Below the pieces are notes generated by a model. The model did not search any database and had not been told where the DNA came from. It saw only the letters and a program-made list of their open reading frames with translations. A stretch of 64,000 nt of DNA from positions 124,001-188,000 of the forward strand of contig NZ_AZEE01000030.1 in NCBI RefSeq assembly GCF_001434895.1, given 5' to 3'. This document shows positions 1 through 64,000 of the stretch, in pieces. The number at the start of each line of letters is the position of its first letter. Within the stretch, counting starts at the first letter, position 1. The translations under genes and the position numbers were made by a program. Source of the stretch: Secundilactobacillus odoratitofui DSM 19909 = JCM 15043 (GTDB taxonomy: Bacteria; Bacillota; Bacilli; Lactobacillales; Lactobacillaceae).

Positions 1-86
1 GGTGTCAATTTTTAATTGGCATGAAGATGGGTGGTACCACGTGAAAACGTCCCAAACTGCGAAAACAGTTTGGGACGTTTTTTTTG
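1..86 (+). promoter_or_regulatory. 3' part of a T-box leader with terminator, upstream of metA
   Basis: GGGTGGTACCACG at about 30-42 is the T-box antiterminator consensus that pairs with the acceptor end of uncharged tRNA. It is followed directly by a strong hairpin at 46-79 (AACGTCCCAAACTG / CAGTTTGGGACGTT) and a T run, the usual competing terminator. The specifier region lies before the window. From the gene it controls, a methionine specifier is inferred but not seen. Confidence 0.88.
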
Positions 87-111
87 ACGACATCGAGAGG
101 GAGGACACAGC

Positions 112-954
112 ATGACAGTGATTTTGAATAATGGTTTAATGGCATTGCAACACGTAAACGCAACAACAAGTAAGCATTTTGTGAAAGTATTGGTTGTGAA
201 TCTGATGCCAAATAAATTAGAGACTGAACGCCAATTCGTACACCTGCTGAGTCACCTTTCTGTTGATGTTGCCGTTACTTTTTTAAGAATGAGTTCACAT
301 CGAAGTAAGCACACCGATGAGCGGTTACTGGCACAAAATTATGCCAGTTTATCCTCAATTTACCATCAGCATTTTGACGGCATGATTGTTACTGGCGCGC
401 CGGTAGAAGAGATGGCCTTTGAAAAGGTTGATTATTGGGCTGAATTTCAAGCGTTGATGGATTGGCGTAAACAACACGTCAGTCAGTCGATTTTTGAGTG
501 TTGGGCTGCTCAAGCAGGTGTGTATGCAGATTTTGGTATTCAAAAACAGGTGACAAATGCCAAGTTGTTTGGGGTGTATCGTTGTCGAATCAACCAACGT
601 ACTGAATTAACGGCTGGATTGGACCGGCTATCAATGCCCCAATCACGGCATGCGACACTTGGTGCAATCAATAACCCTGCCTTACGAGTCGTTGCCAGTG
701 ATCCAGAGGCTGGTCCGGTGGTTCTCACGTCGGCTTCAACGCATTCTACCTATATCAGTGGTCATCCGGAGTACGAAACCAAAACACTGTTCAATGAATT
801 TCACCGTGATCAAGAAAAGGGGCTACCGATTCAATTGCCTAAGAATTATTTTTCTGCCGCGGTGCCAGTGAACACTTGGCAAAGCGATAGTATTCATCTT
901 TATAATAATTGGGTGCATCAATTAACCCGTGATCAAGCAGGTATTATCAGTTAA
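112..954 (+). CDS. metA: Homoserine O-acyltransferase, MetA family
   Basis: Predicted to activate homoserine with acetyl- or succinyl-CoA, the first committed step of methionine synthesis in the cytoplasm. At 280 aa it is slightly shorter than typical MetA (about 300). Family hallmarks are visible: NLMPNK near residue 30, catalytic Cys130 in FECWAAQAG, SRHAT near 178, and GHPEYETKTL holding His218 and Glu220. The motif around the cysteine (CWAAQA rather than the common CWGAQA) is a mild variant. The gene starts at ATG after GGGAGGACACAGC and lies directly behind a T-box and terminator, so it is probably induced by starvation for the cognate amino acid. The acyl donor cannot be decided from sequence. 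Confidence 0.9.
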   Translation: MTVILNNGLMALQHVNATTSKHFVKVLVVNLMPNKLETERQFVHLLSHLSVDVAVTFLRMSSHRSKHTDERLLAQNYASLSSIYHQHFDGMIVTGAPVEEMAFEKVDYWAEFQALMDWRKQHVSQSIFECWAAQAGVYADFGIQKQVTNAKLFGVYRCRINQRTELTAGLDRLSMPQSRHATLGAINNPALRVVASDPEAGPVVLTSASTHSTYISGHPEYETKTLFNEFHRDQEKGLPIQLPKNYFSAAVPVNTWQSDSIHLYNNWVHQLTRDQAGIIS

Positions 955-980
955 ATGAGTTGATTAAACATGAATAAACA

Positions 981-1018
981 AAAGGGCGCAACCACGAAAT
1001 CATGGTTGCGCCTTTTTG
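981..1018 (+). terminator. Rho-independent terminator of metA
   Basis: AGGCGCAACCA-type stem (GGGCGCAACCA / TGGTTGCGCC) with a short loop followed by TTTTTGT, 27 bp after the metA stop. Confidence 0.85.
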
Positions 1019-1102
1019 TGCTTGATAAGCTACTTAGTAGTTATCGTATATTCATTATACACCAAGCTTTAAAATATAGAAACCGCATTCCCTAAAAAAC
1101 CG

Positions 1103-1780
1103 TCAAATAATGCTCCAGAGGTTATTGAGGAAGTGAAGGGCGATGTTGTAGCGGATGTCCTTAAAGTAGAGATAACTCCCCGCTAGAACCCAACCAAGTG
1201 ATGCATACAATAACGTGGTCACTGAAAATGACAGAGTGTGCATATAACCGAAAATCAAACCACTAACAATTACTCCTAGTAGGTTGGACCAACGCGTGTT
1301 TTTGGCAAAGAAAAAGTTAAAGAAAAAGCCACGGAACAGGTACTCTTCAAAAACTGGTGCGATCAAAACGCCATATACGTTATTCCAAAAGGGTAACAGC
1401 TGAATCTGACTATCCAGTGCAGATTGGTTGCTGGGCATGGGTAAGATATGGTGCAAGATTAATTGTGACCAAAAAATTTGGACCACTAGCATTATGAAAA
1501 AGGCAAACAAGACGCGTGACAAGCGCCGGATGGTCAGTTTGTAATGACCAAATTGGCGGGGGTTATTGCGCTTCAACTGGCGTTTATAAAACCAGGTAAA
1601 GCCGACCAGCAGCACGGCGACCGTAATCAGCATGACGCCGATTGCTCGATTCGCGAGTGCCGGGTTTGTTTTGGCGTACTTAGTGGCCAATGATAATTCA
1701 GATGAATTAATCAAGTAGGCAATCAGAAGTAAAATAAAGCCGAGAATTCGGCCGGTTTGTCTGGTTAAATAGTGAATCAC
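1103..1780 (-). CDS. CPBP-family intramembrane metalloprotease (CAAX protease fold)
   Basis: A 225-aa polytopic membrane protein with about six hydrophobic segments. The CPBP/ABI signature is present: EEYLFRG (EExxxR, residues about 144-150) for motif 1 and FGYMHT (FxxxH) for motif 2, the predicted metal-binding and catalytic residues. In lactobacilli, members of this family are often linked to bacteriocin immunity or peptide maturation, but no bacteriocin gene is adjacent here, so the substrate is unknown. The start is GTG at 1780, preceded by GAGGTG at good spacing. The gene is followed upstream on the same strand by a glyoxalase-like gene 20 bp away, suggesting cotranscription. Confidence 0.82.
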   Translation of the reverse strand: MIHYLTRQTGRILGFILLLIAYLINSSELSLATKYAKTNPALANRAIGVMLITVAVLLVGFTWFYKRQLKRNNPRQFGHYKLTIRRLSRVLFAFFIMLVVQIFWSQLILHHILPMPSNQSALDSQIQLLPFWNNVYGVLIAPVFEEYLFRGFFFNFFFAKNTRWSNLLGVIVSGLIFGYMHTLSFSVTTLLYASLGWVLAGSYLYFKDIRYNIALHFLNNLWSII

Positions 1781-1800
1781 AGTGTCACCTCGAATTGGAC

Positions 1801-2187
1801 TTAGTAAGTGATGATCTTAATGAGATTATGGTCCGGATCACGGACCCAAAGCGCCGTTCCCTTACCTTTAGCGCCTTGATAATCAACTGGACCATCATCA
1901 ATTTCAACCGCATAATTGGTTAAGTGGGCCAAGGTGTTTTCCAAATCATCGTGGGTTTCAAAGGCGAGTTCAGCGGAACCTGCTGCGACAGATTTAGCGG
2001 CTAAGTGTTGTGCAGCTTCTGCCTCAGTCTGAAATTCCAGATCACGGTGGGCAAGGTGAACAGTGGGTCTCGGCGCATTTTTAACGATTGGGAGGTCAAA
2101 TACCTCGTGATAGAACCGAATTGAGCGGTTAATGTCTGTAACGGTTAGTGTAATGCTATCAATATCTTTAATGTTCAAAGTCGTCAT
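1801..2187 (-). CDS. Glyoxalase/VOC-fold protein
   Basis: About 128 aa with the vicinal-oxygen-chelate pattern: an N-terminal half with DSITLTVTDINRSIRFYHEVF and a C-terminal half ending ALWVRDPDHNLIKIITY, where DPDHNLI is a typical metal-ligand region. Such proteins act in lyase, dioxygenase or thiol-transfer chemistry, and the reaction is not predictable here. I place the start at ATG 2187 (MTTLNIKDID). A longer frame opens at 2265, but a TATAAT -10 box lies at about 2216-2221 on this strand, inside that extension, and the longer start has no ribosome site. The AAGG close to the chosen ATG is weak, so the start is provisional. Confidence 0.75.
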   Translation of the reverse strand: MTTLNIKDIDSITLTVTDINRSIRFYHEVFDLPIVKNAPRPTVHLAHRDLEFQTEAEAAQHLAAKSVAAGSAELAFETHDDLENTLAHLTNYAVEIDDGPVDYQGAKGKGTALWVRDPDHNLIKIITY

Positions 2188-2215
2188 CCTTTTATCGAAA
2201 ATAGTATAGGTTTCA

Positions 2216-2221
2216 TTATAC
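2216..2221 (-). promoter_or_regulatory. -10 box (TATAAT) for the VOC/CPBP pair
   Basis: Perfect TATAAT on the minus strand about 30 bp before the proposed start at 2187. No convincing -35 was found. Confidence 0.5.
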
Positions 2222-2265
2222 CACGGCGTCTTGGGAGGAGAACTTATGAGATTACACAGCAACAT

Positions 2266-2601
2266 TAAAACCGTTGGTAACGGTTACCGTTTATTTTTAT
2301 AAGACACACGAACAATAATGTTTGAAAACGCTTGCTAAAACAGGCCCGTATCCCCGAATTTCTTGCTATTATGGGGTATTAGTGATAGGGTAGTTAAGTT
2401 ATAAAGTAAAATGAGAAATGAACGTAATCGGTAGTTGACGCAGAGTTAAAACAAAATCGTGATGATGTCATCCCGACGTTAACTTCCGCATAAGAAAGGA
2501 CGAGGCACACGGCCTGGCTTCTCAGACCGTGCGCCTCGTTCGCTTATAGCCAGAAGCCACTGAGATAAGTTACTCATTTTTGAATGTAAGGAGGAACACA
2601 A
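2266..2601 (+). promoter_or_regulatory. Structured leader of the ABC-F gene
   Basis: A 336-bp intergenic region. At about 2500-2541 it carries a strong hairpin (CGAGGCACACGG / CCGTGCGCCTCG). The loop sequence TGGCTTCT is complementary to AGAAGCCA at about 2552-2559 downstream, allowing two exclusive folds before the AGGAGG of the ABC-F gene. Short peptides such as MRNERNR (start near 2411) could be read but have no clear ribosome site. Leaders of this kind are known to attenuate ribosome-protecting ABC-F genes; here this is inference. Confidence 0.4.
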
Positions 2602-4149
2602 ATGGCGTTACTAGAAGTTGAAGACCTAAGCATGGCGTTTGCTGATAAGCGACTCTATGACGGCGCAAGTTTTCAACTAAATAAGGGTGAGCACATGGGC
2701 ATTGTGGGTCAAAACGGGGTTGGTAAGTCAACCTTGATCAAAGTTTTGACCGGTGACCAATTACCACTATCCGGTTCAATTACGTGGCAACGTGGGATCC
2801 ACGTTGGCTACTTAGACCAATACGCGGACATTCCAGAAGGGATGACGTTAATTGATTTTTTGCACACTGCTTTTCAAGAACTGTATGATCAAAACGACCG
2901 AATGACGCAATTGTACACGGAGTATGCTGAAACGGCTGATGATAAGTTACTAGAGCGAGCCGGGCGAATTCAAGAAATTCTTGAAGCCAACAATTTTTAT
3001 GATATCGAAACTGAAATTGAACGAATTATCACTGGCTTAGGTCTTGATGACATTGGCCGTGATCACGAAGTTGCGCAGATGTCAGGTGGTCAGCGTTCTA
3101 AAATCATCTTGGCAAAGTTACTGTTACAACATCCAGACGTGATTTTACTAGACGAACCGACCAACTATCTAGACGTCGGGCACATTGCTTGGCTAGTCGA
3201 TTACCTCAATGATTTTGATGGTGCTGCCATGATAATTTCTCATGACTATGATTTCTTAGACCAAGTGACTAACTGTATCATCAACGTCGCCTTTGGGAAA
3301 ATCATTAAGTACCGTGGCAGTTTCAAGCAAGCCATGCGACAACGAGCAGAACGTGAAGAAGCCCAGCGTAAAGAGTACGAAAAACAACAAGTTAAGATTG
3401 AAAAGACCGAAAAGTTCATCGCTAAGTTTAAAGCCGGAACGCGTTCTAAACAGGCGAAGTCTCGTGAAAAACAATTATCACACATGGACTTGGTTGATCC
3501 ACCTTCGAGTAACATTCAAGCTAATTTTAATTTTCCGTACGCGGATACGGGCTCTCAAAACGCGTTGGTGGTTGACCAACTCTCAGTTGGTTACAATCGT
3601 CCACTTTTAAAACCGGTGACGTTCTCAGTTAACACCGGTGAAAAGGTGGGGTTTGAAGGGTTTAACGGGGTTGGTAAGTCAACTTTGATTAAGACGATTT
3701 TAGGCATTATTGAGGCTAAGGGTGGCGAAGCCCACTTTTCACCTTCGGCTCGGGTCAGTTACTTCAGTCAAGATTTGGAATGGGAGAACGATCGGCAAAC
3801 GCCACTTCAGATTATTCAGGCCAAGTACGAAAAGTTGCCGCAAAAGGCCATTCGGACAAAGCTCGCTAAATGTGGTTTAGATGCCGCCAATGCCATGAAG
3901 CCAATTGGCCAACTCTCAGGTGGTGGGCAAACCAAAGTTAAGCTTGCCATGATGGAATTTGAACCAAGCAACTTCTTAATTTTAGACGAACCAACTAACC
4001 ATTTGGATGAAGAAACCAAGGAAGCTTTGAAGGATGCAATCAATAAGTTCCCAGGTAACGCCATCGTTGTCAGCCATGAGGTCAGTTTCTACAATGGCTT
4101 GGCTGATAAAGTCTTAAACGTTGAAAAACTAAGTCTTAAGAATCAGTAA
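2602..4149 (+). CDS. ABC-F family ATPase (ribosome-associated, two nucleotide-binding domains)
   Basis: A 515-aa soluble protein with two fused ABC domains and no membrane segments, the ABC-F layout (translation factors or antibiotic ribosome protection). NBD1 has Walker A GQNGVGKST (about residue 36), signature SGGQRSK and Walker B ILLDEPTNYLD. The charged linker (about 240-310, rich in Arg, Lys and Glu) is the P-site tRNA interaction motif region. NBD2 has GFNGVGKST and LILDEPTNHLD. Its signature reads LSGGGQ, one glycine more than canonical LSGGQ. ATG follows AAGGAGGAACACA. The leader upstream is strongly structured. Housekeeping (Ykp/Ett-like) or resistance roles cannot be separated by eye. 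Confidence 0.88.
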   Translation: MALLEVEDLSMAFADKRLYDGASFQLNKGEHMGIVGQNGVGKSTLIKVLTGDQLPLSGSITWQRGIHVGYLDQYADIPEGMTLIDFLHTAFQELYDQNDRMTQLYTEYAETADDKLLERAGRIQEILEANNFYDIETEIERIITGLGLDDIGRDHEVAQMSGGQRSKIILAKLLLQHPDVILLDEPTNYLDVGHIAWLVDYLNDFDGAAMIISHDYDFLDQVTNCIINVAFGKIIKYRGSFKQAMRQRAEREEAQRKEYEKQQVKIEKTEKFIAKFKAGTRSKQAKSREKQLSHMDLVDPPSSNIQANFNFPYADTGSQNALVVDQLSVGYNRPLLKPVTFSVNTGEKVGFEGFNGVGKSTLIKTILGIIEAKGGEAHFSPSARVSYFSQDLEWENDRQTPLQIIQAKYEKLPQKAIRTKLAKCGLDAANAMKPIGQLSGGGQTKVKLAMMEFEPSNFLILDEPTNHLDEETKEALKDAINKFPGNAIVVSHEVSFYNGLADKVLNVEKLSLKNQ

Positions 4150-4238
4150 TGTTGCAGCAAGTGTCAGCAAATTGTCATCGTCTTGTGACGTTGGCATGCT
4201 ACAATTGAGAAAATTAAGCAAGGTTTGGAGATCTGAAA

Positions 4239-4826
4239 ATGAAGCGGGTTCTGCAATTATTCGTCGTGGTCGTGGCACTAGGTGTGTTGGGCGTAGCTGC
4301 TCATCACCTGATGACCCCGACTGCTAGTGAACATGCGGCGACACAAACGACCAAAAAACAAACCAGTCAGACTAAGAAGAAGGCGGTTGTGATCAATTGG
4401 CATAAGCCATCTGAAAACAAACCGTATCCAACTTGGTCAAAGCTCGATGATCCATGGGTGCTGGTTTCAACGAAACACCAACGAGTCTACATCAAAGATG
4501 GTAAAAAGACCGTCTACACAATGTTTGCCTCAACCGGTGTTAATAACTCAACGCCAAAGGGGACGTTCCACATTCAAGCCGAACGTGGGGATTTCTTCTA
4601 TAATGCCAATTCCAAGGAAGGGGCTCACTATTGGGTTTCCTTCAAAGATCATGGAATCTACCTTTTTCATACTGTGCCAACGGATGCCGAAGGTCACTAC
4701 AACGTTGAGGAAGCCAATCAGCTTGGCAAAACAGCCCATTCTCATGGCTGTGTCCGCCTGGCGGTGCCTGACGCAAAGTGGTTCTACGAACACGTTACGT
4801 ATGGGACTAAGGTAGTCGTTGAGTAG
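4239..4826 (+). CDS. L,D-transpeptidase (YkuD fold), membrane-anchored
   Basis: 195 aa: one N-terminal membrane segment (residues about 4-24), a Thr/Lys-rich spacer, then a YkuD domain from about residue 70 to the end. The catalytic motif HSHGCVRL is present with the nucleophile at Cys171. The family forms 3-3 peptidoglycan cross-links or attaches proteins to the wall, acting outside the membrane. GGAG precedes the ATG. It is followed by its own terminator and is therefore probably monocistronic. The short spacer suggests the domain works close to the membrane. Substrate linkage is inferred from the family only. Confidence 0.87.
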   Translation: MKRVLQLFVVVVALGVLGVAAHHLMTPTASEHAATQTTKKQTSQTKKKAVVINWHKPSENKPYPTWSKLDDPWVLVSTKHQRVYIKDGKKTVYTMFASTGVNNSTPKGTFHIQAERGDFFYNANSKEGAHYWVSFKDHGIYLFHTVPTDAEGHYNVEEANQLGKTAHSHGCVRLAVPDAKWFYEHVTYGTKVVVE

Positions 4827-4843
4827 TTATATATGAGAATTTT

Positions 4844-4893
4844 AAACGCACTTATAGCCTTCTAATCAGGAGGATATAAGTGCGTTTATTTTA
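4844..4893 (+). terminator. Terminator after the L,D-transpeptidase gene
   Basis: AAACGCACTTATA / TATAAGTGCGTTT inverted repeat followed by ATTTTATAATT. The stem is 13 bp. Confidence 0.75.
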
Positions 4894-4932
4894 TAATTCG
4901 TTTGATTGAGTCATGAGTATGCGGGAAAAGTT

Positions 4933-5083
4933 CGCCTTCGGCCGCCAGCCAGTTTTGACGAGTAGTTGTGGGACCGACTGCAACCGCTACGCGTTTTCCG
5001 TCTCGGTATTGAGACTCGGAACCCACGAGTCTCAATACCGTCCAGTGCCACTAAACGCTGACGCGTAAAGTGGTAGTGGCAGT
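4933..5083 (+). repeat. Dispersed structured element, copy A (truncated)
   Basis: Shares the core GTGGGACCGACTGCAACCGC, the GTATTGAGACTC / GAGTCTCAATAC stem and the CCACT / AGTGG stem with copies E and G. The left outer arm (about 4943-4964) has no complementary right arm: after AGTGGTAGTGGCAGT the sequence is unrelated, so the copy has lost its right end. It lies between two convergent genes. Confidence 0.7.
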
Positions 5084-5098
5084 ACAAGTTATCATAGG

Positions 5099-5148
5099 AA
5101 AAGCGCCTCAGTCGATTAACCACAAAAGGCTATCAACTGAGACGCTTT
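5099..5148 (-). terminator. Terminator between convergent genes, mainly for pepI
   Basis: AAAGCGCCTCAGT / ACTGAGACGCTTT inverted repeat. On the minus strand it is followed by a short T-rich stretch. Confidence 0.6.
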
Positions 5149-5186
5149 ACTTATGCATAGCTAAAATTGCATTGAAAACGACTTAA

Positions 5187-6098
5187 TTAGTCATTGAATT
5201 GATCATTTTCAACGTCGCAAATAAAAGTTGCTAAGTGATCGTAGTAGACCGGTGCGTTATCGATCATGTGGTGGTGACCACCCTCAGGCGTCGTCACTAA
5301 ACGAGCATGAGGAATTTCAGTGGCCATACGCTTAGCGGTTGCAACGGGCATGGTTTCATGTTCACCAAAGGTTAGCAACGTTGGGACTTTAATCTCGCTT
5401 AAGTGTGATTCAAATTGCCATTCCTTCAGTTTACCAGTGATGACGAATTCGTTATCGCCTTGGAAAGCACCGTAAACTGGGCGTGACATGGTTGGAATCA
5501 AGTGAGAAATAGCGGCTGGTTGCTTTCGATCAACGTAACCAGCGTTTAAAACATCCACGTACTTTTGGTATTGTGGATCGTCATAGTTGTTGGCGGCTTC
5601 TTGCTTCTTCATGTAGGCAACAGCGTCGGCGGGGAGGGCTTCTTCGCGGACTTGGTTGACGTGAGCAACGTACTCGTCGATATTGTCGACCATTGATGAA
5701 ATGATGGCACCCTTCAGGTGTTGGCCATACTTAGCAGCGTACATTTGAACCAATGCGCCACCCCATGACTGACCAATCAAGTAAAATTGATCGATGCCGA
5801 GCTTTTGGCGCACTTCTTCAACTTCATCCAAGAAGTAATCATAAGTTAAATACTTGTCCGCAATTTTAGGGTCAGAATAGTCTGGTTGGTCTGAGTACCA
5901 TGAGCCCAATTGATCGTACATATGAACTTGGACGTTGAGCCCCTGCTTTTTCAATTGTTGAGCAGTATCTTCCCAATATTCATGGTTGCCACCAGGGCCA
6001 CCATGGAGGGCGAGCAGGTGAATATCGCCTTCGCCTTGAGTGTTAGTCCAAAGATGGTAGCCGTTATCTAATGTAATGATTGTTGTACCTTGCTTCAT
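5187..6098 (-). CDS. pepI: Proline iminopeptidase (S33 alpha/beta hydrolase)
   Basis: 303 aa, cytoplasmic. It removes N-terminal proline from peptides and so completes the use of casein- or plant-derived proline-rich peptides. HGGPGG (residues 32-37) is the oxyanion-hole motif typical of proline iminopeptidases. The nucleophile is Ser111 in GQSWGG, and the catalytic His is in the C-terminal GGHHHMID. ATG follows GAGGAACG. It lies 51 bp downstream of pepX on the same strand with no terminator between, so the two peptidases, which act in sequence on X-Pro and Pro peptides, are probably cotranscribed. Paralogous S33 peptidases (e.g. PepR) are an alternative name. Confidence 0.88.
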   Translation of the reverse strand: MKQGTTIITLDNGYHLWTNTQGEGDIHLLALHGGPGGNHEYWEDTAQQLKKQGLNVQVHMYDQLGSWYSDQPDYSDPKIADKYLTYDYFLDEVEEVRQKLGIDQFYLIGQSWGGALVQMYAAKYGQHLKGAIISSMVDNIDEYVAHVNQVREEALPADAVAYMKKQEAANNYDDPQYQKYVDVLNAGYVDRKQPAAISHLIPTMSRPVYGAFQGDNEFVITGKLKEWQFESHLSEIKVPTLLTFGEHETMPVATAKRMATEIPHARLVTTPEGGHHHMIDNAPVYYDHLATFICDVENDQFND

Positions 6099-6149
6099 TA
6101 AACGTTCCTCGATTCTATAAATAAGTTAATTAACATCATAGCACTAAGC

Positions 6150-8564
6150 TTAAAGGTGTGGAACCTCCAACCAGCTATTTGTGGCTGAAATCGTGTAAGT
6201 GATGGCTTGATTACCGCGAATTGTCATACCAAAGTCCGTTGCGTAGATCAGTAGCCCAAGTTGATGACCTGGTGTCAGTCGATAATGGGTAGGTTGCAAC
6301 TCAATTTGCGTTTGATAAAACTGATTAGGTTTAATCGCTTCGACTTGCGTTAAGTGTGTGCGGTTTTGTAAGTTCAAGTGGCCTTTGCTGATCAATTGGT
6401 AGGGTGATGGCTTAGTTGCTAATTCATACTCGCGTAAATCTTCTTTTTTAAAGTGGTCACCAAGATCCATTGCCTGACGCGCTAACGTTGTTGGCAAGCC
6501 GTTTAATCGCTTAAACAGCCCCAAATCAACCAATTGCGCGCTAATTAAACCAATCGTTTGATTGACAGCAACGTTAAGGTGAACAACCGGACAGCCATCG
6601 ATAGTGAGTGTGTCGGTTTGAACTGGCGCAACTAGTCTTAATCGGTTAGTTGCCAGTGGCGATGACGCTGCTACTAAATCATGTTGCCAGTCAGAAATGT
6701 TGTGAGCATAGTGATCAAACTGTTTGGCCGGCAGTTGGTCTTCAAATTGATAGGTCTTGTCGTCAGTGTTAGTCGTTGAAAGGACTTGAGCGCCAAAATG
6801 GAAAGTCGTCTTATTATTCGTGTCAGCGCCCCAATCGTTGAAGGGGTGCCAAGTTTCTGGCGTGGCGTTATCTTGAACTAAAACATCTGGCAAGATGGTT
6901 TCAGCATGATTATCGACATCGTAAAGTTCATGTGATAGCCACAAATTAACCATGTCGGTGAAATCCAAAGACCTGAAGTTATTGATGTAGATGTGTGGGC
7001 CTTGGTGAAGAATTAATTTATGATTGATCGGTAATTTCGTCATTGCACGCCAAAGCTTCTCCGCATTGCGTGGTTTGACATTCCAGTCGTTCAAACCATG
7101 CACAATCATGACGTCAGCCTTGATGTTTGCGGCTTGATTACGATAGTTACGCTGATCCCAAAAAGCATCGTAATTACCGTTTTGGCGATCTTGTCCACGG
7201 GTGATTGTGTCAAGTTGCCGTTGCCAAGTGGCTTTAATTCTTGCGTAATCACCGGCTTGTTGCTGTCTTGAGAAAGTTTCTTCAGCTAAGACGTCAGCAT
7301 CTTCGCCCGGAAAGCCACCCGGCGCAATGACTAAGCCGCCCTCACGGTAATAATCATACCAGCTGGAGATGCCCGCTTCACAAATAATGGTTTTGAGCCC
7401 CTCAACGCCAGTGGTTGCTGCAGCCGTTGCCAGCGTACCAAGGTAGGACCGGCCAGTCATGGCGACCCGATGATTCGACCAAGTTGCTGCAATGGCAACG
7501 TTAGCCGTCCGATTGGTAAAGGCAACCCGCTTGCCCGTTAACCACTCAATCACGGCAATGGTTGAAGTAGTTTCTTCTGGATCGCCCGTAGTTCTGAGAC
7601 CATCGGATTCTTTGGTACCAATCCCCGCCGCGTACACCACGGCAAACCCGCGGGCAAGAAAATAATCATTAAGGCTGTAATCAAAAGTATTACCAAAGCT
7701 CTCTTCAGCTTGATCAGAATGACCGTTGATTACACGTGGTGCTGGCAAGGGATTTGAATCGTGGGTGAGAGTGTTCGAAGTTACGGTATTTGATGTTGGT
7801 TGTTTAACGGTTAAAGGGACATTAACATCGTGGGTCAATGCTTCACCGGCCGCATCGTTAGTCCCTTGATTATAGGGTGAGGCTGTATAGAGCGTCGGAA
7901 CAGATTGCGTATTTGATTCGATTGGTCGAGTGATTTCAACCTTTAACAGGTCTCGTTGACCGTCGTGATCGGTGTCTTGGGGTGATTCCACGTAAACAAC
8001 TTCGTGAATCAGTTTGGTCGTATCAAACACGGGTTGGGCCTTACCATTAAAGAAGAGTGGTTTTGGGAGTTGATTACGAGCAAGTAACTGGCGGTAATAG
8101 CCATGTGACGCCAGTTGATCTAGAAACGTTTGGCCAGTGGTCGTGTGGGTAATTAATAGTTGGTACCAGGCGTGTAACAGATCGGTATTCGTTAAGGTAG
8201 ACTGGTCAAAATTCGGTAAATTCACGGTACTGTGCAGTTTTTCAGGGTGAGTTAAGTCAAAATCAGCCTCAACCTGGAAGCCTAATAGCTGTAAAAAGAG
8301 GTTCCAAATCATGGTCGCAGTAATGGGCGTGGTCATCTGAACCAGAGAAAGGGCGTCCATGTCTTTGCTGACAAGTAAATTAGCAATTTTGTTGTCTGCT
8401 GCTTCTTGCGTGGTCGTTTCCGGGAAACTCTGACGGAGTAAGTGGTGCAGTAACCGATGAGTTGTTAACCTTTCAGTGGCGGCTGTAATAAAGTAAATTC
8501 GTTTTAGTTCTTCAATTTCAGTAGTCGTTGAAGTTGGTGCGATTGCGAATTGATTTAGTTTCAT
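6150..8564 (-). CDS. pepX: Xaa-Pro dipeptidyl-peptidase
   Basis: About 804 aa, family S15, a large cytoplasmic enzyme releasing X-Pro dipeptides from peptide N termini. Domains: an N-terminal helical dimerisation domain (MKLNQFAI onward, about 1-200), a catalytic alpha/beta domain with the serine in GRSYLGTLA, and aspartate in GLNDWNV and histidine in HQGPHIY, then a C-terminal jelly-roll. The frame is open to 8600, but ATG 8564 matches the usual family N terminus and has a perfect AGGAGG 10 bp upstream. The 12-residue extension would overlap the ribosome site. TATAAT lies at 8599-8604. First gene of a pepX-pepI unit. Confidence 0.92.
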   Translation of the reverse strand: MKLNQFAIAPTSTTTEIEELKRIYFITAATERLTTHRLLHHLLRQSFPETTTQEAADNKIANLLVSKDMDALSLVQMTTPITATMIWNLFLQLLGFQVEADFDLTHPEKLHSTVNLPNFDQSTLTNTDLLHAWYQLLITHTTTGQTFLDQLASHGYYRQLLARNQLPKPLFFNGKAQPVFDTTKLIHEVVYVESPQDTDHDGQRDLLKVEITRPIESNTQSVPTLYTASPYNQGTNDAAGEALTHDVNVPLTVKQPTSNTVTSNTLTHDSNPLPAPRVINGHSDQAEESFGNTFDYSLNDYFLARGFAVVYAAGIGTKESDGLRTTGDPEETTSTIAVIEWLTGKRVAFTNRTANVAIAATWSNHRVAMTGRSYLGTLATAAATTGVEGLKTIICEAGISSWYDYYREGGLVIAPGGFPGEDADVLAEETFSRQQQAGDYARIKATWQRQLDTITRGQDRQNGNYDAFWDQRNYRNQAANIKADVMIVHGLNDWNVKPRNAEKLWRAMTKLPINHKLILHQGPHIYINNFRSLDFTDMVNLWLSHELYDVDNHAETILPDVLVQDNATPETWHPFNDWGADTNNKTTFHFGAQVLSTTNTDDKTYQFEDQLPAKQFDHYAHNISDWQHDLVAASSPLATNRLRLVAPVQTDTLTIDGCPVVHLNVAVNQTIGLISAQLVDLGLFKRLNGLPTTLARQAMDLGDHFKKEDLREYELATKPSPYQLISKGHLNLQNRTHLTQVEAIKPNQFYQTQIELQPTHYRLTPGHQLGLLIYATDFGMTIRGNQAITYTISATNSWLEVPHL

Positions 8565-8598
8565 AAATGAAATGACCTCCTGTCGTGACAATACTGTC

Positions 8599-8604
8599 AT
8601 TATA
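8599..8604 (-). promoter_or_regulatory. -10 box of pepX
   Basis: TATAAT on the minus strand, 35 bp before the pepX ATG. No good -35 box was seen. Confidence 0.5.
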
Positions 8605-8718
8605 CCCTGAATGTGGTCATCCGGGCATTAAAGGTCGTGGCGTCTCGATGGCAATTGTAATTCATTCCATGTTAAACTAAAACGAGTGAAGCAACGTTAC
8701 CGAGAAAGGAATGTGTTC

Positions 8719-9897
8719 GTGGATTATATTGGCGGCATAGCTTTAATTTTATTTGCAACTACTATTGCCGGTGCCTTGAGTCAACGGATTGGGGTACCGA
8801 GTGTCATTGGTCAGCTACTGGTTGGTATTTTACTTGGACCAGCTGTTTTAAATTGGATCCGACCGGGCGAGTTGGTTTCCGTGGGCGCCGAGATTGGCGT
8901 GATTATCCTAATGTTTATGGCTGGACTGGAAAGTGACCTAAAATTGCTGAAACGGTATTTTAAACCTGCCGTGAGTGTGGCAACTTTCGGCGTGATTTTA
9001 CCCATGGCCTGTTTTTATGTCTATGGATTGGTGATGCACCAGAGTTTTGAACGCGCCGTTTTTTGGGGTGTTGTGTTCGCGGCTACCTCAGTTTCCATTT
9101 CCGTCGAGGTGTTGCGCGAATTAGGTAAATTGAATACCAAGGAGGGCGCTACGATTCTTGGTGCAGCTGTGGTGGACGACATTATGGCGGTGCTCATATT
9201 AAGTGTGTTTGTTAGCATGTTTTCGAGTCGCAGCCAACAATCGCCCAACTTGGCGCTAAGCTTAGTTGAACAGTTAGCGTACTTTGTGATGGTTTATGTT
9301 CTGATACGCTGGATTGCACCTATTTTGATGCACCTCTTTAAACGATTGGCACTGCCACAGTCAGTCCCAATTATGTCGTTAATTATCTGTTTAGGGATGG
9401 CATATTTGGCTGATTTAACTGGGCTCAGTGCCGTTATCGGTGCCTTCTTTGCCGGGATTGCAGTGGCTCAAACTCCTGCTCAAAAGGAAGTAACGGCAAA
9501 CATCAGCCCAATCGGCTACGCGTTTTTTGTCCCTATTTTCTTCATCAGTGTGGGGTTAGAAATGCGTTTTGATCATTTCTGGACGAATATTTGGCTGATT
9601 GTGGGCATGACAGTTGTTGCCATTTTATCCAAACTAGTTGGCGGCGGTCTCGGCGCAAAACTCTTGGGCTTTTCGTTCAACAGTGCCTACGTGGTCGGTG
9701 CCGGAATGGTGTCACGCGGTGAAATGGCCTTGATCATTGCTCAAATTGGCTACCAAGCCAAGTTGCTGGCCCCAGCGCTGTATTCAGAATTGATTGTGGT
9801 CATTATTTTAAGCACAGTGTTAGCACCGTTGTTACTCAAACACGCCATTCGACGGAATCAAACTGAATTGCCTGCTGCAGATCAACAGGCGAGTTAA
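8719..9897 (+). CDS. Kef/NapA-type cation:proton antiporter (CPA2), transport domain only
   Basis: About 392 aa with some 12 hydrophobic segments, covering the Na_H_Exchanger domain and ending without a cytoplasmic RCK domain. Motifs: GQLLVGILLGP near the N terminus, AAVVDDIMA (the DD-type ion-binding aspartates) mid-protein, and GMVSRGEMALI in the C-terminal half. Proposed role: Na+ or K+/H+ exchange across the cytoplasmic membrane. The frame opens at GTG 8686, but AAAGGA at 8705-8710 points to GTG 8719 (VDYIGG), spacing 8. Divergent from pepX. Ion specificity is unknown. Confidence 0.85.
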   Translation: MDYIGGIALILFATTIAGALSQRIGVPSVIGQLLVGILLGPAVLNWIRPGELVSVGAEIGVIILMFMAGLESDLKLLKRYFKPAVSVATFGVILPMACFYVYGLVMHQSFERAVFWGVVFAATSVSISVEVLRELGKLNTKEGATILGAAVVDDIMAVLILSVFVSMFSSRSQQSPNLALSLVEQLAYFVMVYVLIRWIAPILMHLFKRLALPQSVPIMSLIICLGMAYLADLTGLSAVIGAFFAGIAVAQTPAQKEVTANISPIGYAFFVPIFFISVGLEMRFDHFWTNIWLIVGMTVVAILSKLVGGGLGAKLLGFSFNSAYVVGAGMVSRGEMALIIAQIGYQAKLLAPALYSELIVVIILSTVLAPLLLKHAIRRNQTELPAADQQAS

Positions 9898-9970
9898 ATC
9901 CGCGCTGTTTGTTTCACGAATAATGGATTGATTCGAGTAAGTTATTGATTAAAGGTATAAAAATATTGTT

Positions 9971-10012
9971 AAGTGGTCCGACTGCCTTCTTGCGTAGTCG
10001 GGCCACTTTTTT
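9971..10012 (+). terminator. Terminator of the antiporter gene
   Basis: AAGTGGTCCGACT / AGTCGGGCCACTT stem with TTTTTT. Confidence 0.88.
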
Positions 10013-10128
10013 GACAAAAGCATAAACGGCAGTAAACTGGCTGGCCACTGAAAATAAGTCTTTTGAGGTTAACTCAAAGAAAGCGATATGAATGAAACCA
10101 TAACGGATAAGGTCAAAATTGTAGTTTT

Positions 10129-10328
10129 GTAACGAGAACGGAAGGTAAGGCGCTGGATCAATTGCAGTGATAAGTACGAGTTGGCGCTTTAGCGCTTACT
10201 CGTACTGGACGTTTGTGAGACTTCGGGTTTTGAAGGCTCACAAACGAGGTGGAAGACACGTGGATTTCGTGGCTGAAGCCGGTCACACAGCAATTGAACC
10301 AGCGCTTTACCTGGAGTGGTAGTGACAG
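10129..10328 (-). repeat. Dispersed structured element, copy B
   Basis: 200 bp. Plus-strand ends are GTAACGAGAACG and AGTGACAG, shared with copies H and I. The outer arms AGGTAAGGCGCTGG.. (10143 on) and ..CCAGCGCTTTACCT (to 10311) are complementary over about 23 bp with two mismatches. Internal stems: GTACGAG / CTCGTAC around an AGCGC loop, and CGTTTGTGAG / CTCACAAACG. It lies between convergent genes, downstream of a terminator on each side. The open frame that covers it is not a gene. Confidence 0.8.
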
Positions 10329-10346
10329 TAGCAATCTCGGCAACAG

Positions 10347-10379
10347 AAAAACCCTAGCGAAAACACGCTAGGGCTTTTC
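10347..10379 (-). terminator. Bidirectional terminator, mainly for the APC permease
   Basis: AAAACCCTAGCG / CGCTAGGGCTTTT, with T-rich tails on both strands. Confidence 0.85.
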
Positions 10380-10403
10380 AAAACGTTTATTAAATTTAAC
10401 GAC

Positions 10404-11789
10404 TTAGTTTAAACGGCTATGTTTCAAACCATAACCAAAGTAAAGTGCAAGCCCAAACAGGAACCAGATACCAGATGCAATCCAGGTTTCAGCTTGTAAT
10501 TGCGTTAACATGAAGATACAAAGTAGTCCAGAAATCACTGGTAATACAGGATACCATGGCACTTGGAAGCCTTGGTGATTTTGAATTTCTTTGTTACGAT
10601 GAAGTGGAATAATGCCAAATGAGACGAATAGGAAGGCAATTAAAGTCCCAATATTAACCAAGTTTGTCAACTGATCAAGTGGGACGAAGCCACCCATAAT
10701 GGCAATCACGGCCGTGACGGTTCTGAGACTGTGAATCGGGTTACCATGTTGATCAAGTTTACCAAGGAATTTTGGTAACAAGCCATCACGCCCAATCGAA
10801 TAGATCAACCGCGAAGAACTGTAAATCATAGTGACCATCATCGTGAACATCCCGGCCAAGGCACCTAACGCGATGATACCGGCTGCCCAGTTTTGGTGAA
10901 CAACTTGGAGGGCAAATGAAACGGGGTCTGATACGTCGAGCTTCGTGTAACTGATCATCCCAGTGAGCACGATTGAGACCAATACATAGAGGATGGTGGC
11001 AATGATCAGCGTCCCAATAATCCCAATTGGCATGTTCTTCTTTGGATTTTTAACTTCTGCTGCAGAACTGGAAACGGCATCAAAACCTAAGTAGGCAAAA
11101 AACACGGCAGATGCACCAGCAAAGACCCCGTGGGTACCAAATGGTGTGAACGGATGCCAGTTACCGGGTTTGACGTAAAAAGCACCAACAATAACGAATA
11201 ATAAGATGATGGCTATTTTAACAAATACAATAAAATTGTTAAGCCGTACGGAGGACTTGACACCGTGGCCCAGCATAAAGGAAATAATCAACACAATGAT
11301 GATTGCAATCCAATTCCCATACGTACCATGAGCGGGGTCTAGTGGCCCAACGATGGCACTTGGAATAGTGATTCCAAAGCCGCTCATAAACGATTTGAAG
11401 TAAGCACCCCAAGCACTTGAAACGGCGGCTACCGCTAAAACGTACTCCAAGATTAAAGCCCACCCAAGGATCCAGCCAATGATTTCGCCAAAAACGAGGT
11501 TGCCGTATGAATAGGCGCTGCCGGCAACCGGTAAAGCGGACGCAAATTCCGCGTAACACATTGCGGCCGTGGAACAGACAATTGCGGCAATAACAAAGGA
11601 CAAAATGATACCGGGACCGGCTTTGGTGGCAGCAACGGTTCCGGGTAAGATGAAAATCCCAGTCCCAATCACGGCTCCAATCCCGAGCGAGATTAAATCA
11701 ACTGCTGACATGGTCTTCACAAACTGTTTGTCAGTTTCCAGGTAGCGGTCAACCTTTTCTCGACGAAAAATACGAGAAATTAAAGACAT
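10404..11789 (-). CDS. APC-family amino-acid permease
   Basis: 461 aa, 12 predicted membrane segments. The N-terminal GAVIGTGIFILPG (residues about 38-50) is the APC substrate-binding glycine-rich loop of TM1. FAYLGFDAVSSSAAEVKNP in TM6 is typical of the cationic amino acid transporter/YfnA branch. It imports amino acids using the proton gradient. The substrate is not assignable; basic or branched amino acids are candidates. ATG follows TTGGAGGATTCAAC. It is monocistronic, with a terminator just downstream. Confidence 0.88.
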   Translation of the reverse strand: MSLISRIFRREKVDRYLETDKQFVKTMSAVDLISLGIGAVIGTGIFILPGTVAATKAGPGIILSFVIAAIVCSTAAMCYAEFASALPVAGSAYSYGNLVFGEIIGWILGWALILEYVLAVAAVSSAWGAYFKSFMSGFGITIPSAIVGPLDPAHGTYGNWIAIIIVLIISFMLGHGVKSSVRLNNFIVFVKIAIILLFVIVGAFYVKPGNWHPFTPFGTHGVFAGASAVFFAYLGFDAVSSSAAEVKNPKKNMPIGIIGTLIIATILYVLVSIVLTGMISYTKLDVSDPVSFALQVVHQNWAAGIIALGALAGMFTMMVTMIYSSSRLIYSIGRDGLLPKFLGKLDQHGNPIHSLRTVTAVIAIMGGFVPLDQLTNLVNIGTLIAFLFVSFGIIPLHRNKEIQNHQGFQVPWYPVLPVISGLLCIFMLTQLQAETWIASGIWFLFGLALYFGYGLKHSRLN

Positions 11790-12009
11790 GTTGAATCCTC
11801 CAAAAATTAAAAAATAATGATAGTCCTATGTTAACTTTTCTAAGGTATCTAAGCAAGCGGTTTGGGATTAGTTGTGGCCTGCACGTCACGAATCCAATTG
11901 ATGACTTTTTTGAGCACGGCGCTGAAATGTCTGTTCGAACCTATTTAAATCCCTATCGGAATAAGCTAAAATAGAAGCTATCATTTAATGTAGGAAGGAT
12001 TGATCGATT

Positions 12010-12435
12010 ATGACTACGGAAGTCGCAAGTGGCGCCGTTGTTTACCGGGTTGTTAATGGGCAACCGGAATATTTATTGTTAAAGAGTGCAACTAGTCAGT
12101 TCTGGGGTTTTCCGAAGGGCCACGTTGAAGGTGACGAAGATCTGATTGCGACCGCGACTCGTGAAATTCGTGAAGAAACCCAACTTCAAGTTTCTGTGGA
12201 TACTAACTATCATGATCAATTAGCTTACGATATGGCAAACGGCAACCATAAAGAAGTGCATTTGTTTGTCAGCGAGGTCCCAAGTTCCGTTGCAATTAAA
12301 AAACAAGATATTGAAATTAGTGATTACGGTTGGTTTGACGAGCAAGCTGCTGTGCAACGTTTAACTTACGATAATCTAAAAGCGTTGCTTAAACGAGCCC
12401 ATCAGTATATTTCTGCTAAGATCAGTGCGCAATAG
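12010..12435 (+). CDS. Nudix hydrolase, probable diadenosine tetraphosphatase type
   Basis: 141 aa. The Nudix box is complete: GHVEGDEDLIATATREIREET fits G-x5-E-x7-REUxEE (residues about 37-57) and supplies the Mg2+-binding glutamates. The N-terminal SGAVVYR and short length resemble bacterial Ap4A hydrolases of the NUDT2 type, so cleavage of dinucleoside polyphosphates is inferred. AGGAAGGA lies before the ATG. It runs into the kinase-like gene 13 bp later, giving a two-gene nucleotide-related unit. Confidence 0.85.
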   Translation: MTTEVASGAVVYRVVNGQPEYLLLKSATSQFWGFPKGHVEGDEDLIATATREIREETQLQVSVDTNYHDQLAYDMANGNHKEVHLFVSEVPSSVAIKKQDIEISDYGWFDEQAAVQRLTYDNLKALLKRAHQYISAKISAQ

Positions 12436-12448
12436 AGTGGAGGATGAG

Positions 12449-13018
12449 ATGAAGCGAGTGATTGTGATCACCGGTGCCACGGGAACGGGGAAAACGACGG
12501 TGAGTACGTATTTAAAAAAGCAGTATCAGATTCCACGGATCATTACGCACACCACCCGACCGAAGCGGCCTGGGGAGCGAGATGGTGTTGATTATTATTT
12601 TGAAGACGCAACGACCTTTGATCATAACCACTACTTAGAAGACGTGGCGTATGCTGGTTACCGTTATGGGTCGTCTTATGAAGGGCTCGAACGCGCATTT
12701 CAAAAAGCGGACCTTGTCAGTATTGTCTTAGACACTAAGGGTGCTGAGACTTATGCAGAACGGTTAGGTGAACAAGCCGTCATTCTCTTTTTAACTGTTG
12801 GCAAAACAACTGTGTTGCATGAGCGGCTTAAAGAACGTGGTGATCAAATTGAGATGATTAAATCACGGATCAAGAGTGATGAATACGAACGTGATCTCAC
12901 CTTACCAGATAGTTTAACTAAGACCGCGCGGGTGATTCAAAATGATGATTGGTCGCAAACTCAGGTACGACTTGATCAATTGATCAACTCACTGAGGCTT
13001 GGAACATCCACTGCCTAA
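12449..13018 (+). CDS. Guanylate-kinase-like P-loop protein
   Basis: 189 aa. Walker A is GATGTGKTT at residues about 8-16, followed by THTTRPKRPGERDGVDYYF, which matches the GMP-binding region of guanylate kinases (TTRxxRxGExDGxDYxF). The adenylate-binding end is less conserved, so whether it is a true GMP kinase or a relative is open. A genome like this would normally have a separate essential gmk elsewhere, so this may be a paralogue. The start is ATG 12449 after GTGGAGGATGAG. A longer frame from 12425 would overlap the Nudix stop and has no ribosome site. Confidence 0.78.
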   Translation: MKRVIVITGATGTGKTTVSTYLKKQYQIPRIITHTTRPKRPGERDGVDYYFEDATTFDHNHYLEDVAYAGYRYGSSYEGLERAFQKADLVSIVLDTKGAETYAERLGEQAVILFLTVGKTTVLHERLKERGDQIEMIKSRIKSDEYERDLTLPDSLTKTARVIQNDDWSQTQVRLDQLINSLRLGTSTA

Positions 13019-13077
13019 TGTGGCAACATGTATAAAACGTGCATCGGACTGAAATCTATGCTAGAATCGCTTAAGCG

Positions 13078-13092
13078 TAATCATTATGATTT
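13078..13092 (+). promoter_or_regulatory. Fur/PerR-type operator upstream of the Fur-family gene
   Basis: TAATCATTATGATTT is a 6-1-6 inverted repeat (AATCAT-T-ATGATT) close to the PerR/Fur box form. It sits just downstream of a possible -10 (TAGAAT, 13062-13067) and before the ribosome site, as expected for self-repression. Confidence 0.55.
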
Positions 13093-13120
13093 AGATTGAG
13101 TCAATAAAGAGGTGCCACAG

Positions 13121-13558
13121 ATGCAACAACAATTAAGCGAAGCATTAACCGTTTTAAAACAAAACCACTTAAAGGTGACCAAGCAACGTAAGGCGTTGTT
13201 GACTTACCTACTACAAAATCAAGACCACTATCACGATGTGACACTGGTGGATGACTATATGCGTCAACAATTTCCAGGAATGAGCCATAACACCATCTAC
13301 CGCAACATTAAGGAATTCGAAAATGCTGGCATGGTGGAACAGCAAGTACAAGGTGATCAGGCACGGGTTAAGTATCAGTGCGACTTTAGTCACTTACACC
13401 ACCACCACTTTATTTGTCAAAAGTGCGGTAAAGTCACCGAGCTAAAGGCCTGTCCAATGGATGTTTTTGAGGCACAATTGCCAGGCTATGAGATTGTTGG
13501 CCACCGGATCGAGCTGTATGGCATTTGTCCGGATTGTCAGCTTGCGATGACGAAATAA
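13121..13558 (+). CDS. Fur-family transcriptional regulator, PerR-like
   Basis: 145 aa. An N-terminal winged helix (LKVTKQRKALLTYLL ... MSHNTIYRNIKEFENAGMV) is followed by a His-rich dimerisation and metal domain (HLHHHHFICQKCG) and a second CxxC pair (CPDC) that would hold structural zinc. PerR senses peroxide by metal-catalysed oxidation and Fur senses iron. The short spacing of the HHHH block favours PerR, but this is inference. The start is ATG 13121, because GAGGTG at 13109-13114 contains the alternative GTG. A matching palindrome precedes the gene, suggesting autoregulation. Confidence 0.82.
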   Translation: MQQQLSEALTVLKQNHLKVTKQRKALLTYLLQNQDHYHDVTLVDDYMRQQFPGMSHNTIYRNIKEFENAGMVEQQVQGDQARVKYQCDFSHLHHHHFICQKCGKVTELKACPMDVFEAQLPGYEIVGHRIELYGICPDCQLAMTK

Positions 13559-13568
13559 TGACAACTGT

Positions 13569-13602
13569 AAACAAACCTTAGTTAATATTTAAGGTTTGTT
13601 TT
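13569..13602 (+). terminator. Terminator of the Fur-family gene
   Basis: AACAAACCTTA / TAAGGTTTGTT stem followed by TTATTGTTT. Confidence 0.8.
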
Positions 13603-13668
13603 ATTGTTTCTTTGGTTAAATTTGAGATACTAGGGGTACAGAATTAAGTTTGAAGGGAGCAAGTAAAC

Positions 13669-14160
13669 ATGGCATATCGTACACCACCATTTATCACGCC
13701 ATTTGCAATTGTTTCAATTGCCTTGGCACTTGGTGCAACTAACGTGGTGGTTAACTCTGTCAGCCATTCAAGTGAAGGCAAGCCCACCAGTTCAAAAGTG
13801 GTTTCAACAAGTGATTCACTTGGCTCAGATAAGCAATCGTCTGCAGACAGTAAGTCTTCTAAGAAGGACTCAAGCAGTGATAGCTCGAAAAAAGACGATA
13901 GTTCAAGCAGCAATAAAAAAGATTCAAGTAGTACGGATACACAGTCAGATACAGGTACTAGCAGTGCCAAAACAACCACGACTAAAAAAGCGAAATCAAC
14001 GGGCATAACTACTGGCAATACGGGTACCGGGACTGGTACTGGTACTGGTAACACAACTACGGATAATAGTTCGGTGACGGCAAATACCGCGACGGATGAT
14101 ACAACGACTACAACCACTGGTAATACGGATACAGCCAACCAAGATACCACGGGACAATAA
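13669..14160 (+). CDS. Ser/Thr/Lys-rich exported low-complexity protein
   Basis: 163 aa with one N-terminal hydrophobic segment (FITPFAIVSIALALGATNVVV, about residues 8-28), then more than 120 residues of Ser, Thr, Lys, Asp and Gly in low complexity. Near the end there is a GTGTGTG tract encoded by a GGTACT hexamer repeat at about 14033-14050. Probably anchored in the membrane with the tail in the wall; no sortase LPxTG motif. No function is recognised. ATG follows GAAGGGAGC. It lies 17 bp before the next gene, so the two probably form one unit. Hexamer slippage would change tail length in frame. Confidence 0.7.
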   Translation: MAYRTPPFITPFAIVSIALALGATNVVVNSVSHSSEGKPTSSKVVSTSDSLGSDKQSSADSKSSKKDSSSDSSKKDDSSSSNKKDSSSTDTQSDTGTSSAKTTTTKKAKSTGITTGNTGTGTGTGTGNTTTDNSSVTANTATDDTTTTTTGNTDTANQDTTGQ

Positions 14161-14177
14161 TAGGGAGGTGAGATGGT

Positions 14178-15140
14178 TTGTTTAGTCTCTTAGATATGAT
14201 TAATCACTACCTTGGGTACGTGAATTTAAACGTTAAACTGAAAAACCGAATCTATACAGTCTTGGGTGTGATTGGCGACATCTACCTTCTGTACGTTTCG
14301 ATTCGTTGGATCCAAAACGGTTATGCGCTACGTGGTAGTCTAATTTTACTTGTGGCCTTGATATTAGCCTACTTTACGGTGATGAACGTCTTTTATTACT
14401 TCACTGAAAAAAAGCCACCGTTTGATGTTTCACCCAAGATTGAAAAAGTGTTAGGTAAAACGTTAGGTGGCACTGATCCGGCAGCTGAAGCGGAACGGAA
14501 AGCTGCTGAACAGGCACGCGGTTCAAATAACTTATTAAATGGAGCTAACATTCCAGCTAATGGTTACTTTGACAGTAAGAAAATTCTGCCAGGTAAAGTT
14601 GCAGTTGATATTAATCAACGGACGAACATTGCCCGACTGGCTGATCAACTACAACAGATGAACCTGATGGCCCCTGATTACGGTGGTCTTGGTGCTCGTG
14701 AACTCGGGCAACAGCTTAAACAGCATCACAAACCAATTTTTGCCATTGGCCTGGGGGTTAATATTCCCTACTTTGAATTACAGCATGACGGCAATGACTT
14801 AGTCGTGTACGCGGGAATTAATCAGGCACAAAAAGCACCAATGGGTAAAATAACGACTGTGGGCTTACAACCGATCGATGACGTTTATGACAAAGTAAAA
14901 CTCTACTTGGCTAACGTGATTTTAGTTGGTGGTCCATTTATGGAACTGGGACGTAATGAACCCATCGAAAAACAGGCACCTTACACGATTCGAGTCCAGT
15001 TAGCCTATGAACGTGAAGCGACAGAACCTGAGACGAGCCATTCAACTGTTTCTGATCCAGTTGGGAACCTTTCAACCCATACGCTGCATCATGCACAACC
15101 GATGGCAGCGCCAACGTCACGGATGAAACGGTATCATTAA
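14178..15140 (+). CDS. Conserved membrane protein with cytosolic C-terminal domain
   Basis: 320 aa. Two membrane segments lie in the first 80 residues (VLGVIGDIYLLYVSIRW and GSLILLVALILAYFTVMNVFYYF), followed by an Ala-rich linker and a soluble domain (about 140-290) with GARELGQQ and FAIGLGVNIPYF. It resembles an uncharacterised family found in lactobacilli (N terminus SLLDMINHYLGY), for which no function is known to me. The start is TTG 14178, set by GGGAGGTGAG at 14162-14171. It is the downstream partner of the Ser/Thr-rich protein. The final 40 residues are low complexity. Confidence 0.72.
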   Translation: MFSLLDMINHYLGYVNLNVKLKNRIYTVLGVIGDIYLLYVSIRWIQNGYALRGSLILLVALILAYFTVMNVFYYFTEKKPPFDVSPKIEKVLGKTLGGTDPAAEAERKAAEQARGSNNLLNGANIPANGYFDSKKILPGKVAVDINQRTNIARLADQLQQMNLMAPDYGGLGARELGQQLKQHHKPIFAIGLGVNIPYFELQHDGNDLVVYAGINQAQKAPMGKITTVGLQPIDDVYDKVKLYLANVILVGGPFMELGRNEPIEKQAPYTIRVQLAYEREATEPETSHSTVSDPVGNLSTHTLHHAQPMAAPTSRMKRYH

Positions 15141-15162
15141 TTTGATTTAAGTTAGCATGTCA

Positions 15163-15212
15163 ACAAGGCATTGCAGATTCTACTTAGTTGGAATCTACAG
15201 TGCCGTTTTTGT
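15163..15212 (+). terminator. Terminator after the conserved membrane protein
   Basis: GGCATTGCAGATTC / GAATCTACAGTGCC stem then GTTTTTGTTT. Confidence 0.85.
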
Positions 15213-15701
15213 TTGCTTGATGTTGAGAAAATGACCTGATTAGATTCGAAGTATGACTAATGTTCGGAATTTAAGCTAATTTGATTGAATTTGTGTTTTC
15301 ATTTTTCATTTAAATTTTATGAGAAACATGCAACGTCTTTCATAAAATGAATATTTTTCCGCCAAATGAAAAAATTATCGCAGTACCGTAAGGTTGATTT
15401 AACGCTGTTTTAACCGGTGAGCACCCCATAATACCGGAGTTTGTGAGGATATTTATTTTGACCATTTAATGGTTTTGGTTTAGAATTTATTATGAGTTAA
15501 AATTAGAAGTATATGAAATTTCCGTTGTTCGATAAGGCGTGATGTTCGTATACTTTCGGTAATAACGCGACTCACAGGGGCGAACGTATCGGGCGTTCCG
15601 GAGCGTACTGCGAACAAGCCGCATGACCATCTGGGTCGTACAGCTTGTTCCTTTATACTCCGAGTAAAACCGTTGTTAAGTCTCAAGTTTGACTATTCAT
15701 A
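15213..15701 (+). promoter_or_regulatory. AT-rich spacer with a structured leader before the amino-acid ABC operon
   Basis: The first 270 bp are AT-rich with nothing recognisable. From about 15535 to 15665 the composition turns GC-rich and several hairpins can be drawn: GAACG / CGTTC at about 15582-15600, and GAACAAGC / GCTTGTTC at about 15618-15651 with an inner ATGACC / GGTCGTA stem. There is no T-box or known riboswitch motif that I can identify. An RNA leader controlling the transporter is plausible. Confidence 0.4.
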
Positions 15702-15719
15702 GTGTGGAGGGGAATAAAC

Positions 15720-16460
15720 ATGTCAATGATTGAATTTCATGATGTTCAAAAATACTACGGCGACTTTCATGCCTTGCATGACATTAACCTAACCATTGAT
15801 GCCGGTGAAACGGTGGTTTTAATTGGCCCATCAGGTTCAGGGAAGTCAACGTTAATTAGAACGATCAACGGGCTGGAAACCATTCAAGAAGGTAAGCTGA
15901 TCGTTAACGGTCAAGACTTGGCTGAGAAGAAAACGGATATGAACCGAATTCGTAAGAACGTTGGGATGGTGTTCCAACACTTTAATTTGTACGCAAACAA
16001 AACAATTCTTGAAAATATTATGTTGGCACCCCGGATGGTGTTGCACCGTCCAGAAGATGAAAACAAGAAGTTAGCAATGGATCTGCTCGATCGAGTCGGA
16101 CTGGCTGATCAAGCACCTAAGTTGCCAGCCCAACTATCTGGTGGGCAACAACAGCGTATCGCTATCGCACGTTCATTAGCCATGAAGCCAAAAGCACTGT
16201 TATTTGATGAACCAACCAGTGCCCTTGATCCAGAAATGATCGATGATGTGCTCAATGTTATGAAGGATATTGCTCGTGATTCAGCCATGACCATGCTGGT
16301 GGTGACCCACGAAATGGGCTTCGCACGTGAAGTGGCTAACCGAGTGGTCTTCATGGCCGATGGTCGCATTCTGGAAGATGATAGCAAAGAACGCTTCTTT
16401 GACGGTCAACCTTCAAATGAACGGGCCCGTCAATTCCTAAGTAAAATTATCACCCACTAA
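15720..16460 (+). CDS. Polar amino-acid ABC importer, ATP-binding protein
   Basis: 246 aa, the PAAT/GlnQ type. Walker A is GPSGSGKST (about residue 34), signature LSGGQQQR, Walker B LLFDEPTSALDPE, H-loop VVTHEM. It energises uptake with the three genes that follow. The start is ATG 15720 after TGTGGAGGGG; an earlier in-frame ATG at 15702 lies upstream of that site. Gene order ATPase, binding lipoprotein, permease, permease is a common arrangement for glutamine/glutamate/aspartate importers. Exact substrate unknown. Confidence 0.9.
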   Translation: MSMIEFHDVQKYYGDFHALHDINLTIDAGETVVLIGPSGSGKSTLIRTINGLETIQEGKLIVNGQDLAEKKTDMNRIRKNVGMVFQHFNLYANKTILENIMLAPRMVLHRPEDENKKLAMDLLDRVGLADQAPKLPAQLSGGQQQRIAIARSLAMKPKALLFDEPTSALDPEMIDDVLNVMKDIARDSAMTMLVVTHEMGFAREVANRVVFMADGRILEDDSKERFFDGQPSNERARQFLSKIITH

Positions 16461-16477
16461 AGTAAGGAGATGTGAGC

Positions 16478-17311
16478 ATGAAGAAATTATTCCGATTGGT
16501 CAGCGTCATCATCTCTAGTCTTGCATTGCTGGTTGTGTTGTCAGCCTGTGGTTCAAAAGCCCTGTCAGCACAAAACGTGGTTACGCGGGCTAAGCAAAGC
16601 AATACAATTACTTGGGGTGTCAAAGCTGACACAAAGTTATTTGGGTTAATGGATGTTAAAAACGGTCAGATCAAGGGATTTGAAGTTGATTTAGCCAAGG
16701 CAATGACCAAGCAGATTTTGGGACCTAAGGGTAAGGCTGATTTCGTGCAAGTCACGAGTTCGACTCGGATGCCGTTACTGAAAAACGGGAATATCGATGC
16801 CATCATGGCAACGATGACGATTACGCCAGAACGTGAAAAACAAGTTGATTTTACCCGGTCATACTTTGACGCTGGTCAATCGCTGCTCGTTAAAAAGGGC
16901 AGTTCAGTTAAGAATGTCAAAGACTTGAACAAGAAGGGTGCCACCGTCCTCGGGGTGGTTGGCTCTAACTCCGTTCAAAACGTCGCTAAATTTGCGCCAA
17001 AGGCTAAGGTGTTGCAACTGTCAGATTATGCACAAGCCATGACGGCATTGCGTTCTGGCCAAGGTGAAGCCTTAACTACTGATAACGGTATTTTAGCTGG
17101 TATGGCTGTTGAAAACCCTGGTTACGTGTTAGTTGGTGGCTCCTTCACCAAAGAACCATATGGGATCGCTGTTAATAAGGGTCAAACTGAATTCAAGGCT
17201 GACCTCAACGATGCTTTAACTAAGGTTGAAGAGAGTGGCGAGTATAACAAGATTCTGAAAAAATGGTTCGGTAACGTACCTGGGTTAAACTATAAGGGGA
17301 TGGAACGATGA
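16478..17311 (+). CDS. Amino-acid ABC importer, substrate-binding lipoprotein
   Basis: 277 aa. A lipoprotein signal peptide with lipobox LSAC (about residues 21-24) anchors it outside the membrane. The mature part is a family-3 solute-binding domain: GFEVDLAKAMTK, MPLLKNGNIDAIMATMTITPER (a loop typical of polar amino-acid receptors), and DYAQAMTALRSGQGEALTTD. ATG 16478 follows AAGGAGATGTGAGC. Its stop overlaps the next start (ATGA). Acidic or amide amino acids are the likely ligands, by family only. Confidence 0.88.
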   Translation: MKKLFRLVSVIISSLALLVVLSACGSKALSAQNVVTRAKQSNTITWGVKADTKLFGLMDVKNGQIKGFEVDLAKAMTKQILGPKGKADFVQVTSSTRMPLLKNGNIDAIMATMTITPEREKQVDFTRSYFDAGQSLLVKKGSSVKNVKDLNKKGATVLGVVGSNSVQNVAKFAPKAKVLQLSDYAQAMTALRSGQGEALTTDNGILAGMAVENPGYVLVGGSFTKEPYGIAVNKGQTEFKADLNDALTKVEESGEYNKILKKWFGNVPGLNYKGMER

Positions 17312-17946
17312 TTGCTATCTTTCATAATTATGGTGGCTTATTGCTCCAAGGATTCGGTCAGACCTTACTTTGTAGTGTGATTGCGCTGTTCTTTAGTTTG
17401 ATCATCGGATCTATGTTTGCAATTTTTGAAACGACACCAATTAAATTTTTGCGGGTGATTGCCCGTATCTATATTGAAGTTTTTAGAAATATTCCTTTGT
17501 TGGTGATTACGATGTTCTTCTTCGTTGTCATTCCAATGTTTGTGGCTAAAATCAGTGGATTTGCCGCCGGGACAATTGGGTTGACCATCTACACCTCGGC
17601 CTTCATTGCTGAAACGGTGCGGGCTGGGATTCAATCCGTTGATCCTGGTCAGATGGAAGGTGCCCGTGCTAACGGCCTATCATTCTGGCAAGCGATGCGC
17701 TACATTGTGTTGCCACAGGCCTTTCGTTACGTGATTCCACCACTGGGTAACCAATTTATCAACTTAGTGAAGAACTCATCAGTGTTAGCCTTCGTTGCTG
17801 GCTTTGATTTGATGTATCAAGGTAACGTCATTGCGTCAGATTCACTGAGTACCATGAGTACTTACGTCTGCATCGGGATTTTATACTTGATCATTACCTT
17901 GCCACTGAGTTACTGGATGCGTTATTTGGAAAAGAAATTAGCATAG
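17308..17946 (+). CDS. Amino-acid ABC importer, permease 1
   Basis: 212 aa, His/Glu/Gln/Arg/opine-type permease with five hydrophobic segments. EVFRNIPLLV and the EAA loop (GQMEGARANGLSFWQAMRYIVLPQA, where it contacts the ATPase) are clear. ATGA overlap with the binding-protein gene means translational coupling. It forms a heterodimer with the next gene product. Confidence 0.9.
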   Translation: MIAIFHNYGGLLLQGFGQTLLCSVIALFFSLIIGSMFAIFETTPIKFLRVIARIYIEVFRNIPLLVITMFFFVVIPMFVAKISGFAAGTIGLTIYTSAFIAETVRAGIQSVDPGQMEGARANGLSFWQAMRYIVLPQAFRYVIPPLGNQFINLVKNSSVLAFVAGFDLMYQGNVIASDSLSTMSTYVCIGILYLIITLPLSYWMRYLEKKLA

Positions 17947-17959
17947 GGGAGGTGCGATC

Positions 17960-18613
17960 ATGAAAGACTTTATTAATGCATATTCATGGATTAACATTCA
18001 TTACTTGCTACAAGGCCTTTGGATTACGGTGGTCGTATCCTTAGCCTCGATTGCGGGCAGTTACGTGATTGGTTCAGTTTTAGGGATTATCCGTTATGTC
18101 AACATTAAGGTAATTTCTCCCTTGGTTGGGTTAGTCATTGATATTATTAGAAATTTACCACTACTACTGATTATCTTCTTTACGTACTTTGGGTTGCCTA
18201 ACCTTGGCTTCCGACCAAGTAGTGTTTGGGCAACGATTTTGGCCATGGTTGTCTTTGAATCAACCATGATCGCTGAAATTGTCCGATCGGGGATCATCGC
18301 AGTGGATCCAGGTCAAATGGAGGGTGCCCGTGCCAACGGGTTAACTTACGTCCAAGCCTTACGGAAAATTATTTTGCCACAAGCGATGAAGAAGATGATT
18401 CCAGCGTTAGTGAGTCAGTTTATCTCACTGATCAAGGATACGTCACTGGCTACCATCATTGTGTTACCTGACTTGATGCACAATGCGCAAATTGTTTATG
18501 GTCAAAATTCAACGTATATCTTACCGATGTTCTTGATGCTGGCTATTATGTACTTTATTGTTTGTTATGCATTGTCATTGGTTTCACGTTCGTTGGAGAA
18601 GCGAATGGGTTAA
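17960..18613 (+). CDS. Amino-acid ABC importer, permease 2
   Basis: 217 aa. Same fold as the preceding gene, with DIIRNLPLLL and EAA loop GQMEGARANGLTYVQALRKI, so the two arose by duplication. GGGGAGGTGCG before ATG. Last gene of the importer operon, followed by a terminator. Confidence 0.9.
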   Translation: MKDFINAYSWINIHYLLQGLWITVVVSLASIAGSYVIGSVLGIIRYVNIKVISPLVGLVIDIIRNLPLLLIIFFTYFGLPNLGFRPSSVWATILAMVVFESTMIAEIVRSGIIAVDPGQMEGARANGLTYVQALRKIILPQAMKKMIPALVSQFISLIKDTSLATIIVLPDLMHNAQIVYGQNSTYILPMFLMLAIMYFIVCYALSLVSRSLEKRMG

Positions 18614-18636
18614 ACAGCGACACTCTTTTATGACAA

Positions 18637-18676
18637 AGACACCGAAATTTCGATTGAAATTCAGTGCCTTTTTTTG
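18637..18676 (+). terminator. Terminator of the amino-acid importer operon
   Basis: CACCGAAATTTC / GAAATTCAGTG imperfect stem followed by CCTTTTTTTG. Confidence 0.7.
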
Positions 18677-18701
18677 TTTCTGCAAAGAGTAGTTGCTGAG
18701 A

Positions 18702-18892
18702 CTGCCGTCTCCAGTTGCCAGAAATCGGGGGCGGAGTTGCCGTGGGGTCGGTCCAAGCCAAAGGGCGGTCTTGGACCTCGAATTCAAGCCCCGCCAAAGG
18801 TCGTGCGGGTCTTCAATTCGCCCCTGACTGGTGGCAAATGCCACCAGTTATTTCACGGCAGGTCCCCGATTTCTGGCAACTTCCGACTACGG
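18702..18892 (+). repeat. Dispersed structured element, copy D
   Basis: About 190 bp between convergent operons. The outer arms at 18713-18730 (AGTTGCCAGAAATCGGGG) and 18864-18881 are perfectly complementary over 18 bp. The core begins GTGGGGTCGGTCC. Inner helices: GGTCCAAG / CTTGGACC and ACTGGTGG / CCACCAGT. Closest to copy F. It contains long open frames on both strands that I reject as genes. Confidence 0.78.
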
Positions 18893-18962
18893 GTGCTGTT
18901 GGGGTAACTGGTGAGGATTGAATCCGGATAATCACATTAACTTAATACATTCCAGAACCATA

Positions 18963-19021
18963 CAAAAACAGTAATAACATCGTAGCCATCTGTGATAGTG
19001 CGAACGTTATTACTGTTTTGT
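18963..19021 (-). terminator. Terminator between convergent units, mainly for hflX
   Basis: AAAACAGTAATAAC / GTTATTACTGTTTT long stem with T-rich tails on both strands. The apical loop is about 30 nt. Confidence 0.7.
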
Positions 19022-19107
19022 TGTGATGATTGTTTTGTTGAAATATGCTTGATCGCTGTTTGTTTGCTAAACATAGTTAGCACAAATTCTAATTGCTATT
19101 CTACATA

Positions 19108-19142
19108 AAGCCGTAGCGCCAACGTCCGCTGGCCGGAGGCTA
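19108..19142 (-). repeat. Short remnant of the dispersed structured element
   Basis: AAGCCGTAGCGCC and GCCGGAGGC, which are the two outer ends seen in copies E and F, lie only about 10 bp apart here with no arms or core. This looks like an internal deletion or a precise-loss scar, immediately 3' of hflX. Confidence 0.45.
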
Positions 19143-19170
19143 AGCGATAACGGGTTCTTACGGGATTTAG

Positions 19171-20448
19171 CTATTTTTCAACGACAAACTTCTGTAACCG
19201 CTGAAAGTCAATATCGGTCACTTCAGCGTCGAGTTGTGTGCCATCAGCTAAGTAATCAGTGCCCGTAACCGAAGCGTGCTCGTTAAGGTATGACACCAAG
19301 TCGCCCCGGTCAAACGGAATTAAGAAGGTGGCTTTCACGTAGTTTTTGAAGACCTTCTCACGAATCACATCGACCAGTAAATCGATGGAAGCTGGATCCT
19401 TAGCCGAAACAACGATTTCATCTCCAGCACGTGAAGGGTAGTCGCTATCCGTTAAATCGGCCTTGTTGTAGACGGTCACCATCGGCAAGTCGGGTACACC
19501 AATTTCATTCAACGTTTGCTTGGTCGTTGACATCATGTCGATTCGGTTAGGACTGGAATAATCAACTACTTGGACGAGTAAATCAGCATTGGCAGCTTCA
19601 TACAGGGTAGACTTGAATGCTTCAACCAAAGTGGTTGGCAGTTGTGAAACGAAACCGACCGTGTCACTCAGCAGGAGCTTCTTGGTGTCCTCAAATTGGA
19701 GTTGGCGCACGCTGGTATCGAGGGTTGCAAACAGCATGTTTTTAACCATGACCTGTTTATCATCATTCATACCGAATCGCTTGATCAGTTCGTTCATGAT
19801 GGTTGACTTACCGGCGTTCGTATAACCAATCAACGCAACGTTTGGTAATTGAACCCGCTCACGTTGTTGACGTTTGACTTCAGCTGACTTGTTAACTTCT
19901 TTAAGCTCGTGTCGGACATGATTGATTTGACGTTGAATGGTTCGCCGGTTTAATTCAACCTGAGCTTCACCAGCACCACGGTTGGTAAAACCACCACCGG
20001 CACTGGTCCCAGTTTGTTGATCCAGCCGTTGGTTCATAGCGGTGTGCAATCTTGGCATCTGGTACTGTAGCTTGGCTAATTCAACTTGTAATTTTGCCTC
20101 GCGACTTTGAGCACGGTTGGCAAAAATTGCGAGAATCAAGCCCGTTCGATCCATTACAGGGACCTTAACGACGTTTTCGAGGTTTCGAATCTGACTTGGT
20201 GTTAACTCGTCATTTGCCACGACAATTTCAGCACCAGTATCCACGACTACGTCACGTAATTCTTCAACCTTACCAGTTCCGAAGTACGTTCCGGCGATGG
20301 GTTGACTCAAATTCTGCACAATGGTTTCGATTACAGTCATGTTATTTGCTTGAGATAGTGCCTTCAGTTCTTCCATGGCATAATCAAAGTTGTAGCGGCC
20401 CGTATTAAGTCCAATGTTGATTACAGGAACCAGTTCGCTATTTTCCAT
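19171..20448 (-). CDS. hflX: Ribosome-associated GTPase HflX
   Basis: 425 aa. An N-terminal HflX nucleotide-binding subdomain (about 1-190; AEIVVANDELTPSQIRNLE, RTGLILAIFANRAQSREAKLQVELA, LDQQTGTSAGGGFTNRGAGE) precedes a GTPase domain with G1 GYTNAGKST, G3 DTVGF, G4 YNKAD. HflX splits stalled or heat-stressed 70S ribosomes. ATG follows AAGGATGGTGACAAC. It is monocistronic and bordered by a shared terminator. Confidence 0.93.
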   Translation of the reverse strand: MENSELVPVINIGLNTGRYNFDYAMEELKALSQANNMTVIETIVQNLSQPIAGTYFGTGKVEELRDVVVDTGAEIVVANDELTPSQIRNLENVVKVPVMDRTGLILAIFANRAQSREAKLQVELAKLQYQMPRLHTAMNQRLDQQTGTSAGGGFTNRGAGEAQVELNRRTIQRQINHVRHELKEVNKSAEVKRQQRERVQLPNVALIGYTNAGKSTIMNELIKRFGMNDDKQVMVKNMLFATLDTSVRQLQFEDTKKLLLSDTVGFVSQLPTTLVEAFKSTLYEAANADLLVQVVDYSSPNRIDMMSTTKQTLNEIGVPDLPMVTVYNKADLTDSDYPSRAGDEIVVSAKDPASIDLLVDVIREKVFKNYVKATFLIPFDRGDLVSYLNEHASVTGTDYLADGTQLDAEVTDIDFQRLQKFVVEK

Positions 20449-20589
20449 GTTGTCACCATCCTTAATTTCTTTAATTTTAGTATACCATTTTGAAAGAGTG
20501 ACTAATTAAAAAGTGCCCGAAATGCTGATTAAAACGGGATATTGTAGGGTATCGAAGGAACTGAAAACGAAATATAAGAACACTCACCG

Positions 20590-20618
20590 TTGATTTTAAT
20601 CGTAAACTCATATAGAAT
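20590..20618 (+). promoter_or_regulatory. Promoter of the first oppA
   Basis: TTGATT (20590-20595), 17-bp spacer, TAGAAT (20613-20618). The -35 region ACCGTTGATTTTAAT is nearly the same as that of the second oppA. Confidence 0.7.
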
Positions 20619-20676
20619 TAACCTCGTATTAATATATCATTTCTATGTGTGTGAAAATTTGGGAGGAATGTGTGCG

Positions 20677-22326
20677 ATGAAAATTACACGAATTGCTGAG
20701 ATCGCAGCGGTGGCAGTGGTAGCACTGACGTTAACTGCGTGTGGTCAGAAGTCGAGTTCTTCGAGTCAAAGTGGCGATTATGCTGCGGATCAATCTGTGA
20801 ACTGGATGGAAAGTTCACAGTTACCATCAATGGATATTTCTAAGGCCACTGATGAAATTAGTTTGAACATGTTGAACAACACCAACGAAGGGATTTATCG
20901 TTTGGGTAAGGACAACAAGGTAACGCCGGGGTTGGCCACTAAGACCACTGAGTCCAAGGACGGGAAAACTTGGACCTTTACATTGCGTAAAGCAAAGTGG
21001 AGTAACGGCGATGCCGTGACAGCTCAAGACTTTGTCTATAGCTGGCAACGAACGGTTAACCCTAAGACTGCAGCCCAGTATTCCTATATCTTCTCTGGTA
21101 TTAAAAATGCTGATCAGATTATGAAGGGCAAGAAGGCACCATCGACGCTTGGCGTTCAGGCAGTTAACAAGCAAACGCTGAAGGTGACACTGGACAAGAA
21201 CATTCCATACTTCAAGTTGTTGATGGGGTTTGTGCCATTCTTCCCACAACATGAGAGTTTTGTGAAGTCAGCCGGTTCAAGTTACGGCATCAAGGCCGCT
21301 GGTGTGCTTTCAGATGGCCCATATACGATCAAAGGTTGGACTGGGACTAACGATAAGTGGTCACTGGTTAAGAACAACAAGTACTGGGACGCCAAAAACG
21401 TCCACTTGAAGACTTTAAACGATCAAGTGACTAAGGATTCAAGTACGGCACTGAACCTCTTCCAGAGTGGTAAATTAGACGAAGCCGTGTTAAGTGGTAA
21501 CCAGGTTAAGAACATGCTAAACGATAAGAGTATGACGGTCTTACCACAAGCTCGACTAGGCTACCTGGAAATGAACCAAAAGAAGATCAAAGCCTTTAAG
21601 AACTTGAAGATTCGTCAAGCCATGTCATATGCACTTGACCGTAAGACCTTTACTAAGAACGTCTTAGGTGATGGTTCCTTCGCAGCACCAGGATTTGTTA
21701 CTAAGGACCTTGCTAAAAACCCTAAGACCGGGGCAGACTTCGTGAAGGATGCCGACAGTAAGGGCACTGGTGTGACATTCGACGCCACGAAGGCTAAACA
21801 ACTTTGGAAGCAAGGCCTGAGTGAGATCGGCAAGAAGTCTCTGACAATCAACTTGATGTCAGATGATACACCACGTGAAAAGAATGCTGCTGAATACGTT
21901 CAGTCACAACTGGAAAAGGAATTACCTGGCCTCAAAGTAACTGTTTCAGCAATTCCTTATAAGCAACGGTTGGCTAAGTCAGCAGCGCATAACTTCCAGA
22001 TGGTCTTAACACTCTGGGGTGCTGATTACTCAGATCCATCGACAGACTTGGATATTATGACGTCCACCAACTCATATAACAATGGCCAGTGGTCAAACAA
22101 GCAGTATGATCAGTTGGTTAAAGCAGCTACCAATGCCAGTGCCAGCCAAACGCAACAACGTTGGTCTGATATGGTTAAGGCGGAACAAGTGATGATGAAG
22201 GATCAAGGTGTCATTCCACTGTATCAAATGACGGTACCTCGCCTAATGAACACCAAGGTAAAGGGTGTTATCTACAACACTGCTGGTACACCATATAACT
22301 TTAAGAATATGTACGTTGAAAAATAG
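20677..22326 (+). CDS. oppA: Oligopeptide-binding lipoprotein OppA (copy 1)
   Basis: 549 aa. Signal peptide with lipobox LTAC (about residues 19-22), then a family-5 solute-binding domain (WTFTLRKAKWSNGDAVTAQDFVYSWQR is the typical N-terminal block). It captures peptides outside the cell for OppBCDF. The start is ATG 20677, 9 bp after GGGAGGA; an in-frame ATG at 20668 is too close to that site, and the promoter excludes earlier ones. It has its own promoter and terminator, so it can be expressed apart from the operon that follows. Confidence 0.9.
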   Translation: MKITRIAEIAAVAVVALTLTACGQKSSSSSQSGDYAADQSVNWMESSQLPSMDISKATDEISLNMLNNTNEGIYRLGKDNKVTPGLATKTTESKDGKTWTFTLRKAKWSNGDAVTAQDFVYSWQRTVNPKTAAQYSYIFSGIKNADQIMKGKKAPSTLGVQAVNKQTLKVTLDKNIPYFKLLMGFVPFFPQHESFVKSAGSSYGIKAAGVLSDGPYTIKGWTGTNDKWSLVKNNKYWDAKNVHLKTLNDQVTKDSSTALNLFQSGKLDEAVLSGNQVKNMLNDKSMTVLPQARLGYLEMNQKKIKAFKNLKIRQAMSYALDRKTFTKNVLGDGSFAAPGFVTKDLAKNPKTGADFVKDADSKGTGVTFDATKAKQLWKQGLSEIGKKSLTINLMSDDTPREKNAAEYVQSQLEKELPGLKVTVSAIPYKQRLAKSAAHNFQMVLTLWGADYSDPSTDLDIMTSTNSYNNGQWSNKQYDQLVKAATNASASQTQQRWSDMVKAEQVMMKDQGVIPLYQMTVPRLMNTKVKGVIYNTAGTPYNFKNMYVEK

Positions 22327-22341
22327 CATTTTGAGCATGAC

Positions 22342-22386
22342 GAAAACGAGCGTCTATCCAAAAAATGGATATGCACTCGTTTTTTT
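22342..22386 (+). terminator. Terminator after the first oppA
   Basis: AAAACGAG ... ATCC/GGAT ... CTCGTTTTTTT, a two-part stem with a long T run. Confidence 0.8.
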
Positions 22387-22625
22387 GATTATATTTAGCA
22401 GTACACAATTGATTTTTGACAATTTGAAGTCTAAAATGATGAGAGTTTTTAATTCTATCAAATGCGAGAAAGATTCAACTGAAAATTTAGTTAAATCGGT
22501 TTCATGCCGTTAAACACGACTGATAAACGAAAAGTTATCCGCAATACCGAAAAAATATTCAGTTATGAATCCTCGTGATAGCACCTTTTCAACGCTACCC
22601 AAAGGTTTAAAATGATAAACTACCA

Positions 22626-22654
22626 TTGATTTTAATGAATTTCTAATATACAAT
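22626..22654 (+). promoter_or_regulatory. Promoter of the second oppA and opp operon
   Basis: TTGATT (22626-22631), 17-bp spacer, TACAAT (22649-22654). The rest of the 390-bp gap is AT-rich with no gene. Confidence 0.7.
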
Positions 22655-22717
22655 GTACACATTCTTTGTATTATCAATTAAAGCATGTTTATGCGAATTA
22701 TAGGGAGTGCATTGCTT

Positions 22718-24352
22718 ATGAAGTTTAACAAGGCATTGGCGTTAGGTGCAGTATCTGGCGCCTCGTTGCTACTATTAGCTGCCTGTGGTTCAAAGAGCAG
22801 TGATAAGTCGCTAGCGAGCGATCAGACGTTAAATTGGGTAGAAACGGCTAATTTACCAACGATGGATCCATCAAAATCAACGGATATTGTCAGCGGTGGA
22901 ACGTTGAACAACGTTGATGAAGGGTTACTTCGACTTGGTGAAGGCTCGAAGTTACGTCCTGGTGTTGCGAAATCTTATTCGGTGTCAAAGGATGGCAAAA
23001 CTTGGACTTTTAACTTACGTCACTCTAAGTGGAGTAATGGTGATCCGGTGACTGCCAACGACTTCGTTTATGGTTGGCGACGGACGGTTAAACCAAGTAC
23101 CGCCTCCCAGTATGCTTACCTATATGATCACGTTAAAAACTTTAGCGCGGTCAATAAGGGCAAATTAGCCCCGTCTAAGCTCGGTATCAAAGCGGACGGT
23201 AAGTATAAAGTGGTGGTTACTTTATCGCGACCACAGACCTATTTCAAGTATCTGGTTGGGGCACAGGCCTTCTTCCCACAAAACCAAAAGGTGGCTGAAA
23301 AGTATGGTTCGAAGTACGCTTCGAATTCGTCGAGTGCCGTTTATAACGGACCATTTAAGCTAACGGGTTGGAATGGGACCAATAATACTTGGACGTTGAA
23401 GAAGAACAAGCAGTACTGGAACGCTAAAGCGACCAAGTTGGCAGCTATTAAGTTCCAGGTCATCAAAGATCAAGGAACTTGGTTGAGTCAATATCAAAGT
23501 GGTAAAGTCGATGAGATCATTACTGATGGCACGCAATATAAGCAGCTTAAGAACTCTAAAGAGATGCATTTGCGTAATGGTGCCTCAACGTTTTATCTAG
23601 AAATGAATCAACGCAAAGGGTTCTTTAAGAACAATGTTGCGGCCCGCAAAGCCATTTCATTGGCCATTAATAAGGAACAATTAGTTAAGAACGTGTTAGC
23701 TGATGGTTCTCAGGCACCTAAAGGCTTAGTGCCAACCAAGTTGGCTAAGCGTGGTAACACCGATTTTGCGGATGCTGCCTACGTTAAGTCTGGTACAGCG
23801 TATAATTTGAAGCAGGCTAAGGCTGAATGGCGTCAGGCCTTGAAGAAGTCAGGTCGGTCAAGCTTATCATTAGAGCTACTTGCGGATGATACACCAGCTG
23901 GTAAACAAACCGCTGAGTTTATCCAAAGTCAGTTGACCAAGTTACCTGGTTTAAAAGTCACGACGACAAATGTACCATTCAACGTCCGTTTGAGTCGTTC
24001 AACCAAAGGTGATTTTGATCTTGTCATTGGTGGTTGGAGCGCGGACTTCCCAGATGCCATTTCCTTTAGCTCACTGTTTACATCCAACAATTCCTACAAC
24101 CGTGGGCAATGGCAGAACAGCGCCTATGATACAGCAATCAAGAATGCTGAGGGCAAGGATGCCGATAATAGTGCTGCTCGTTGGGATGATTTAGTCAGTG
24201 CTGAAAAGACTTTGATGAGCCAACAAGGCATTGTGCCACTTTATCAACAAACACAGGCACAATTGCTCAAGTCCAAGGTCAAGGGTGTTCAGTACTTCCC
24301 AACCGGTGCACAATGGGACTTCAGCCACGCTTACATTTCCAATAGTAAGTAA
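22718..24352 (+). CDS. oppA: Oligopeptide-binding lipoprotein OppA (copy 2)
   Basis: 544 aa. Lipobox LAAC (residues about 21-24). It is clearly paralogous to the preceding oppA (shared NWVE.., GKTWTFNLRHSKWSNGDPVTANDFVYGWRR, C-terminal QGIVPLYQQ) but well diverged, so the two probably take different peptides. The chosen ATG follows AGGGAGTGCATTGCTT. It lies directly ahead of oppB with a hairpin (AAGGATT / AATCCTT at about 24432-24455) between, which may lower read-through so that binding protein exceeds the permease. Confidence 0.9.
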   Translation: MKFNKALALGAVSGASLLLLAACGSKSSDKSLASDQTLNWVETANLPTMDPSKSTDIVSGGTLNNVDEGLLRLGEGSKLRPGVAKSYSVSKDGKTWTFNLRHSKWSNGDPVTANDFVYGWRRTVKPSTASQYAYLYDHVKNFSAVNKGKLAPSKLGIKADGKYKVVVTLSRPQTYFKYLVGAQAFFPQNQKVAEKYGSKYASNSSSAVYNGPFKLTGWNGTNNTWTLKKNKQYWNAKATKLAAIKFQVIKDQGTWLSQYQSGKVDEIITDGTQYKQLKNSKEMHLRNGASTFYLEMNQRKGFFKNNVAARKAISLAINKEQLVKNVLADGSQAPKGLVPTKLAKRGNTDFADAAYVKSGTAYNLKQAKAEWRQALKKSGRSSLSLELLADDTPAGKQTAEFIQSQLTKLPGLKVTTTNVPFNVRLSRSTKGDFDLVIGGWSADFPDAISFSSLFTSNNSYNRGQWQNSAYDTAIKNAEGKDADNSAARWDDLVSAEKTLMSQQGIVPLYQQTQAQLLKSKVKGVQYFPTGAQWDFSHAYISNSK

Positions 24353-24507
24353 CGGCGCACACGTAAATAAATGGTTATAACCGCAATTGTGGTCACACAA
24401 TTGTTTATAAATAGTTTCAAGGGTGGAGGTAAGGATTCGCGCAATGCAATCCTTGCTTTTACATATTAGCAACACGTATAAAGATGTTAGGAATGAGAGG
24501 TATCTTC

Positions 24508-25437
24508 ATGGCGAAATATTTAATAAAGCGGATATTTTATCTGCTATTGACCCTATTCATCGTCATCACCGTAACGTTTTTCATGATGAAATTGCTCCCA
24601 GGGACACCATTGACTAACCAACAAAAGTTGTCCCCTGCCCAGCAACACCTGATTTTAAAACAATACGGGCTGACAAAACCCGTATGGCAACAGTATCTGA
24701 TTTACGTTGCCGGCGTTTTTCATGGTAACTTTGGGACATCCTTCCAATTCAGTGATCAACCCGTTTCTTACTTAATTTCTAGTCGGATCGGACCATCACT
24801 GTTGCTTGGTGCTCAAGCGATGATTTTAGGTGTGATTCCTGGGATCTTAGTTGGTGCCCTTGGTGCCATTAAGAAAAACACTTGGGTTGATTCAACCACT
24901 ACGATTGTTTCAATCTTAGGGATTTCAATTCCTAGTTTCGTTTTGGCTGTCTTACTTCAGTACTATATTGGTTTGAAACTTGGCTGGTTGCCAATTGCTG
25001 ATTGGGGTGGGTTTGCTTACACTATCTTGCCAACAATTGCGTTGGCCGCGTCACCGTTTGCGGATACGGCGCGGTTTATTCGAACCGAAATGGTCGATGT
25101 GTTGAATTCTGATTACATTGAGCTCGCTAAGGCTAAGGGGCTCAGCAAGTGGGGCGTGATTTATCACCATGCCTTGCGGAACAGTTTAATTCCAGTTGTC
25201 ACAATCATTGGGCCATTAGCCGTTAACATTATGACTGGGTCAATGGTTATTGAAAACATCTTCTCGGTACCGGGTATTGGGGAACAATTCGTTAAGTCAA
25301 TTTTGACTAACGATTATCCAACCATCATGGCTGTGACCATCGTTTATAGTTTAATGCTGATGGTTGTGTTGCTGATTACCGATATCGTTTACGGAATTAT
25401 TGATCCACGAATCAGAATTACAAACACGAGTAAATAA
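24508..25437 (+). CDS. oppB: Oligopeptide ABC transporter permease OppB
   Basis: 309 aa, six membrane segments. N terminus MAKYLIKRIFYLLLTLF and the EAA loop DYIELAKAKGLSKWGVIYHHALRNSLIPVV are typical. ATG 24508 follows GAGAGGTATCTTC; the upstream in-frame ATG at 24484 has no ribosome site. Works with OppC as the membrane channel. Confidence 0.92.
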   Translation: MAKYLIKRIFYLLLTLFIVITVTFFMMKLLPGTPLTNQQKLSPAQQHLILKQYGLTKPVWQQYLIYVAGVFHGNFGTSFQFSDQPVSYLISSRIGPSLLLGAQAMILGVIPGILVGALGAIKKNTWVDSTTTIVSILGISIPSFVLAVLLQYYIGLKLGWLPIADWGGFAYTILPTIALAASPFADTARFIRTEMVDVLNSDYIELAKAKGLSKWGVIYHHALRNSLIPVVTIIGPLAVNIMTGSMVIENIFSVPGIGEQFVKSILTNDYPTIMAVTIVYSLMLMVVLLITDIVYGIIDPRIRITNTSK

Positions 25438-25453
25438 AGTGGGAGGCAAATAA

Positions 25454-26476
25454 ATGGCTGATGAAGTAAAACTTCCTGCAGATGCGTTTGAGCCGCTTGA
25501 TAAATCAAAGCATCTTGACAGTGAAAAAATTTCGGCACCAAACCTGACTTTTATGCAGGATGCTTGGCGTCGATTAAAAAAGAACAAAGGTGCCATTATC
25601 GCCATGACACTTTTAATTATTTTCTTTGTAATGGCGTTTGGTTCAGCGTTCATTTCACCACACAATCCGAACGCGGTTAACCCACAGTATGCAAACTTAC
25701 CACCAAAGTGGCCAGGTGTTGGCATTAATGGGTTTAACGGGACGCTGGTTCAAGCTGGTAGCCGAGTTGATGCTTACAAAGCCGCTGGTGCCGCAAGTAG
25801 CGTGCACTACTGGTTGGGGACCGACTACTTAGGTCGTGACTTGTTATCTCGGATCCTTTATGGGACTCGAATTTCATTGACAGTTGCGGTTGTGGCAACG
25901 CTGGTTGACTTGTTATTTGGTGTGACTTTCGGTCTGTTCTCAGGCTGGAAGGGTGGCCGAATCGATAACTTTATGCAACGAATCATTGAAATTATCATGT
26001 CGATTCCAACCTTGGTTGTCGTTGTGCTCTTAATTTTGGTTTTGAAACCCGGCATGATGTCGATCACGATTGCGATTGCCTTTTCAAGTTGGACCACCAT
26101 GGCCCGACTGATTCGAGCGCAAACGCTGGAGTTAAAAGAACAGGAGTACGTTTTAGCCGCTAAAACGCTTGGCGAAAGTTCGATTAAGATTGCGTTTAAG
26201 CACTTGTTACCAAACTTGTCGAGTATCATCATTATTCAAACGATGTTTACGATTCCAAGTGCCATCTTCTTCGAAGCGTTCCTGTCCTACGTTGGGATTG
26301 GGATTAGTTCACCAAAGGCTTCACTTGGTACTTTGCTGAATGATGGTCAAAAGAACTTCCAATTCTTGCCATATCAAATGTGGTATCCAGCCATCGTGCT
26401 GTCAATCATCATGATTGCCTTCAACGTGTTTGCCGATGGCCTGCGAGATGCCTTTGATCCACAATCGAAAGGGTAG
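25454..26476 (+). CDS. oppC: Oligopeptide ABC transporter permease OppC
   Basis: 340 aa. An N-terminal cytosolic extension (about 45 residues), then six membrane segments. HYWLGTDYLGRDLLSRILYGTRISL is the characteristic OppC block, and EYVLAAKTLGESSIKIAFKHLLPN the EAA loop. GGGAGGCAAATAA precedes ATG, 16 bp after oppB. Confidence 0.93.
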   Translation: MADEVKLPADAFEPLDKSKHLDSEKISAPNLTFMQDAWRRLKKNKGAIIAMTLLIIFFVMAFGSAFISPHNPNAVNPQYANLPPKWPGVGINGFNGTLVQAGSRVDAYKAAGAASSVHYWLGTDYLGRDLLSRILYGTRISLTVAVVATLVDLLFGVTFGLFSGWKGGRIDNFMQRIIEIIMSIPTLVVVVLLILVLKPGMMSITIAIAFSSWTTMARLIRAQTLELKEQEYVLAAKTLGESSIKIAFKHLLPNLSSIIIIQTMFTIPSAIFFEAFLSYVGIGISSPKASLGTLLNDGQKNFQFLPYQMWYPAIVLSIIMIAFNVFADGLRDAFDPQSKG

Positions 26477-26489
26477 GTGAGACGACAAA

Positions 26490-27581
26490 ATGGAAAGTAA
26501 CGAAAATATTTTGGAGGTCAATCACCTCAAAATCAACTTCAACACCTACGCCGGAACCGTCAAAGCTATCCGTGACGTGAGTTTTAATTTGAAAAAGGGT
26601 GAAACCTTAGCCATTGTTGGTGAATCTGGGTCAGGTAAAACGGTCACGACTCGTTCAATCATGGGTTTATTGGCTGCCAACTCAGAAGTCGCTGGTGGTG
26701 ACATTCAGTTCCACGGTAAGGATATATTGAAGATGTCACAAAAAGAATTGGAACAATTACGTGGTGCCCAAATTGCCCAAATTTTCCAAGACCCAATGAC
26801 GTCGCTTGATCCAACCATGAGAATTGGCCGTCAAATTGCGGAACCATTAATGGTCCACAAAGGGATGAAGAAGGACAAGGCCATGGCCCAAGCCCTTGAA
26901 ATGATGAAATTGGTTGGCATTACCGATGCTGAACAACGAATCAATGATTATCCACACCAATTTTCAGGTGGGATGAGACAACGGATCGTGATTGCGATTG
27001 CCTTAATCAACTATCCAGAAATTTTGATTGCTGATGAACCAACCACTGCGTTGGATGTGACGATTCAAGCCCAAATTTTGGATTTAATGCGTGAATTGCA
27101 AAATAAAATTTCGACGTCAATCATTTTCATCACCCATGACTTGGGTGTGGTTGCCGGGATGGCAGATCGAGTTGCCGTAATGTATGCCGGGAAAATTGTG
27201 GAATATGGTACGGTTGATGAGATTTTCTACAACCCAAAGCACCCTTACACTTGGGGTCTTCTGAGTTCAATGCCGACCTTGGATACCAACGGTGAAGAAT
27301 TACCGTCAATTCCAGGGACGCCACCTGACTTATTGGATCCACCTGCTGGTGATGCCTTTGCTGCCCGGAATGCTTATGCGTTGAAGATTGATACGGAACA
27401 GGAACCACCATTCTTCAAGGTATCAGATACGCACTATGCAGCCACTTGGTTGTTGCATCCAGACGCACCAAAGGTCACACCACCAGAACAAATTCTTGAA
27501 CGTCAGGAACAGTTTGCCAAGATGCAAAAAGACCTGGCGCAACAAGGCCATCACGTTGAGGAAGAGGAGGAAAAGCAATAA
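26490..27581 (+). CDS. oppD: Oligopeptide ABC transporter ATPase OppD
   Basis: 363 aa. Walker A GESGSGKTVT, signature FSGGMRQR, Walker B ILIADEPTTALD, then the C-terminal OppD/F extension (LDPPAGDAFAARN). The usual CxxC-type cysteines of Fe-S-containing OppD proteins are missing: the extension reads DAFAARNAYAL where cysteines are common. Acidic C-terminal tail. It overlaps oppF by one base. Confidence 0.92.
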   Translation: MESNENILEVNHLKINFNTYAGTVKAIRDVSFNLKKGETLAIVGESGSGKTVTTRSIMGLLAANSEVAGGDIQFHGKDILKMSQKELEQLRGAQIAQIFQDPMTSLDPTMRIGRQIAEPLMVHKGMKKDKAMAQALEMMKLVGITDAEQRINDYPHQFSGGMRQRIVIAIALINYPEILIADEPTTALDVTIQAQILDLMRELQNKISTSIIFITHDLGVVAGMADRVAVMYAGKIVEYGTVDEIFYNPKHPYTWGLLSSMPTLDTNGEELPSIPGTPPDLLDPPAGDAFAARNAYALKIDTEQEPPFFKVSDTHYAATWLLHPDAPKVTPPEQILERQEQFAKMQKDLAQQGHHVEEEEEKQ

Positions 27582-28540
27582 TGGAGGACCAAAACGCTAA
27601 AAAAGTGCTTGAAGTCAGTCATTTGAAGCAGTACTTTAACGTCGGCAAAAAAGACGAAGTTAAGGCCGTGGACGACGTTTCCTTCGATATCTACGAAGGG
27701 GAAACCTTCGGATTAGTTGGTGAATCTGGCTCAGGTAAAACCACTACTGGACGGGCAATTATTCACCTGTATACCCCAACAAGTGGTTCCATCTTATTCA
27801 ACGGTCAACAAGTGATTGGTATGCATGACCGAGCTAAAATGCAACAATTCCGGCGTGATATGCAAATGATTTTCCAAGATCCGTATGCGTCATTGAACCC
27901 ACGGATGAAGGTTAAAGATATTATTGCCGAAGGAATCGACATTAACCACTTAGCTAAAGATGATGACGATCGGAGTCAACAAGTCGCTGACTTGCTGGAC
28001 ACTGTCGGGTTAAACCGCGATCATGCGAGTCGTTACCCACATGAGTTCTCTGGTGGTCAACGACAACGGATCGGGATTGCGCGGGCACTGGCTGTCCAAC
28101 CAAAGTTCATCATTGCTGATGAGCCAATCTCAGCCTTGGACGTTTCCATCCAAGCCCAAGTGGTTAACTTGTTGAAGGAATTGCAACGTAAGCGAAAATT
28201 GACCTACTTGTTTATCGCCCATGATTTGTCGATGGTTAAATACATCTCAGATCGAATTGGTGTGTTACATTACGGTCGAATGCTTGAAGTGGGTAGTTCT
28301 GACGAAGTTTATAACCACCCATTACACGACTACACCCGCAGTTTGCTTTCTGCTGTGCCAGTTCCTGATCCTGAATACGAGCGGACTCGAACTCAAATTG
28401 GGTATGATCCTAAGTATGAAGATGGTTCCAAGAAGCGTGAACTCGTTGAAATTTCGCCACGGCACTATGTTCAAGCTAGTGAAGATGAAATTCCAATGTA
28501 TCAAGAACGGGCTAAGAAAATGGGACTTGAGATCCTTTAA
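27581..28540 (+). CDS. oppF: Oligopeptide ABC transporter ATPase OppF
   Basis: 319 aa. Walker A GESGSGKTTT, signature FSGGQRQR, Walker B FIIADEPISALDVS, and the OppF C-terminal block (VPDPEYERTR). GAGGAGG in the end of oppD serves as ribosome site; TAATG overlap indicates coupling. Last gene of the opp operon. Confidence 0.93.
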   Translation: MEDQNAKKVLEVSHLKQYFNVGKKDEVKAVDDVSFDIYEGETFGLVGESGSGKTTTGRAIIHLYTPTSGSILFNGQQVIGMHDRAKMQQFRRDMQMIFQDPYASLNPRMKVKDIIAEGIDINHLAKDDDDRSQQVADLLDTVGLNRDHASRYPHEFSGGQRQRIGIARALAVQPKFIIADEPISALDVSIQAQVVNLLKELQRKRKLTYLFIAHDLSMVKYISDRIGVLHYGRMLEVGSSDEVYNHPLHDYTRSLLSAVPVPDPEYERTRTQIGYDPKYEDGSKKRELVEISPRHYVQASEDEIPMYQERAKKMGLEIL

Positions 28541-28558
28541 AATAGTTTGTTATTTGAA

Positions 28559-28597
28559 AAAAGTCATTGCCTATCTTTTAGGTAATGGCTTCTTTTC
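28559..28597 (+). terminator. Terminator of the opp operon
   Basis: AAGTCATTGCCTA / TAGGTAATGGCTT stem followed by CTTTTCG. Confidence 0.75.
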
Positions 28598-28608
28598 GTT
28601 CTTCAGTC

Positions 28609-28800
28609 CGCCTTCGGCTTCCAGTCCGTTTTGGGGCGGGGTGCTGTGGGACCGACTTCAACCGCTTCGCGTTTTCCATCTCGTCTCTGATCCTCGAAAA
28701 AGCGAGTCTCAGAAACGTCCAGTACCACTAAGCGCTGGCGCACAAAGTGGTACTAGTCACTGCTACCCGCCCCAAAACGGACTGGAGGCGCTACGGCTTA
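28609..28800 (+). repeat. Dispersed structured element, copy E
   Basis: 192 bp. The clearest copy: arms at 28621-28640 and 28766-28785 are perfect complements over 20 bp (left arm CCAGTCCGTTTTGGGGCGGG). Core GTGGGACCGACTTCAACC, a CGC / GCG mini-stem, an AGTCTCAG-type stem and a GTACCACT / AGTGGTAC stem around AGCGCTGGCGC. Outer flanks GCCTTCGGC and GGCGCTACGGC. Confidence 0.82.
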
Positions 28801-29123
28801 TGTAGCTAGTAAGTTCAACCAAGGACATCTGTTTACGATTTTTTCAGAAATTCGATAGATTTAGGCATACGTTTTATATTATGTGATAATTTTTTGAGTT
28901 TGGTTAAGTACATCACATTGTGCTTTTTGACGACTTAAAGAATGGCCGGATGAGTTTCAAATGTACTGCGAAAATCATGATTTAAGTTTATAATTTCAAG
29001 CGCCAATTGAAAAAAGCTTTCAGTATAGAACATTACACTAACGCCATTACTCTTTTCTTTGATTGAAACGGTGAACGTGAAGTAGCGAATTGTTTTATTT
29101 GTGTACACCGATAATGGGATAGA
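28801..29123. other. Intergenic, no gene seen
   Basis: AT-rich 320-bp stretch with scattered stops in all frames and no ribosome-site-linked frame. No repeat or RNA motif recognised. Confidence 0.5.
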
Positions 29124-29157
29124 AAAAGGGGTTGAGAGGCAAATCGCCTCTCAACCT
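29124..29157 (-). terminator. Minus-strand terminator hairpin
   Basis: GGTTGAGAGGC / GCCTCTCAACC, 11-bp perfect stem, followed on the minus strand by CCTTTTT. Confidence 0.65.
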
Positions 29158-29176
29158 CCAAATATCGTAGCACTAC

Positions 29177-29218
29177 AAAAGCAGCCATCATCTTGATTAA
29201 TAGATGTTAGCTGCTTTT
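29177..29218 (-). terminator. Terminator of the secreted 161-aa protein gene
   Basis: AAAGCAGC ... CATCT / AGATG ... GCTGCTTT, T4 on the minus strand. A second hairpin follows it downstream. Confidence 0.65.
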
Positions 29219-29251
29219 GAATGATGCGCATAGGTTCTTTAGTGAGATTAA

Positions 29252-29737
29252 TTACGCAAACGGTGAATCTGGATAAATAATGTTATATCCAATGTAGGTC
29301 ACTAAATGCAACTTCTTTTGGCTTGAATAATGGGTGTAGCATCTGACTTCGGTTCTTAGTCTATCGACAGGATCACCAATTTGTTCAAGTACAACGCGTT
29401 TATGACCATTTACTTTTAGTGTTTGTCTACGAATGGTAGTTTGAGCACTTATTGATGGATTCGTGGTACTCATGATATTCCACCACCCTTTATTTGCCTT
29501 AACGGTGTTGATATGAGGGCTTTTTAATTCGTGACTTTTCCGATTTGCTCCAAATTCATAGTAATGTGTTCGAGTAATGACGATTTTTCGATTATAACCA
29601 TACCAAGTTCCTCGAGTATTCTTCGGAGTAACGTGATAGGTGTGGAATGATTTTGCATGGACGACGGTTTGGCTAGTGAAACTTAATAAGCCAATTCCGA
29701 TAACGAGGATGATGATTGCTTTTATTATTCTAAACAT
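29252..29737 (-). CDS. Small secreted protein, RGTWY family
   Basis: 161 aa. The N-terminal signal peptide (IIKAIIILVIGIGLLSFTS, cleavage near VVHA-KS) is followed by a basic, Tyr-rich exported domain opening with PKNTRGTWYGYNRK. The same opening (P-K-x2-RGTWY) occurs in the proteins at 30224-30712 and 56107-56631. No catalytic residues stand out. GGGAGAAC before ATG. Its upstream region carries a perfect 11-bp tandem repeat, so it may be under a specific activator. Function unknown; a wall-associated role is only a guess. Confidence 0.7.
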   Translation of the reverse strand: MFRIIKAIIILVIGIGLLSFTSQTVVHAKSFHTYHVTPKNTRGTWYGYNRKIVITRTHYYEFGANRKSHELKSPHINTVKANKGWWNIMSTTNPSISAQTTIRRQTLKVNGHKRVVLEQIGDPVDRLRTEVRCYTHYSSQKKLHLVTYIGYNIIYPDSPFA

Positions 29738-29784
29738 GATTTAGTTCTCCCAACGTAGTGTTAATTATGAAAAAATTTTAAATT

Positions 29785-29806
29785 CTGGTAACTCACTGGT
29801 AACTCA
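29785..29806 (-). promoter_or_regulatory. Perfect 11-bp tandem repeat upstream of the secreted protein gene
   Basis: CTGGTAACTCA occurs twice head to tail with no spacer (29785-29795, 29796-29806). One helical turn apart, upstream of the gene on the minus strand: the form of a direct-repeat activator site. Confidence 0.5.
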
Positions 29807-30223
29807 AATGTAGTCTTGGTCTATTTTGATCGAAAAAATTGTAATCTTGAAATGAAACATGCCCTATAAAATAAAAATTTTGTTTTTTTGTAACTTGAGA
29901 AAGTCATTTTATAGACTTTGTGGGTCCTCTAATTTGAATCGAGTGTGCTTTTCTAACGTCAATAAATGTGGTTTATCGGGCACAGCCATTTACATAAATA
30001 TGCTGTTTAAAGTGTATCATAACATCAAAGTAAAATTTTATTGATTTATAGGAAAGACAGCTTCAATTTAAAAAATAACTACCACTAGATTTTATTGTTC
30101 ATCTGTATTTTAGAAAATAATTATAGTAGTATGTGTAAGTAGCTAAATGCTGAAATGCTTGTTGGCAGTGGAAATCGCTAACTTGCAAGGTATTAACTAA
30201 TATTTAGATAGGGGATGTTGTTA
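29807..30223. other. Intergenic spacer between divergent secreted-protein genes
   Basis: AT-rich. An open frame at 29859-30044 has no ribosome site and no exported-protein features and is rejected. Must contain both promoters; no exact boxes can be assigned with confidence. Confidence 0.4.
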
Positions 30224-30712
30224 ATGGGGTTATTAGGAAGTTCGGCTTTATCGAATAAAGCTAAATCAGTATTGAAATTATCGTTGAGTATGATGGTGGT
30301 ACCAGTCATAGCGGGAGCGGTACTGACTACGACTAAACCAGTAACGTCACACGCTGCTGCAACACCAAAAGCAATGCGAGGCACTTGGTACTTTGGCGGT
30401 GCTCATCATCGACAAACGTTAAAGGTGGCTCACTATTCGTTTTCGGATGCCACTGGTCACTATACAGGTAGTCAAGTGACAGCGAAGTATTCAAAACATA
30501 AAATCAAAGTAGCGGGTTACAAGGCTAAGACAGTTAAATTTTACCGGCTGACGACGTTAATGGGTGATCGTCAAACATACGCACCCTACAAGCTAAAAAT
30601 GGGTGGTCACTACCGTAACGTTTTGCTGGTAATGCCACAGAATGTTTACTCACACGTGTATACCCACTTTAAACCAAATAAGGCGCACTATGTTAAAGTG
30701 CGGGTTTACTAG
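30224..30712 (+). CDS. Small secreted protein, RGTWY family
   Basis: 162 aa. A signal peptide (about residues 15-45: SVLKLSLSMMVVPVIAGAVL, Ala-rich cleavage near SHAAA) precedes PKAMRGTWYFGGAHH, the family opening motif, and a basic His/Tyr-rich domain. Start at ATG 30224, 10 bp after AGGGG; the in-frame ATG 30215 is too close to that site. It is paralogous to the divergently transcribed 29252-29737 gene and to 56107-56631. Sixteen bp separate it from the next gene, so it is the first of a small operon. Confidence 0.7.
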   Translation: MGLLGSSALSNKAKSVLKLSLSMMVVPVIAGAVLTTTKPVTSHAAATPKAMRGTWYFGGAHHRQTLKVAHYSFSDATGHYTGSQVTAKYSKHKIKVAGYKAKTVKFYRLTTLMGDRQTYAPYKLKMGGHYRNVLLVMPQNVYSHVYTHFKPNKAHYVKVRVY

Positions 30713-30728
30713 GTAGGGGAGTGATTGA

Positions 30729-31703
30729 ATGAGACGGCAACAGACCTCTAAACCGAAGCGCGGACTTATTATTGGGTTGAGCGCGGTAATTGTTGTGTTA
30801 GTAGTGGTTATCGGTGTTTTGCTTCTTAATACAGTTGGTGCACAGCATCAGGCCGCTAAGCAGACAACCCGGACGAATCGTCATTCTACCAAGTATTCAG
30901 CCATGAAGGTGACGAAATCAAGTGATTCGAAGACTGATGACACAACCACGACTGATGCTAATTCTTCATCGACTGACTCGGAGCAAGGAATTGATAGTCT
31001 TTTATCTGATTTTAGCCAAAGCGCCTGTGAAGATCCCGCTACCCGAACGAATGGCGGTGATATTACTTATTCGCAATTTTATTACAGCAATGATGACGCA
31101 AACTGGCACTGGCGTTTCTGGTCAACTAAACGCGGTCAGGTTGAAGATGCTACGGTAAGTAGTGCGTCTAACGAAGGCTCCGATGACATTGTCGCATTGA
31201 AGAGCGACAAGTACGAACCTGGGACCAGGTACGTAGCGCACTTAACGTGGTTAAATGATGCACATACTAAATACAATTTTAAAACCAGTTTTAAGAACAT
31301 TGATGGTGATTATACGATCGGTAAAGCTGCTATGACGGACTATGCTGATGTGAATGATATTGCTACTTCAAGTGATATTAAAAGTTGGTTATCATCAAAC
31401 GCAACTGGGCGCACAAGTGAAGACGCTAGTACCAGAACTAATGGTGGGGAGACCACTTATTCTGAATTCGATAAAATTGGTGAATTATGGTATTGGACAC
31501 TTTCCTCAAAAAAACGGGGCGTCATTGCGCAAGCACTTATTAATTCAGGAACCATTTCGGGTGATACTGCTAAGATTCATGCGACAAGTACCGCTCAACC
31601 TTATTTGAATCGGAACTTTGAGCTTACCGTTAGTTTAAGGACTGGCGGATACTTGGTTGATACAGATTTTCAAAGTATTCATGGCGCATTTAATTTTAAG
31701 TAG
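30729..31703 (+). CDS. Membrane-anchored exported protein with two SED-TNGG repeat domains
   Basis: 324 aa. N-terminal membrane anchor (GLIIGLSAVIVVLVVVIGVLL), Ser/Thr/Asp-rich linker (about 55-90), then two copies of a domain of about 100 residues. Copy 1 opens CEDPATRTNGGDITYSQF and copy 2 opens SEDASTRTNGGETTYSEF; each continues with WHW/WYW, S.KRG and ends FK(N/S)I.G.Y-like. The same unit occurs once in the next gene. The anchor and linker place the domains outside the cell. I do not know this domain. GGGGAGTG before ATG. Probably cotranscribed with both neighbours. Confidence 0.72.
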   Translation: MRRQQTSKPKRGLIIGLSAVIVVLVVVIGVLLLNTVGAQHQAAKQTTRTNRHSTKYSAMKVTKSSDSKTDDTTTTDANSSSTDSEQGIDSLLSDFSQSACEDPATRTNGGDITYSQFYYSNDDANWHWRFWSTKRGQVEDATVSSASNEGSDDIVALKSDKYEPGTRYVAHLTWLNDAHTKYNFKTSFKNIDGDYTIGKAAMTDYADVNDIATSSDIKSWLSSNATGRTSEDASTRTNGGETTYSEFDKIGELWYWTLSSKKRGVIAQALINSGTISGDTAKIHATSTAQPYLNRNFELTVSLRTGGYLVDTDFQSIHGAFNFK

Positions 31704-31755
31704 GGGTCTTTGAATCATGGCTAATATACCTACAGCAAATAGTTGAGGTGAAAAA

Positions 31756-32967
31756 ATGAAGCGACACAAGTATGGTTACCTAGTAGCGGGTGTGGCAGTG
31801 CTAGGGCTGTTCCTAGCTGGCTGCCACTCAACCCAAAGTTCAAGTTCAGCAACCAGCCAACCTAAAGCAACGCACACTGCTAAAAAGGCGAATCCGGTTG
31901 ATCAAGTATTTAAACCCCTTAGTCAGAAGGTTTCTGAAGACGCTGGTACGTTGACGAATGGTGGCGAGGAGACCTACTCTCAGTTTTATAAAAAAGCAGG
32001 GTACTGGCATTGGCGTCTATCGTCAAAGGCGCGGGGAACGATTGCGGCTGGGAAGATTTTAGCGGTTAAACAGACCAGTAAAACTGATAATCACTCATAC
32101 TCAATGCCAGGTTACACGTTATCAATGCAATCGCAGTCAGGTGAAAAGTATCAGTTGAAACTCAAATACTTGGACTTTTCCGGCATCGGTTATTCCGTCA
32201 AAACGAGCTATGAAAATATCAATGGAAACTATTTAACCTGTGATACAGCCACGAACGGTGATTGGGTCACTGGGGCGCCGACAAAATTGAAGGCACAGTG
32301 GTTGGAAACGAACTTTGAAAAGAATGTCGATGATTCAACCAACAAGGAACCATTGCTTAAGCGTACTTTTGCGACTGATGGCACGCAAATGAATAGTTCG
32401 CTTTTGATGTACGATAATCAACACAAATTGGTTAATAGCGGGTCTGGTGGTGGCGTTAATCAAGATCTTAAATATAAACAGATTGGCCAACAAACGTATG
32501 TCTTAAAATCTTACTCAGGTGCGACTCAAGCAGCCCGGGAAACGCCCAACCTGGTTAAAATTCAAGTGTTAGGTGAAAAAAAGATTAAAATTTGGGACGT
32601 GACGACAAAGCCGATCACGATGACCTACGATAAAGCGATTAACGATAGCTCGAGTGATAATGGTACGACATCGAATGACAGTACGGACAGCGACAGTGCG
32701 GTTGATACGACTAACTTGACGTCAAAACAGGCGATTTCTTGGGTGAAGTACGAATTAAGCGAGTCTGGTGCTTCAGTTAAGGATTACATGATCACAACCC
32801 TGGTGACTGATGAAGGCTATCTGCATATTAATAGTCAAAAAAATAATGGCAGTGAGCATTCGTGGTGGCGAATAGACGAAAAAGGTCGTCTGCAATATGG
32901 AATTGGGGTTCAGGATAGCGGTAATCACTGGACAACCGTAAGCACGCATTACCATAGCTATCGTTAG
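31756..32967 (+). CDS. Lipoprotein with one SED-TNGG domain and a C-terminal extension
   Basis: 403 aa. Signal peptide with lipobox LAGC (about residues 20-23), a Ser/Thr/Lys linker, one SED-TNGG domain (SEDAGTLTNGGEETYSQF, WHWRLSSKARG, YENINGNY), a middle region with GSGGGVNQDLKYKQIG, a second Ser/Asp linker and an 80-residue C-terminal domain rich in Trp and His (SWVKYELSESG..., EHSWWRIDEKG). The last part resembles small lactobacillus surface-lipoprotein tails but I cannot name it. AGGTGAAAAA before ATG. Third gene of the block. Confidence 0.72.
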   Translation: MKRHKYGYLVAGVAVLGLFLAGCHSTQSSSSATSQPKATHTAKKANPVDQVFKPLSQKVSEDAGTLTNGGEETYSQFYKKAGYWHWRLSSKARGTIAAGKILAVKQTSKTDNHSYSMPGYTLSMQSQSGEKYQLKLKYLDFSGIGYSVKTSYENINGNYLTCDTATNGDWVTGAPTKLKAQWLETNFEKNVDDSTNKEPLLKRTFATDGTQMNSSLLMYDNQHKLVNSGSGGGVNQDLKYKQIGQQTYVLKSYSGATQAARETPNLVKIQVLGEKKIKIWDVTTKPITMTYDKAINDSSSDNGTTSNDSTDSDSAVDTTNLTSKQAISWVKYELSESGASVKDYMITTLVTDEGYLHINSQKNNGSEHSWWRIDEKGRLQYGIGVQDSGNHWTTVSTHYHSYR

Positions 32968-33024
32968 ACTCATAACGGTTTGAAAGTTGGATTAATCAAA
33001 AATGAGTGGGCAAAAACTCGTTTA

Positions 33025-33103
33025 GGTCCCAGAATATAAGAAGACCGGCCCGTGGATTCCTGGTTTTGGAATCTACGGGCCGGTCTTTTTATATTCTGGG
33101 ACC
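33025..33103 (+). terminator. Very long near-perfect hairpin (36-bp stem)
   Basis: GGTCCCAGAATATAAGAAGA..., about 36 bp, pairs with its inverse 7 bp away with two mismatches (33025-33060 and 33068-33103). The stem contains AGACCGGCCCGT / ACGGGCCGGTCT, itself a terminator with TTTTT inside the outer stem. It separates convergent genes, and it is much longer than a standard terminator. Confidence 0.7.
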
Positions 33104-33223
33104 TGAGCTTTTGCGCACGTTTAGACCAGATAACAGTTTTGAGTTAAAGTGAAATTTATACTCATTTCGAGTTAAGAAATTAATTCGATACCTACCAATA
33201 TGGATTTTTTCAGCCTCTTTTAA

Positions 33224-33646
33224 TCAGGCTTTGTAGAACCAACCATGGTAGTGCTTCTCCCAGTGTTTGCCTACCATAAATTTGATGGATATTCTGCGTT
33301 GACCATGATGGGTGCCGTAGATAACTTTAGAGGGTGTCCGATAACTGGCAATGATGCTTGAGACTTCATAAGTGTGGCTACCAATCCGCTTATAGCGAAG
33401 TTTGGTGCCGTGAAGGAGGTCGGAAAGGTTGCTACTCATGGTGAACCGGCTATTCGTAAATTCGATTAATCCTTGAGTGGTGCCCATATCGGTACGGAAC
33501 CAGCTGTTTGTGAAAGTCCCCTTGATCGTTGATGGTACGCCCTTATGCCAGCTAGCCGCCTGAGCAGTTGGATGGTTAGTGCAGGCCCCGATAGCGGTGA
33601 CACTGAATGCGATAATAGTGCCTCTTAGTATTGAATGATAGTTCAT
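33224..33646 (-). CDS. Small secreted protein, WHKG(I/V)PST family
   Basis: 140 aa. Signal peptide (GTIIAFSVTAIGACTNHPTAQA) with a possible lipobox-like IGAC; cleavage after AQA is equally possible. The mature part opens WHKGVPSTIKGTF, matching WHKGIPSTFK in the protein at 43095-43682, and ends HGWFYKA. Basic, Tyr/His-rich, about 115 residues. A relation to the RGTWY proteins is likely (same position of the motif after the signal peptide) but weaker. Start ATG 33646 after GGGAGGATTATC. Function unknown. Confidence 0.68.
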   Translation of the reverse strand: MNYHSILRGTIIAFSVTAIGACTNHPTAQAASWHKGVPSTIKGTFTNSWFRTDMGTTQGLIEFTNSRFTMSSNLSDLLHGTKLRYKRIGSHTYEVSSIIASYRTPSKVIYGTHHGQRRISIKFMVGKHWEKHYHGWFYKA

Positions 33647-33824
33647 GATAATCCTCCCAATGTGAATGATGGTATAAGTATATCATGAAACAATTAGCGC
33701 AAATTAAAGCCTTCACGTATTTTGTACATACGTGCCGTTTTCGCTTCAGAATTTCTAGTGTTATTACATGAAAATGACACCATGATAAGTAATTGGTCAT
33801 TATTTAGCTGACAGTACGCACATT

Positions 33825-34001
33825 GTAAGCCGTAGTGCGGACGGTAAGGGTGGGGCATGCAGTGAAACGACTGGGTAACCAGTCGGGGACGAAGTTGAAA
33901 CGTGCAGGGGTTTTGGCACGGTTCAACTTCGAGGTTCGAGACCGAACTTTGGCTCGAACCGGCCCCACAGCATGCCCCGCCCTTACCGGGAGCCGGAGGC
34001 G
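33825..34001 (-). repeat. Dispersed structured element, copy F
   Basis: 177 bp, 3' of the phosphatase gene. Arms GGTAAGGGTGGGGCATGC (33843-33860) and GCATGCCCCGCCCTTACC (33970-33987) pair over 18 bp with one wobble. Inner helices: GGTTCGAG / CTCGAACC, GAAGTTGAA / TTCAACTTC and ACTGGGT / ACCAGT. Flanks GCCGTAGTGC and GCCGGAGGCG. Relative of copy D. Confidence 0.78.
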
Positions 34002-34033
34002 AACTCTTGCACTTTCAAAAAGTACCTCAGACC

Positions 34034-34076
34034 AAAAAAAACGCCGTGGATTCTAACTAGAAGAATTCACGACGTT
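34034..34076 (-). terminator. Terminator of the phosphatase gene
   Basis: AACGTCGTGAATTCT / AGAATCCACGGCGTT on the minus strand followed by eight T. Confidence 0.88.
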
Positions 34077-34082
34077 TTGTAG

Positions 34083-34745
34083 TTAATCTAAGTGCGCATC
34101 AACACGATTATAGTAATCGACAGTAATTGCATCACCATGAACGCTAAGCTTCGTTACCGAGCCATTTTGAGCCGATACTGCAATGTTAATGGCTGGGTTG
34201 AACCTCGATACGATACTTCGGATGGTTGTGCCATGACTAGTGATCAAAACTTTGTCACCGTCGACACAGTTGGTGATCAGGTCATCAAAACCTGGTTGTA
34301 ATCGAGCCCAGAAAGTGGCGTTATCTTCTGCATCCTTGAACGGGTCCAGGTTGTGGATCATGTCCTTTGATTTTTCAATGGAGTAGGCCGTAATAATATC
34401 GTTAAACGTGTTGTGCCCCTCCGGACCGCCAATCATATGCCATGTCTGCACATCATCGTTACCCTCAAAGTAACCGAAGTTTTCTTCACGAAAAGCGGTA
34501 TTGATGGTGGCAGTTTTAACGGTGCCACTGTTTTGCGCCAGAATATGAGCGGCCGTCCGCTGTGCACGAGGTGCATCGCTGGTAAACGCTTTGGTAAAAG
34601 CAACGTCGGCCAAACGAGCACCTGCAGCCTTTGCATCAGCTACTCCTTTTTCGGTAAGGGGCGCATCGATCCACCCCTGAATCCGGTGGTATTTATTAAG
34701 AATCGTTTGCCCATGACGGACAAGGTAAATGTCAAAGTTTGCCAA
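34083..34745 (-). CDS. Histidine-phosphatase superfamily protein (phosphoglycerate mutase-like)
   Basis: 220 aa. The phosphohistidine motif YLVRHGQT is near residue 7 and NKYHRIQGWIDAPLTEKG follows, as in cofactor-dependent mutase-like phosphatases. The second catalytic histidine is in ITSHGTTIRS. Likely a small-molecule phosphatase rather than the glycolytic enzyme: the length and sequence around the active site (FREENFGYFEGND) fit the phosphatase branch. Start is TTG 34745, set by GGGAGG just upstream; TATAAT lies immediately before that. The gene follows the antiporter gene by 40 bp on the same strand. Confidence 0.82.
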   Translation of the reverse strand: MANFDIYLVRHGQTILNKYHRIQGWIDAPLTEKGVADAKAAGARLADVAFTKAFTSDAPRAQRTAAHILAQNSGTVKTATINTAFREENFGYFEGNDDVQTWHMIGGPEGHNTFNDIITAYSIEKSKDMIHNLDPFKDAEDNATFWARLQPGFDDLITNCVDGDKVLITSHGTTIRSIVSRFNPAINIAVSAQNGSVTKLSVHGDAITVDYYNRVDAHLD

Positions 34746-34785
34746 ATGATTACCTCCCAATGATTATAGAATTAGTTTAATGGAA

Positions 34786-36642
34786 CTAATTCAATTTGCC
34801 AAGCTCACGCCGAATTCGCGGCGCTTCTTGTTTATTACTGGTGAATAAGATTCGGTCGTTGATTTTAAGCGGTGTATCACCACTTGGTCGGATGAACCGG
34901 TGCTCTCGATAAATCTGAGCAATGGTGATGTCATCGATGAAGGGCAGGTTACGAACCTGAATGTCTGCGTACTTATGGTTGCGCAGTTGCACCTCATAAA
35001 CACTTGAATCGGTGGAAGTCAATAACTCGATGGTTGATGGCGTCTGAATTAAACTTCGCAGCATACTGATTGAGACATCTGGTGTGCTATAAACCTCGAC
35101 GCCCATATCGATTAAAGTATCTTTTCGTTCATCTAAAATATTAGGATCTTCAAAGCGGGCAATGACGCGCGGTACGCCGTATTGCTTGGCGGCTTTCGCC
35201 AGTCGGTAATTTTCTTTAGTGTTACTTTGACCAAGTACGATCACATCGGTATCGAAGACCAGATCATCCACCAAGTCGCTGGGCACTAAGTTGGGGAGTA
35301 AATGCACATCAATTTCACTGTTAAATGCCCGGTAGTTCGTTTCGCGGTCAGTGTACATGTGGACGTCATAACCGCTCTTGGTCAACTGTTGTGCCACCGG
35401 AACGGTCAGTAAATTGGTGCCAATAAAGTGGACGTTAGTGGCTTTGACATCGGCGGCTTCACTCGTGTAGCGTTTGTTAAAGATCAGCGGTCCAATGACA
35501 CAGGTGATAATGGCGGCTAATAGGAAAGCACCAGATTGCTGTGAGGTCAGTTTGTGCAAATGTTCGGCGACCTGCAGAATGGCTAAAACAACGGTCAAAG
35601 TCGTGCTGGTCATAGCAGCGCCGGCAAAAGCGTTGCCGTTTTTAAACCGGAGTCGCAAAATTGGGTATACTAGGGCCTTTGAAAGTAAGTAGGCCACTAG
35701 AAAGGCGGGAATCAAAATCAACGTTTGCTTGTTAGATAGCAGTGTGCGTAAGTTCAGACCAACGCCACTCATGATAAAGAAGATTGGAATGAAAAACCCA
35801 TACCCAATCGAATCTAGCCGCACTTTGGTTTCTTCATGGGGCTCCAGTAATTTGATTACGATACCAGCCATGAATGCACCCAAGATGCCTTCAGCACCAA
35901 CGGATTCGGCAACTGTGACCAATGCAACGATCACAAAGAAGGAAAGTCGCACGTCCAACTGAGTAGTGGACTTGTTGATGCGGTCAAAGAACTTGAAGAA
36001 GGCTTTGAATCGTAAGAATAATAGCGCTGCAACCAGCAAAATAATCAATAAAAGCCACAGCGATTTAGAGGTTGGACTGTAAATGGAAGCGTAAAAGGTT
36101 AAACCTAGCATTGGGACCACTTCACCCAGCGCTGAAATCAGGAGGATCGTTTGGCCAAATGGCTTACTCAACAATTCCTTTTCCTTCAATGCCGCAATCA
36201 CAATTCCCAGTGAAATGGTCAAAAAGAGGATGGTGGCTAGCCAAATATCGCTGAACAGACCCGTAAACTTCAAAATGACAGCCAGAATCACTGACATCAC
36301 AGCGATACTAGCGTAACTTAAGAAGGCTAGCGTGACCGGCGAGTATTTTGGGGCATCAGCGGACTGCTTTTGCTCTAATGGTGTCAGTTCGTTCTTGCGT
36401 CTGCTGAACAGGCTAAAATCAATTTCAAGCCCACTTAAAAACAGCAACACGATGACGCCGACACCTTTTAGCATCGTTAGTGTTTCACTGATATGAATTA
36501 AGTTGAACAAGCTGGGACCCAGAATCACCCCAACGATAATTTCAATCACAGCGGTGGGTAGTAACGTTAACTTGAATCGCGCCATGACTAACGGAATCAG
36601 GAGCGCGGCTAATAAAATTATGACTAATGAAAGTTGATCCAT
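34786..36642 (-). CDS. Kef-type cation:proton antiporter with TrkA (RCK) domains
   Basis: 618 aa. A Na_H_Exchanger domain of 12 hydrophobic segments (about 1-385), then a TrkA-N Rossmann domain (VHFIGTNLLTVPVAQQL, about 405-520) and a TrkA-C domain (about 535-618). Predicted K+/H+ exchange or K+ efflux gated by a cytosolic ligand. The Rossmann motif is G-T-N-L-L-T rather than GxGxxG, so nucleotide binding may be altered. ATG follows GAGGTATTCTC. Compare the shorter antiporter at 8719-9897, which lacks the regulatory domain. Confidence 0.87.
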   Translation of the reverse strand: MDQLSLVIILLAALLIPLVMARFKLTLLPTAVIEIIVGVILGPSLFNLIHISETLTMLKGVGVIVLLFLSGLEIDFSLFSRRKNELTPLEQKQSADAPKYSPVTLAFLSYASIAVMSVILAVILKFTGLFSDIWLATILFLTISLGIVIAALKEKELLSKPFGQTILLISALGEVVPMLGLTFYASIYSPTSKSLWLLLIILLVAALLFLRFKAFFKFFDRINKSTTQLDVRLSFFVIVALVTVAESVGAEGILGAFMAGIVIKLLEPHEETKVRLDSIGYGFFIPIFFIMSGVGLNLRTLLSNKQTLILIPAFLVAYLLSKALVYPILRLRFKNGNAFAGAAMTSTTLTVVLAILQVAEHLHKLTSQQSGAFLLAAIITCVIGPLIFNKRYTSEAADVKATNVHFIGTNLLTVPVAQQLTKSGYDVHMYTDRETNYRAFNSEIDVHLLPNLVPSDLVDDLVFDTDVIVLGQSNTKENYRLAKAAKQYGVPRVIARFEDPNILDERKDTLIDMGVEVYSTPDVSISMLRSLIQTPSTIELLTSTDSSVYEVQLRNHKYADIQVRNLPFIDDITIAQIYREHRFIRPSGDTPLKINDRILFTSNKQEAPRIRRELGKLN

Positions 36643-36742
36643 GAGAATACCTCGAAAATTAATCAGATTATGGTGCTAGATAGTTCTTATCTGTTTCTAA
36701 TAGTGGTAGAATGGAATATCGAATTTACGATTGGAGGGCGCT

Positions 36743-39037
36743 ATGGCTGAAACAATTAAGCAACAGGAACAAGCACACTTAGATGTGGTCATCGACAAAA
36801 TCAAGATTGCGCAGACTAAATCGCAGGAGCGAATTGATCAAGCAGAGTCTGATGAATCCGCCATTCGAAAAAACTTTGAAAATGATTTGCGACTTAAAAC
36901 TGATTCATACGAAGGTATGTTAGAAACTGCCTTGTCGGTTCGGCAACAGCAGCAATTGCTGGGGGAACGGCAGAACAGTTGGAAACATGCGACAAATGAA
37001 TTAGAAACACTACACAAAATGGAGAAAACGCCATACTTTGCTCGGATCGATTTTCACGAAGCGGGGGAACCTAAGACCGAAAGTATCTATATTGGGTTGG
37101 CGTCTTTTTCAGATGAACCTGATCGTTTTCTAGTATATGACTGGCGGGCACCAATTTCCAGCGTCTATTATGACGGTGGTTTAGGTGATGTGACTTACCT
37201 GACGCCAGATGGGGAACAGACCGTTGACGTGAAGCTCAAGCGGCAATTTCAAATTGAAGACGGCACGATCAAAACCGTTTTCGATACTGAAGAAGCCGTG
37301 GGTGATCAGATGCTGTTGGATGCGTTAAGTGAGCAATCTGACACCAAGATGAAGAGTATCGTCACCACGATTCAAAAGGAACAAAACCAGATTATTCGGG
37401 ATACCAAGTCTGATTTACTGTTCGTTCAAGGGGCGGCTGGCTCAGGTAAAACGGCTGCCGTTTTACAACGGGTTGCGTACTTACTTTACCGTTATCGTGG
37501 TCACCTTACTTCCGGACAGGTCGTTTTGTTTTCGCCGAACCAATTGTTCAACGATTATATCGACCAAGTGCTACCAGAGCTGGGCGAACAAAATATGGTC
37601 CAGATGACGTACTATCAGTATGCCGGTCGTCGTCTACCTAAGATGGCAATCGAAACACTAGCTGAAAGATTCAGTGAGGATTACGGCGAGGCAGAGAAGC
37701 GAATTGATGCGCTCAAGGGGAGTTTGACCTTCTTTGACGCAGTATCAGCTTACGCTAATCACCTGGAAAAAGAGGATATGATTTTTAAAAATATCAATTT
37801 CCGGGGCAAACCGTTCTTTACCAAAGAGAAAATTCATGAGATTTACTATAGCTTTAATGAACACTATCGCTTGGGTAACCGTCTTGATGGCACCCGCGAG
37901 CAACTCATTAAAATGTTAAATCGCCGAATTAGCTCTGAGATGCGGGCTAAGTGGGTTGAAGAAGCCGTTCAAGATCTAAGTCGTGAAGAAATGAACCAGA
38001 TGAAGGGCGACGACCCACACGAGTTTGAAGACGGCGACAAGGAATTTCAATTCTACGCACGCAAAATTGTGATGAAGGCCTTTACGCCAATTCGGCAGGC
38101 CGTCGTTCGCAATCGTTTCTTGAGTATCAATTCCCAGATGGTCCACATGTTACGCAGCATGCCAGCGATTGTTGACTTAGATAAGTATGGTATTTCAAAG
38201 GCTGACTGGAAGGCCAGCGTTGAGCGGGCGGTTACGGACATTAAGCAACGCAAGATGACATTGAGCAACGTGTCGGCCTACTTATACCTTTACGATAAAA
38301 TGACGGGTAAGAAGGGCGAAAAAGACATTCGTTACGTATTCATCGATGAAATTCAAGATTACACACCGTTCCAGTTAGCTTACTTGAAGTTTAGTTTTCC
38401 GCGGGCACGGTTCACGCTACTTGGTGATTTGAACCAAGCCATTTTCACCAAGGAAAACAGCAAGACGTTACTGAGCGAGTTAAGCACCATGTTTGATCCG
38501 GAAAAGACACGGGTTGTTCAGTTGACCCAGTCTTATCGTTCAACGCAACAGATCACTGACTTTACACGTCATATTTTGGTTAATGGTGAAGCGGTGACTG
38601 CGTTCAATCGGGCGGGCGATTTGCCAACGGTCTTTGTCGGCCAGGATAACGCTGCCACGCAGGCCCAGTTGATCTCGCAGTTGGATGCTAACAATGCGGC
38701 CCACGAAACGACCGCCATCATTGGCAAGTCGTTGGCTGATTGTCGTGAACTGGCAACCCAGTTAAGTGACGCGGGTGTGAAGACCACCTTAATTCAATCC
38801 GAAAACCAACGGCTAGCACCAGGTGTCATTATCGTGCCATCGTTCCTTGCTAAAGGTCTCGAATTTGATGCCGTTATTGTTTGGGGCGCGTCTGAAGCCA
38901 ACTACCATGACGACGGTGAACGCCAGTTGCTGTACACGATTTGTTCACGGGCAATGCACCAGTTGACCGTTTTAGCCACTGGTAAGTTGTCACCGTTGTT
39001 TGATACAGTTCCAACGGATGAATACGTTAAGCTTTAA
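36743..39037 (+). CDS. helD: RNA polymerase recycling motor HelD (UvrD/Rep-like)
   Basis: 764 aa. The N-terminal antiparallel coiled coil (about 1-75) enters the RNA polymerase secondary channel in known HelD proteins. Next come superfamily-1 motifs: Walker A VQGAAGSGKTAAV (about residue 233), Walker B YVFIDEIQDYTP, QSYRST and a C-terminal SRAMHQL. HelD removes stalled polymerase from DNA using ATP. Start ATG 36743 with GGAGG 6 bp upstream; the earlier TTG is part of that site. Followed by a terminator. Confidence 0.9.
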   Translation: MAETIKQQEQAHLDVVIDKIKIAQTKSQERIDQAESDESAIRKNFENDLRLKTDSYEGMLETALSVRQQQQLLGERQNSWKHATNELETLHKMEKTPYFARIDFHEAGEPKTESIYIGLASFSDEPDRFLVYDWRAPISSVYYDGGLGDVTYLTPDGEQTVDVKLKRQFQIEDGTIKTVFDTEEAVGDQMLLDALSEQSDTKMKSIVTTIQKEQNQIIRDTKSDLLFVQGAAGSGKTAAVLQRVAYLLYRYRGHLTSGQVVLFSPNQLFNDYIDQVLPELGEQNMVQMTYYQYAGRRLPKMAIETLAERFSEDYGEAEKRIDALKGSLTFFDAVSAYANHLEKEDMIFKNINFRGKPFFTKEKIHEIYYSFNEHYRLGNRLDGTREQLIKMLNRRISSEMRAKWVEEAVQDLSREEMNQMKGDDPHEFEDGDKEFQFYARKIVMKAFTPIRQAVVRNRFLSINSQMVHMLRSMPAIVDLDKYGISKADWKASVERAVTDIKQRKMTLSNVSAYLYLYDKMTGKKGEKDIRYVFIDEIQDYTPFQLAYLKFSFPRARFTLLGDLNQAIFTKENSKTLLSELSTMFDPEKTRVVQLTQSYRSTQQITDFTRHILVNGEAVTAFNRAGDLPTVFVGQDNAATQAQLISQLDANNAAHETTAIIGKSLADCRELATQLSDAGVKTTLIQSENQRLAPGVIIVPSFLAKGLEFDAVIVWGASEANYHDDGERQLLYTICSRAMHQLTVLATGKLSPLFDTVPTDEYVKL

Positions 39038-39043
39038 TGATTA

Positions 39044-39081
39044 AACCATTTTCTGAAATGACTCAGGAAATGGTTTTTTTG
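39044..39081 (+). terminator. Terminator of helD
   Basis: AAACCATTT ... AAATGGTTTTTTT. Confidence 0.82.
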
Positions 39082-39116
39082 ATATCAACTTTTAAGTTAT
39101 GGGTTGTGCTAGATGT

Positions 39117-39303
39117 CGCCTTCGGCCACCACTTATTTTTTGGCTGGTGGATGTGGGACCGACTGCAGCCGCTTCGCGTCTTCCGCCTCGGTTGTGAGCC
39201 TAAAGACCAGTCTCACAACCGTCCAGTGGACAGTAAGCGCTAAAGCGCCAACTGCCACTTGTCACTGCCACCAGCCAAAAAATAATTGCTGGCACTACGG
39301 CTG
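39117..39303 (+). repeat. Dispersed structured element, copy G
   Basis: 187 bp. The arms (left about 39125-39150, TTATTTTTTGGCTGGTGG part; right about 39267-39292) pair over 26 bp with three mismatches. Core GTGGGACCGACTGCAGCC, stem GGTTGTGAG / CTCACAACC, then GTGGACAGT / ACTGCCACT around AGCGCTAAAGCGC. Flanks GCCTTCGGC and CACTACGGC. Shares one intergenic gap with copy H. Confidence 0.8.
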
Positions 39304-39537
39304 AGATGGTGGATAAACTGCAATAGTAGTTGCTGAGTGTTACTTTTGAGTTGTATTTGGGTGAACTTGTTATGGCAGAGAATTTTTGAATTTGGTTGCA
39401 ACGCGTATTGAATTTTTTGCGAGTTATCGACGATGGTATTCGTAACAACAGTTTATCGAAATAGTATAAGTGACAAGCAATTTTAATTGTAATGCGTTGT
39501 TATTTTTCTAGTCACTGTTGATTGATAATGCTCAAAT

Positions 39538-39741
39538 GTAACGAGAACGGAGGGCTAGCGGGCTTTTTTCGTTGCAGTGACAAGTACCACTTAACGCTTT
39601 AGCGTTTAGTGGTACTGGACGTTTCTGAGACTCACGGGTTTGGTGAGGCTCAGAAGCGAGACGTAAGCCACGGCTTTTTCGTGGCTGAAGTCGGTCTCAC
39701 AGCACCGGAAAAAGCCCGCTAGCACGTAGTAATAGTGACAG
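39538..39741 (-). repeat. Dispersed structured element, copy H
   Basis: 204 bp, opposite orientation to G. Ends GTAACGAGAACG and AGTGACAG as in B and I. Arms GGGCTAGCGGGCTTTTTTCG (from 39552) and CGGAAAAAGCCCGCTAGC (to 39723) pair over nearly 20 bp. Inner stems AGTACCACT / AGTGGTACT, CGTTTCTGAG / CTCAGAAGCG and CCACG / CGTGG. Confidence 0.82.
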
Positions 39742-39837
39742 TTCAAAATGGGGTGGTAGAGGATGCAAATGAAATCATTTGTGAAATTTAACCGCACTAA
39801 AAACCGGGAATGTCGTGTAAAATGATAGCGCTTCAGG

Positions 39838-39843
39838 TATAAT
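39838..39843 (+). promoter_or_regulatory. -10 box of coaA
   Basis: TATAAT about 45 bp before the coaA start. No clear -35. Confidence 0.5.
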
Positions 39844-39888
39844 AGTCACAATATTGATTGTGAAAACGGATTAATGAGGCAGACACTG

Positions 39889-40812
39889 ATGACTGATTTT
39901 ATGAATTACGATGTATTTACTAAAAACCAATGGCGTGACTTCTACCAGGCTGCGTCGGTCCCATTGACGCAGGCCAGCTTAAAGCAGATCAAGGCGTTTA
40001 ACGATCAGATTTCTGTGCAGGATGTTCAAGACATCTACATTCCCCTGATCCACTATTTGGGACTTCTGATCAAACACTTTGATCAATGGCAGAATTCTAA
40101 GGCCGCGTTCTTACGTCAGCCGACCCGCCACGTGCCTTACATTATCGGAATTGCTGGTAGTGTCGCGGTGGGTAAAAGTACCACTGCGCGTCTCTTAAAA
40201 GTGCTGATGAACCACTTTTTTGCGGACCAGCGAATTGAAATGATCACCACGGATGGTTTTTTGTACTCAACGTCTGAACTGAAACGAAGAGGCTTGTTGG
40301 CACGCAAGGGGTTTCCTGAAAGTTATGATATGAAGGCCCTGATTAAGTTTTTGAACGATGTGAAATCTGGTAAGCCGCTAATGGAGGTACCAGTATACTC
40401 GCACAAAGTCTACGATATCGTACCAAATGAAGTGCAAGAAATCGTGCAACCTGACGTTTTAATTGTGGAAGGGATCAACACTTTGCAGCTGCCAAGTACC
40501 GAACAGATTTATGTATCGGATTTTACGGACTTTTCGATTTACGTCGATGCACGGCCTAAGTTGATTGAAACTTGGTACCTTGATCGCTTCAAGGCGTTAT
40601 TGAAACTGGCAGCTGGTGACCCAGAGAACTACTATCACTCTTACACCAAAATGCCGGAAGCAGAAGCTGTGGCAGCGGCTGAAAATATTTGGTTAACGAT
40701 TGATCTACCAAACTTAGAGGATTATATTTTACCGACCCGCAACCGTGCGGATATGATCATTCATAAGGCGGACCAGCATATTATTGATCAAGTGATGTTG
40801 CGGAAGTCATAG
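39889..40812 (+). CDS. coaA: Pantothenate kinase, type I (CoaA)
   Basis: About 307 aa. Phosphorylates pantothenate, the first step to coenzyme A. P-loop GIAGSVAVGKSTTARL (about residues 89-104), then TTDGFLY, KGFPESYD and IVEGINTLQ, all hallmarks of the prokaryotic type I enzyme. The start is ATG 39889 (MTDFMNYD) with TGAGG 10 bp upstream; ATG 39874 is in frame but lacks a ribosome site. Probably monocistronic, ahead of guaA. Confidence 0.92.
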   Translation: MTDFMNYDVFTKNQWRDFYQAASVPLTQASLKQIKAFNDQISVQDVQDIYIPLIHYLGLLIKHFDQWQNSKAAFLRQPTRHVPYIIGIAGSVAVGKSTTARLLKVLMNHFFADQRIEMITTDGFLYSTSELKRRGLLARKGFPESYDMKALIKFLNDVKSGKPLMEVPVYSHKVYDIVPNEVQEIVQPDVLIVEGINTLQLPSTEQIYVSDFTDFSIYVDARPKLIETWYLDRFKALLKLAAGDPENYYHSYTKMPEAEAVAAAENIWLTIDLPNLEDYILPTRNRADMIIHKADQHIIDQVMLRKS

Positions 40813-40971
40813 AATTAGGCGGTTGCGCTGGCTCGTATTTCAGGTCTAGTGAAGTTGAAAGCGACAACAAAAGTCGAAACGTTCATGGTTGAGTGTTGAA
40901 GATGGTGTAAACGATTGAATACAATCTATTTTGGTAGCCAAAAGCGAACAATGAAAACTTTCTAATTTTGA

Positions 40972-41000
40972 TTGACCGGCATTAGAAGTATCGGTATAGT
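40972..41000 (+). promoter_or_regulatory. Promoter of guaA
   Basis: TTGACC (40972-40977), 17-bp spacer, TATAGT (40995-41000). It lies inside the long open frame and excludes starts before 41000. Confidence 0.75.
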
Positions 41001-41049
41001 ATATCTATGGAAACAGATTCTGTTTGACAATAAGAAAGGTGTGAATGGA

Positions 41050-42600
41050 TTGGCAAAGGTGGATTTATCGTCCTTTGATAAGATCATTGTGCTGGACTTC
41101 GGTTCTCAGTACAATCAGTTGATTACTCGCCGGATTCGTGACCTCGGCATCTATTCTGAATTGATGTCACATAAGATCACAGCCGATGAAGTCAAAGCCC
41201 TTAATCCCAAGGGTATCATCTTTTCGGGTGGCCCTAACAGTGTGTATGCTAAGGATGCGCTGCGGGTTGACCCTGAGATTTTCAAGTTAGGCATTCCAAT
41301 TTTGGGAATTTGTTACGGGATGCAGTTAATGGCTTACACGTTGGATGGTCAAGTCGACTCTGACAACGGTCAGTACGGTCGGGCTGCCATCACCGTTACC
41401 AGTGATGATGCCAAGTTATTTGCCAACACACCACGGGAACAAAACGTCTGGATGAGTCATGGTGACTTGGTTACCAAGGTGCCAGAAGGCTTTACTGCCG
41501 TTGCAACCAGTCCCGAATGCCCAATTTCTGCAATGCAGGATACGGCGCGTAACTTCTACGGCATTCAATTCCATGCCGAAGTTCGTAACACTGATTATGG
41601 TAACGAAATCTTGAAGCACTTCGCCTTTGACGTGTGCCAAGCTGAAGCAAACTGGTCAATGGATGACTTCATTGACTTACAAATTCAACATATTCGTGAA
41701 ACTGTCGGTGACAAGAAGGTCTTACTTGGCCTTTCCGGTGGGGTTGATTCTTCCGTTGTCGGCGTGCTCTTGCACAAGGCCATTGGTAGTCAACTAACCA
41801 GTATTTTCGTTGATCACGGTCTGTTGCGTAAGGGTGAAGCTGAACAAGTGATGGACAGCTTGAAAGGTAAGTTCGGGTTGAACATTATCCAAGTCAACGC
41901 CCAAGAACGGTTCTTGTCGAAGCTGGCTGGTGTCAGCGAACCCGAAAAGAAGCGGAAAATCATTGGTAACGAATTTATCCAAGTCTTCAATGATGAAGCC
42001 CAAAAGTTGGACGGCATCGACTTCTTGGCTCAAGGTACGTTGTATACCGACGTGATTGAAAGTGGAACTGACACAGCGCAAACCATCAAATCTCACCATA
42101 ATGTGGGCGGTTTGCCAGAAGATATGCACTTCCAATTGATCGAACCACTGCGTTCACTCTTCAAGGATGAAGCCCGTGAATTAGGTGAGAAGTTGGGCAT
42201 GCCATCCGATTTAGTTTGGCGCCAACCATTCCCTGGTCCTGGTCTGGGCATTCGAGTTATCGGTGAAATCACCGAAGAAAAGCTCGAAATTGTCCGTGAT
42301 AGTGACCTGATTCTCCGGGAAGAAATTAAAAAAGCCGGCTTAGACCGCGACATCTGGCAATACTTCACCGTCTTACCAGGAATTCGTTCAGTCGGTGTCA
42401 TGGGTGACGGCCGGACCTACGATTACACCGTTGGTATCCGGGCCGTAACGTCAATCGATGGGATGACTGCTGACTTTGCACACATTCCATACGAAGTCTT
42501 AGCTCAAATTAGTACGCGAATCGTTAACGAAGTGAAGCATGTTAACCGTATCGTGTATGATGTAACGAGTAAGCCGCCTTCGACCATTGAGTGGGAATAA
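41050..42600 (+). CDS. guaA: GMP synthase (glutamine-hydrolysing)
   Basis: 516 aa. Converts XMP to GMP. A class I glutamine amidotransferase domain ([20 protein letters not shown]; nucleophile in GICYGMQ; FHAEV near residue 180, commonly FHPEV) is followed by an ATP-pyrophosphatase domain ([13 protein letters not shown]-loop of the PP type) and the C-terminal dimerisation domain ending KPPSTIEWE. Start is TTG 41050 ([10 protein letters not shown]), with AAAGGTGTG upstream and a promoter just before it; this gives the standard family length. Confidence 0.94.
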
Positions 42601-42655
42601 GTCTGATATTTTAGGCTGAGTTCTTGCTCGTTAAATGATTAAGATGAAATTTGAA

Positions 42656-42702
42656 AGCTACTGCGAGTACTTAGAGATAAGTGCCAGCAGTGGCTTTTTT
42701 GC
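42656..42702 (+). terminator. Terminator of guaA
   Basis: AAGCTACTGC ... GCAGTGGCTTTTTT with an inner GTACTT / AAGTGC. Confidence 0.85.
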
Positions 42703-42890
42703 TGTTATGAAAAATTGACTGTTAAAAGCGATTTTAGTTATTTTAAAGTTGATAGAAGATTGGAGAAGTATGTGCTTTCTGTAGTTAACATTCATGCTTA
42801 CTCAGAAGTTTTTTATGAGAGATAGTATGTAGGCTTGCAAGTAACAATTAGTGTGATTAATTATTTTTTAAGTAACTCATTAATGTTTTA

Positions 42891-42919
42891 TTGACACATT
42901 AATATACATTTATTAGTAT
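42891..42919 (+). promoter_or_regulatory. Promoter of the second secreted-protein block
   Basis: TTGACA (42891-42896), 17-bp spacer, TAGTAT (42914-42919). A leader of about 170 nt follows; the 42703-43094 gap is otherwise AT-rich with no gene. Confidence 0.72.
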
Positions 42920-43094
42920 TAGTTTAACAAAATATTTATATCAGAATATTTTAGAAAAGGTATAGGTCCATTAGACTAAAAAGGGGGAACTGATCGCATC
43001 AGTATTATTGTTAATGGGTACTTATTTTCCAACGCCAACTAAAATTTTGAATGGTTGGCATTGAACATATTCTGTAATTCTTGGGGGAATTAGG

Positions 43095-43682
43095 ATGACA
43101 CATTTTAGAAAAAGTTTAGGGTTATTGGGTGTTTCACTTGGCTTGATTGGTGGCGCAATCGTAGTTGGTAGTACGGAAACTGCAAATGCGGCTACATGGC
43201 ACAAAGGCATCCCTAGCACATTTAAGACGCATAAGTATTGGGTAACAAAGTCCAAAGTTAAGACTGAGTATGGTAAGAACTACTATGGCCGAAAGTACAT
43301 TACATTTTCATACCGGAATAAGATTTGGTCAATCACCCGATTTGATGCGATGTACTACAAGGATGGCAAGGGTTACATCAACAATAATTTTATTAACTAC
43401 GATTCCGGAGAAGGTACACCATATTTAGCGTATGCCAAAACTAAGAAGAATACGTACGAGTTGAAGCGGACGAAGCAGATGTCTGGTTGGCCTGAGCGAC
43501 ATTACAGATTCCAAAAATCCGGTAGTACGTATAAAGTTTGGACTAGATCTTACTGGAATCATATTGATCCCAATGTCGCTTCGAATCGAACTGAAAAGAA
43601 GTGGACTAAAGTTGGCAACTTTTCAATCTTGAAAAAGGGCGTTCGGCAAAGCACGTTAGATAAAAAAGATCCGCTGAAATAA
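43095..43682 (+). CDS. Secreted protein, WHKG(I/V)PST family
   Basis: 195 aa. Signal peptide (LGLLGVSLGLIGGAIVV, cleavage near TANA-AT), then WHKGIPSTFKTHKYW, the same opening as the protein at 33224-33646. The mature domain is basic and very rich in Tyr, Lys and Trp. GGGGGAATTAGG before ATG, the first of several GGGGGAA sites in this block. Function unknown. First gene of a likely four-gene unit. Confidence 0.7.
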   Translation: MTHFRKSLGLLGVSLGLIGGAIVVGSTETANAATWHKGIPSTFKTHKYWVTKSKVKTEYGKNYYGRKYITFSYRNKIWSITRFDAMYYKDGKGYINNNFINYDSGEGTPYLAYAKTKKNTYELKRTKQMSGWPERHYRFQKSGSTYKVWTRSYWNHIDPNVASNRTEKKWTKVGNFSILKKGVRQSTLDKKDPLK

Positions 43683-43728
43683 ATTATCAGTTAACTGAAT
43701 ACATTTAAAAATTCATGGGGGAATTAAC

Positions 43729-44328
43729 ATGATTAAATTGAAAACGGCCTTTTTATTAATTGCCGCCACTTTGGGTTTAGGCATGGCAACGACGAGTCAC
43801 GCGCAGGCTAAAGTTTTGAAGTATCGTACCACATCTTCTAACGCCTTTAGTTATACGAAGTACCATCAGGCTTTTATGTATGGTGGAAGAGAGGGTAAAT
43901 CAACTTTACTATTTAAAACAAAGTTTGCGGCCAACGCTGATTTTGATAATTTTTATACGAAATATACTAAGACACAGCAAAATCAGATTTTGGATGCATA
44001 CGGTCCAGTATTTAATGATGGATTAGCGCATAAAGTTTTTTATGCACGGAAAGTTAAAGGTTATCCAAAACTAATGCAGCTAAAAATTGGCAAAAAAACC
44101 TGGTACACCTTTTTGTTAGACGCTAAATTTTATAGATACAACACGTGGCGTTCCGGCCATAAAATTAAATCTTTACTACCACCTACGGACAAGAAGCACA
44201 TTATGCTAAAAGCCAAAACGCACGTTTATTCTTCTCAACCATGGGTAGAAAATTGGGCTTTTAAACAGAATCCTGGTTATACGTGGTACCGCTACAACGG
44301 TCACAGTTGGTACAAGTTTGATAAATAA
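43729..44328 (+). CDS. Secreted Tyr/Lys-rich protein of unknown function
   Basis: 199 aa. Signal peptide (TAFLLIAATLGLGMATTSHAQA), then KVLKYRTTSSNAFSYTKYHQAFMYG and a C-terminal PGYTWYRYNGHSWYKF. Repeated aromatic (Y/W)-basic patterns suggest wall or carbohydrate contact, but no known domain is recognised. GGGGGAATTAAC precedes ATG. A weak terminator follows, so part of the transcripts may stop here. Confidence 0.7.
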   Translation: MIKLKTAFLLIAATLGLGMATTSHAQAKVLKYRTTSSNAFSYTKYHQAFMYGGREGKSTLLFKTKFAANADFDNFYTKYTKTQQNQILDAYGPVFNDGLAHKVFYARKVKGYPKLMQLKIGKKTWYTFLLDAKFYRYNTWRSGHKIKSLLPPTDKKHIMLKAKTHVYSSQPWVENWAFKQNPGYTWYRYNGHSWYKFDK

Positions 44329-44345
44329 TTTAAAGAATGAATCCT

Positions 44346-44376
44346 AAAAAACGTCTTGATTAAAGGCGTTTTTTGT
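44346..44376 (+). terminator. Short terminator-like hairpin inside the block
   Basis: AAAAACG ... CGTTTTTT with a short stem. It may let part of transcription through to the zinc-ribbon gene. Confidence 0.5.
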
Positions 44377-44409
44377 CAATTAATCACGAATTTTGGGGGA
44401 ACTAAAGAG

Positions 44410-45036
44410 ATGACAAATCGTAACTATTGCACCAATTGTGGTGAAGAAATGCCAATTGACGTACCTTTCTGTGGCAATTGTGGCGTCGCAAAGGGAACGG
44501 CAAATAACTTCTGTGCTAATTGTGGATCCGCAGTGATTGCAGGTTCAGCTTTTTGTACTGTTTGTGGCGCAAAACTACTAGTTGAATCAATGCAACAAAA
44601 TAACCAACAACCGGCAATGGTGAATAATAATCAGAACGCTGGCAATACCAATCAAAATGCTCGACATCACTCAAATCTCTTACCGTGGCTGATTGGTGGG
44701 GTTTTCGTGCTGATTGTAGCAGTGGTCATTTTATTGCCTAAAGATCCTAATGGAAAATTCGTATATCAAAAGATTGATACTTCCGACTCAGCCAAGGAAA
44801 AGATTACCAAAACATTCACGATTTCCGGTGAGAAATATACGTTCCACGGTGTTGTAAAAGTTCAACAATCAGACGGTAAATACGTCAATGCGGGGACTAC
44901 TGACGAAAAAGGCAAGGTTAAGTACAAGAAAGATAAAATTATGTTCACTAACACGAATGGAACAAGCATCGTTGGTAATTTAGCCAAAGATCATAAAAGT
45001 ATTATTTACGACGGTCAAAACTTTAAAAAGAAGTAG
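44410..45036 (+). CDS. Zinc-ribbon membrane protein with exported C-terminal domain
   Basis: 208 aa. Two cytosolic zinc-ribbon units (YCTNCGEEMP...FCGNCG and FCANCGSAV...FCTVCGAKL, residues about 5-58; eight cysteines), an Asn/Gln-rich linker, one membrane segment (LLPWLIGGVFVLIVAVVILL, about 96-115) and an extracellular domain of about 90 residues. The layout resembles other zinc-ribbon/TM proteins (YvbJ/TcaA-like) with unknown ligands. ATG 44410 after GGGGGAACTAAAGAG; earlier in-frame ATG 44356 has no ribosome site. A decayed relative lies at about 55950-56070. Confidence 0.75.
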   Translation: MTNRNYCTNCGEEMPIDVPFCGNCGVAKGTANNFCANCGSAVIAGSAFCTVCGAKLLVESMQQNNQQPAMVNNNQNAGNTNQNARHHSNLLPWLIGGVFVLIVAVVILLPKDPNGKFVYQKIDTSDSAKEKITKTFTISGEKYTFHGVVKVQQSDGKYVNAGTTDEKGKVKYKKDKIMFTNTNGTSIVGNLAKDHKSIIYDGQNFKKK

Positions 45037-45063
45037 TCAGTATTTATATTGGGGGACTTGGAT

Positions 45064-45624
45064 ATGTTTAAGAAAGTCGGCGTCACATTTTCAATCATGT
45101 TAACCGCAGTCTTGATGCTAGCAGGTTGCGGCAAACACCAAACTGAAAACACCGATGGCAGTTCAAAAGTGACGAGCAGTAAATCGACTGCCACCAGTGG
45201 CCAACAAAGTAGTGATACGCATAAATCGAAAAGTAATATCTTTGAAATATCAAAAAGAAAATTGGCAAACGATAAAAAAATCGTGACGGAAAAATTAACT
45301 AGCCAAGATTATATGATCATGCCGGTACTTTATAATGGCGAGGATGTTAATCAAGCGATGTCCAAACAAAAAGCACCACAAAACACAGCCCATGACTATG
45401 CCATTTCAGTTCATTTTGAAAATAATGGTACTGCGGAATTGACGCATTTAGGACAGGTGCGGCCAGATGACGAAACCTACAAAATTTCGGCGCAGACGAT
45501 TTCGGTTGGCGAGAACCAAATCCCATACCGTATTAGTAATAAACAGGTATCATTTTCTTCTTGGACGGGTTCTGACACTCAAGGTGGAAAAATTACTTAT
45601 CAATTAGTGGTAGCTCAGAATTGA
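45064..45624 (+). CDS. Small lipoprotein of unknown function
   Basis: About 186 aa. Lipobox LAGC (about residues 20-23), Ser/Thr/Lys linker, then a domain of about 125 residues with EKLTSQDYMIMPVLYNGEDVNQAM and HFENNGTAELTHLG. GGGGGACTTGGAT precedes ATG 45064. Last gene of the block, with a strong terminator after it. No family recognised. Confidence 0.7.
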   Translation: MFKKVGVTFSIMLTAVLMLAGCGKHQTENTDGSSKVTSSKSTATSGQQSSDTHKSKSNIFEISKRKLANDKKIVTEKLTSQDYMIMPVLYNGEDVNQAMSKQKAPQNTAHDYAISVHFENNGTAELTHLGQVRPDDETYKISAQTISVGENQIPYRISNKQVSFSSWTGSDTQGGKITYQLVVAQN

Positions 45625-45680
45625 AATAGATTTAATGAACCGTACCCCAAAATGATTGGTTCTTCGTCAAACATCCTAAA

Positions 45681-45725
45681 GTAAGAGGTATCAAGATTGT
45701 GACGACAATCTTGATACCTCTTTTA
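45681..45725 (+). terminator. Terminator of the second secreted-protein block
   Basis: GAGGTATCAAGATTGT / ACAATCTTGATACCTC, 16-bp perfect stem, then TTTTACT. Confidence 0.9.
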
Positions 45726-46280
45726 CTATACTTAAATTGAGATTGAGGTCGTCAATTCCAGTGGAAGTTAAATTCTGGGTGTCAAACTGAAGTTGAGAAG
45801 CAAACTGTAAATCAATTCCAAATAAGGTAGCACAGGTAAAATTTGGTTTCAAAGGTGTAAGGAAAATAGGGTAAAATGAACATCGCCGGTTAAATTTTAT
45901 TCGTTTTGCACATTTGCATTATGTGATTGGAAATGTTTGAGCTACCGACTACTCAGACTCAAATCTTTGGAATTTCAGAGTAGCTTGTCCACCAATCAGA
46001 GGCACAAATGTCGTTGGAAAATCAAGTTATCTATAGCGGAATACTGGGTGTGGTCTTTATTTTGAGGCGACTGTAATGAAGAAATTTTTTTGACTCAAGT
46101 GTTTCCGACTCAGGTGTTTCCAAAAATTGGTGGTGTTAGCGAGTTGGTTTACTTGACGAGAAAATGAAAAATCCTGTAATCATTAGTTTCTTGTCTAAGA
46201 ATGGTAGGACACTCCAAGCTTCAATTATTGTAGGAGATAACGTGTGCTTCCTTATATTTATTAGGTAACGAAATACATTA
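45726..46280. other. Long AT-rich spacer before the defence operon, no gene seen
   Basis: About 555 bp. Short frames only, none with a ribosome site. A near-duplicate GACTCA(A/G)GTGTTTCC occurs twice at about 46092-46120. No RNA motif recognised. Confidence 0.45.
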
Positions 46281-46309
46281 TTGTATAGCTTCTTGTGTCT
46301 TACTACACT
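46281..46309 (+). promoter_or_regulatory. Likely promoter of the defence operon
   Basis: TTGTAT (46281-46286), 17-bp spacer, TACACT (46304-46309), 45 bp before the methyltransferase gene. Confidence 0.5.
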
Positions 46310-46353
46310 TTATTGGATAATTAGATTAAGAATACTATTTAGGGGAGAACATA

Positions 46354-49056
46354 ATGGCAATCATTGAGTATGAGGATCAAATTCAAGAAATCGTGGATAA
46401 ACTGGATCACTCTGAGTTTATCTATGATTTTTTAAGTGTCTATGATATTCCAAGAGCAACGATTACGAAATTGCGAAAAGGAATAAATAACTTAGCAACA
46501 GAAATCGGCGCTGTATATCTTAAAAATAAATTGTATTTCAGAGAAGGTATTGGTAATCTAATGCAGGATTTTGCTGACTTACAAGAACGCGTAGACGAAA
46601 TCGGTTCTAAGCCACGGTATCTTCTTGTTACGGATTATCAGCACTTACTAGCTAAGGATACAAAGACCAACGAAACGTTAAATATTAAATTTGATAAGTT
46701 GCCACAGTATTTTGACTTTTTTCTTGCGTGGAACGGAATTGAAAAGGTCGATTTTGATAAGGAAAATCCAGCTGATGTTCGTGCTGCCGAACGATTTGCA
46801 AAGCTATACGATGTTGTGGTTAATGATAACCCCGATGCAACACGCAAAGGGTTAAATCTTTTCTTGATCCGTATCCTGTTCTGTCTATTTGCTGAAGACA
46901 CCAATATTTTTAAACATGACTTGTTTACTAATCGGGTTAAGCAGATGACTGCAGATGACGGTAGCGACTTCAATCAATTCATCGGTGGTCTTTTTGGTGT
47001 GCTGGACTTTGAAAAGAGTCAGCGACCAGCAAATACTCCCGATTGGTTGAATGAATTTCCGTATGTTGACGGTGATTTATTCAAAGACCAGCATGAACCT
47101 TTACACTTTAGTGCTAAGTCGCGAAAATTGATTATTGAAGCTGGGGAACGCCTTAAATGGAATCAGGTTAATCCTGATATTCTTGGTTCGATGATTCAAG
47201 CAGTTGCCAGTGAAGATAGCCGTAGCCATTTAGGGATGCACTATACGTCAGTTCCAAATATTATGAAAGTTATTAAGCCGCTGTTCTTGGATGGATTGCG
47301 CGAGGACTTTGAAGTGGCTAAGGGTAACGAAGACAAATTGCAGCGGTTATACGATCGCATTGGCAAGATTAAGTTTATGGATCCAGCCTGTGGTTCAGGT
47401 AACTTTCTGATTATCACGTATAAGGAGCTACGACAGCTTGAAATCGATATTCTAATTGAACTTAATAACATTGGTGTTTCCACTATGTATGTGCCATCAG
47501 TTACATTGAATCAATTCTATGGAATTGAAATTGATGACTTTGCTTGTGATGTGACGCGGTTGTCGTTATGGATTGCTGAACATCAGATGAATGTGAAATT
47601 GCACGAACAAGTTCGTGATGCTGTACGTCCCACGCTGCCGTTACAGCATGCTGGGGCAATTGTAAACGATAATGCACTTTTGGTGAACTGGAATAAGGTT
47701 ATGCCAACAAGCCCCACTTCTGAAAGTTATCTATTTGGTAATCCTCCTTATCTTGGATCTTCCATGCAGAGTAAGAAACAAAAATCAGAAGTGACTGAAG
47801 TTTTATCTCACGTTATTTCAAAGTATAAGAACTTAGATTATATTGCGTGTTGGTTTGTACTAGCAGCAAACTATTCAAAAAACTCAAAGACTCAGTTTGC
47901 ATTCGTCTCAACGAATTCAATTTGTCAGGGAGAGCAAGTTGCACCATTGTGGAACGTTATATTAAGAGACTTTGATATTAAGTTTGCATATCAGTCGTTT
48001 CCTTGGGAAAACAGTGCAAAAAACAATGCAGGTGTTGTTGTTGTAATAATTGGATTAGTTAACCACAGTATTAAAACAAAAAAGATCTTGATTGATTCGG
48101 AAAATCTGATGAGGGAGGTTGATAGCATAAGTCCATATCTTGTTGAAGGTGAAGCTATCATTGTTGAACGTACATCCAAGCCTATAAACAATCTTCCGGA
48201 AATGGTTAAAGGAAGCCAACCATCGGATGGCGGAAACCTTATACTAACGAATGAGGAGATAGATGATTTAAAAAAAATACCACTCAAAAATGGAATTATA
48301 CGGAAATATGTTGGATCCAAAGAATTTATTAACGGAACGTATAGATACTGTTTGTGGATGGATAAATCAAGTTATTTAGTTAATCGACAGTTCAAACAAG
48401 TTGAGATGCGGGTGAAAAACGTTGAGCGGTTTAGATTAAGTAGAAGTACGCAAATCACAAAGAATGCCGCAAAAATTCCATGGGCATTTATGCAGCGTGG
48501 CGCATATGCTACTGCGTACGGTGAAATCAAGGATGATTCTAAAATTACTATCATTGTTCCTCGTGTCTCTTCTCAAAATAGGCTCTATATTCCGATAGGG
48601 ATTGTTAGTTCGGACGTAATCGTAGCTGATTCTGCAATGGCGATTTACAACTCAAGTGTATGGATAGTGGGATTATTGATGTCAAGAATGCATATGGTAT
48701 GGGCATCCAATGTTGGTGGTAAGTTAAAGTCTGATTATAGATATTCAGCTGGACTTGTTTATAATACTTTTCCGGTACCAAAAATAACTTTGCGTAGAAA
48801 AAAAGAAATTGAAGAGTTAACTTATCAGATACTTGATCTTCGTGAGGAGCGAGGACTTTCGCTAGCTGAGTTATATGGTGCTCCATTGGCGGATAAACAT
48901 CCCAAAGATATGGATTCTAATCTGAAAGAAATTCACTTTGCGCTTGATGAATTAGTTGACCGAGAATATGGAACAGGGCATTTTGAGAATGATTCTCAAA
49001 GATTAAAGTTGTTGTTGAGTATGTACAAAGAAGAGGTACGAACATTTGAAGAGTAA
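46354..49056 (+). CDS. YeeA/MmeI-like DNA adenine methyltransferase
   Basis: 900 aa. An N-terminal MmeI-like region (YLLVTDYQHLLAKDTKTNE, EVFAxx-like FLIRILFCLFAED), LGMHYTS before the catalytic part, SAM-binding motif I DPACGSGNFLI (about residue 343), FYGIEIDDFACDVTRLSLWIAE, and catalytic NPPY (GNPPYLG, about 463); the C-terminal third is a probable target-recognition region. The set methyltransferase, helicase, GIY-YIG matches the B. subtilis yeeABC arrangement. I expect N6-adenine methylation marking self DNA. I cannot identify a PD-ExK nuclease motif in the N terminus. Restriction activity would then come from the other two proteins. GGGGAGAAC before ATG. Codon use is more AT-rich than the flanking housekeeping genes. 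Confidence 0.82.
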   Translation: MAIIEYEDQIQEIVDKLDHSEFIYDFLSVYDIPRATITKLRKGINNLATEIGAVYLKNKLYFREGIGNLMQDFADLQERVDEIGSKPRYLLVTDYQHLLAKDTKTNETLNIKFDKLPQYFDFFLAWNGIEKVDFDKENPADVRAAERFAKLYDVVVNDNPDATRKGLNLFLIRILFCLFAEDTNIFKHDLFTNRVKQMTADDGSDFNQFIGGLFGVLDFEKSQRPANTPDWLNEFPYVDGDLFKDQHEPLHFSAKSRKLIIEAGERLKWNQVNPDILGSMIQAVASEDSRSHLGMHYTSVPNIMKVIKPLFLDGLREDFEVAKGNEDKLQRLYDRIGKIKFMDPACGSGNFLIITYKELRQLEIDILIELNNIGVSTMYVPSVTLNQFYGIEIDDFACDVTRLSLWIAEHQMNVKLHEQVRDAVRPTLPLQHAGAIVNDNALLVNWNKVMPTSPTSESYLFGNPPYLGSSMQSKKQKSEVTEVLSHVISKYKNLDYIACWFVLAANYSKNSKTQFAFVSTNSICQGEQVAPLWNVILRDFDIKFAYQSFPWENSAKNNAGVVVVIIGLVNHSIKTKKILIDSENLMREVDSISPYLVEGEAIIVERTSKPINNLPEMVKGSQPSDGGNLILTNEEIDDLKKIPLKNGIIRKYVGSKEFINGTYRYCLWMDKSSYLVNRQFKQVEMRVKNVERFRLSRSTQITKNAAKIPWAFMQRGAYATAYGEIKDDSKITIIVPRVSSQNRLYIPIGIVSSDVIVADSAMAIYNSSVWIVGLLMSRMHMVWASNVGGKLKSDYRYSAGLVYNTFPVPKITLRRKKEIEELTYQILDLREERGLSLAELYGAPLADKHPKDMDSNLKEIHFALDELVDREYGTGHFENDSQRLKLLLSMYKEEVRTFEE

Positions 49057-50998
49057 GCAAGTAGTCGATATAAGTTACCACCAGACTGGCAAGAGCACCA
49101 ATACAAACGAATTGGGCATGCGTGAGATGCAGGCACGCGTCTATCAACATCGCAATTCACGGTACATTTTAGTAAAAGCGCCCCCAGCTTCTGGTAAATC
49201 TCGGGCTTTGATGTTTGTTGCCCTTGATAAGCTAGCCAATCAAGGCGTTCGGAAGATTATTGTAGCAGTACCTGAACGATCGATTGGTAAGTCTTTTCAA
49301 CATACCGAGCTAACCAAGTCTGGTTTTTATGAGAATTGGATAGTAGATTCACAGTATGATCTTACATTGAACGGGGGTGCTGCCGGAAAAGTTCAAAAAT
49401 TCGTTGATTTTCTAAATGATGATACGGCGACCATTCTCATTTGCACACATGCCACGTTGCGGTTTGCCTATGAGAAAGTTGACGATGACCATAAGTTTGA
49501 TAATGTAATGCTGGCTATTGATGAGTTTCATCATGTTTCTTCTGAAGATAGTTCCGTTCTGGGTGGGACGTTAAAGAACATTATGCACAATTCAACGGCA
49601 CATGTTCTAGCAATGACCGGGTCTTATTTCCGTGGTGATTCATCGCCAATTCTGACACCGGGTGATGAGCAACAGTTCGATAAAATTAATTATACCTATT
49701 ATGAACAATTGGACGGTTACAAGTATCTGAAATCGTTTGGCATTGATTATAAGTTTTATCAGGGGTCGTATCTGACTGCTTTGGACAAGGCAGTAGATGT
49801 TTCTAAGAAAACCATCATTCACATTCCTAGTGTTAATTCAAGTGAATCAACTAAGGATAAGTACAATGAAGTTGATGCTATATTTGATGCCATTGGAACG
49901 GTTGAATCACAGGACGATGAAACAGGTATTTACACACTTAAGAGTCATGTAGATGGGCGTTTATTGAAGGTCGCTGATTTAGTCAATGAAGAGGGTCGCG
50001 ATAAGGTTCAAGAATATTTGCGTGAGATGAAGCAGGCTGATCAGCTGGATATTTTGATTGCGTTGGGTATGGCTAAAGAGGGTTTTGACTGGCCATGGGC
50101 AGAACAGGCATTGACGATAGGTTACCGTCGTTCGCTAACGGAAATTGTGCAAATCATCGGTCGAGTTACACGGGATAGCTCCAATAAGACGCATGCCCAG
50201 TTCACAAACATGATTGAGCAGCCGGATGCTAAAGACGGTGAAGTTCAATATGCGGTCAATTCGATTCTTAAAGCAATTACTGCCTCACTGTTGATGGAAC
50301 AAGTACTGGCACCAGAGATCCATCTGAAAGCTCGTAAGCATAAGACGGACAAGTCTTCGGATAATGGTGGTGATATCTTTGTACGGGGATTAAAAGATCC
50401 GTCAACCAAGGCTGTTCGTAGCATTATTGAGAACGATATGCCTGACTTGAAGGCAGCAATTCTACAGGATACCGCAGTGAAAAATGGTATTGCGGCTAAT
50501 GTGGACGCTGAGACGATGAACAAGGAATTGATTCCTAAAGTTATTATGACTCGTTATCCAGGTCTGAATAATGATGAGGTCGAGGAAGTCCGTCAGTACG
50601 CGGTTGCAGATACTGTGCTTCGGCATGCTGTCGTGGATCAAACTACGGATAAACACGGTAATACCAACGAATTCTTACGAATGGCTGATAAGTTCATCAA
50701 CGTTGATGAACTGGACATCAACCTGATTGATTCAATTAATCCGTTCCAGCGAGCTTACGAAGTATTGTCCCAGAATATTGACAGTGACGTTTTGCGGACA
50801 ATTCAGCGTTCCATTGACGCGAAGAAGTTTGATTTTGATGAAGATGAACTAGTCTATCTATATAATCAGACTAAGCAATTCATCGCTGATAATGGTCGGG
50901 AGCCGGATAAAGGAAGTCGCGACGAACTTGAAGTGAAGATGGCATATGCACTTGCTAAACTAAGGGATATGCAGGCACGGAGGCAGCAAAATGGATAA
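49046..50998 (+). CDS. DEAD/DEAH-type helicase, YeeB-like
   Basis: 650 aa. Superfamily-2 motifs: Walker A variant APPASGKSRAL (about 45-55), ILICTHATLR, motif II IDEFHH (about 157-162), motif III MTGSY, motif VI QIIGRVTRDS (about 368). Likely an ATP-driven DNA translocase working with the flanking methyltransferase and nuclease. The start is TTG 49046 with AAGAGGT 8 bp upstream, overlapping the previous gene by 11 bp, so translation is coupled. Confidence 0.82.
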   Translation: MKSKQVVDISYHQTGKSTNTNELGMREMQARVYQHRNSRYILVKAPPASGKSRALMFVALDKLANQGVRKIIVAVPERSIGKSFQHTELTKSGFYENWIVDSQYDLTLNGGAAGKVQKFVDFLNDDTATILICTHATLRFAYEKVDDDHKFDNVMLAIDEFHHVSSEDSSVLGGTLKNIMHNSTAHVLAMTGSYFRGDSSPILTPGDEQQFDKINYTYYEQLDGYKYLKSFGIDYKFYQGSYLTALDKAVDVSKKTIIHIPSVNSSESTKDKYNEVDAIFDAIGTVESQDDETGIYTLKSHVDGRLLKVADLVNEEGRDKVQEYLREMKQADQLDILIALGMAKEGFDWPWAEQALTIGYRRSLTEIVQIIGRVTRDSSNKTHAQFTNMIEQPDAKDGEVQYAVNSILKAITASLLMEQVLAPEIHLKARKHKTDKSSDNGGDIFVRGLKDPSTKAVRSIIENDMPDLKAAILQDTAVKNGIAANVDAETMNKELIPKVIMTRYPGLNNDEVEEVRQYAVADTVLRHAVVDQTTDKHGNTNEFLRMADKFINVDELDINLIDSINPFQRAYEVLSQNIDSDVLRTIQRSIDAKKFDFDEDELVYLYNQTKQFIADNGREPDKGSRDELEVKMAYALAKLRDMQARRQQNG

Positions 50999-52202
50999 TC
51001 AAAATTTGATTCGGTCACTGGATGATATTTTCAATGATCCGGATGCAGCATCTTTACTTGCTAGTAAACCTAAACATAGTGATGTAAGCTATAACCCCAC
51101 GGTTGAAGGGTTTAAAGAGATTACCGACTGGGTTATTGCTCATGATGGTAGTGAACCACAGAAGCTGCGTGACCCATCACAGATGAAGCAACGTAAGCTG
51201 GCAAGCCGATTGAAAGGCATTCGTGAAAATCCAGAACGTCGTGATATGTTATTACCGTATGATACGGCAGGGTTACTAGTGGTTCGTGAAGAGAGTCCGG
51301 CACTGAATGAAATTGTGAAAAAAGAAAAGCAAAATTTTTCTTCGTTAGACGATATTCTTAGCGATGATTCCATTCTGTTTAAAAAAAGTGATCAGCAGGC
51401 TGCCGGTAGTAAGTTATTTGATACCAAAAAGCTGAATGAGATTCAGCGTGAACAAGAAAACAGACCAGAAGTGATTTCTCATCGTAAGCGGATGAAGAAC
51501 TTCAGTTCGTACGAGGTAATGTTTCAAAAGGTTCAGGCTGAAATTGCATCCGGTCAACGGGAACTCCGTCCATTCAAAAACTACGAGTTATTAAGTAAGC
51601 ATTTTTACGTTCTTAAGGGACAGTTACTGTACATTGATGAAATTGGTGAAGAAATTAAACTTGACGACAAAAGTAATCGAAAAACCGATGCAAGAATGCA
51701 TGTGATTTATGATAATGGAACTGAAAATAATCCTACTCGAAATGGTCTAGCCTCGTCTTTGTATGGACGTCAAGGTAGAATTGTTACAGAAGTTGAAAAT
51801 GGTGTTGAATTATCTAGTGATGATCATGTGACTGGTTTTATTTATGTACTGAAATCATTGAGCGACAATCCTCAGATAAAAAAAATACAAGCAAAGCATA
51901 CATTGTACAAAGTTGGTTTCACTACTGGTTTTGTACAAAAGAGAATTGCCAATGCGGAGAATGAATCGACGTATTTGTATGCTCCAGTACAGGTTGTTGC
52001 AGAAATAAAAGTGGTGAATTTGAAAGCAGAAACGCTGGAAACTGCGCTGCATCATGCACTAGCGCAATATCAATTAAATGTTGATATTACAGTTGCAAAT
52101 GGAAGAATCGTCAGACCGCGAGAGTGGTTTGTGGTAGACCTGAGTGTAATTCAAGATATTGTCCAGAAAATTGTGACACAGCTTCTTGCCAAAGAGCCCT
52201 GA
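50991..52202 (+). CDS. GIY-YIG nuclease-domain protein, YeeC-like (T5orf172 type)
   Basis: 403 aa. The N-terminal 280 residues are helical and charged, probably the partner-binding part. The C-terminal domain (about 281-400) reads GFIYVLKS (GIY), LYKVGFTTGFVQKRIANAE (YxG-type with catalytic Arg), TYLYAPVQVV, LETALHHAL and PREWFVVDL, typical of the T5orf172 branch of GIY-YIG nucleases. Predicted to cut DNA not modified by the methyltransferase. Overlaps the helicase gene (ATGGATAA) with GGAGG upstream. Confidence 0.82.
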   Translation: MDNQNLIRSLDDIFNDPDAASLLASKPKHSDVSYNPTVEGFKEITDWVIAHDGSEPQKLRDPSQMKQRKLASRLKGIRENPERRDMLLPYDTAGLLVVREESPALNEIVKKEKQNFSSLDDILSDDSILFKKSDQQAAGSKLFDTKKLNEIQREQENRPEVISHRKRMKNFSSYEVMFQKVQAEIASGQRELRPFKNYELLSKHFYVLKGQLLYIDEIGEEIKLDDKSNRKTDARMHVIYDNGTENNPTRNGLASSLYGRQGRIVTEVENGVELSSDDHVTGFIYVLKSLSDNPQIKKIQAKHTLYKVGFTTGFVQKRIANAENESTYLYAPVQVVAEIKVVNLKAETLETALHHALAQYQLNVDITVANGRIVRPREWFVVDLSVIQDIVQKIVTQLLAKEP

Positions 52203-52243
52203 TACTTGATAAATTTTGAAAGTGTATATGAAAGGAGTAAGAA

Positions 52244-52849
52244 ATGCTGATAGGCACAAACAGGCTTTTTAAAATCGTCTACTTTATAACAGCAATGAGT
52301 CCAGCGTACCTTTTGTTTACCACAACATTTATTCCAAGCAAGGAAGAACTTATTCAACTTGAATGGCCAGTCTTTGTATCTTGTGTACTAGTTGTGCTTA
52401 TTATTGAGTTGGTTATTTCAGCATTACTTACTTGGGTGTTAATTAGACTATTGAAACAGCAGGCGATGTTAAAAAACGGTGGAATCAAGACTAAAGTAGT
52501 TAAAAGAAAAATGAATGAGGGCCTCGTTGAATTTTTAATGGGAACCGCAGTAAGCTCAACAATCGGTCTTTCATTGAGTACTTCAAGACCCTTTCTCTCA
52601 GTGATGATTTTATTTTTATTTCAATCCCTTCTATTTTCATTATTTCAATCTAGTACAAATTCTATGCCCAATGTGTTTTTGGTTCTAGGTGGCTGGTCAT
52701 ATGTACGGTGGGGTGAAGGGTATTTGTTCATGCGTACAAGAGACTTTCGAGATTTAGCAGGACAAGAAGTCCAAGGTACGCCAATTGGTGATTCGATTAG
52801 TGGTAGTTATGTGATTGTAAGAGAAAATGAAGGTGAAGTCGATGATTGA
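52244..52849 (+). CDS. Membrane protein, KwaA-like (putative Kiwa defence component)
   Basis: 201 aa. Three to four hydrophobic segments: about 10-28 (KIVYFITAMSPAYLLF), 41-66 (VFVSCVLVVLIIELVISALLTW), 97-110 and 113-135. A short cytosolic tail follows with PNVFLVLGGWSYVRWGEGYLF. Length, topology and this tail pattern resemble KwaA, the membrane sensor of the two-gene Kiwa anti-phage system, and a cytosolic protein of KwaB size follows in overlap. The assignment is by pattern memory, not alignment. AAAGGAG precedes ATG. It lies 42 bp after the GIY-YIG gene, so it may be part of the same operon. Confidence 0.5.
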   Translation: MLIGTNRLFKIVYFITAMSPAYLLFTTTFIPSKEELIQLEWPVFVSCVLVVLIIELVISALLTWVLIRLLKQQAMLKNGGIKTKVVKRKMNEGLVEFLMGTAVSSTIGLSLSTSRPFLSVMILFLFQSLLFSLFQSSTNSMPNVFLVLGGWSYVRWGEGYLFMRTRDFRDLAGQEVQGTPIGDSISGSYVIVRENEGEVDD

Positions 52850-53819
52850 TACTGTGTATTTAGGAATTTATGGTCGAAGTAAAATTGATTCAGTCCTGAA
52901 CTGCTGTTTTAGTCAGCAACTTTGTACGGAAATCGACAAATCACTTTATTATGGGCAAAAAGATAACGAAGACTTCTATCAGGCAACTGATCAATTAGGA
53001 ATTTTTGATCAAAACTCATTGATAACTGAAGATCCATACAAAGAGTGTTTAAGTGAAGAATCACCGGAGTGGAAGGCCCTATTACAAATCACTGAAGGTA
53101 TAGAAAGAAACATTCCATCAAATGGCTTGGTAGATGAAAGCTATCGTTTTGTCGCGCTTAAAAGTAATACAGCGGATGGGTATCTACTACATCTGATTCC
53201 AATTTATCGTGGGGCAAAGATGATTAATAAAACTCTTGGTTGGAAAATAAAAGATTTATTAACTGGGCAGATGGGTACAGCTCATGTTCCATTAACCGTT
53301 GATTTTGATAAGGCGTCCTCCTTAAATCTTGATTATTGCGTTGTCACGACATTTCGAATTACGCTTGATGATTCTCAAAAATTGCTAAGTGCGACTGAAT
53401 ATGTCTGGAATGTAACTGGGCATGAATATTTATTTAAGTTGCACGAAGCCAATAGGCAGATTGCGAAGAAAATAATTGGAGAATTTGCGGCACATAGTGA
53501 CGGATTTTTAGTTTCGAGTGACAAATATCAAGTTAGTTTACCCGATACTGAAGAACTATTTGCAGTGGTTAAAGATGACTTGCGCACTATTAATAGGCTT
53601 GCTAAGTATCGTGGAGGAGCGGATGACTTCGATATTTCTAAAGTAAAGGCAGCTAATGAAAAGCTGAATTCAGTAGATCGAGTTTTAATCAACGATGAGA
53701 AAAAAACGATAACAGTTAACAAAGAGTGTATCGGTACTTTTACCGCTCTGATACACAATTTACTTCTTGAAAGGCTTATTTCTGGTGATGTGGAAATTCC
53801 ATTCAAGAATCATCATTGA
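52842..53819 (+). CDS. Cytosolic partner protein, KwaB-like (putative Kiwa component)
   Basis: 325 aa, no membrane segments, no signal peptide. Start ATG 52842 overlaps the membrane-protein gene by 8 bp and uses GAAGGTGAAG. The fold appears mixed: FVALKSNTADGYLLHLIPIYRGAK, then DYCVVTTFRITLDDSQKLLSATEYVWNVTGHEYLF, then a helical C-terminal part (RTINRLAKYRGG, GTFTALIHNLLLERLI). This size, position and order fit KwaB (DUF4868), which binds DNA in known Kiwa. The family match is uncertain, and the C terminus is not the pattern I would expect of all DUF4868 proteins. An undescribed membrane plus effector pair is the alternative. Confidence 0.45.
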   Translation: MIDTVYLGIYGRSKIDSVLNCCFSQQLCTEIDKSLYYGQKDNEDFYQATDQLGIFDQNSLITEDPYKECLSEESPEWKALLQITEGIERNIPSNGLVDESYRFVALKSNTADGYLLHLIPIYRGAKMINKTLGWKIKDLLTGQMGTAHVPLTVDFDKASSLNLDYCVVTTFRITLDDSQKLLSATEYVWNVTGHEYLFKLHEANRQIAKKIIGEFAAHSDGFLVSSDKYQVSLPDTEELFAVVKDDLRTINRLAKYRGGADDFDISKVKAANEKLNSVDRVLINDEKKTITVNKECIGTFTALIHNLLLERLISGDVEIPFKNHH

Positions 53820-53964
53820 TTCTTGATATCCAAATTAAGCCAGTGAACGGATAAATGCTGTCGTTGCTTCGATAATTTAGGACAAATAAAAAAATTCTCA
53901 GGTTGCAGGTTGAAGTGCCCTACAATTGTTAGACTAGAAGTCTAATGATTGTGGGGCTTTTCTT

Positions 53965-54500
53965 ATGACCAAATGTAGTAGTCAATTTAAAGCTAAATTT
54001 GTCTCTCGATATATCGAAAGTGGTATTAGCTACAAGGATCTCTGTGCAGAGTTTGGGATACCTAACGCTGGAATTGTCAAAGCATGGGTTGGGCAGGCTT
54101 GGGCTCATGATATTGATTCTTTAAAAATTTAGCGTACAAAGGCAAATTATTCTCAAACATTTATAATTAACGTGGTAGAGTATGTGCAGACACATCAAGT
54201 CAACCATGCGCAAACAGCGGCTCACTTTGGCATCTCTCCTAGCCAAGTCACCTCTTGGATTGTATTGTGAGAGAACAAGGAGTGGCTGGCTTGTGTGTGA
54301 AACGTAAAGGGAGACCAACCATGGGTAAGCACAAGAAAACAAAACCAATCAAACACCTTGAACCAACACAAGAGGAGAAGTATAAACAAGAAATTCTAGA
54401 GCTTAAAAGCAAGCTGCACGATGCTGAATTGGACCGTGATATTTTAAAAGCGCTCGCGAATTTGACGAAAAAATCATCGAAGCATTCTCCACGAAAGTGA
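53965..54500 (+). pseudogene. IS3-family orfA, broken
   Basis: The first helix-turn-helix (FKAKFVSRYIESGISYKDLCAEFGIP) is readable in frame from ATG at about 53965. It ends at TAG about 54130; the same frame continues (YSQTFIINVVEYVQTHQVNHAQTAAHFGISPSQVTSWI, second HTH) to TGA at 54268, after which the reading moves to the frame of 54255-54500 (REQGVAGL, KRKGRPTMGK, coiled-coil end). At least one nonsense mutation and one frameshift, so no complete DNA-binding subunit is made. Confidence 0.75.
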
Positions 54501-55360
54501 AGTATGGTATCGTGATTTTGTTAAAGTCGCAGTATGATCTCAATGAATTGCTTAAAGCCCTCAGCTTAACGCGAGCGACTTATTACGATCGGCTTAAGCG
54601 TGATAAGAAACCTGATAAGTACGTCGAAGTTAAAGCCTTCATCAAGAAGTGTTTTTATGATTCAAAGGAGATTTATGGATATCGTCGAATTCATGATGAA
54701 CCAGATAAAGTCGGCCTACACTATGCCGAGGAGACAATCAGACGTCTAATGTGTGATATGGGATTAAAATGTGTGATTTATTCCAAACATACATCTAAAT
54801 ATCACTCTTACAAAGTCAGTGTTGGCATAACTGCACCAAATATTTTGGAGCAAAAGCTTGTAGCGACACAACCGCTTACTGTGCTTCATACCGATGTAAC
54901 GCAAGTTCGACTCTACAATGGTGAATGGGGATATATCTCATTAATCACCGACGAAGCTAGTCGTGAAGTTCGTGTGACTATCGTCAGTATTTCTCCGAAC
55001 AAAGCCTCGATTCAAGCTTCGCTTGATGAACTAGAACATCACCTCAAATCCAGTATCCAACCAATCCTTCACCCAAATCAAGATTGGCAATATCAAATGA
55101 CAGATTACCAGCAGCGTCTACAAGACATGAACATTACGCAAAGTATGCCTCGTAAAGGGAACTGTCACGATAACGCGCCTATTGAAAGCTTCTTCAACCT
55201 TTTGAAGCGTGAGTACTTGAATCGATATCAAATCAATACACTTGAAAATCTACGTGAATTGGTAAATGGTTACATCGATTGGTTTAACAATGTCAAAACT
55301 TCAAGAAATAAAAATGGCTTGTACCCGGTATTCCACCGGGGTCAAGCCATGGTTGATTAA
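54497..55360 (+). CDS. IS3-family transposase OrfB with a substituted catalytic residue
   Basis: 287 aa, HTH_21 plus rve integrase core. Catalytic positions by spacing: D133 (HTDVTQ), residue 194 and E230 (HDNAPIESF), where 194 to 230 fits the D-35-E rule. Residue 194 is asparagine: the stretch reads HPNQDWQYQ instead of HSDQGWQYQ, so the second acidic residue is lost. With orfA also broken, the element should not move by itself. GTG start at 54497 overlapping orfA, as usual for programmed frameshift elements; A6 near 54470 could be the slip site. Confidence 0.85.
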   Translation: MKYGIVILLKSQYDLNELLKALSLTRATYYDRLKRDKKPDKYVEVKAFIKKCFYDSKEIYGYRRIHDEPDKVGLHYAEETIRRLMCDMGLKCVIYSKHTSKYHSYKVSVGITAPNILEQKLVATQPLTVLHTDVTQVRLYNGEWGYISLITDEASREVRVTIVSISPNKASIQASLDELEHHLKSSIQPILHPNQDWQYQMTDYQQRLQDMNITQSMPRKGNCHDNAPIESFFNLLKREYLNRYQINTLENLRELVNGYIDWFNNVKTSRNKNGLYPVFHRGQAMVD

Positions 55361-55400
55361 TTTAAAATCTAAATTGTCTAAATTTTCTGTTGCACCTCAA

Positions 55401-55949
55401 CTCGGAAGTAGGCATTTTTAGATGGGAAATTATTACGTTAACACTCTCGAATTTAGTGAAGTAACAAGCGTAAAATAATTCAACATCAAGAAGAATATAA
55501 CCTTACTGTAGACAAGTTAGGTGTTAATGAATATGATAACCACCTTGGAAAAACAAGCAATGAATATGCTCACCACGGTAAGCGACAGTGGCAATGCATT
55601 GCCTTTCAATCACCAATGCCAGTGCATTAAGATGCCAACAAGTATATTGGACTTTTAGCCCTAGAGCAAACTACTCGTTTTACGGGTACTTATGATTTTT
55701 CAATCATCTTGGTGTGTTTTTCGCCACTTTTCACCGCTTGGACGAAAAAAGCTTCAAAAAAAGGCGATCAGAACTGCCATCCAAATTAGGTGCTCCCATC
55801 AGACAACTTAAAAACCATGAACTCAATACGGTACCCCAGTATCTTAGACTACGGAATAGTAGTTACTTTTCCCTGCGTTCCTATTTTTTTGACCGTCTTG
55901 GTTGTTGAGAAATTTCCAGATCCTGTTCGATCGTCATTTTCGTTATCTA
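55401..55949. other. Decayed DNA, no intact gene
   Basis: Fragments readable without starts, e.g. QHQEEYNLTVDKLGVNEYDNHLGK (split here: NLTVDKLGVNEYD, DNHLGKTSNEYAHH) at about 55470-55625 on the plus strand. No family recognised. An open frame at 55714-56029 is rejected. Confidence 0.4.
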
Positions 55950-56070
55950 CTTCTTATTCAGTTGGAGGTGCATTAACACTGGTTACCGCACCACATATAG
56001 AACAAAATTCGGCATTCGCTGGAACTTGATTGTTCCAATTTGTACAATAGATTTTATTATTCGTATTATA
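55950..56070 (-). pseudogene. Zinc-ribbon protein remnant
   Basis: On the minus strand, IYCTNWNNQVPANAEFCSIC then GAVTSVNAPPTE-stop is readable. It matches the N-terminal zinc ribbon of the gene at 44410-45036 (YCTNCGEEMP..FC..CG), with one zinc cysteine changed to Trp, a stop after 30 residues and no start codon or membrane part in frame. Confidence 0.5.
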
Positions 56071-56106
56071 TATTCCTATAAAAATTGGAATTAAATCGAA
56101 CCATTT

Positions 56107-56631
56107 TTAATACCACGCCGAACGCTTAAAGTAATGTGTATATTCAAAATTACCATACTCATCAGGTAGTGGTGAGTGTTCAGTCAGACAAACATATTTA
56201 TAGCGCTTACCATTGTTGTCCCATAAGTAAGAATGCGACTTTTTCCAAGCAGGCCATTCATCACTAGCATATTGGCCGATGGTATAGTATCCGTGGGAAC
56301 TGCGTTTACTTACGAACAATTCAACATGTTTTTCTGAACTTTCCCATTTTTTACCGGAAATTGTATACCCGTGTTTATTGTTGGCGTCTTTCCAGTAATA
56401 CTTGTATTTCGAGAATACCACTTTATCAAACTTGGATGAATCATCCAAATTTTGAGCGTACCAAGTACCTCTCAATGATTTCGGTATCACAACGTAATGA
56501 TGTTTGGCACTCGCGTGAGTTGTTAAAGTGCCAAATGTTGTTAAAGTCACCAATATAACTAATAGGCTGTTAATCCATTTTTTCATTATTAAATTTCCCC
56601 TACAGAATACTAAATTTGATATATCAATCAT
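56107..56631 (-). CDS. Small secreted protein, RGTWY family
   Basis: 174 aa as read from 56631, but the likely start is the ATG at about 56586 (MKKWINSLLVILVTLTTFG), with GTAGGGGAAATTTAAT upstream, giving about 160 aa. The signal peptide ends near HASA-KH. The mature part opens VIPKSLRGTWYAQNLDDSSKF, the family motif also in 29252-29737 and 30224-30712, and is rich in Lys, Tyr, Trp. Function unknown. Isolated from the other members by the defence island. Confidence 0.7.
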   Translation of the reverse strand: MIDISNLVFCRGNLIMKKWINSLLVILVTLTTFGTLTTHASAKHHYVVIPKSLRGTWYAQNLDDSSKFDKVVFSKYKYYWKDANNKHGYTISGKKWESSEKHVELFVSKRSSHGYYTIGQYASDEWPAWKKSHSYLWDNNGKRYKYVCLTEHSPLPDEYGNFEYTHYFKRSAWY

Positions 56632-57059
56632 ACGACCATTTTGGAATCAATGCTACACTAACCTGAATTATATAAATTCATTGTGTTAATCAAATTGTGC
56701 GATTAGGCAAGTTTCGAGAAAATAGAAGGCCTACTTTTTATAATGTAATTAATTTTAACTGAGATGCCACATTGAGTTTCAGTTTCAGGATTTTAAATGA
56801 TTCTACACAGATTTTTACGATGGCTGGAAATAAAATCGCAGACTGATGAGTTTCAAAAATATTCGTACTTTTCGTTGCACATTTCTATGATTAATTGCTG
56901 AATCCTCATTGCTCGTATTAGCTTGAAGGGGCGGATAAGTGTCAGAAATGGATTATGTTTGATATTTTAAAAATTTTCAACATGGAGTAATTTCATTGAA
57001 AATGTAGGCCTGATTGCGTACCATAAGACTAATTATAAGAGAACCTCAGGAGGACAACC
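56632..57059. other. Intergenic spacer, no gene seen
   Basis: AT-rich 428 bp between divergent genes. It holds the promoters of both, none assignable with confidence. Matches no repeat of this window. Confidence 0.4.
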
Positions 57060-57458
57060 ATGGTCTCATCAATCAAATTAACCCAGGCGTTCGTTGATTA
57101 TTTAAAGCAGAAAAACCTCCAGGATAAGGTATTTTTGCTCATTGCGGATGATGGTGGCGGCAAGTATTCACTTCAGGGAGGGGCGTGCACGATTGGATCA
57201 GTATTCAACTTGGTTATGCTGGATGAACTTGATGCAGCCTATCCAATACCATTAAACAATGATGCGGGTGTCAAACTATACAGTTCGACCTACAACCTCT
57301 ATTTCTTGGAAGAGGGATTAGTGCTCGATGTTAAAGACTACCGGATTTTGTTACGTGACAACGCGCATCAGTTTGAGAACGACCTTCAAATTGTGAACGG
57401 TGCTGAAATTTTAGCCGCATTTAAAAAGGGGATTGTTGCCAAGAATGTCGGCTGTTAA
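57060..57458 (+). CDS. HesB/IscA-fold Fe-S biogenesis-family protein (lactobacillus type)
   Basis: 132 aa. FLLIADDGGGKYSLQGGACTIG and a C-terminal NVGC fit the small iron-sulfur cluster biosynthesis-family proteins common in lactobacilli. Compared with A-type carriers the conserved cysteines are reduced (Cys in GGAC and the last residue), so a carrier role is uncertain. AGGAGGACAACC before ATG. Separate from its neighbours. Confidence 0.75.
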   Translation: MVSSIKLTQAFVDYLKQKNLQDKVFLLIADDGGGKYSLQGGACTIGSVFNLVMLDELDAAYPIPLNNDAGVKLYSSTYNLYFLEEGLVLDVKDYRILLRDNAHQFENDLQIVNGAEILAAFKKGIVAKNVGC

Positions 57459-57528
57459 CGTGCGATGCACAATATAATCGGCGGACTCACGTTACATGAA
57501 AGCAGTGTTATCTAAGGAGAATAAAGAC

Positions 57529-58047
57529 ATGAAATTACAATCCGTCACAACCCCATACTCAGCAGCTAGCCTAGACTTGATCACCACGGCTTTTGCAACG
57601 GCTGAACACAGCGATGGTCATGAAGCTGAATTGGTCGCAACACTGCGACAACAGCCAAATTACCATCCCGAATTTGATGTCATTGCGATTGATGATCAAA
57701 GCCGACTAGTGGGCCACGCATTATTAAGTGAGGCAGTTGTGGGTGAACAATGGCCAGTACTAGTATTGGCACCACTTGCTGTGTTACCTAAAGCCCAACG
57801 ACAAGGCATTGGTCGCGCTCTGATTGCTGAATTAGAAAAGCGGGCGGCTGAGACCAAATTTTTAGCTATTTCAATTTTGGGTGATCCGGCCTACTACGGT
57901 CAGTTTGGGTATCAACCGGCCGCTGATTTTGGTGTGACAGCGCCGATGGCCGTTGAGTCAAAATACTTTATGCTCAAACCATTGGGCCAGAAACGGCTAC
58001 AATCGGTTCGTGGGAAGCTGCAATATGATCCAGCATTTGGTATCTGA
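57529..58047 (+). CDS. GNAT-family N-acetyltransferase
   Basis: 172 aa. Motif A LAPLAVLPKAQRQGIGRALI (R/Q-x-x-G-x-G/A for acetyl-CoA pyrophosphate) near residue 80-100, then ISILGDPAYYGQFGYQPA, a sequence typical of the YhbS-like branch. Substrate unknown. AAGGAG before ATG 57529; the earlier in-frame ATG at 57496 has no such site. Confidence 0.83.
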   Translation: MKLQSVTTPYSAASLDLITTAFATAEHSDGHEAELVATLRQQPNYHPEFDVIAIDDQSRLVGHALLSEAVVGEQWPVLVLAPLAVLPKAQRQGIGRALIAELEKRAAETKFLAISILGDPAYYGQFGYQPAADFGVTAPMAVESKYFMLKPLGQKRLQSVRGKLQYDPAFGI

Positions 58048-58095
58048 GGCTAACGCAAGTGGCATAACACCGCTGCATTAACTTTCAATTGAGTG

Positions 58096-58132
58096 ATAAC
58101 GGTCATCGGAATTAGAGGGTGACCGTTTTTTG
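58096..58132 (+). terminator. Terminator of the acetyltransferase gene
   Basis: AACGGTCA ... TGACCGTTTTTTG. Confidence 0.82.
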
Positions 58133-58159
58133 TGCACTCAGAAAAAAGAATTCTAATAG

Positions 58160-58188
58160 TTGACACGTTGGGTACTCACTGTTACTAT
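58160..58188 (+). promoter_or_regulatory. Promoter of the ABC exporter operon
   Basis: TTGACA (58160-58165), 17-bp spacer, TACTAT (58183-58188), about 110 bp before the ATPase start. Confidence 0.7.
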
Positions 58189-58298
58189 ATAGCGGTACTT
58201 AGCATTAAAGAGCACTGTTCAAATAAAAAAGGGAAGTACATCGTTTTAGGCAGACTACCTAGTAATACTAAATAGACTGATTAATCTGGAGGAAGAAC

Positions 58299-59216
58299 AT
58301 GAATGCAATAGAAGTCAAAAATGTAAAAAAGGGCTTTGGTAAACTTGAGGTTTTAAAAGACGTCACTTTAACGGTTCAACCGGGCGAAATCTACACGTTG
58401 CTCGGTGAAAATGGAGCGGGTAAAAGTACGTTGATCAATATTTTAACGACCCTTTCGCAAGCAGATGCTGGTGCCGTTAAAGTGATGGGACTTGATCCGA
58501 TTTGCGACGGCAAACATGTTCGTCGATTGATCAGCCTGAATGCCCAGACCATGACACTGGATGAAAATTTCACCGGTGAGGCGAACTTGCGTCTGATCGC
58601 CAAATTGAGGGGAGTGGCAGATGTTGATGTTGCCATCAAAGAAATGAGCCAACGACTCGAACTATCGGCGTTTATTCAGCGAAAGGTCAACACTTATTCA
58701 GGTGGCATGCGCCGGCGTTTGGACATTGCCATGTCGTTGCTGGGCTCACCTAAATTGGTCTTTTTAGATGAACCAACCACGGGTGTTGACCCCAAGAACC
58801 GCTTGGCGCTTTGGCAGCTGATTCGAGAAATGCGGGCAAATGGGCAGACCGTTTTTTTAACGACGCAGTACTTGGATGAGGCGGATGCGCTTTCTGACCA
58901 TATTGCGTTCATCCATGATGGCCGAATCGTTAAAGTGGGGACGCCTGCAGAAATCAAGCGTCAGGTCACCACAACGTATTCGCTTAAAGTTGCTGAAGTC
59001 CAACGTGATGAAGCGACCAACTTGTTGAAAAATGCAGCGATTGCCTTTACGCAACGGGAGTCTGAGTTCGAACTTGACGAAATCGCAGCCAAACAGGGAT
59101 TGCCAATTTTGCTAGCTAATGGCATCCAAGTTCAACATTTTAATTTAAACGAAACGAAGTTAGAAACCGTTTTTCTGAACTTAATGCAGCAGGAGGTTAA
59201 TCATGCAAACCATTAA
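58299..59216 (+). CDS. ABC-2 type exporter, ATP-binding protein (DrrA-like)
   Basis: 305 aa. Walker A GENGAGKST (about residue 36), signature YSGGMRRRLD, Walker B LVFLDEPTTGVDP, then a C-terminal extension of about 80 residues ending LNETKLETVFLNLM, as in daunorubicin-type resistance ATPases. GGAGGAAGAAC before ATG. Overlaps the permease gene by 14 bp. A drug, lipid or peptide substrate is possible. Confidence 0.87.
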   Translation: MNAIEVKNVKKGFGKLEVLKDVTLTVQPGEIYTLLGENGAGKSTLINILTTLSQADAGAVKVMGLDPICDGKHVRRLISLNAQTMTLDENFTGEANLRLIAKLRGVADVDVAIKEMSQRLELSAFIQRKVNTYSGGMRRRLDIAMSLLGSPKLVFLDEPTTGVDPKNRLALWQLIREMRANGQTVFLTTQYLDEADALSDHIAFIHDGRIVKVGTPAEIKRQVTTTYSLKVAEVQRDEATNLLKNAAIAFTQRESEFELDEIAAKQGLPILLANGIQVQHFNLNETKLETVFLNLMQQEVNHANH

Positions 59217-59985
59217 ACAACTTACAGCACTAGTCACTCGAATCGTGCGCCAAAATCTCACCAATGCCGACACACTCATTACCGTTATTGCCATGCCGGT
59301 CTTTATGCTACTCTTCTTTGTATACGCGTTTGGTGGTAACATCGTGACGGCCACCGGTCCAGCCAGTTCGTCAGAATATTTGCGGTACGCGTTACCAGGA
59401 TTTTTACTGCTGACGATGGCAATGGGTTCGGCATATACGGCATTGAGAATTAACTACGACCAAACTTCTGGGTTTCTGAACCGACTTCACACGTTGCCAA
59501 TTCCACGATGGGTGATTCTAGGATCACACGTGATTGCTTCGGTGATATTTATGTTACTGGCGGAGGTTGTTGTGTTCCTAACTGGTTTACTCATGTGCTA
59601 CCGCACCGATGCGGGCATCACTTCGATTGTAGCTTTTTGGGGTCTGTCGTTACTTTTCAGCGTGGCGATTACGTTACTGGCCATTCCGTTTTCACTGAAA
59701 GCGGCCGATTATGCTTCTGCCGGTGGCTTTTCCTACTTGCTATTAATGCTGTTATTTGTGAGTTCCGCGCTAATGCCCACCGCAGGAATGGCCAAACCAG
59801 TTCGGCTTTTTGCAAATCACCAACCGATGACACCAATTGTGAACACTGCCAGAGGCTTACTGGATCATTCAATGGCAGTTAGTAATCATACCCTGTGGTT
59901 AGCAATGGGCTGGTTAGGCGCTTGTGTGATCATCTTCAGCGGCTTGTCGTACTGGGTATACTCGCGTTTGTTCTTGCATAAATAA
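59203..59985 (+). CDS. ABC-2 type exporter, permease (DrrB-like)
   Basis: 260 aa, six membrane segments. The ABC-2 pattern is clear: DTLITVIAMPVFMLLFFVYAFGG in TM1, LPGFLLLTMAMGS, ... RLHTLPIPRWVILGSHV after TM2, and a C-terminal ANHQPMTPIVNTARGLL. Pairs with the ATPase before it. AGGAGG in the end of that gene is the ribosome site. Confidence 0.87.
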   Translation: MQTIKQLTALVTRIVRQNLTNADTLITVIAMPVFMLLFFVYAFGGNIVTATGPASSSEYLRYALPGFLLLTMAMGSAYTALRINYDQTSGFLNRLHTLPIPRWVILGSHVIASVIFMLLAEVVVFLTGLLMCYRTDAGITSIVAFWGLSLLFSVAITLLAIPFSLKAADYASAGGFSYLLLMLLFVSSALMPTAGMAKPVRLFANHQPMTPIVNTARGLLDHSMAVSNHTLWLAMGWLGACVIIFSGLSYWVYSRLFLHK

Positions 59986-60079
59986 CGTTCGGTTAGTCTT
60001 GACGGAATCATTCAAGACTAAAATAAATTGTGACTAATAATTGAATGTCGTAGTCTCTGTAAAATGTTAACGGTTTCAG

Positions 60080-60108
60080 TTGGCGTCAAATCACAACTCC
60101 GATATAAT
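60080..60108 (+). promoter_or_regulatory. Promoter of the serine hydrolase gene
   Basis: TTGGCG (60080-60085), 17-bp spacer, TATAAT (60103-60108), 32 bp before the ATG. Confidence 0.72.
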
Positions 60109-60140
60109 GACACTATAAGTTGAATAGAGGAGTGACGACG

Positions 60141-61073
60141 ATGACTAAGCATTTAAACCGATTTTCAACCTTTAAGTGTTGGGTAGTTGCAGCTGCCGTA
60201 ATCTTTGGTGTTAGTGTAATCAGCTGGGAGACGGCGGTTGTGTCCGTTAAGGCCGCTGAAACGCAGGCCGTGGTTACGCAGCAACGGGCAGTGAAAGCTA
60301 AACTTCAGCGGTACGTGAACCTCGTGACTAAGGACGGTACGACCAGTGTAGCGTTTTATAATCTTGGCGCTAAGTCCACCACTCAAGCTGGCCGCGCCAA
60401 AAGTGCCCGGTTTTATGCGCCAGGTAAGTTAGCTGTGTATAGCAAAAACGCCCATCGAGCATATACATCTGCCAGCACGTACAAATTATTTGTAGCAGCT
60501 AGCATTTACGCGAGAATCAATGCGGGCACGTTGAGTCGTTCAGTGACCCGTTCCAGCGGCTTTCAGCAGATGATTCTACACAGCCGCAATGAGTTTGCGG
60601 AGCACTATCTTGGCACTTACGGCTACGGTCGCGTGAATAACTTTGTCGCCAAACAAAACTGGTACAAGCATCCATTTGGCACGGGCAGAGCGGCTCGAAC
60701 AACTGCTGCGACACTAGTCTCGGTTCTGCGTAAACTTGATCAGCAAAAATATCCGTTTAATCAATCATCCAGTCGCCAACAACTGCTGTCATTAATGAGT
60801 CGCCAGGTTTACCGCAGTGGGATTCCCAAAGGTGCTGCCACAGCTACTAAGGGAAGTCGCGTTGCGGATAAAGTTGGCTGGTTATGGTCCTACAATAATG
60901 ACGCAGGTATCGTGACGCTACCGAATGGTCAGCGGTACGCGCTGGTCATCATGACGCACGGCCATGGCCAACACGGGTTTAGTGGCTTTCCAAGGATTGC
61001 CAGGATTACTAAAAATATCCAGACAATCGTGTACGGTAAAGCGACAACGAAGCAAATTAATGCGCTTTATTAA
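60141..61073 (+). CDS. Exported serine hydrolase, beta-lactamase/DD-peptidase fold
   Basis: 310 aa. N-terminal signal or anchor segment (CWVVAAAVIFGVSVISW), then a penicillin-recognising fold: nucleophile motif STYK (SASTYKLFVAASIY), second motif HSRNEF (SxN), third KVGW replacing KTG. Such proteins in lactobacilli are often D,D-carboxypeptidase or class A beta-lactamase-like wall enzymes; the KVG variant makes true beta-lactamase activity doubtful. ATG 60141 follows GAGGAGTGACGACG; the TTG at 60120 overlaps the promoter-proximal leader. Confidence 0.8.
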   Translation: MTKHLNRFSTFKCWVVAAAVIFGVSVISWETAVVSVKAAETQAVVTQQRAVKAKLQRYVNLVTKDGTTSVAFYNLGAKSTTQAGRAKSARFYAPGKLAVYSKNAHRAYTSASTYKLFVAASIYARINAGTLSRSVTRSSGFQQMILHSRNEFAEHYLGTYGYGRVNNFVAKQNWYKHPFGTGRAARTTAATLVSVLRKLDQQKYPFNQSSSRQQLLSLMSRQVYRSGIPKGAATATKGSRVADKVGWLWSYNNDAGIVTLPNGQRYALVIMTHGHGQHGFSGFPRIARITKNIQTIVYGKATTKQINALY

Positions 61074-61204
61074 GGAACTCCTGAGTAATCAGGTTATCTG
61101 CTCGTGGGTAAATTCTGCTAATCTCATGTATTTTGACTAATAAATGGTTAAAAAATGTTATACTTATTTCGTTATTCAAACATACGATTTTAGGGGGAGA
61201 AATG

Positions 61205-62191
61205 ATGCAGAATCATCATCAGCTGGCAATGGCTATTGCGGTACTGACGTTAACTGCGGGTATGTTGTTTGGCATGACTACAGTTCGAGCCGATATTGCT
61301 ACTGACAGCAGTAGTGCTGTGACCAGTTCGGCAAGTACGTCTTCAGCAACGAGTTCTAGTACGTCGCAGTCATCAAACACGACACAGTCTTCGGGGTCTC
61401 AGAGTACGTCTCAGACAACGACAACTGAGACCAAACCACAGCCAGTTTATGCCAAAGTTTCAAAGCTAACTAAGGTTAACTATTACACCACGATGGGGGC
61501 CAATCAGAAGCATAATTATGGTGTTTACTCAAGCGGTGCATACAATACGTCTGCTGCCAATCGGGTGAAGGTTAAAACTGGTCGGACCTTTGCGGGTAAA
61601 ACCATCCATATCACCCGAGAAGAGGTAGTAGCGGGTGCAACTTGGTTGAAGTTTACTTACAACCATAAATACACGGGTTGGATTCACCAAAACGCCACGG
61701 TGAAAACCACGTATCGACTGTACGCACCGTTAATTGGGCAACGACCAGAGTTACCAACTGGGTGTGAGATTACGGCAACTGCGATGATGTTGCAATTTGC
61801 AGGTGCCAAGGTGACAAAGTTAAGTTTGGCTAAGGAAATGCCACGAAGTAGTAATCCTAATAAGGGTTTCGTCGGTAATCCATATTCAAAGTCTGGTTGG
61901 TACATTTACCCTAAGGGACTGTTACCAGTCGTCAAAAAGCACTTGGGAAGTGCCAAAAATTTAACGGGCGCGAGTTTGACCACGATTAAAAAATACCTAC
62001 GTAAGAATCATTTGGTTGTGGTGTACGTTGCTGGGGTGGATGGCTTTAGTAACCATGCGTTAACTTTAACGGGTTATTCAAGCACTCGGCTCTATTACAA
62101 CGATCCGTGGACGAAGAAACGAACAAGTATGAGCAATGCCACGATGACCAAACACCGTAAAGCGGATGCTAACCGGGCGTTGAGTTACTAA
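61205..62191 (+). CDS. Exported C39-like peptidase with Ser/Thr linker and SH3-like domain
   Basis: About 328 aa. Signal peptide (MAIAVLTLTAGMLFGMTTVRA), Ser/Thr linker (about 30-85), a GW/SH3-like module (VNYYTTMGANQKHNYGVYSS ... YTGWIHQNATV, about 95-170), then a C39-like papain-fold domain with catalytic Cys in LPTGCEITATAMML and His in GFSNHALTLTGY, and NDPW. Probably cleaves a wall peptide or a secreted peptide. GGGGGAG precedes tandem ATGs at 61202 and 61205; spacing favours the second. Confidence 0.82.
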   Translation: MQNHHQLAMAIAVLTLTAGMLFGMTTVRADIATDSSSAVTSSASTSSATSSSTSQSSNTTQSSGSQSTSQTTTTETKPQPVYAKVSKLTKVNYYTTMGANQKHNYGVYSSGAYNTSAANRVKVKTGRTFAGKTIHITREEVVAGATWLKFTYNHKYTGWIHQNATVKTTYRLYAPLIGQRPELPTGCEITATAMMLQFAGAKVTKLSLAKEMPRSSNPNKGFVGNPYSKSGWYIYPKGLLPVVKKHLGSAKNLTGASLTTIKKYLRKNHLVVVYVAGVDGFSNHALTLTGYSSTRLYYNDPWTKKRTSMSNATMTKHRKADANRALSY

Positions 62192-62210
62192 TTTATTGGG
62201 GGAATTTAGG

Positions 62211-63239
62211 ATGAAATTTAAATGGCTTTTAGTATTGGGTGCGGGATTATCATTAGGGTTGATGACCACCACAGTGCAAGCAAGTAGTTACTACACGACG
62301 AATCCTGGCATTATTAAAACCAAGAAGACCGTTGCTTATTACAACGACGCCAGCAAAACCAAAAAAGTTAAAACAGTTAAAAAGAACAATTATGCTAAAG
62401 TGTCAGCGGTCGTCACTCAAAAGGGTCACGCACCAATGCTCAAGTTGAGTGGCAACCAGTATGTGACAGCCAATAAAGCCTTCGTCTCTAAAACGGCAGG
62501 ATATCAAAATCCAAAGGCCTACTATCAGGTTCAATACAAGCAGATTAAGCCTTATGGGACGGTAGGTTACACAGTTAAGCGCAATTATGAAGGGATTAAG
62601 ACCTGGTACATTATGCGTAAAATGGGAACCTACGCAGGATACGACAAGTATAATAATGCGACGTATAACGCCGTGAAGGCCTTCCAACGCAAGCACCATT
62701 TGAAGGTGACTGGTAATGTCAATGAAAAAACTTGGGTTAAAATGGGCTTTACCAAGTCATCATGGACGAGTATTGATAGCTACATCGCGCCACTAGGGGC
62801 TCATGCCTGGAATGGCCGCAGTGCACACATCGAAGCCATGATCAAGCAAGCGTACAAGTATATGGGCAACCCATATTTGGTTGGCTCATCTTCAAGTCCT
62901 AAGTATGGGACGGATTGTTCAGGTCTTGTGATGCAGGCGTTATACGCGGGTGGTATTAACCCAGCACCAATTAGTTCAATTCATCATGCCTATCCAGGTA
63001 ATGAGTGGAACAGCCGTAATTTGTGGGCATCTAAGAAATTAAAACGAGTTGCGTATGCTCATCGCCAACGTGGCGACTTGGTTTTCTATTATCAACCAGG
63101 AACCCACACGATTTGGCACGTGGCTATCTACTTAGGTAAGGGCAAGGTCATCGAGTCATGGCCACCAAGAATTATGGTTCAACCAATTAAAAATGGTCAA
63201 CGGTCATATATTGCTGGCATTAAGCGACCATTTATTTAA
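62211..63239 (+). CDS. Exported NlpC/P60 endopeptidase with peptidoglycan-binding domain
   Basis: About 342 aa. Signal peptide (LLVLGAGLSLGLMTTTVQA), an N-terminal SH3-like region with KVKTVKKNNYAKVSAV, a PG_binding_1 domain (YNAVKAFQRKHHLKVTGNVN, about 145-185), then NlpC/P60: catalytic Cys in YGTDCSGLVMQAL, His in HTIWHVAIYLG, third residue in the following VIESWP. Cleaves D-Glu-mDAP or D-Glu-Lys links in peptidoglycan. ATG 62211 after GGGGGAATTTAGG, 19 bp after the C39-like gene, so the two form an operon. A terminator follows. Confidence 0.88.
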   Translation: MKFKWLLVLGAGLSLGLMTTTVQASSYYTTNPGIIKTKKTVAYYNDASKTKKVKTVKKNNYAKVSAVVTQKGHAPMLKLSGNQYVTANKAFVSKTAGYQNPKAYYQVQYKQIKPYGTVGYTVKRNYEGIKTWYIMRKMGTYAGYDKYNNATYNAVKAFQRKHHLKVTGNVNEKTWVKMGFTKSSWTSIDSYIAPLGAHAWNGRSAHIEAMIKQAYKYMGNPYLVGSSSSPKYGTDCSGLVMQALYAGGINPAPISSIHHAYPGNEWNSRNLWASKKLKRVAYAHRQRGDLVFYYQPGTHTIWHVAIYLGKGKVIESWPPRIMVQPIKNGQRSYIAGIKRPFI

Positions 63240-63287
63240 TCACTGACAGAATGAGATAAAGTTCAATTAAGTTCAGAAAATGAATTG

Positions 63288-63328
63288 ATTCGTAAATTCC
63301 CCCTTTGGGAGTTTACGAATCTTTTTTA
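63288..63328 (+). terminator. Terminator of the cell-wall hydrolase operon
   Basis: GATTCGTAAA ... TTTACGAATC plus CCC / GGG inner pairs, then TTTTTTAT. Confidence 0.88.
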
Positions 63329-63400
63329 TAGGTTGAACTTGTTTAGTTCATGTGTTTTGCAAAGGTCATACTGCTTAAACTTTTTAAGTATGATTTTCCA

Positions 63401-63600
63401 GTAACGAGAACGAAAGGTAACGACTGCTTTCGGCTGCAGTGACAAGTACGAGTTTGCGCTTTAGCGCTTACTCGTACTGGACGTTTGTGAGACTTCGAAT
63501 TTTGAAGGCTCACAAACGAAGCGAAAGACACGTGGTTTTCGTGGCTGAAGCTGGTCCCACAGGAGCTGAAGGCGGTCGTTACCTGAAGCGGCAGTGACAG
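63401..63600 (-). repeat. Dispersed structured element, copy I
   Basis: 200 bp, ends GTAACGAGAACG and GCAGTGACAG as in B and H. Arms AGGTAACGACTGCTTTCGGC and GCTGAAGGCGGTCGTTACCT pair over 20 bp with a few mismatches or wobbles. Inner stems AGTACGAGT / ACTCGTACT and CGTTTGTGAG / CTCACAAACG. Confidence 0.82.
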
Positions 63601-63708
63601 GCATACACCTGATCGAAAATATTTAATCAAACCATCATTAACAACCAAAACACCAGCCCAATATGATAAAGTAAAATCAAGACCAATCTGTACTGTGGAG
63701 GAGAAATT

Positions 63709-64000
63709 ATGACAGCTATCTTTGAGATTCATAGTTTGGGTTATCAACCAGAAAGTAGACCAATTTTGGCGGATATTAATCTTGATATCGAAACTGGATC
63801 AAACCTCACCATTGTTGGACCATCAGGTTCCGGGAAAAGTACGTTGCTACGCCTGTTAGCAACACTTTTGACGCCTACTTCTGGCGAAATTTTATTTGAG
63901 GGTAAGCCGCAATCTGCGTTACAAAAACCACAGTTTCGCCAGCAAGTGTCCTATTGCTTTCAGCAACCGACCTTATTTGGCGAAACGGTGCAGGATAACC
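63709..64000 (+). CDS. ABC transporter ATP-binding protein (partial, runs off the window)
   Basis: First 97 residues, starting MTAIFEIHSLGYQ at ATG 63709 after GGAGGAGAAATT. Walker A GPSGSGKST (about residue 41) and Q-loop SYCFQQPTLFGET are clear. The short spacing and sequence around PTLFGETVQDN resemble FetA/YbbL-type ATPases that pair with a small permease, but the signature and Walker B lie beyond the window. Confidence 0.82.
   Translation, partial: MTAIFEIHSLGYQPESRPILADINLDIETGSNLTIVGPSGSGKSTLLRLLATLLTPTSGEILFEGKPQSALQKPQFRQQVSYCFQQPTLFGETVQDN

Follow-up and report, generated by a model that had tools for sequence, protein, structure and literature searches.

What kind of element is repeated eight times between the genes of the window (the whole 64-kb stretch of Secundilactobacillus odoratitofui DNA analyzed here), with outer arms that are unrelated between copies but complementary to each other within a copy? 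A preliminary description of this DNA had offered three options: a structured RNA, a hairpin-based element moved in trans, or a chromosome-organising repeat. The first two are supported by our analysis and do not exclude each other, whereas the RAYT/IS200 route associated with the second is not. We consider it probable (roughly 60%) that the window copies represent a mobile structured non-coding RNA module, which is MITE-borne in some hosts.

A conserved core closed by a sequence-free helix

We derived a covariance model (R1) from 48 copies of the element in the window's own genome, of which five (E, F, G, H and I) lie in the window; copies A, B and D were outside the training set. The 48 rows had been selected for an intact-core motif, with three over-long ones removed, and this sample therefore favours intact copies. 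R1 recovered all eight copies claimed for the window (A, B and D to I; Table 1), together with one 37-nt antisense partial match within copy A. The preliminary description had proposed searching the whole genome and related species, and the family was found in both; neither a lack of further copies nor a loss of pairing in most of them was observed. In the window's genome, 139 matches were obtained, of which 137 remained after two weak antisense overlaps were dropped, so that the family comprises at least 137-138 copies of about 200 letters each. All R1 copy counts per genome given here are lower bounds, as no more than 150 candidates were scored in each genome (21 and 13 in two of the searches).

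Table 1. Positions of the element copies in the window, with the corresponding R1 matches
Feature	Position	Strand	R1 match	Remarks
Copy A	4933..5093	-	4959-5093:-	truncated, right-hand arm missing; RNA strand minus
Copy B	10129..10328	+	10156-10297:+	GGTAACG-type arms; ends read from sequence
Copy D	18698..18899	-	18733-18867:-	GTTRCCAGAAATC-type arms; ends approximate
Copy E	28609..28801	-	28637-28771:-	ends approximate
Copy F	33825..34002	+	33851-33977:+	divergent subfamily, short hairpin P2; ends approximate
Copy G	39117..39304	-	39144-39276:-	left half of divergent pair with H; ends approximate
G-H spacer	39305..39537	.		between copies G and H
Copy H	39538..39741	+	39566-39709:+	GCTAGCGGGC-type arms; right half of G/H pair
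Copy I	63401..63600	+	63428-63569:+	GGTAACG-type arms

In each copy, a GGGAC/GUCCC stem and a GCUGUG/CACAGC stem close a three-hairpin core. This core shows strong covariation: in the 48-row alignment, 97.6% of the core pairs are standard pairs, 30/42 pairs changed on both sides, and none of 500 shuffles was equally good on any of five measures. Beyond the core follows a long terminal helix with free sequence and conserved pairing, which explains the puzzle of unrelated but self-complementary arms. Across the 137 copies, the duplex formed by a copy's own 5' and 3' arms reached a mean of -49.5 kcal/mol compared to -27.1 kcal/mol for swapped arms, and the own partner came first among all 137 for 88 copies and within the top three for 115. 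That the arms differ entirely between copies is true for the window sample, but genome-wide they group into several subfamilies (H-type, GCTAGCGGGC; B/I-type, GGTAACG; D-type, GTTRCCAGAAATC, the latter common to 8 genome copies).

The strand originally described, on the other hand, is not the selected one: it is its reverse complement that folds. A structure optimised on the strand first read showed many A-C and few G-U cells in the pair table, whereas 86 G-U stand against 8 A-C on the opposite strand, which also gave the better whole-copy fold in 128/137 copies. The wobble excess is weak when only the arms are considered (141 G-U versus 109 A-C, p = 0.05), and in single-orthologue structures the difference is modest, with 51/122 changed pairs broken on the RNA strand versus 64/115 on the other. 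On the strand first read, the folds of copies E, H and F were 7.2, 9.9 and 7.7 SD better than dinucleotide shuffles. The fold is thus under strand-specific selection, in agreement with the structured RNA option. Single-stranded DNA also tolerates G-T pairs, which counts against an RNA-only reading of the wobble.

In a comparison of the window with Rfam 15, no family reached its gathering score. Six matches were obtained at E-values up to 1, none of them to RF02616; miRNA-type matches at window positions 33010-33114, where a long near-perfect hairpin lies, were attributed to chance. In one distant genome, RF02616 (SSRC8_2) and R1 overlap on the same strand at two loci, L333 (two tandem copies) and L334, where SSRC8_2 scored 45.8, 39.2 and 34.6 bits versus a gathering score of 72. 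SSRC8 is a Streptococcus sRNA with Northern signals and RACE-mapped ends, according to the available text of its report (PMC3675131). Via the bridging loci, it shares with the window family a long outer helix and, on the same strand, two successive hairpins (GAGAC..GGCUC, then GGC..GCUGCC). SSRC8 is hence probably a distant relative; the similarity stays below the Rfam threshold and comes from one genome. In the available text, it is not presented as a dispersed, paired or mobile element (PMC3675131), whereas the window family counts at least 137 copies.

Outward-facing pairs and a MITE vehicle in three other species

All neighbouring copies within 1.5 kb of each other in the window's genome (46/46 pairs) are divergent, as are 40/44 pairs elsewhere (78 other loci). 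Outward pairing has exceptions, as genome G052 also contains head-to-tail copies. Where the modules of pairs in the window's genome are 90% alike, their spacers are mostly unrelated, and we therefore rejected the idea that units move there together with their spacers; spacer traces are kept at C7:14223, C7:95045 and C8:220103. A second small repeat is common to a few spacers. Among the outer flanks of the 137 copies, six short similarities were found.

In three other species (Lactiplantibacillus daoliensis, L. pingfangensis and Companilactobacillus huachuanensis), units of 300-570 bp with CTAAAGGTTGAAAG inverted ends enclose either one module or two that face outward. Of 38 end-bounded units, 28 show a 7/8-bp target duplication, compared to 0.4% for displaced positions; the element is carried by 31/38 and a divergent pair by 11/38. 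An insertion sequence with the same ends (0-2 mismatches) was found in three copies of 1.44-1.46 kb (L325, L328, L331), in which the transposase pieces are split or cut short; an intact copy was not seen. Three transposase pieces were assigned to IS4 with 254, 268 and 290 bits (cut-off 250), and a fourth reached 159 bits. The insertion sequence loci gave no R1 match, and a 104-residue query found no such insertion sequence in L. daoliensis. Since the MITE ends are common to this 1.45-kb IS4-family insertion sequence, the module spreads in these species as a MITE mobilised in trans, and the IS4-type ends and target duplications support the option of an element moved in trans. The units resemble IS4-family MITEs in their inverted ends, 7-8-bp duplications, size and many copies, but differ from them in that the interior is a conserved RNA-like module and no IS remnant.

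No such ends were found in the window's genome. Its 46 pairs showed no inverted ends with 4-12-bp target duplications; slight excesses of 3-bp duplications (6 versus 2.7) and of inverted repeats of any kind (in 9 versus 5 controls) are unconvincing. The IS4 end motif gave 0 matches in this genome (G000) and the reversed control 2, and a fragment of the IS4 transposase had no match. Because ends, end motif and transposase match are all missing, the vehicle here is putative; the same kind of route was probably used, with outer ends that are eroded or of another type.

The RAYT/IS200-like gene suggested as a search target was not found, as the window's genome and G052, with at least 138 and 133 copies, respectively, have 0 Y1 transposase matches. 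Y1 transposases are present in G158 and in G149/G160, with a fragment in G161; the Y1 match coordinates of G149 and G160 are identical, and both are probably the same genome, L. daoliensis. A helper gene beside low-copy sister elements was rejected after ten neighbours had been checked, eight with ordinary Pfam matches and two with none. REP/BIME units with RAYT are, like the window family, intergenic, palindromic and often arranged in inverted pairs, but they are several times smaller, and the lack of a Y1 match in the window's genome is a further difference.

The same result bears on a reading in which folded single-stranded DNA, rather than RNA, matters, as a hairpin or cruciform for a recombinase in the manner of integron attC or IS200-type ends. 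We regard it as improbable. It would fit the conservation of structure rather than sequence, the lack of detected promoters (see below) and the outward pairs, which would leave each DNA strand with a folded module at its 3' end. Besides the missing Y1 match in two copy-rich genomes, the normal IS4-type unit ends in three species and the relative SSRC8, a transcribed RNA whose strand agrees with that of the model, argue against it.

Distribution, empty sites and conservation after insertion

The family is widespread in Lactobacillaceae and occurs across several genera. Within the window's genus the copy number varies from 0 to 138; 13/15 genomes have 0-6 copies (R1, lower bounds). No match was found in plasmids (blastn, copy E only) or phages (blastn, copy H only), and one stretch matched among viral contigs. 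The density within the window's genome is uneven as well, with 6 copies on a 680-kb contig (34 expected) and 14 on a 71-kb contig (3.5 expected). This strongly uneven density, seen in a 31-contig draft, is the single observation in favour of chromosome-organising repeats, and given the low numbers in 13/15 genomes of the genus we consider such a role highly unlikely.

At four tested sites of the window, sister species have no copy. Most sisters have shorter gaps at A, B, D and G/H, as expected for the empty sites that the preliminary description had suggested looking for, and R1 gave no match on any of 14 sister stretches. At G/H, the flanking genes are 837 nt apart here versus about 134-206 nt in 4/5 sister species; in the fifth this gap measures 4.3 kb.

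With mechanical open reading frames of at least 80 aa and one site skipped, 37/90 sites lie between converging and 6/90 between diverging frames, which fits the initial impression that copies are most often found 3' of a gene. This location in gene-end gaps, often adjoined by apparent intrinsic terminators of the neighbours in the sequence listing, could indicate that the copies serve adjacent genes as terminators or 3'-end elements. That explanation is very improbable, however: a stem plus T-run within about 190 nt downstream on the RNA strand was found in only 4/137 copies (strict scan, perfect stem), the RNA strand runs in the direction of the converging gene next to it, and sister species manage without copies.

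Once inserted, the core usually diverges between close relatives about as little as coding DNA does. In 5/8 orthologous stretches, 940/991 core positions are identical, compared to 961/1116 in flanking non-coding and 4186/4451 in coding DNA (core versus non-coding, p = 7e-12), corresponding to a divergence of 5.1% in the core and 13.9% in the flanks. Pooling all eight stretches gave 1325/1537 identical core and 1500/1851 identical non-coding positions (p = 5e-5). In 3/11 orthologous element pairs (2/8 stretches), the core was replaced by another version.

A rival view is that the copies are ordinary parasitic MITEs, in which the fold is kept for the moving of source copies, the observed copies are young and the host gains no function. 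This view is consistent with the patchy distribution and the swings from 0 to 138 copies between sister species, the MITE ends with target duplications of three species, the avoidance of promoter gaps, which fits neutral insertion, and the 2/8 stretches without core conservation. We nevertheless judge it unlikely, as the cores in 5/8 stretches are nearly three times less diverged than their flanks and the modules of the youngest duplicate pair differ at 21/426 sites versus 18/111 in the aligned spacer (one pair only). In addition, an IS4 transposase moving double-stranded DNA needs no folded interior.

A probable mobile RNA module and its possible use

Because its fold tends to persist after insertion, the element resembles a mobile RNA of possible use more than junk. 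Promoters were not enriched ahead of the 5' ends of the RNA when compared to the opposite strand or to shuffles; an own promoter was therefore rejected, and expression in the window's genome stays a prediction. The module may thus work as an RNA that is transcribed via read-through from outside. In an outward-facing pair, it would fold in any transcript leaving the unit towards the neighbouring gene and could shield or brake this outgoing transcript, with the free helix presumably acting as a spacer that fixes the geometry.

High-copy elements with extensive secondary structure and proliferation in one lineage are described for Streptococcus pneumoniae in the available text on BOX, RUP and SPRITE; some are transcribed, they are thought to be mobile, and the authors favour parasitic elements in the case of BOX (PMC3049150). 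Compared by these descriptions, the window family is also high-copy, structured, expanded and probably mobile, but differs from BOX in its multi-genus occurrence, mostly outward pairs, sequence-free terminal helix and retention after insertion. No description of the family in lactobacilli was found in the titles and abstract beginnings of the open-access papers listed.

A more far-reaching proposal, which we put forward tentatively and regard as possible but doubtful, is that a Lactobacillales-wide RNA family became a mobile module kept by its hosts, with about 140 functional MITE-delivered copies in this genome and folds held near the coding level at scores of sites. Each insertion would place one or two outward-facing folded RNAs at gene ends, and helices would be rewritten as whole paired blocks. 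To our knowledge, few bacterial genomes contain a large structured RNA-like element at such a density. The family connects mobile DNA with an orphan Streptococcus sRNA and, if the proposal is true, would be a bacterial counterpart of exapted transposon RNAs. With copy numbers from 0 to 138 within one genus and sites that are empty in sister species, the host benefit of a mobile RNA repeat becomes directly testable.

Distribution and anatomy of the element family

The element family is best read as a mobile structured-RNA module. A covariance model of the element, R1, was trained on 48 own-genome cores on the strand opposite to that of the preliminary description, five of them from the window; 51 distinct motif matches had been available and three over-long ones were excluded. 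In the 2.75-Mb own assembly (G000, 31 contigs), of which the window occupies C8:124001-188000, at least 139 matches were obtained, a lower bound because only the best 150 of 738 candidates were scored. All eight window copies described initially were recovered, and copy A contains an additional 37-nt antisense partial match. With BLAST, copy H was found at 51 places in this genome and copy F at 19. Removal of two weak antisense overlaps left the 137 copies analyzed below. Element density is very uneven (6 copies on the 680-kb contig C5, 14 on the 71-kb C2), and no R1 copies were found on 23 further contigs (~319 kb total); dnaA is located on C24.

The outermost parts of the element are a short closing stem and an internal loop rich in purines; inwards of these follow a variable helix, the GCUGUG/CACAGC stem, hairpin P2 and a GGGAC/GUCCC stem enclosing hairpins P3 and P4. 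As read from alignments, P3 and P4 of own-genome copies each carry AGAC/GGCU with an A.G mismatch. The overall plan recurs in copies from other genera. In the core, 97.6% of cells are paired and 30/42 pairs show both-sided change. The pairing initially proposed for the outer arms was borne out by duplex energies (own −49.5 vs swapped −27.1 kcal/mol), the own partner ranking best in 88/137 copies and among the top three in 115/137. That the arms differ entirely between copies holds for the window sample only, since genome-wide they group into subfamilies.

Under strict filters, R1 matches occur in 25/151 genomes and 9/40 genera of the family. Within the genus, 10/15 genomes have matches (138 copies in the own genome, 85 in G158, an assembly with 7% contamination, and 0–6 in the remaining 13), and further copy numbers are 133 in G052, 102 in G149 and 21 in G102. 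When 84,980 species genomes were scanned with a sequence pattern, all 80 records among the matches listed, of at least 114 stretches, carried lactobacillus names. The order-wide scan, also strictly filtered, yielded 14/246 genomes; nine of these lie beyond the family and score weakly, at 28–43 bits. At two of 13 loci fetched (L333 and L334, both in G282), R1 and the Rfam family of the Streptococcus sRNA SSRC8 (RF02616, SSRC8_2) coincide on the same strand. S. pyogenes SSRC8 gave a Northern signal with one strand's probe and its ends were determined by circular RACE; among the table rows considered, homologues are limited to parts of the stretch from nt 149 to 247 (PMC3675131). SSRC8 transcription is the sole experimental sign of the element fold being RNA.

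Movement and outward-facing pairs

Empty sites could be examined at A, B, D and G/H, four of the seven window sites, where 14/14 fetched sister stretches lacked an R1 match. Sister-species gaps are in the majority shorter and the long ones contain other sequence. Intergenic sequence at these sites is too diverged for reading insertion points.

In L. daoliensis, element pairs lie inside units bounded by CTAAAGGTTGAAAG inverted repeats. This end motif was counted 25+19 times in L. daoliensis, 129+132 in C. huachuanensis and 22+14 in L. pingfangensis (reversed-pattern control, 0–3 per strand). Among 38 distinct units from fetched loci, many of which were chosen for holding the motif, 15 showed an 8-bp target duplication, 13 a 7-bp one and 10 neither (one mismatch allowed; 0.4% at displaced control positions); 31 contained one or two elements, with a divergent pair in 11, and seven contained none. 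The ~1.45-kb copies bounded by such ends contain IS4-family transposase pieces, split across two frames or shortened, and no element. The shared ends, target duplications and transposase pieces identify the vehicle in these three species as a MITE mobilised by an IS4-type enzyme. In the own genome, where the end-motif scan returned 0 and neither such ends, duplications nor a transposase fragment were found, we infer the vehicle.

Neighbouring copies less than 1.5 kb apart form 46 pairs that take in 92/137 own-genome copies (45 are single); all 46 are divergent on the RNA strand, with gaps of 114–375 nt. The 78 loci examined in other species (one viral contig and 77 of the 80 genome loci listed) contain 147 copies; of 44 such neighbours, 40 are divergent, two are ++, one −− and one +−. 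Elements occupy gene-end gaps, 37 of 90 sites lying between converging and 6 between diverging open frames, and no promoter-like excess was found upstream of them. In some own-genome spacers, a second small hairpin repeat (about GCACCTATT..AATAGGCAC) is present as an inverted pair.

Features and flanking-gene gaps (gap order: here / G139, G152, G155, G157, G159)
Feature	Location	Remarks
Flanking-gene gap, site A		361 / 95, 857, 1659, 58, 80
Flanking-gene gap, site B		507 / 121, 183, 107, 267, 100
Flanking-gene gap, site D		558 / 3790, 345, 424, 2421, 199
Flanking-gene gap, site G/H		837 / 135, 4261, 206, 143, 134
IS4-family insertion sequence copies	L325 754-2213; L328 988-2429; L331 973-2423	Ends of same kind as MITEs
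Spacers with second hairpin repeat, examples	G000 C4:284053, C4:343882, C7:8766, C11:10120, C11:65671	
Head-to-tail element runs	G052 C61:1582-2454, C53:45448-46318	Another genus; period ~360 nt
Very long near-perfect hairpin	Window 33024-33104	Arms of 37 nt each, 95% complementary and separated by 7 nt; attracts below-threshold Rfam miRNA-family matches
Weak T-box leader match	Window 1-57	28.7 bits; cut by left edge

Selected strand and selection after insertion

On the strand initially described, with the structure optimised on that strand, changed pairs were almost all Watson-Crick, with mainly A-C exceptions and scarce G-U. On the RNA strand these exceptions turn into G-U, with 86 G-U vs 8 A-C cells; this count used a structure optimised on the RNA strand, so that the former is the fairer one. 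Whole-copy folding favours the RNA strand in 128/137 copies (mean −109.5 vs −98.3 kcal/mol), and with strand-neutral scoring the arms by themselves show a weak excess (141 G-U vs 109 A-C, p 0.05). Owing to this bias and the better folding, the selected strand is 5'-GCAGUGA...GGUCCCACAGC-3'. However, G-T is also tolerated in single-stranded DNA, and the strand bias by itself is thus no proof of RNA.

Eight orthologous stretches from closely related genomes were compared. In five, identity was 940/991 in the core, 961/1116 in non-coding flanks and spacers and 4186/4451 in coding sequence (core vs non-coding, p 7e-12; core vs coding, p 0.37). The sixth, more distant stretch (L133/L134) gave 0.84, 0.42 and 0.66 for core, non-coding and coding sequence. 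In the remaining two, L213/L215 and L182/L196, core identity was only 60–68% (0.68 in one, 0.60 in the other), with non-coding flanks at 83–91%; here alternative versions of the plan lie between conserved flanks and entire helices differ as paired blocks, as if recombination had exchanged these cores or their helices had been rewritten one at a time. Pooled over all eight stretches, identities were 0.862 (core), 0.810 (non-coding) and 0.910 (coding; core vs non-coding, p 5e-5). Of 11 orthologous pairs, eight copies were conserved; their joint folding, which is blind to broken pairs, left 468 base pairs unchanged, with 28 preserved as wobbles and 11 changed on both sides; single-sequence folds kept 71/122 changed pairs on the RNA strand vs 51/115 on the other.

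Taken together, the module is MITE cargo in some hosts, its fold is under selection at a few loci in others, and it probably acts as RNA. With the pair facing outward, every transcript that exits the unit would carry the folded module immediately ahead of the neighbouring gene. The function we prefer from this layout is that the folded module may serve as a shield or brake on transcripts leaving the unit.
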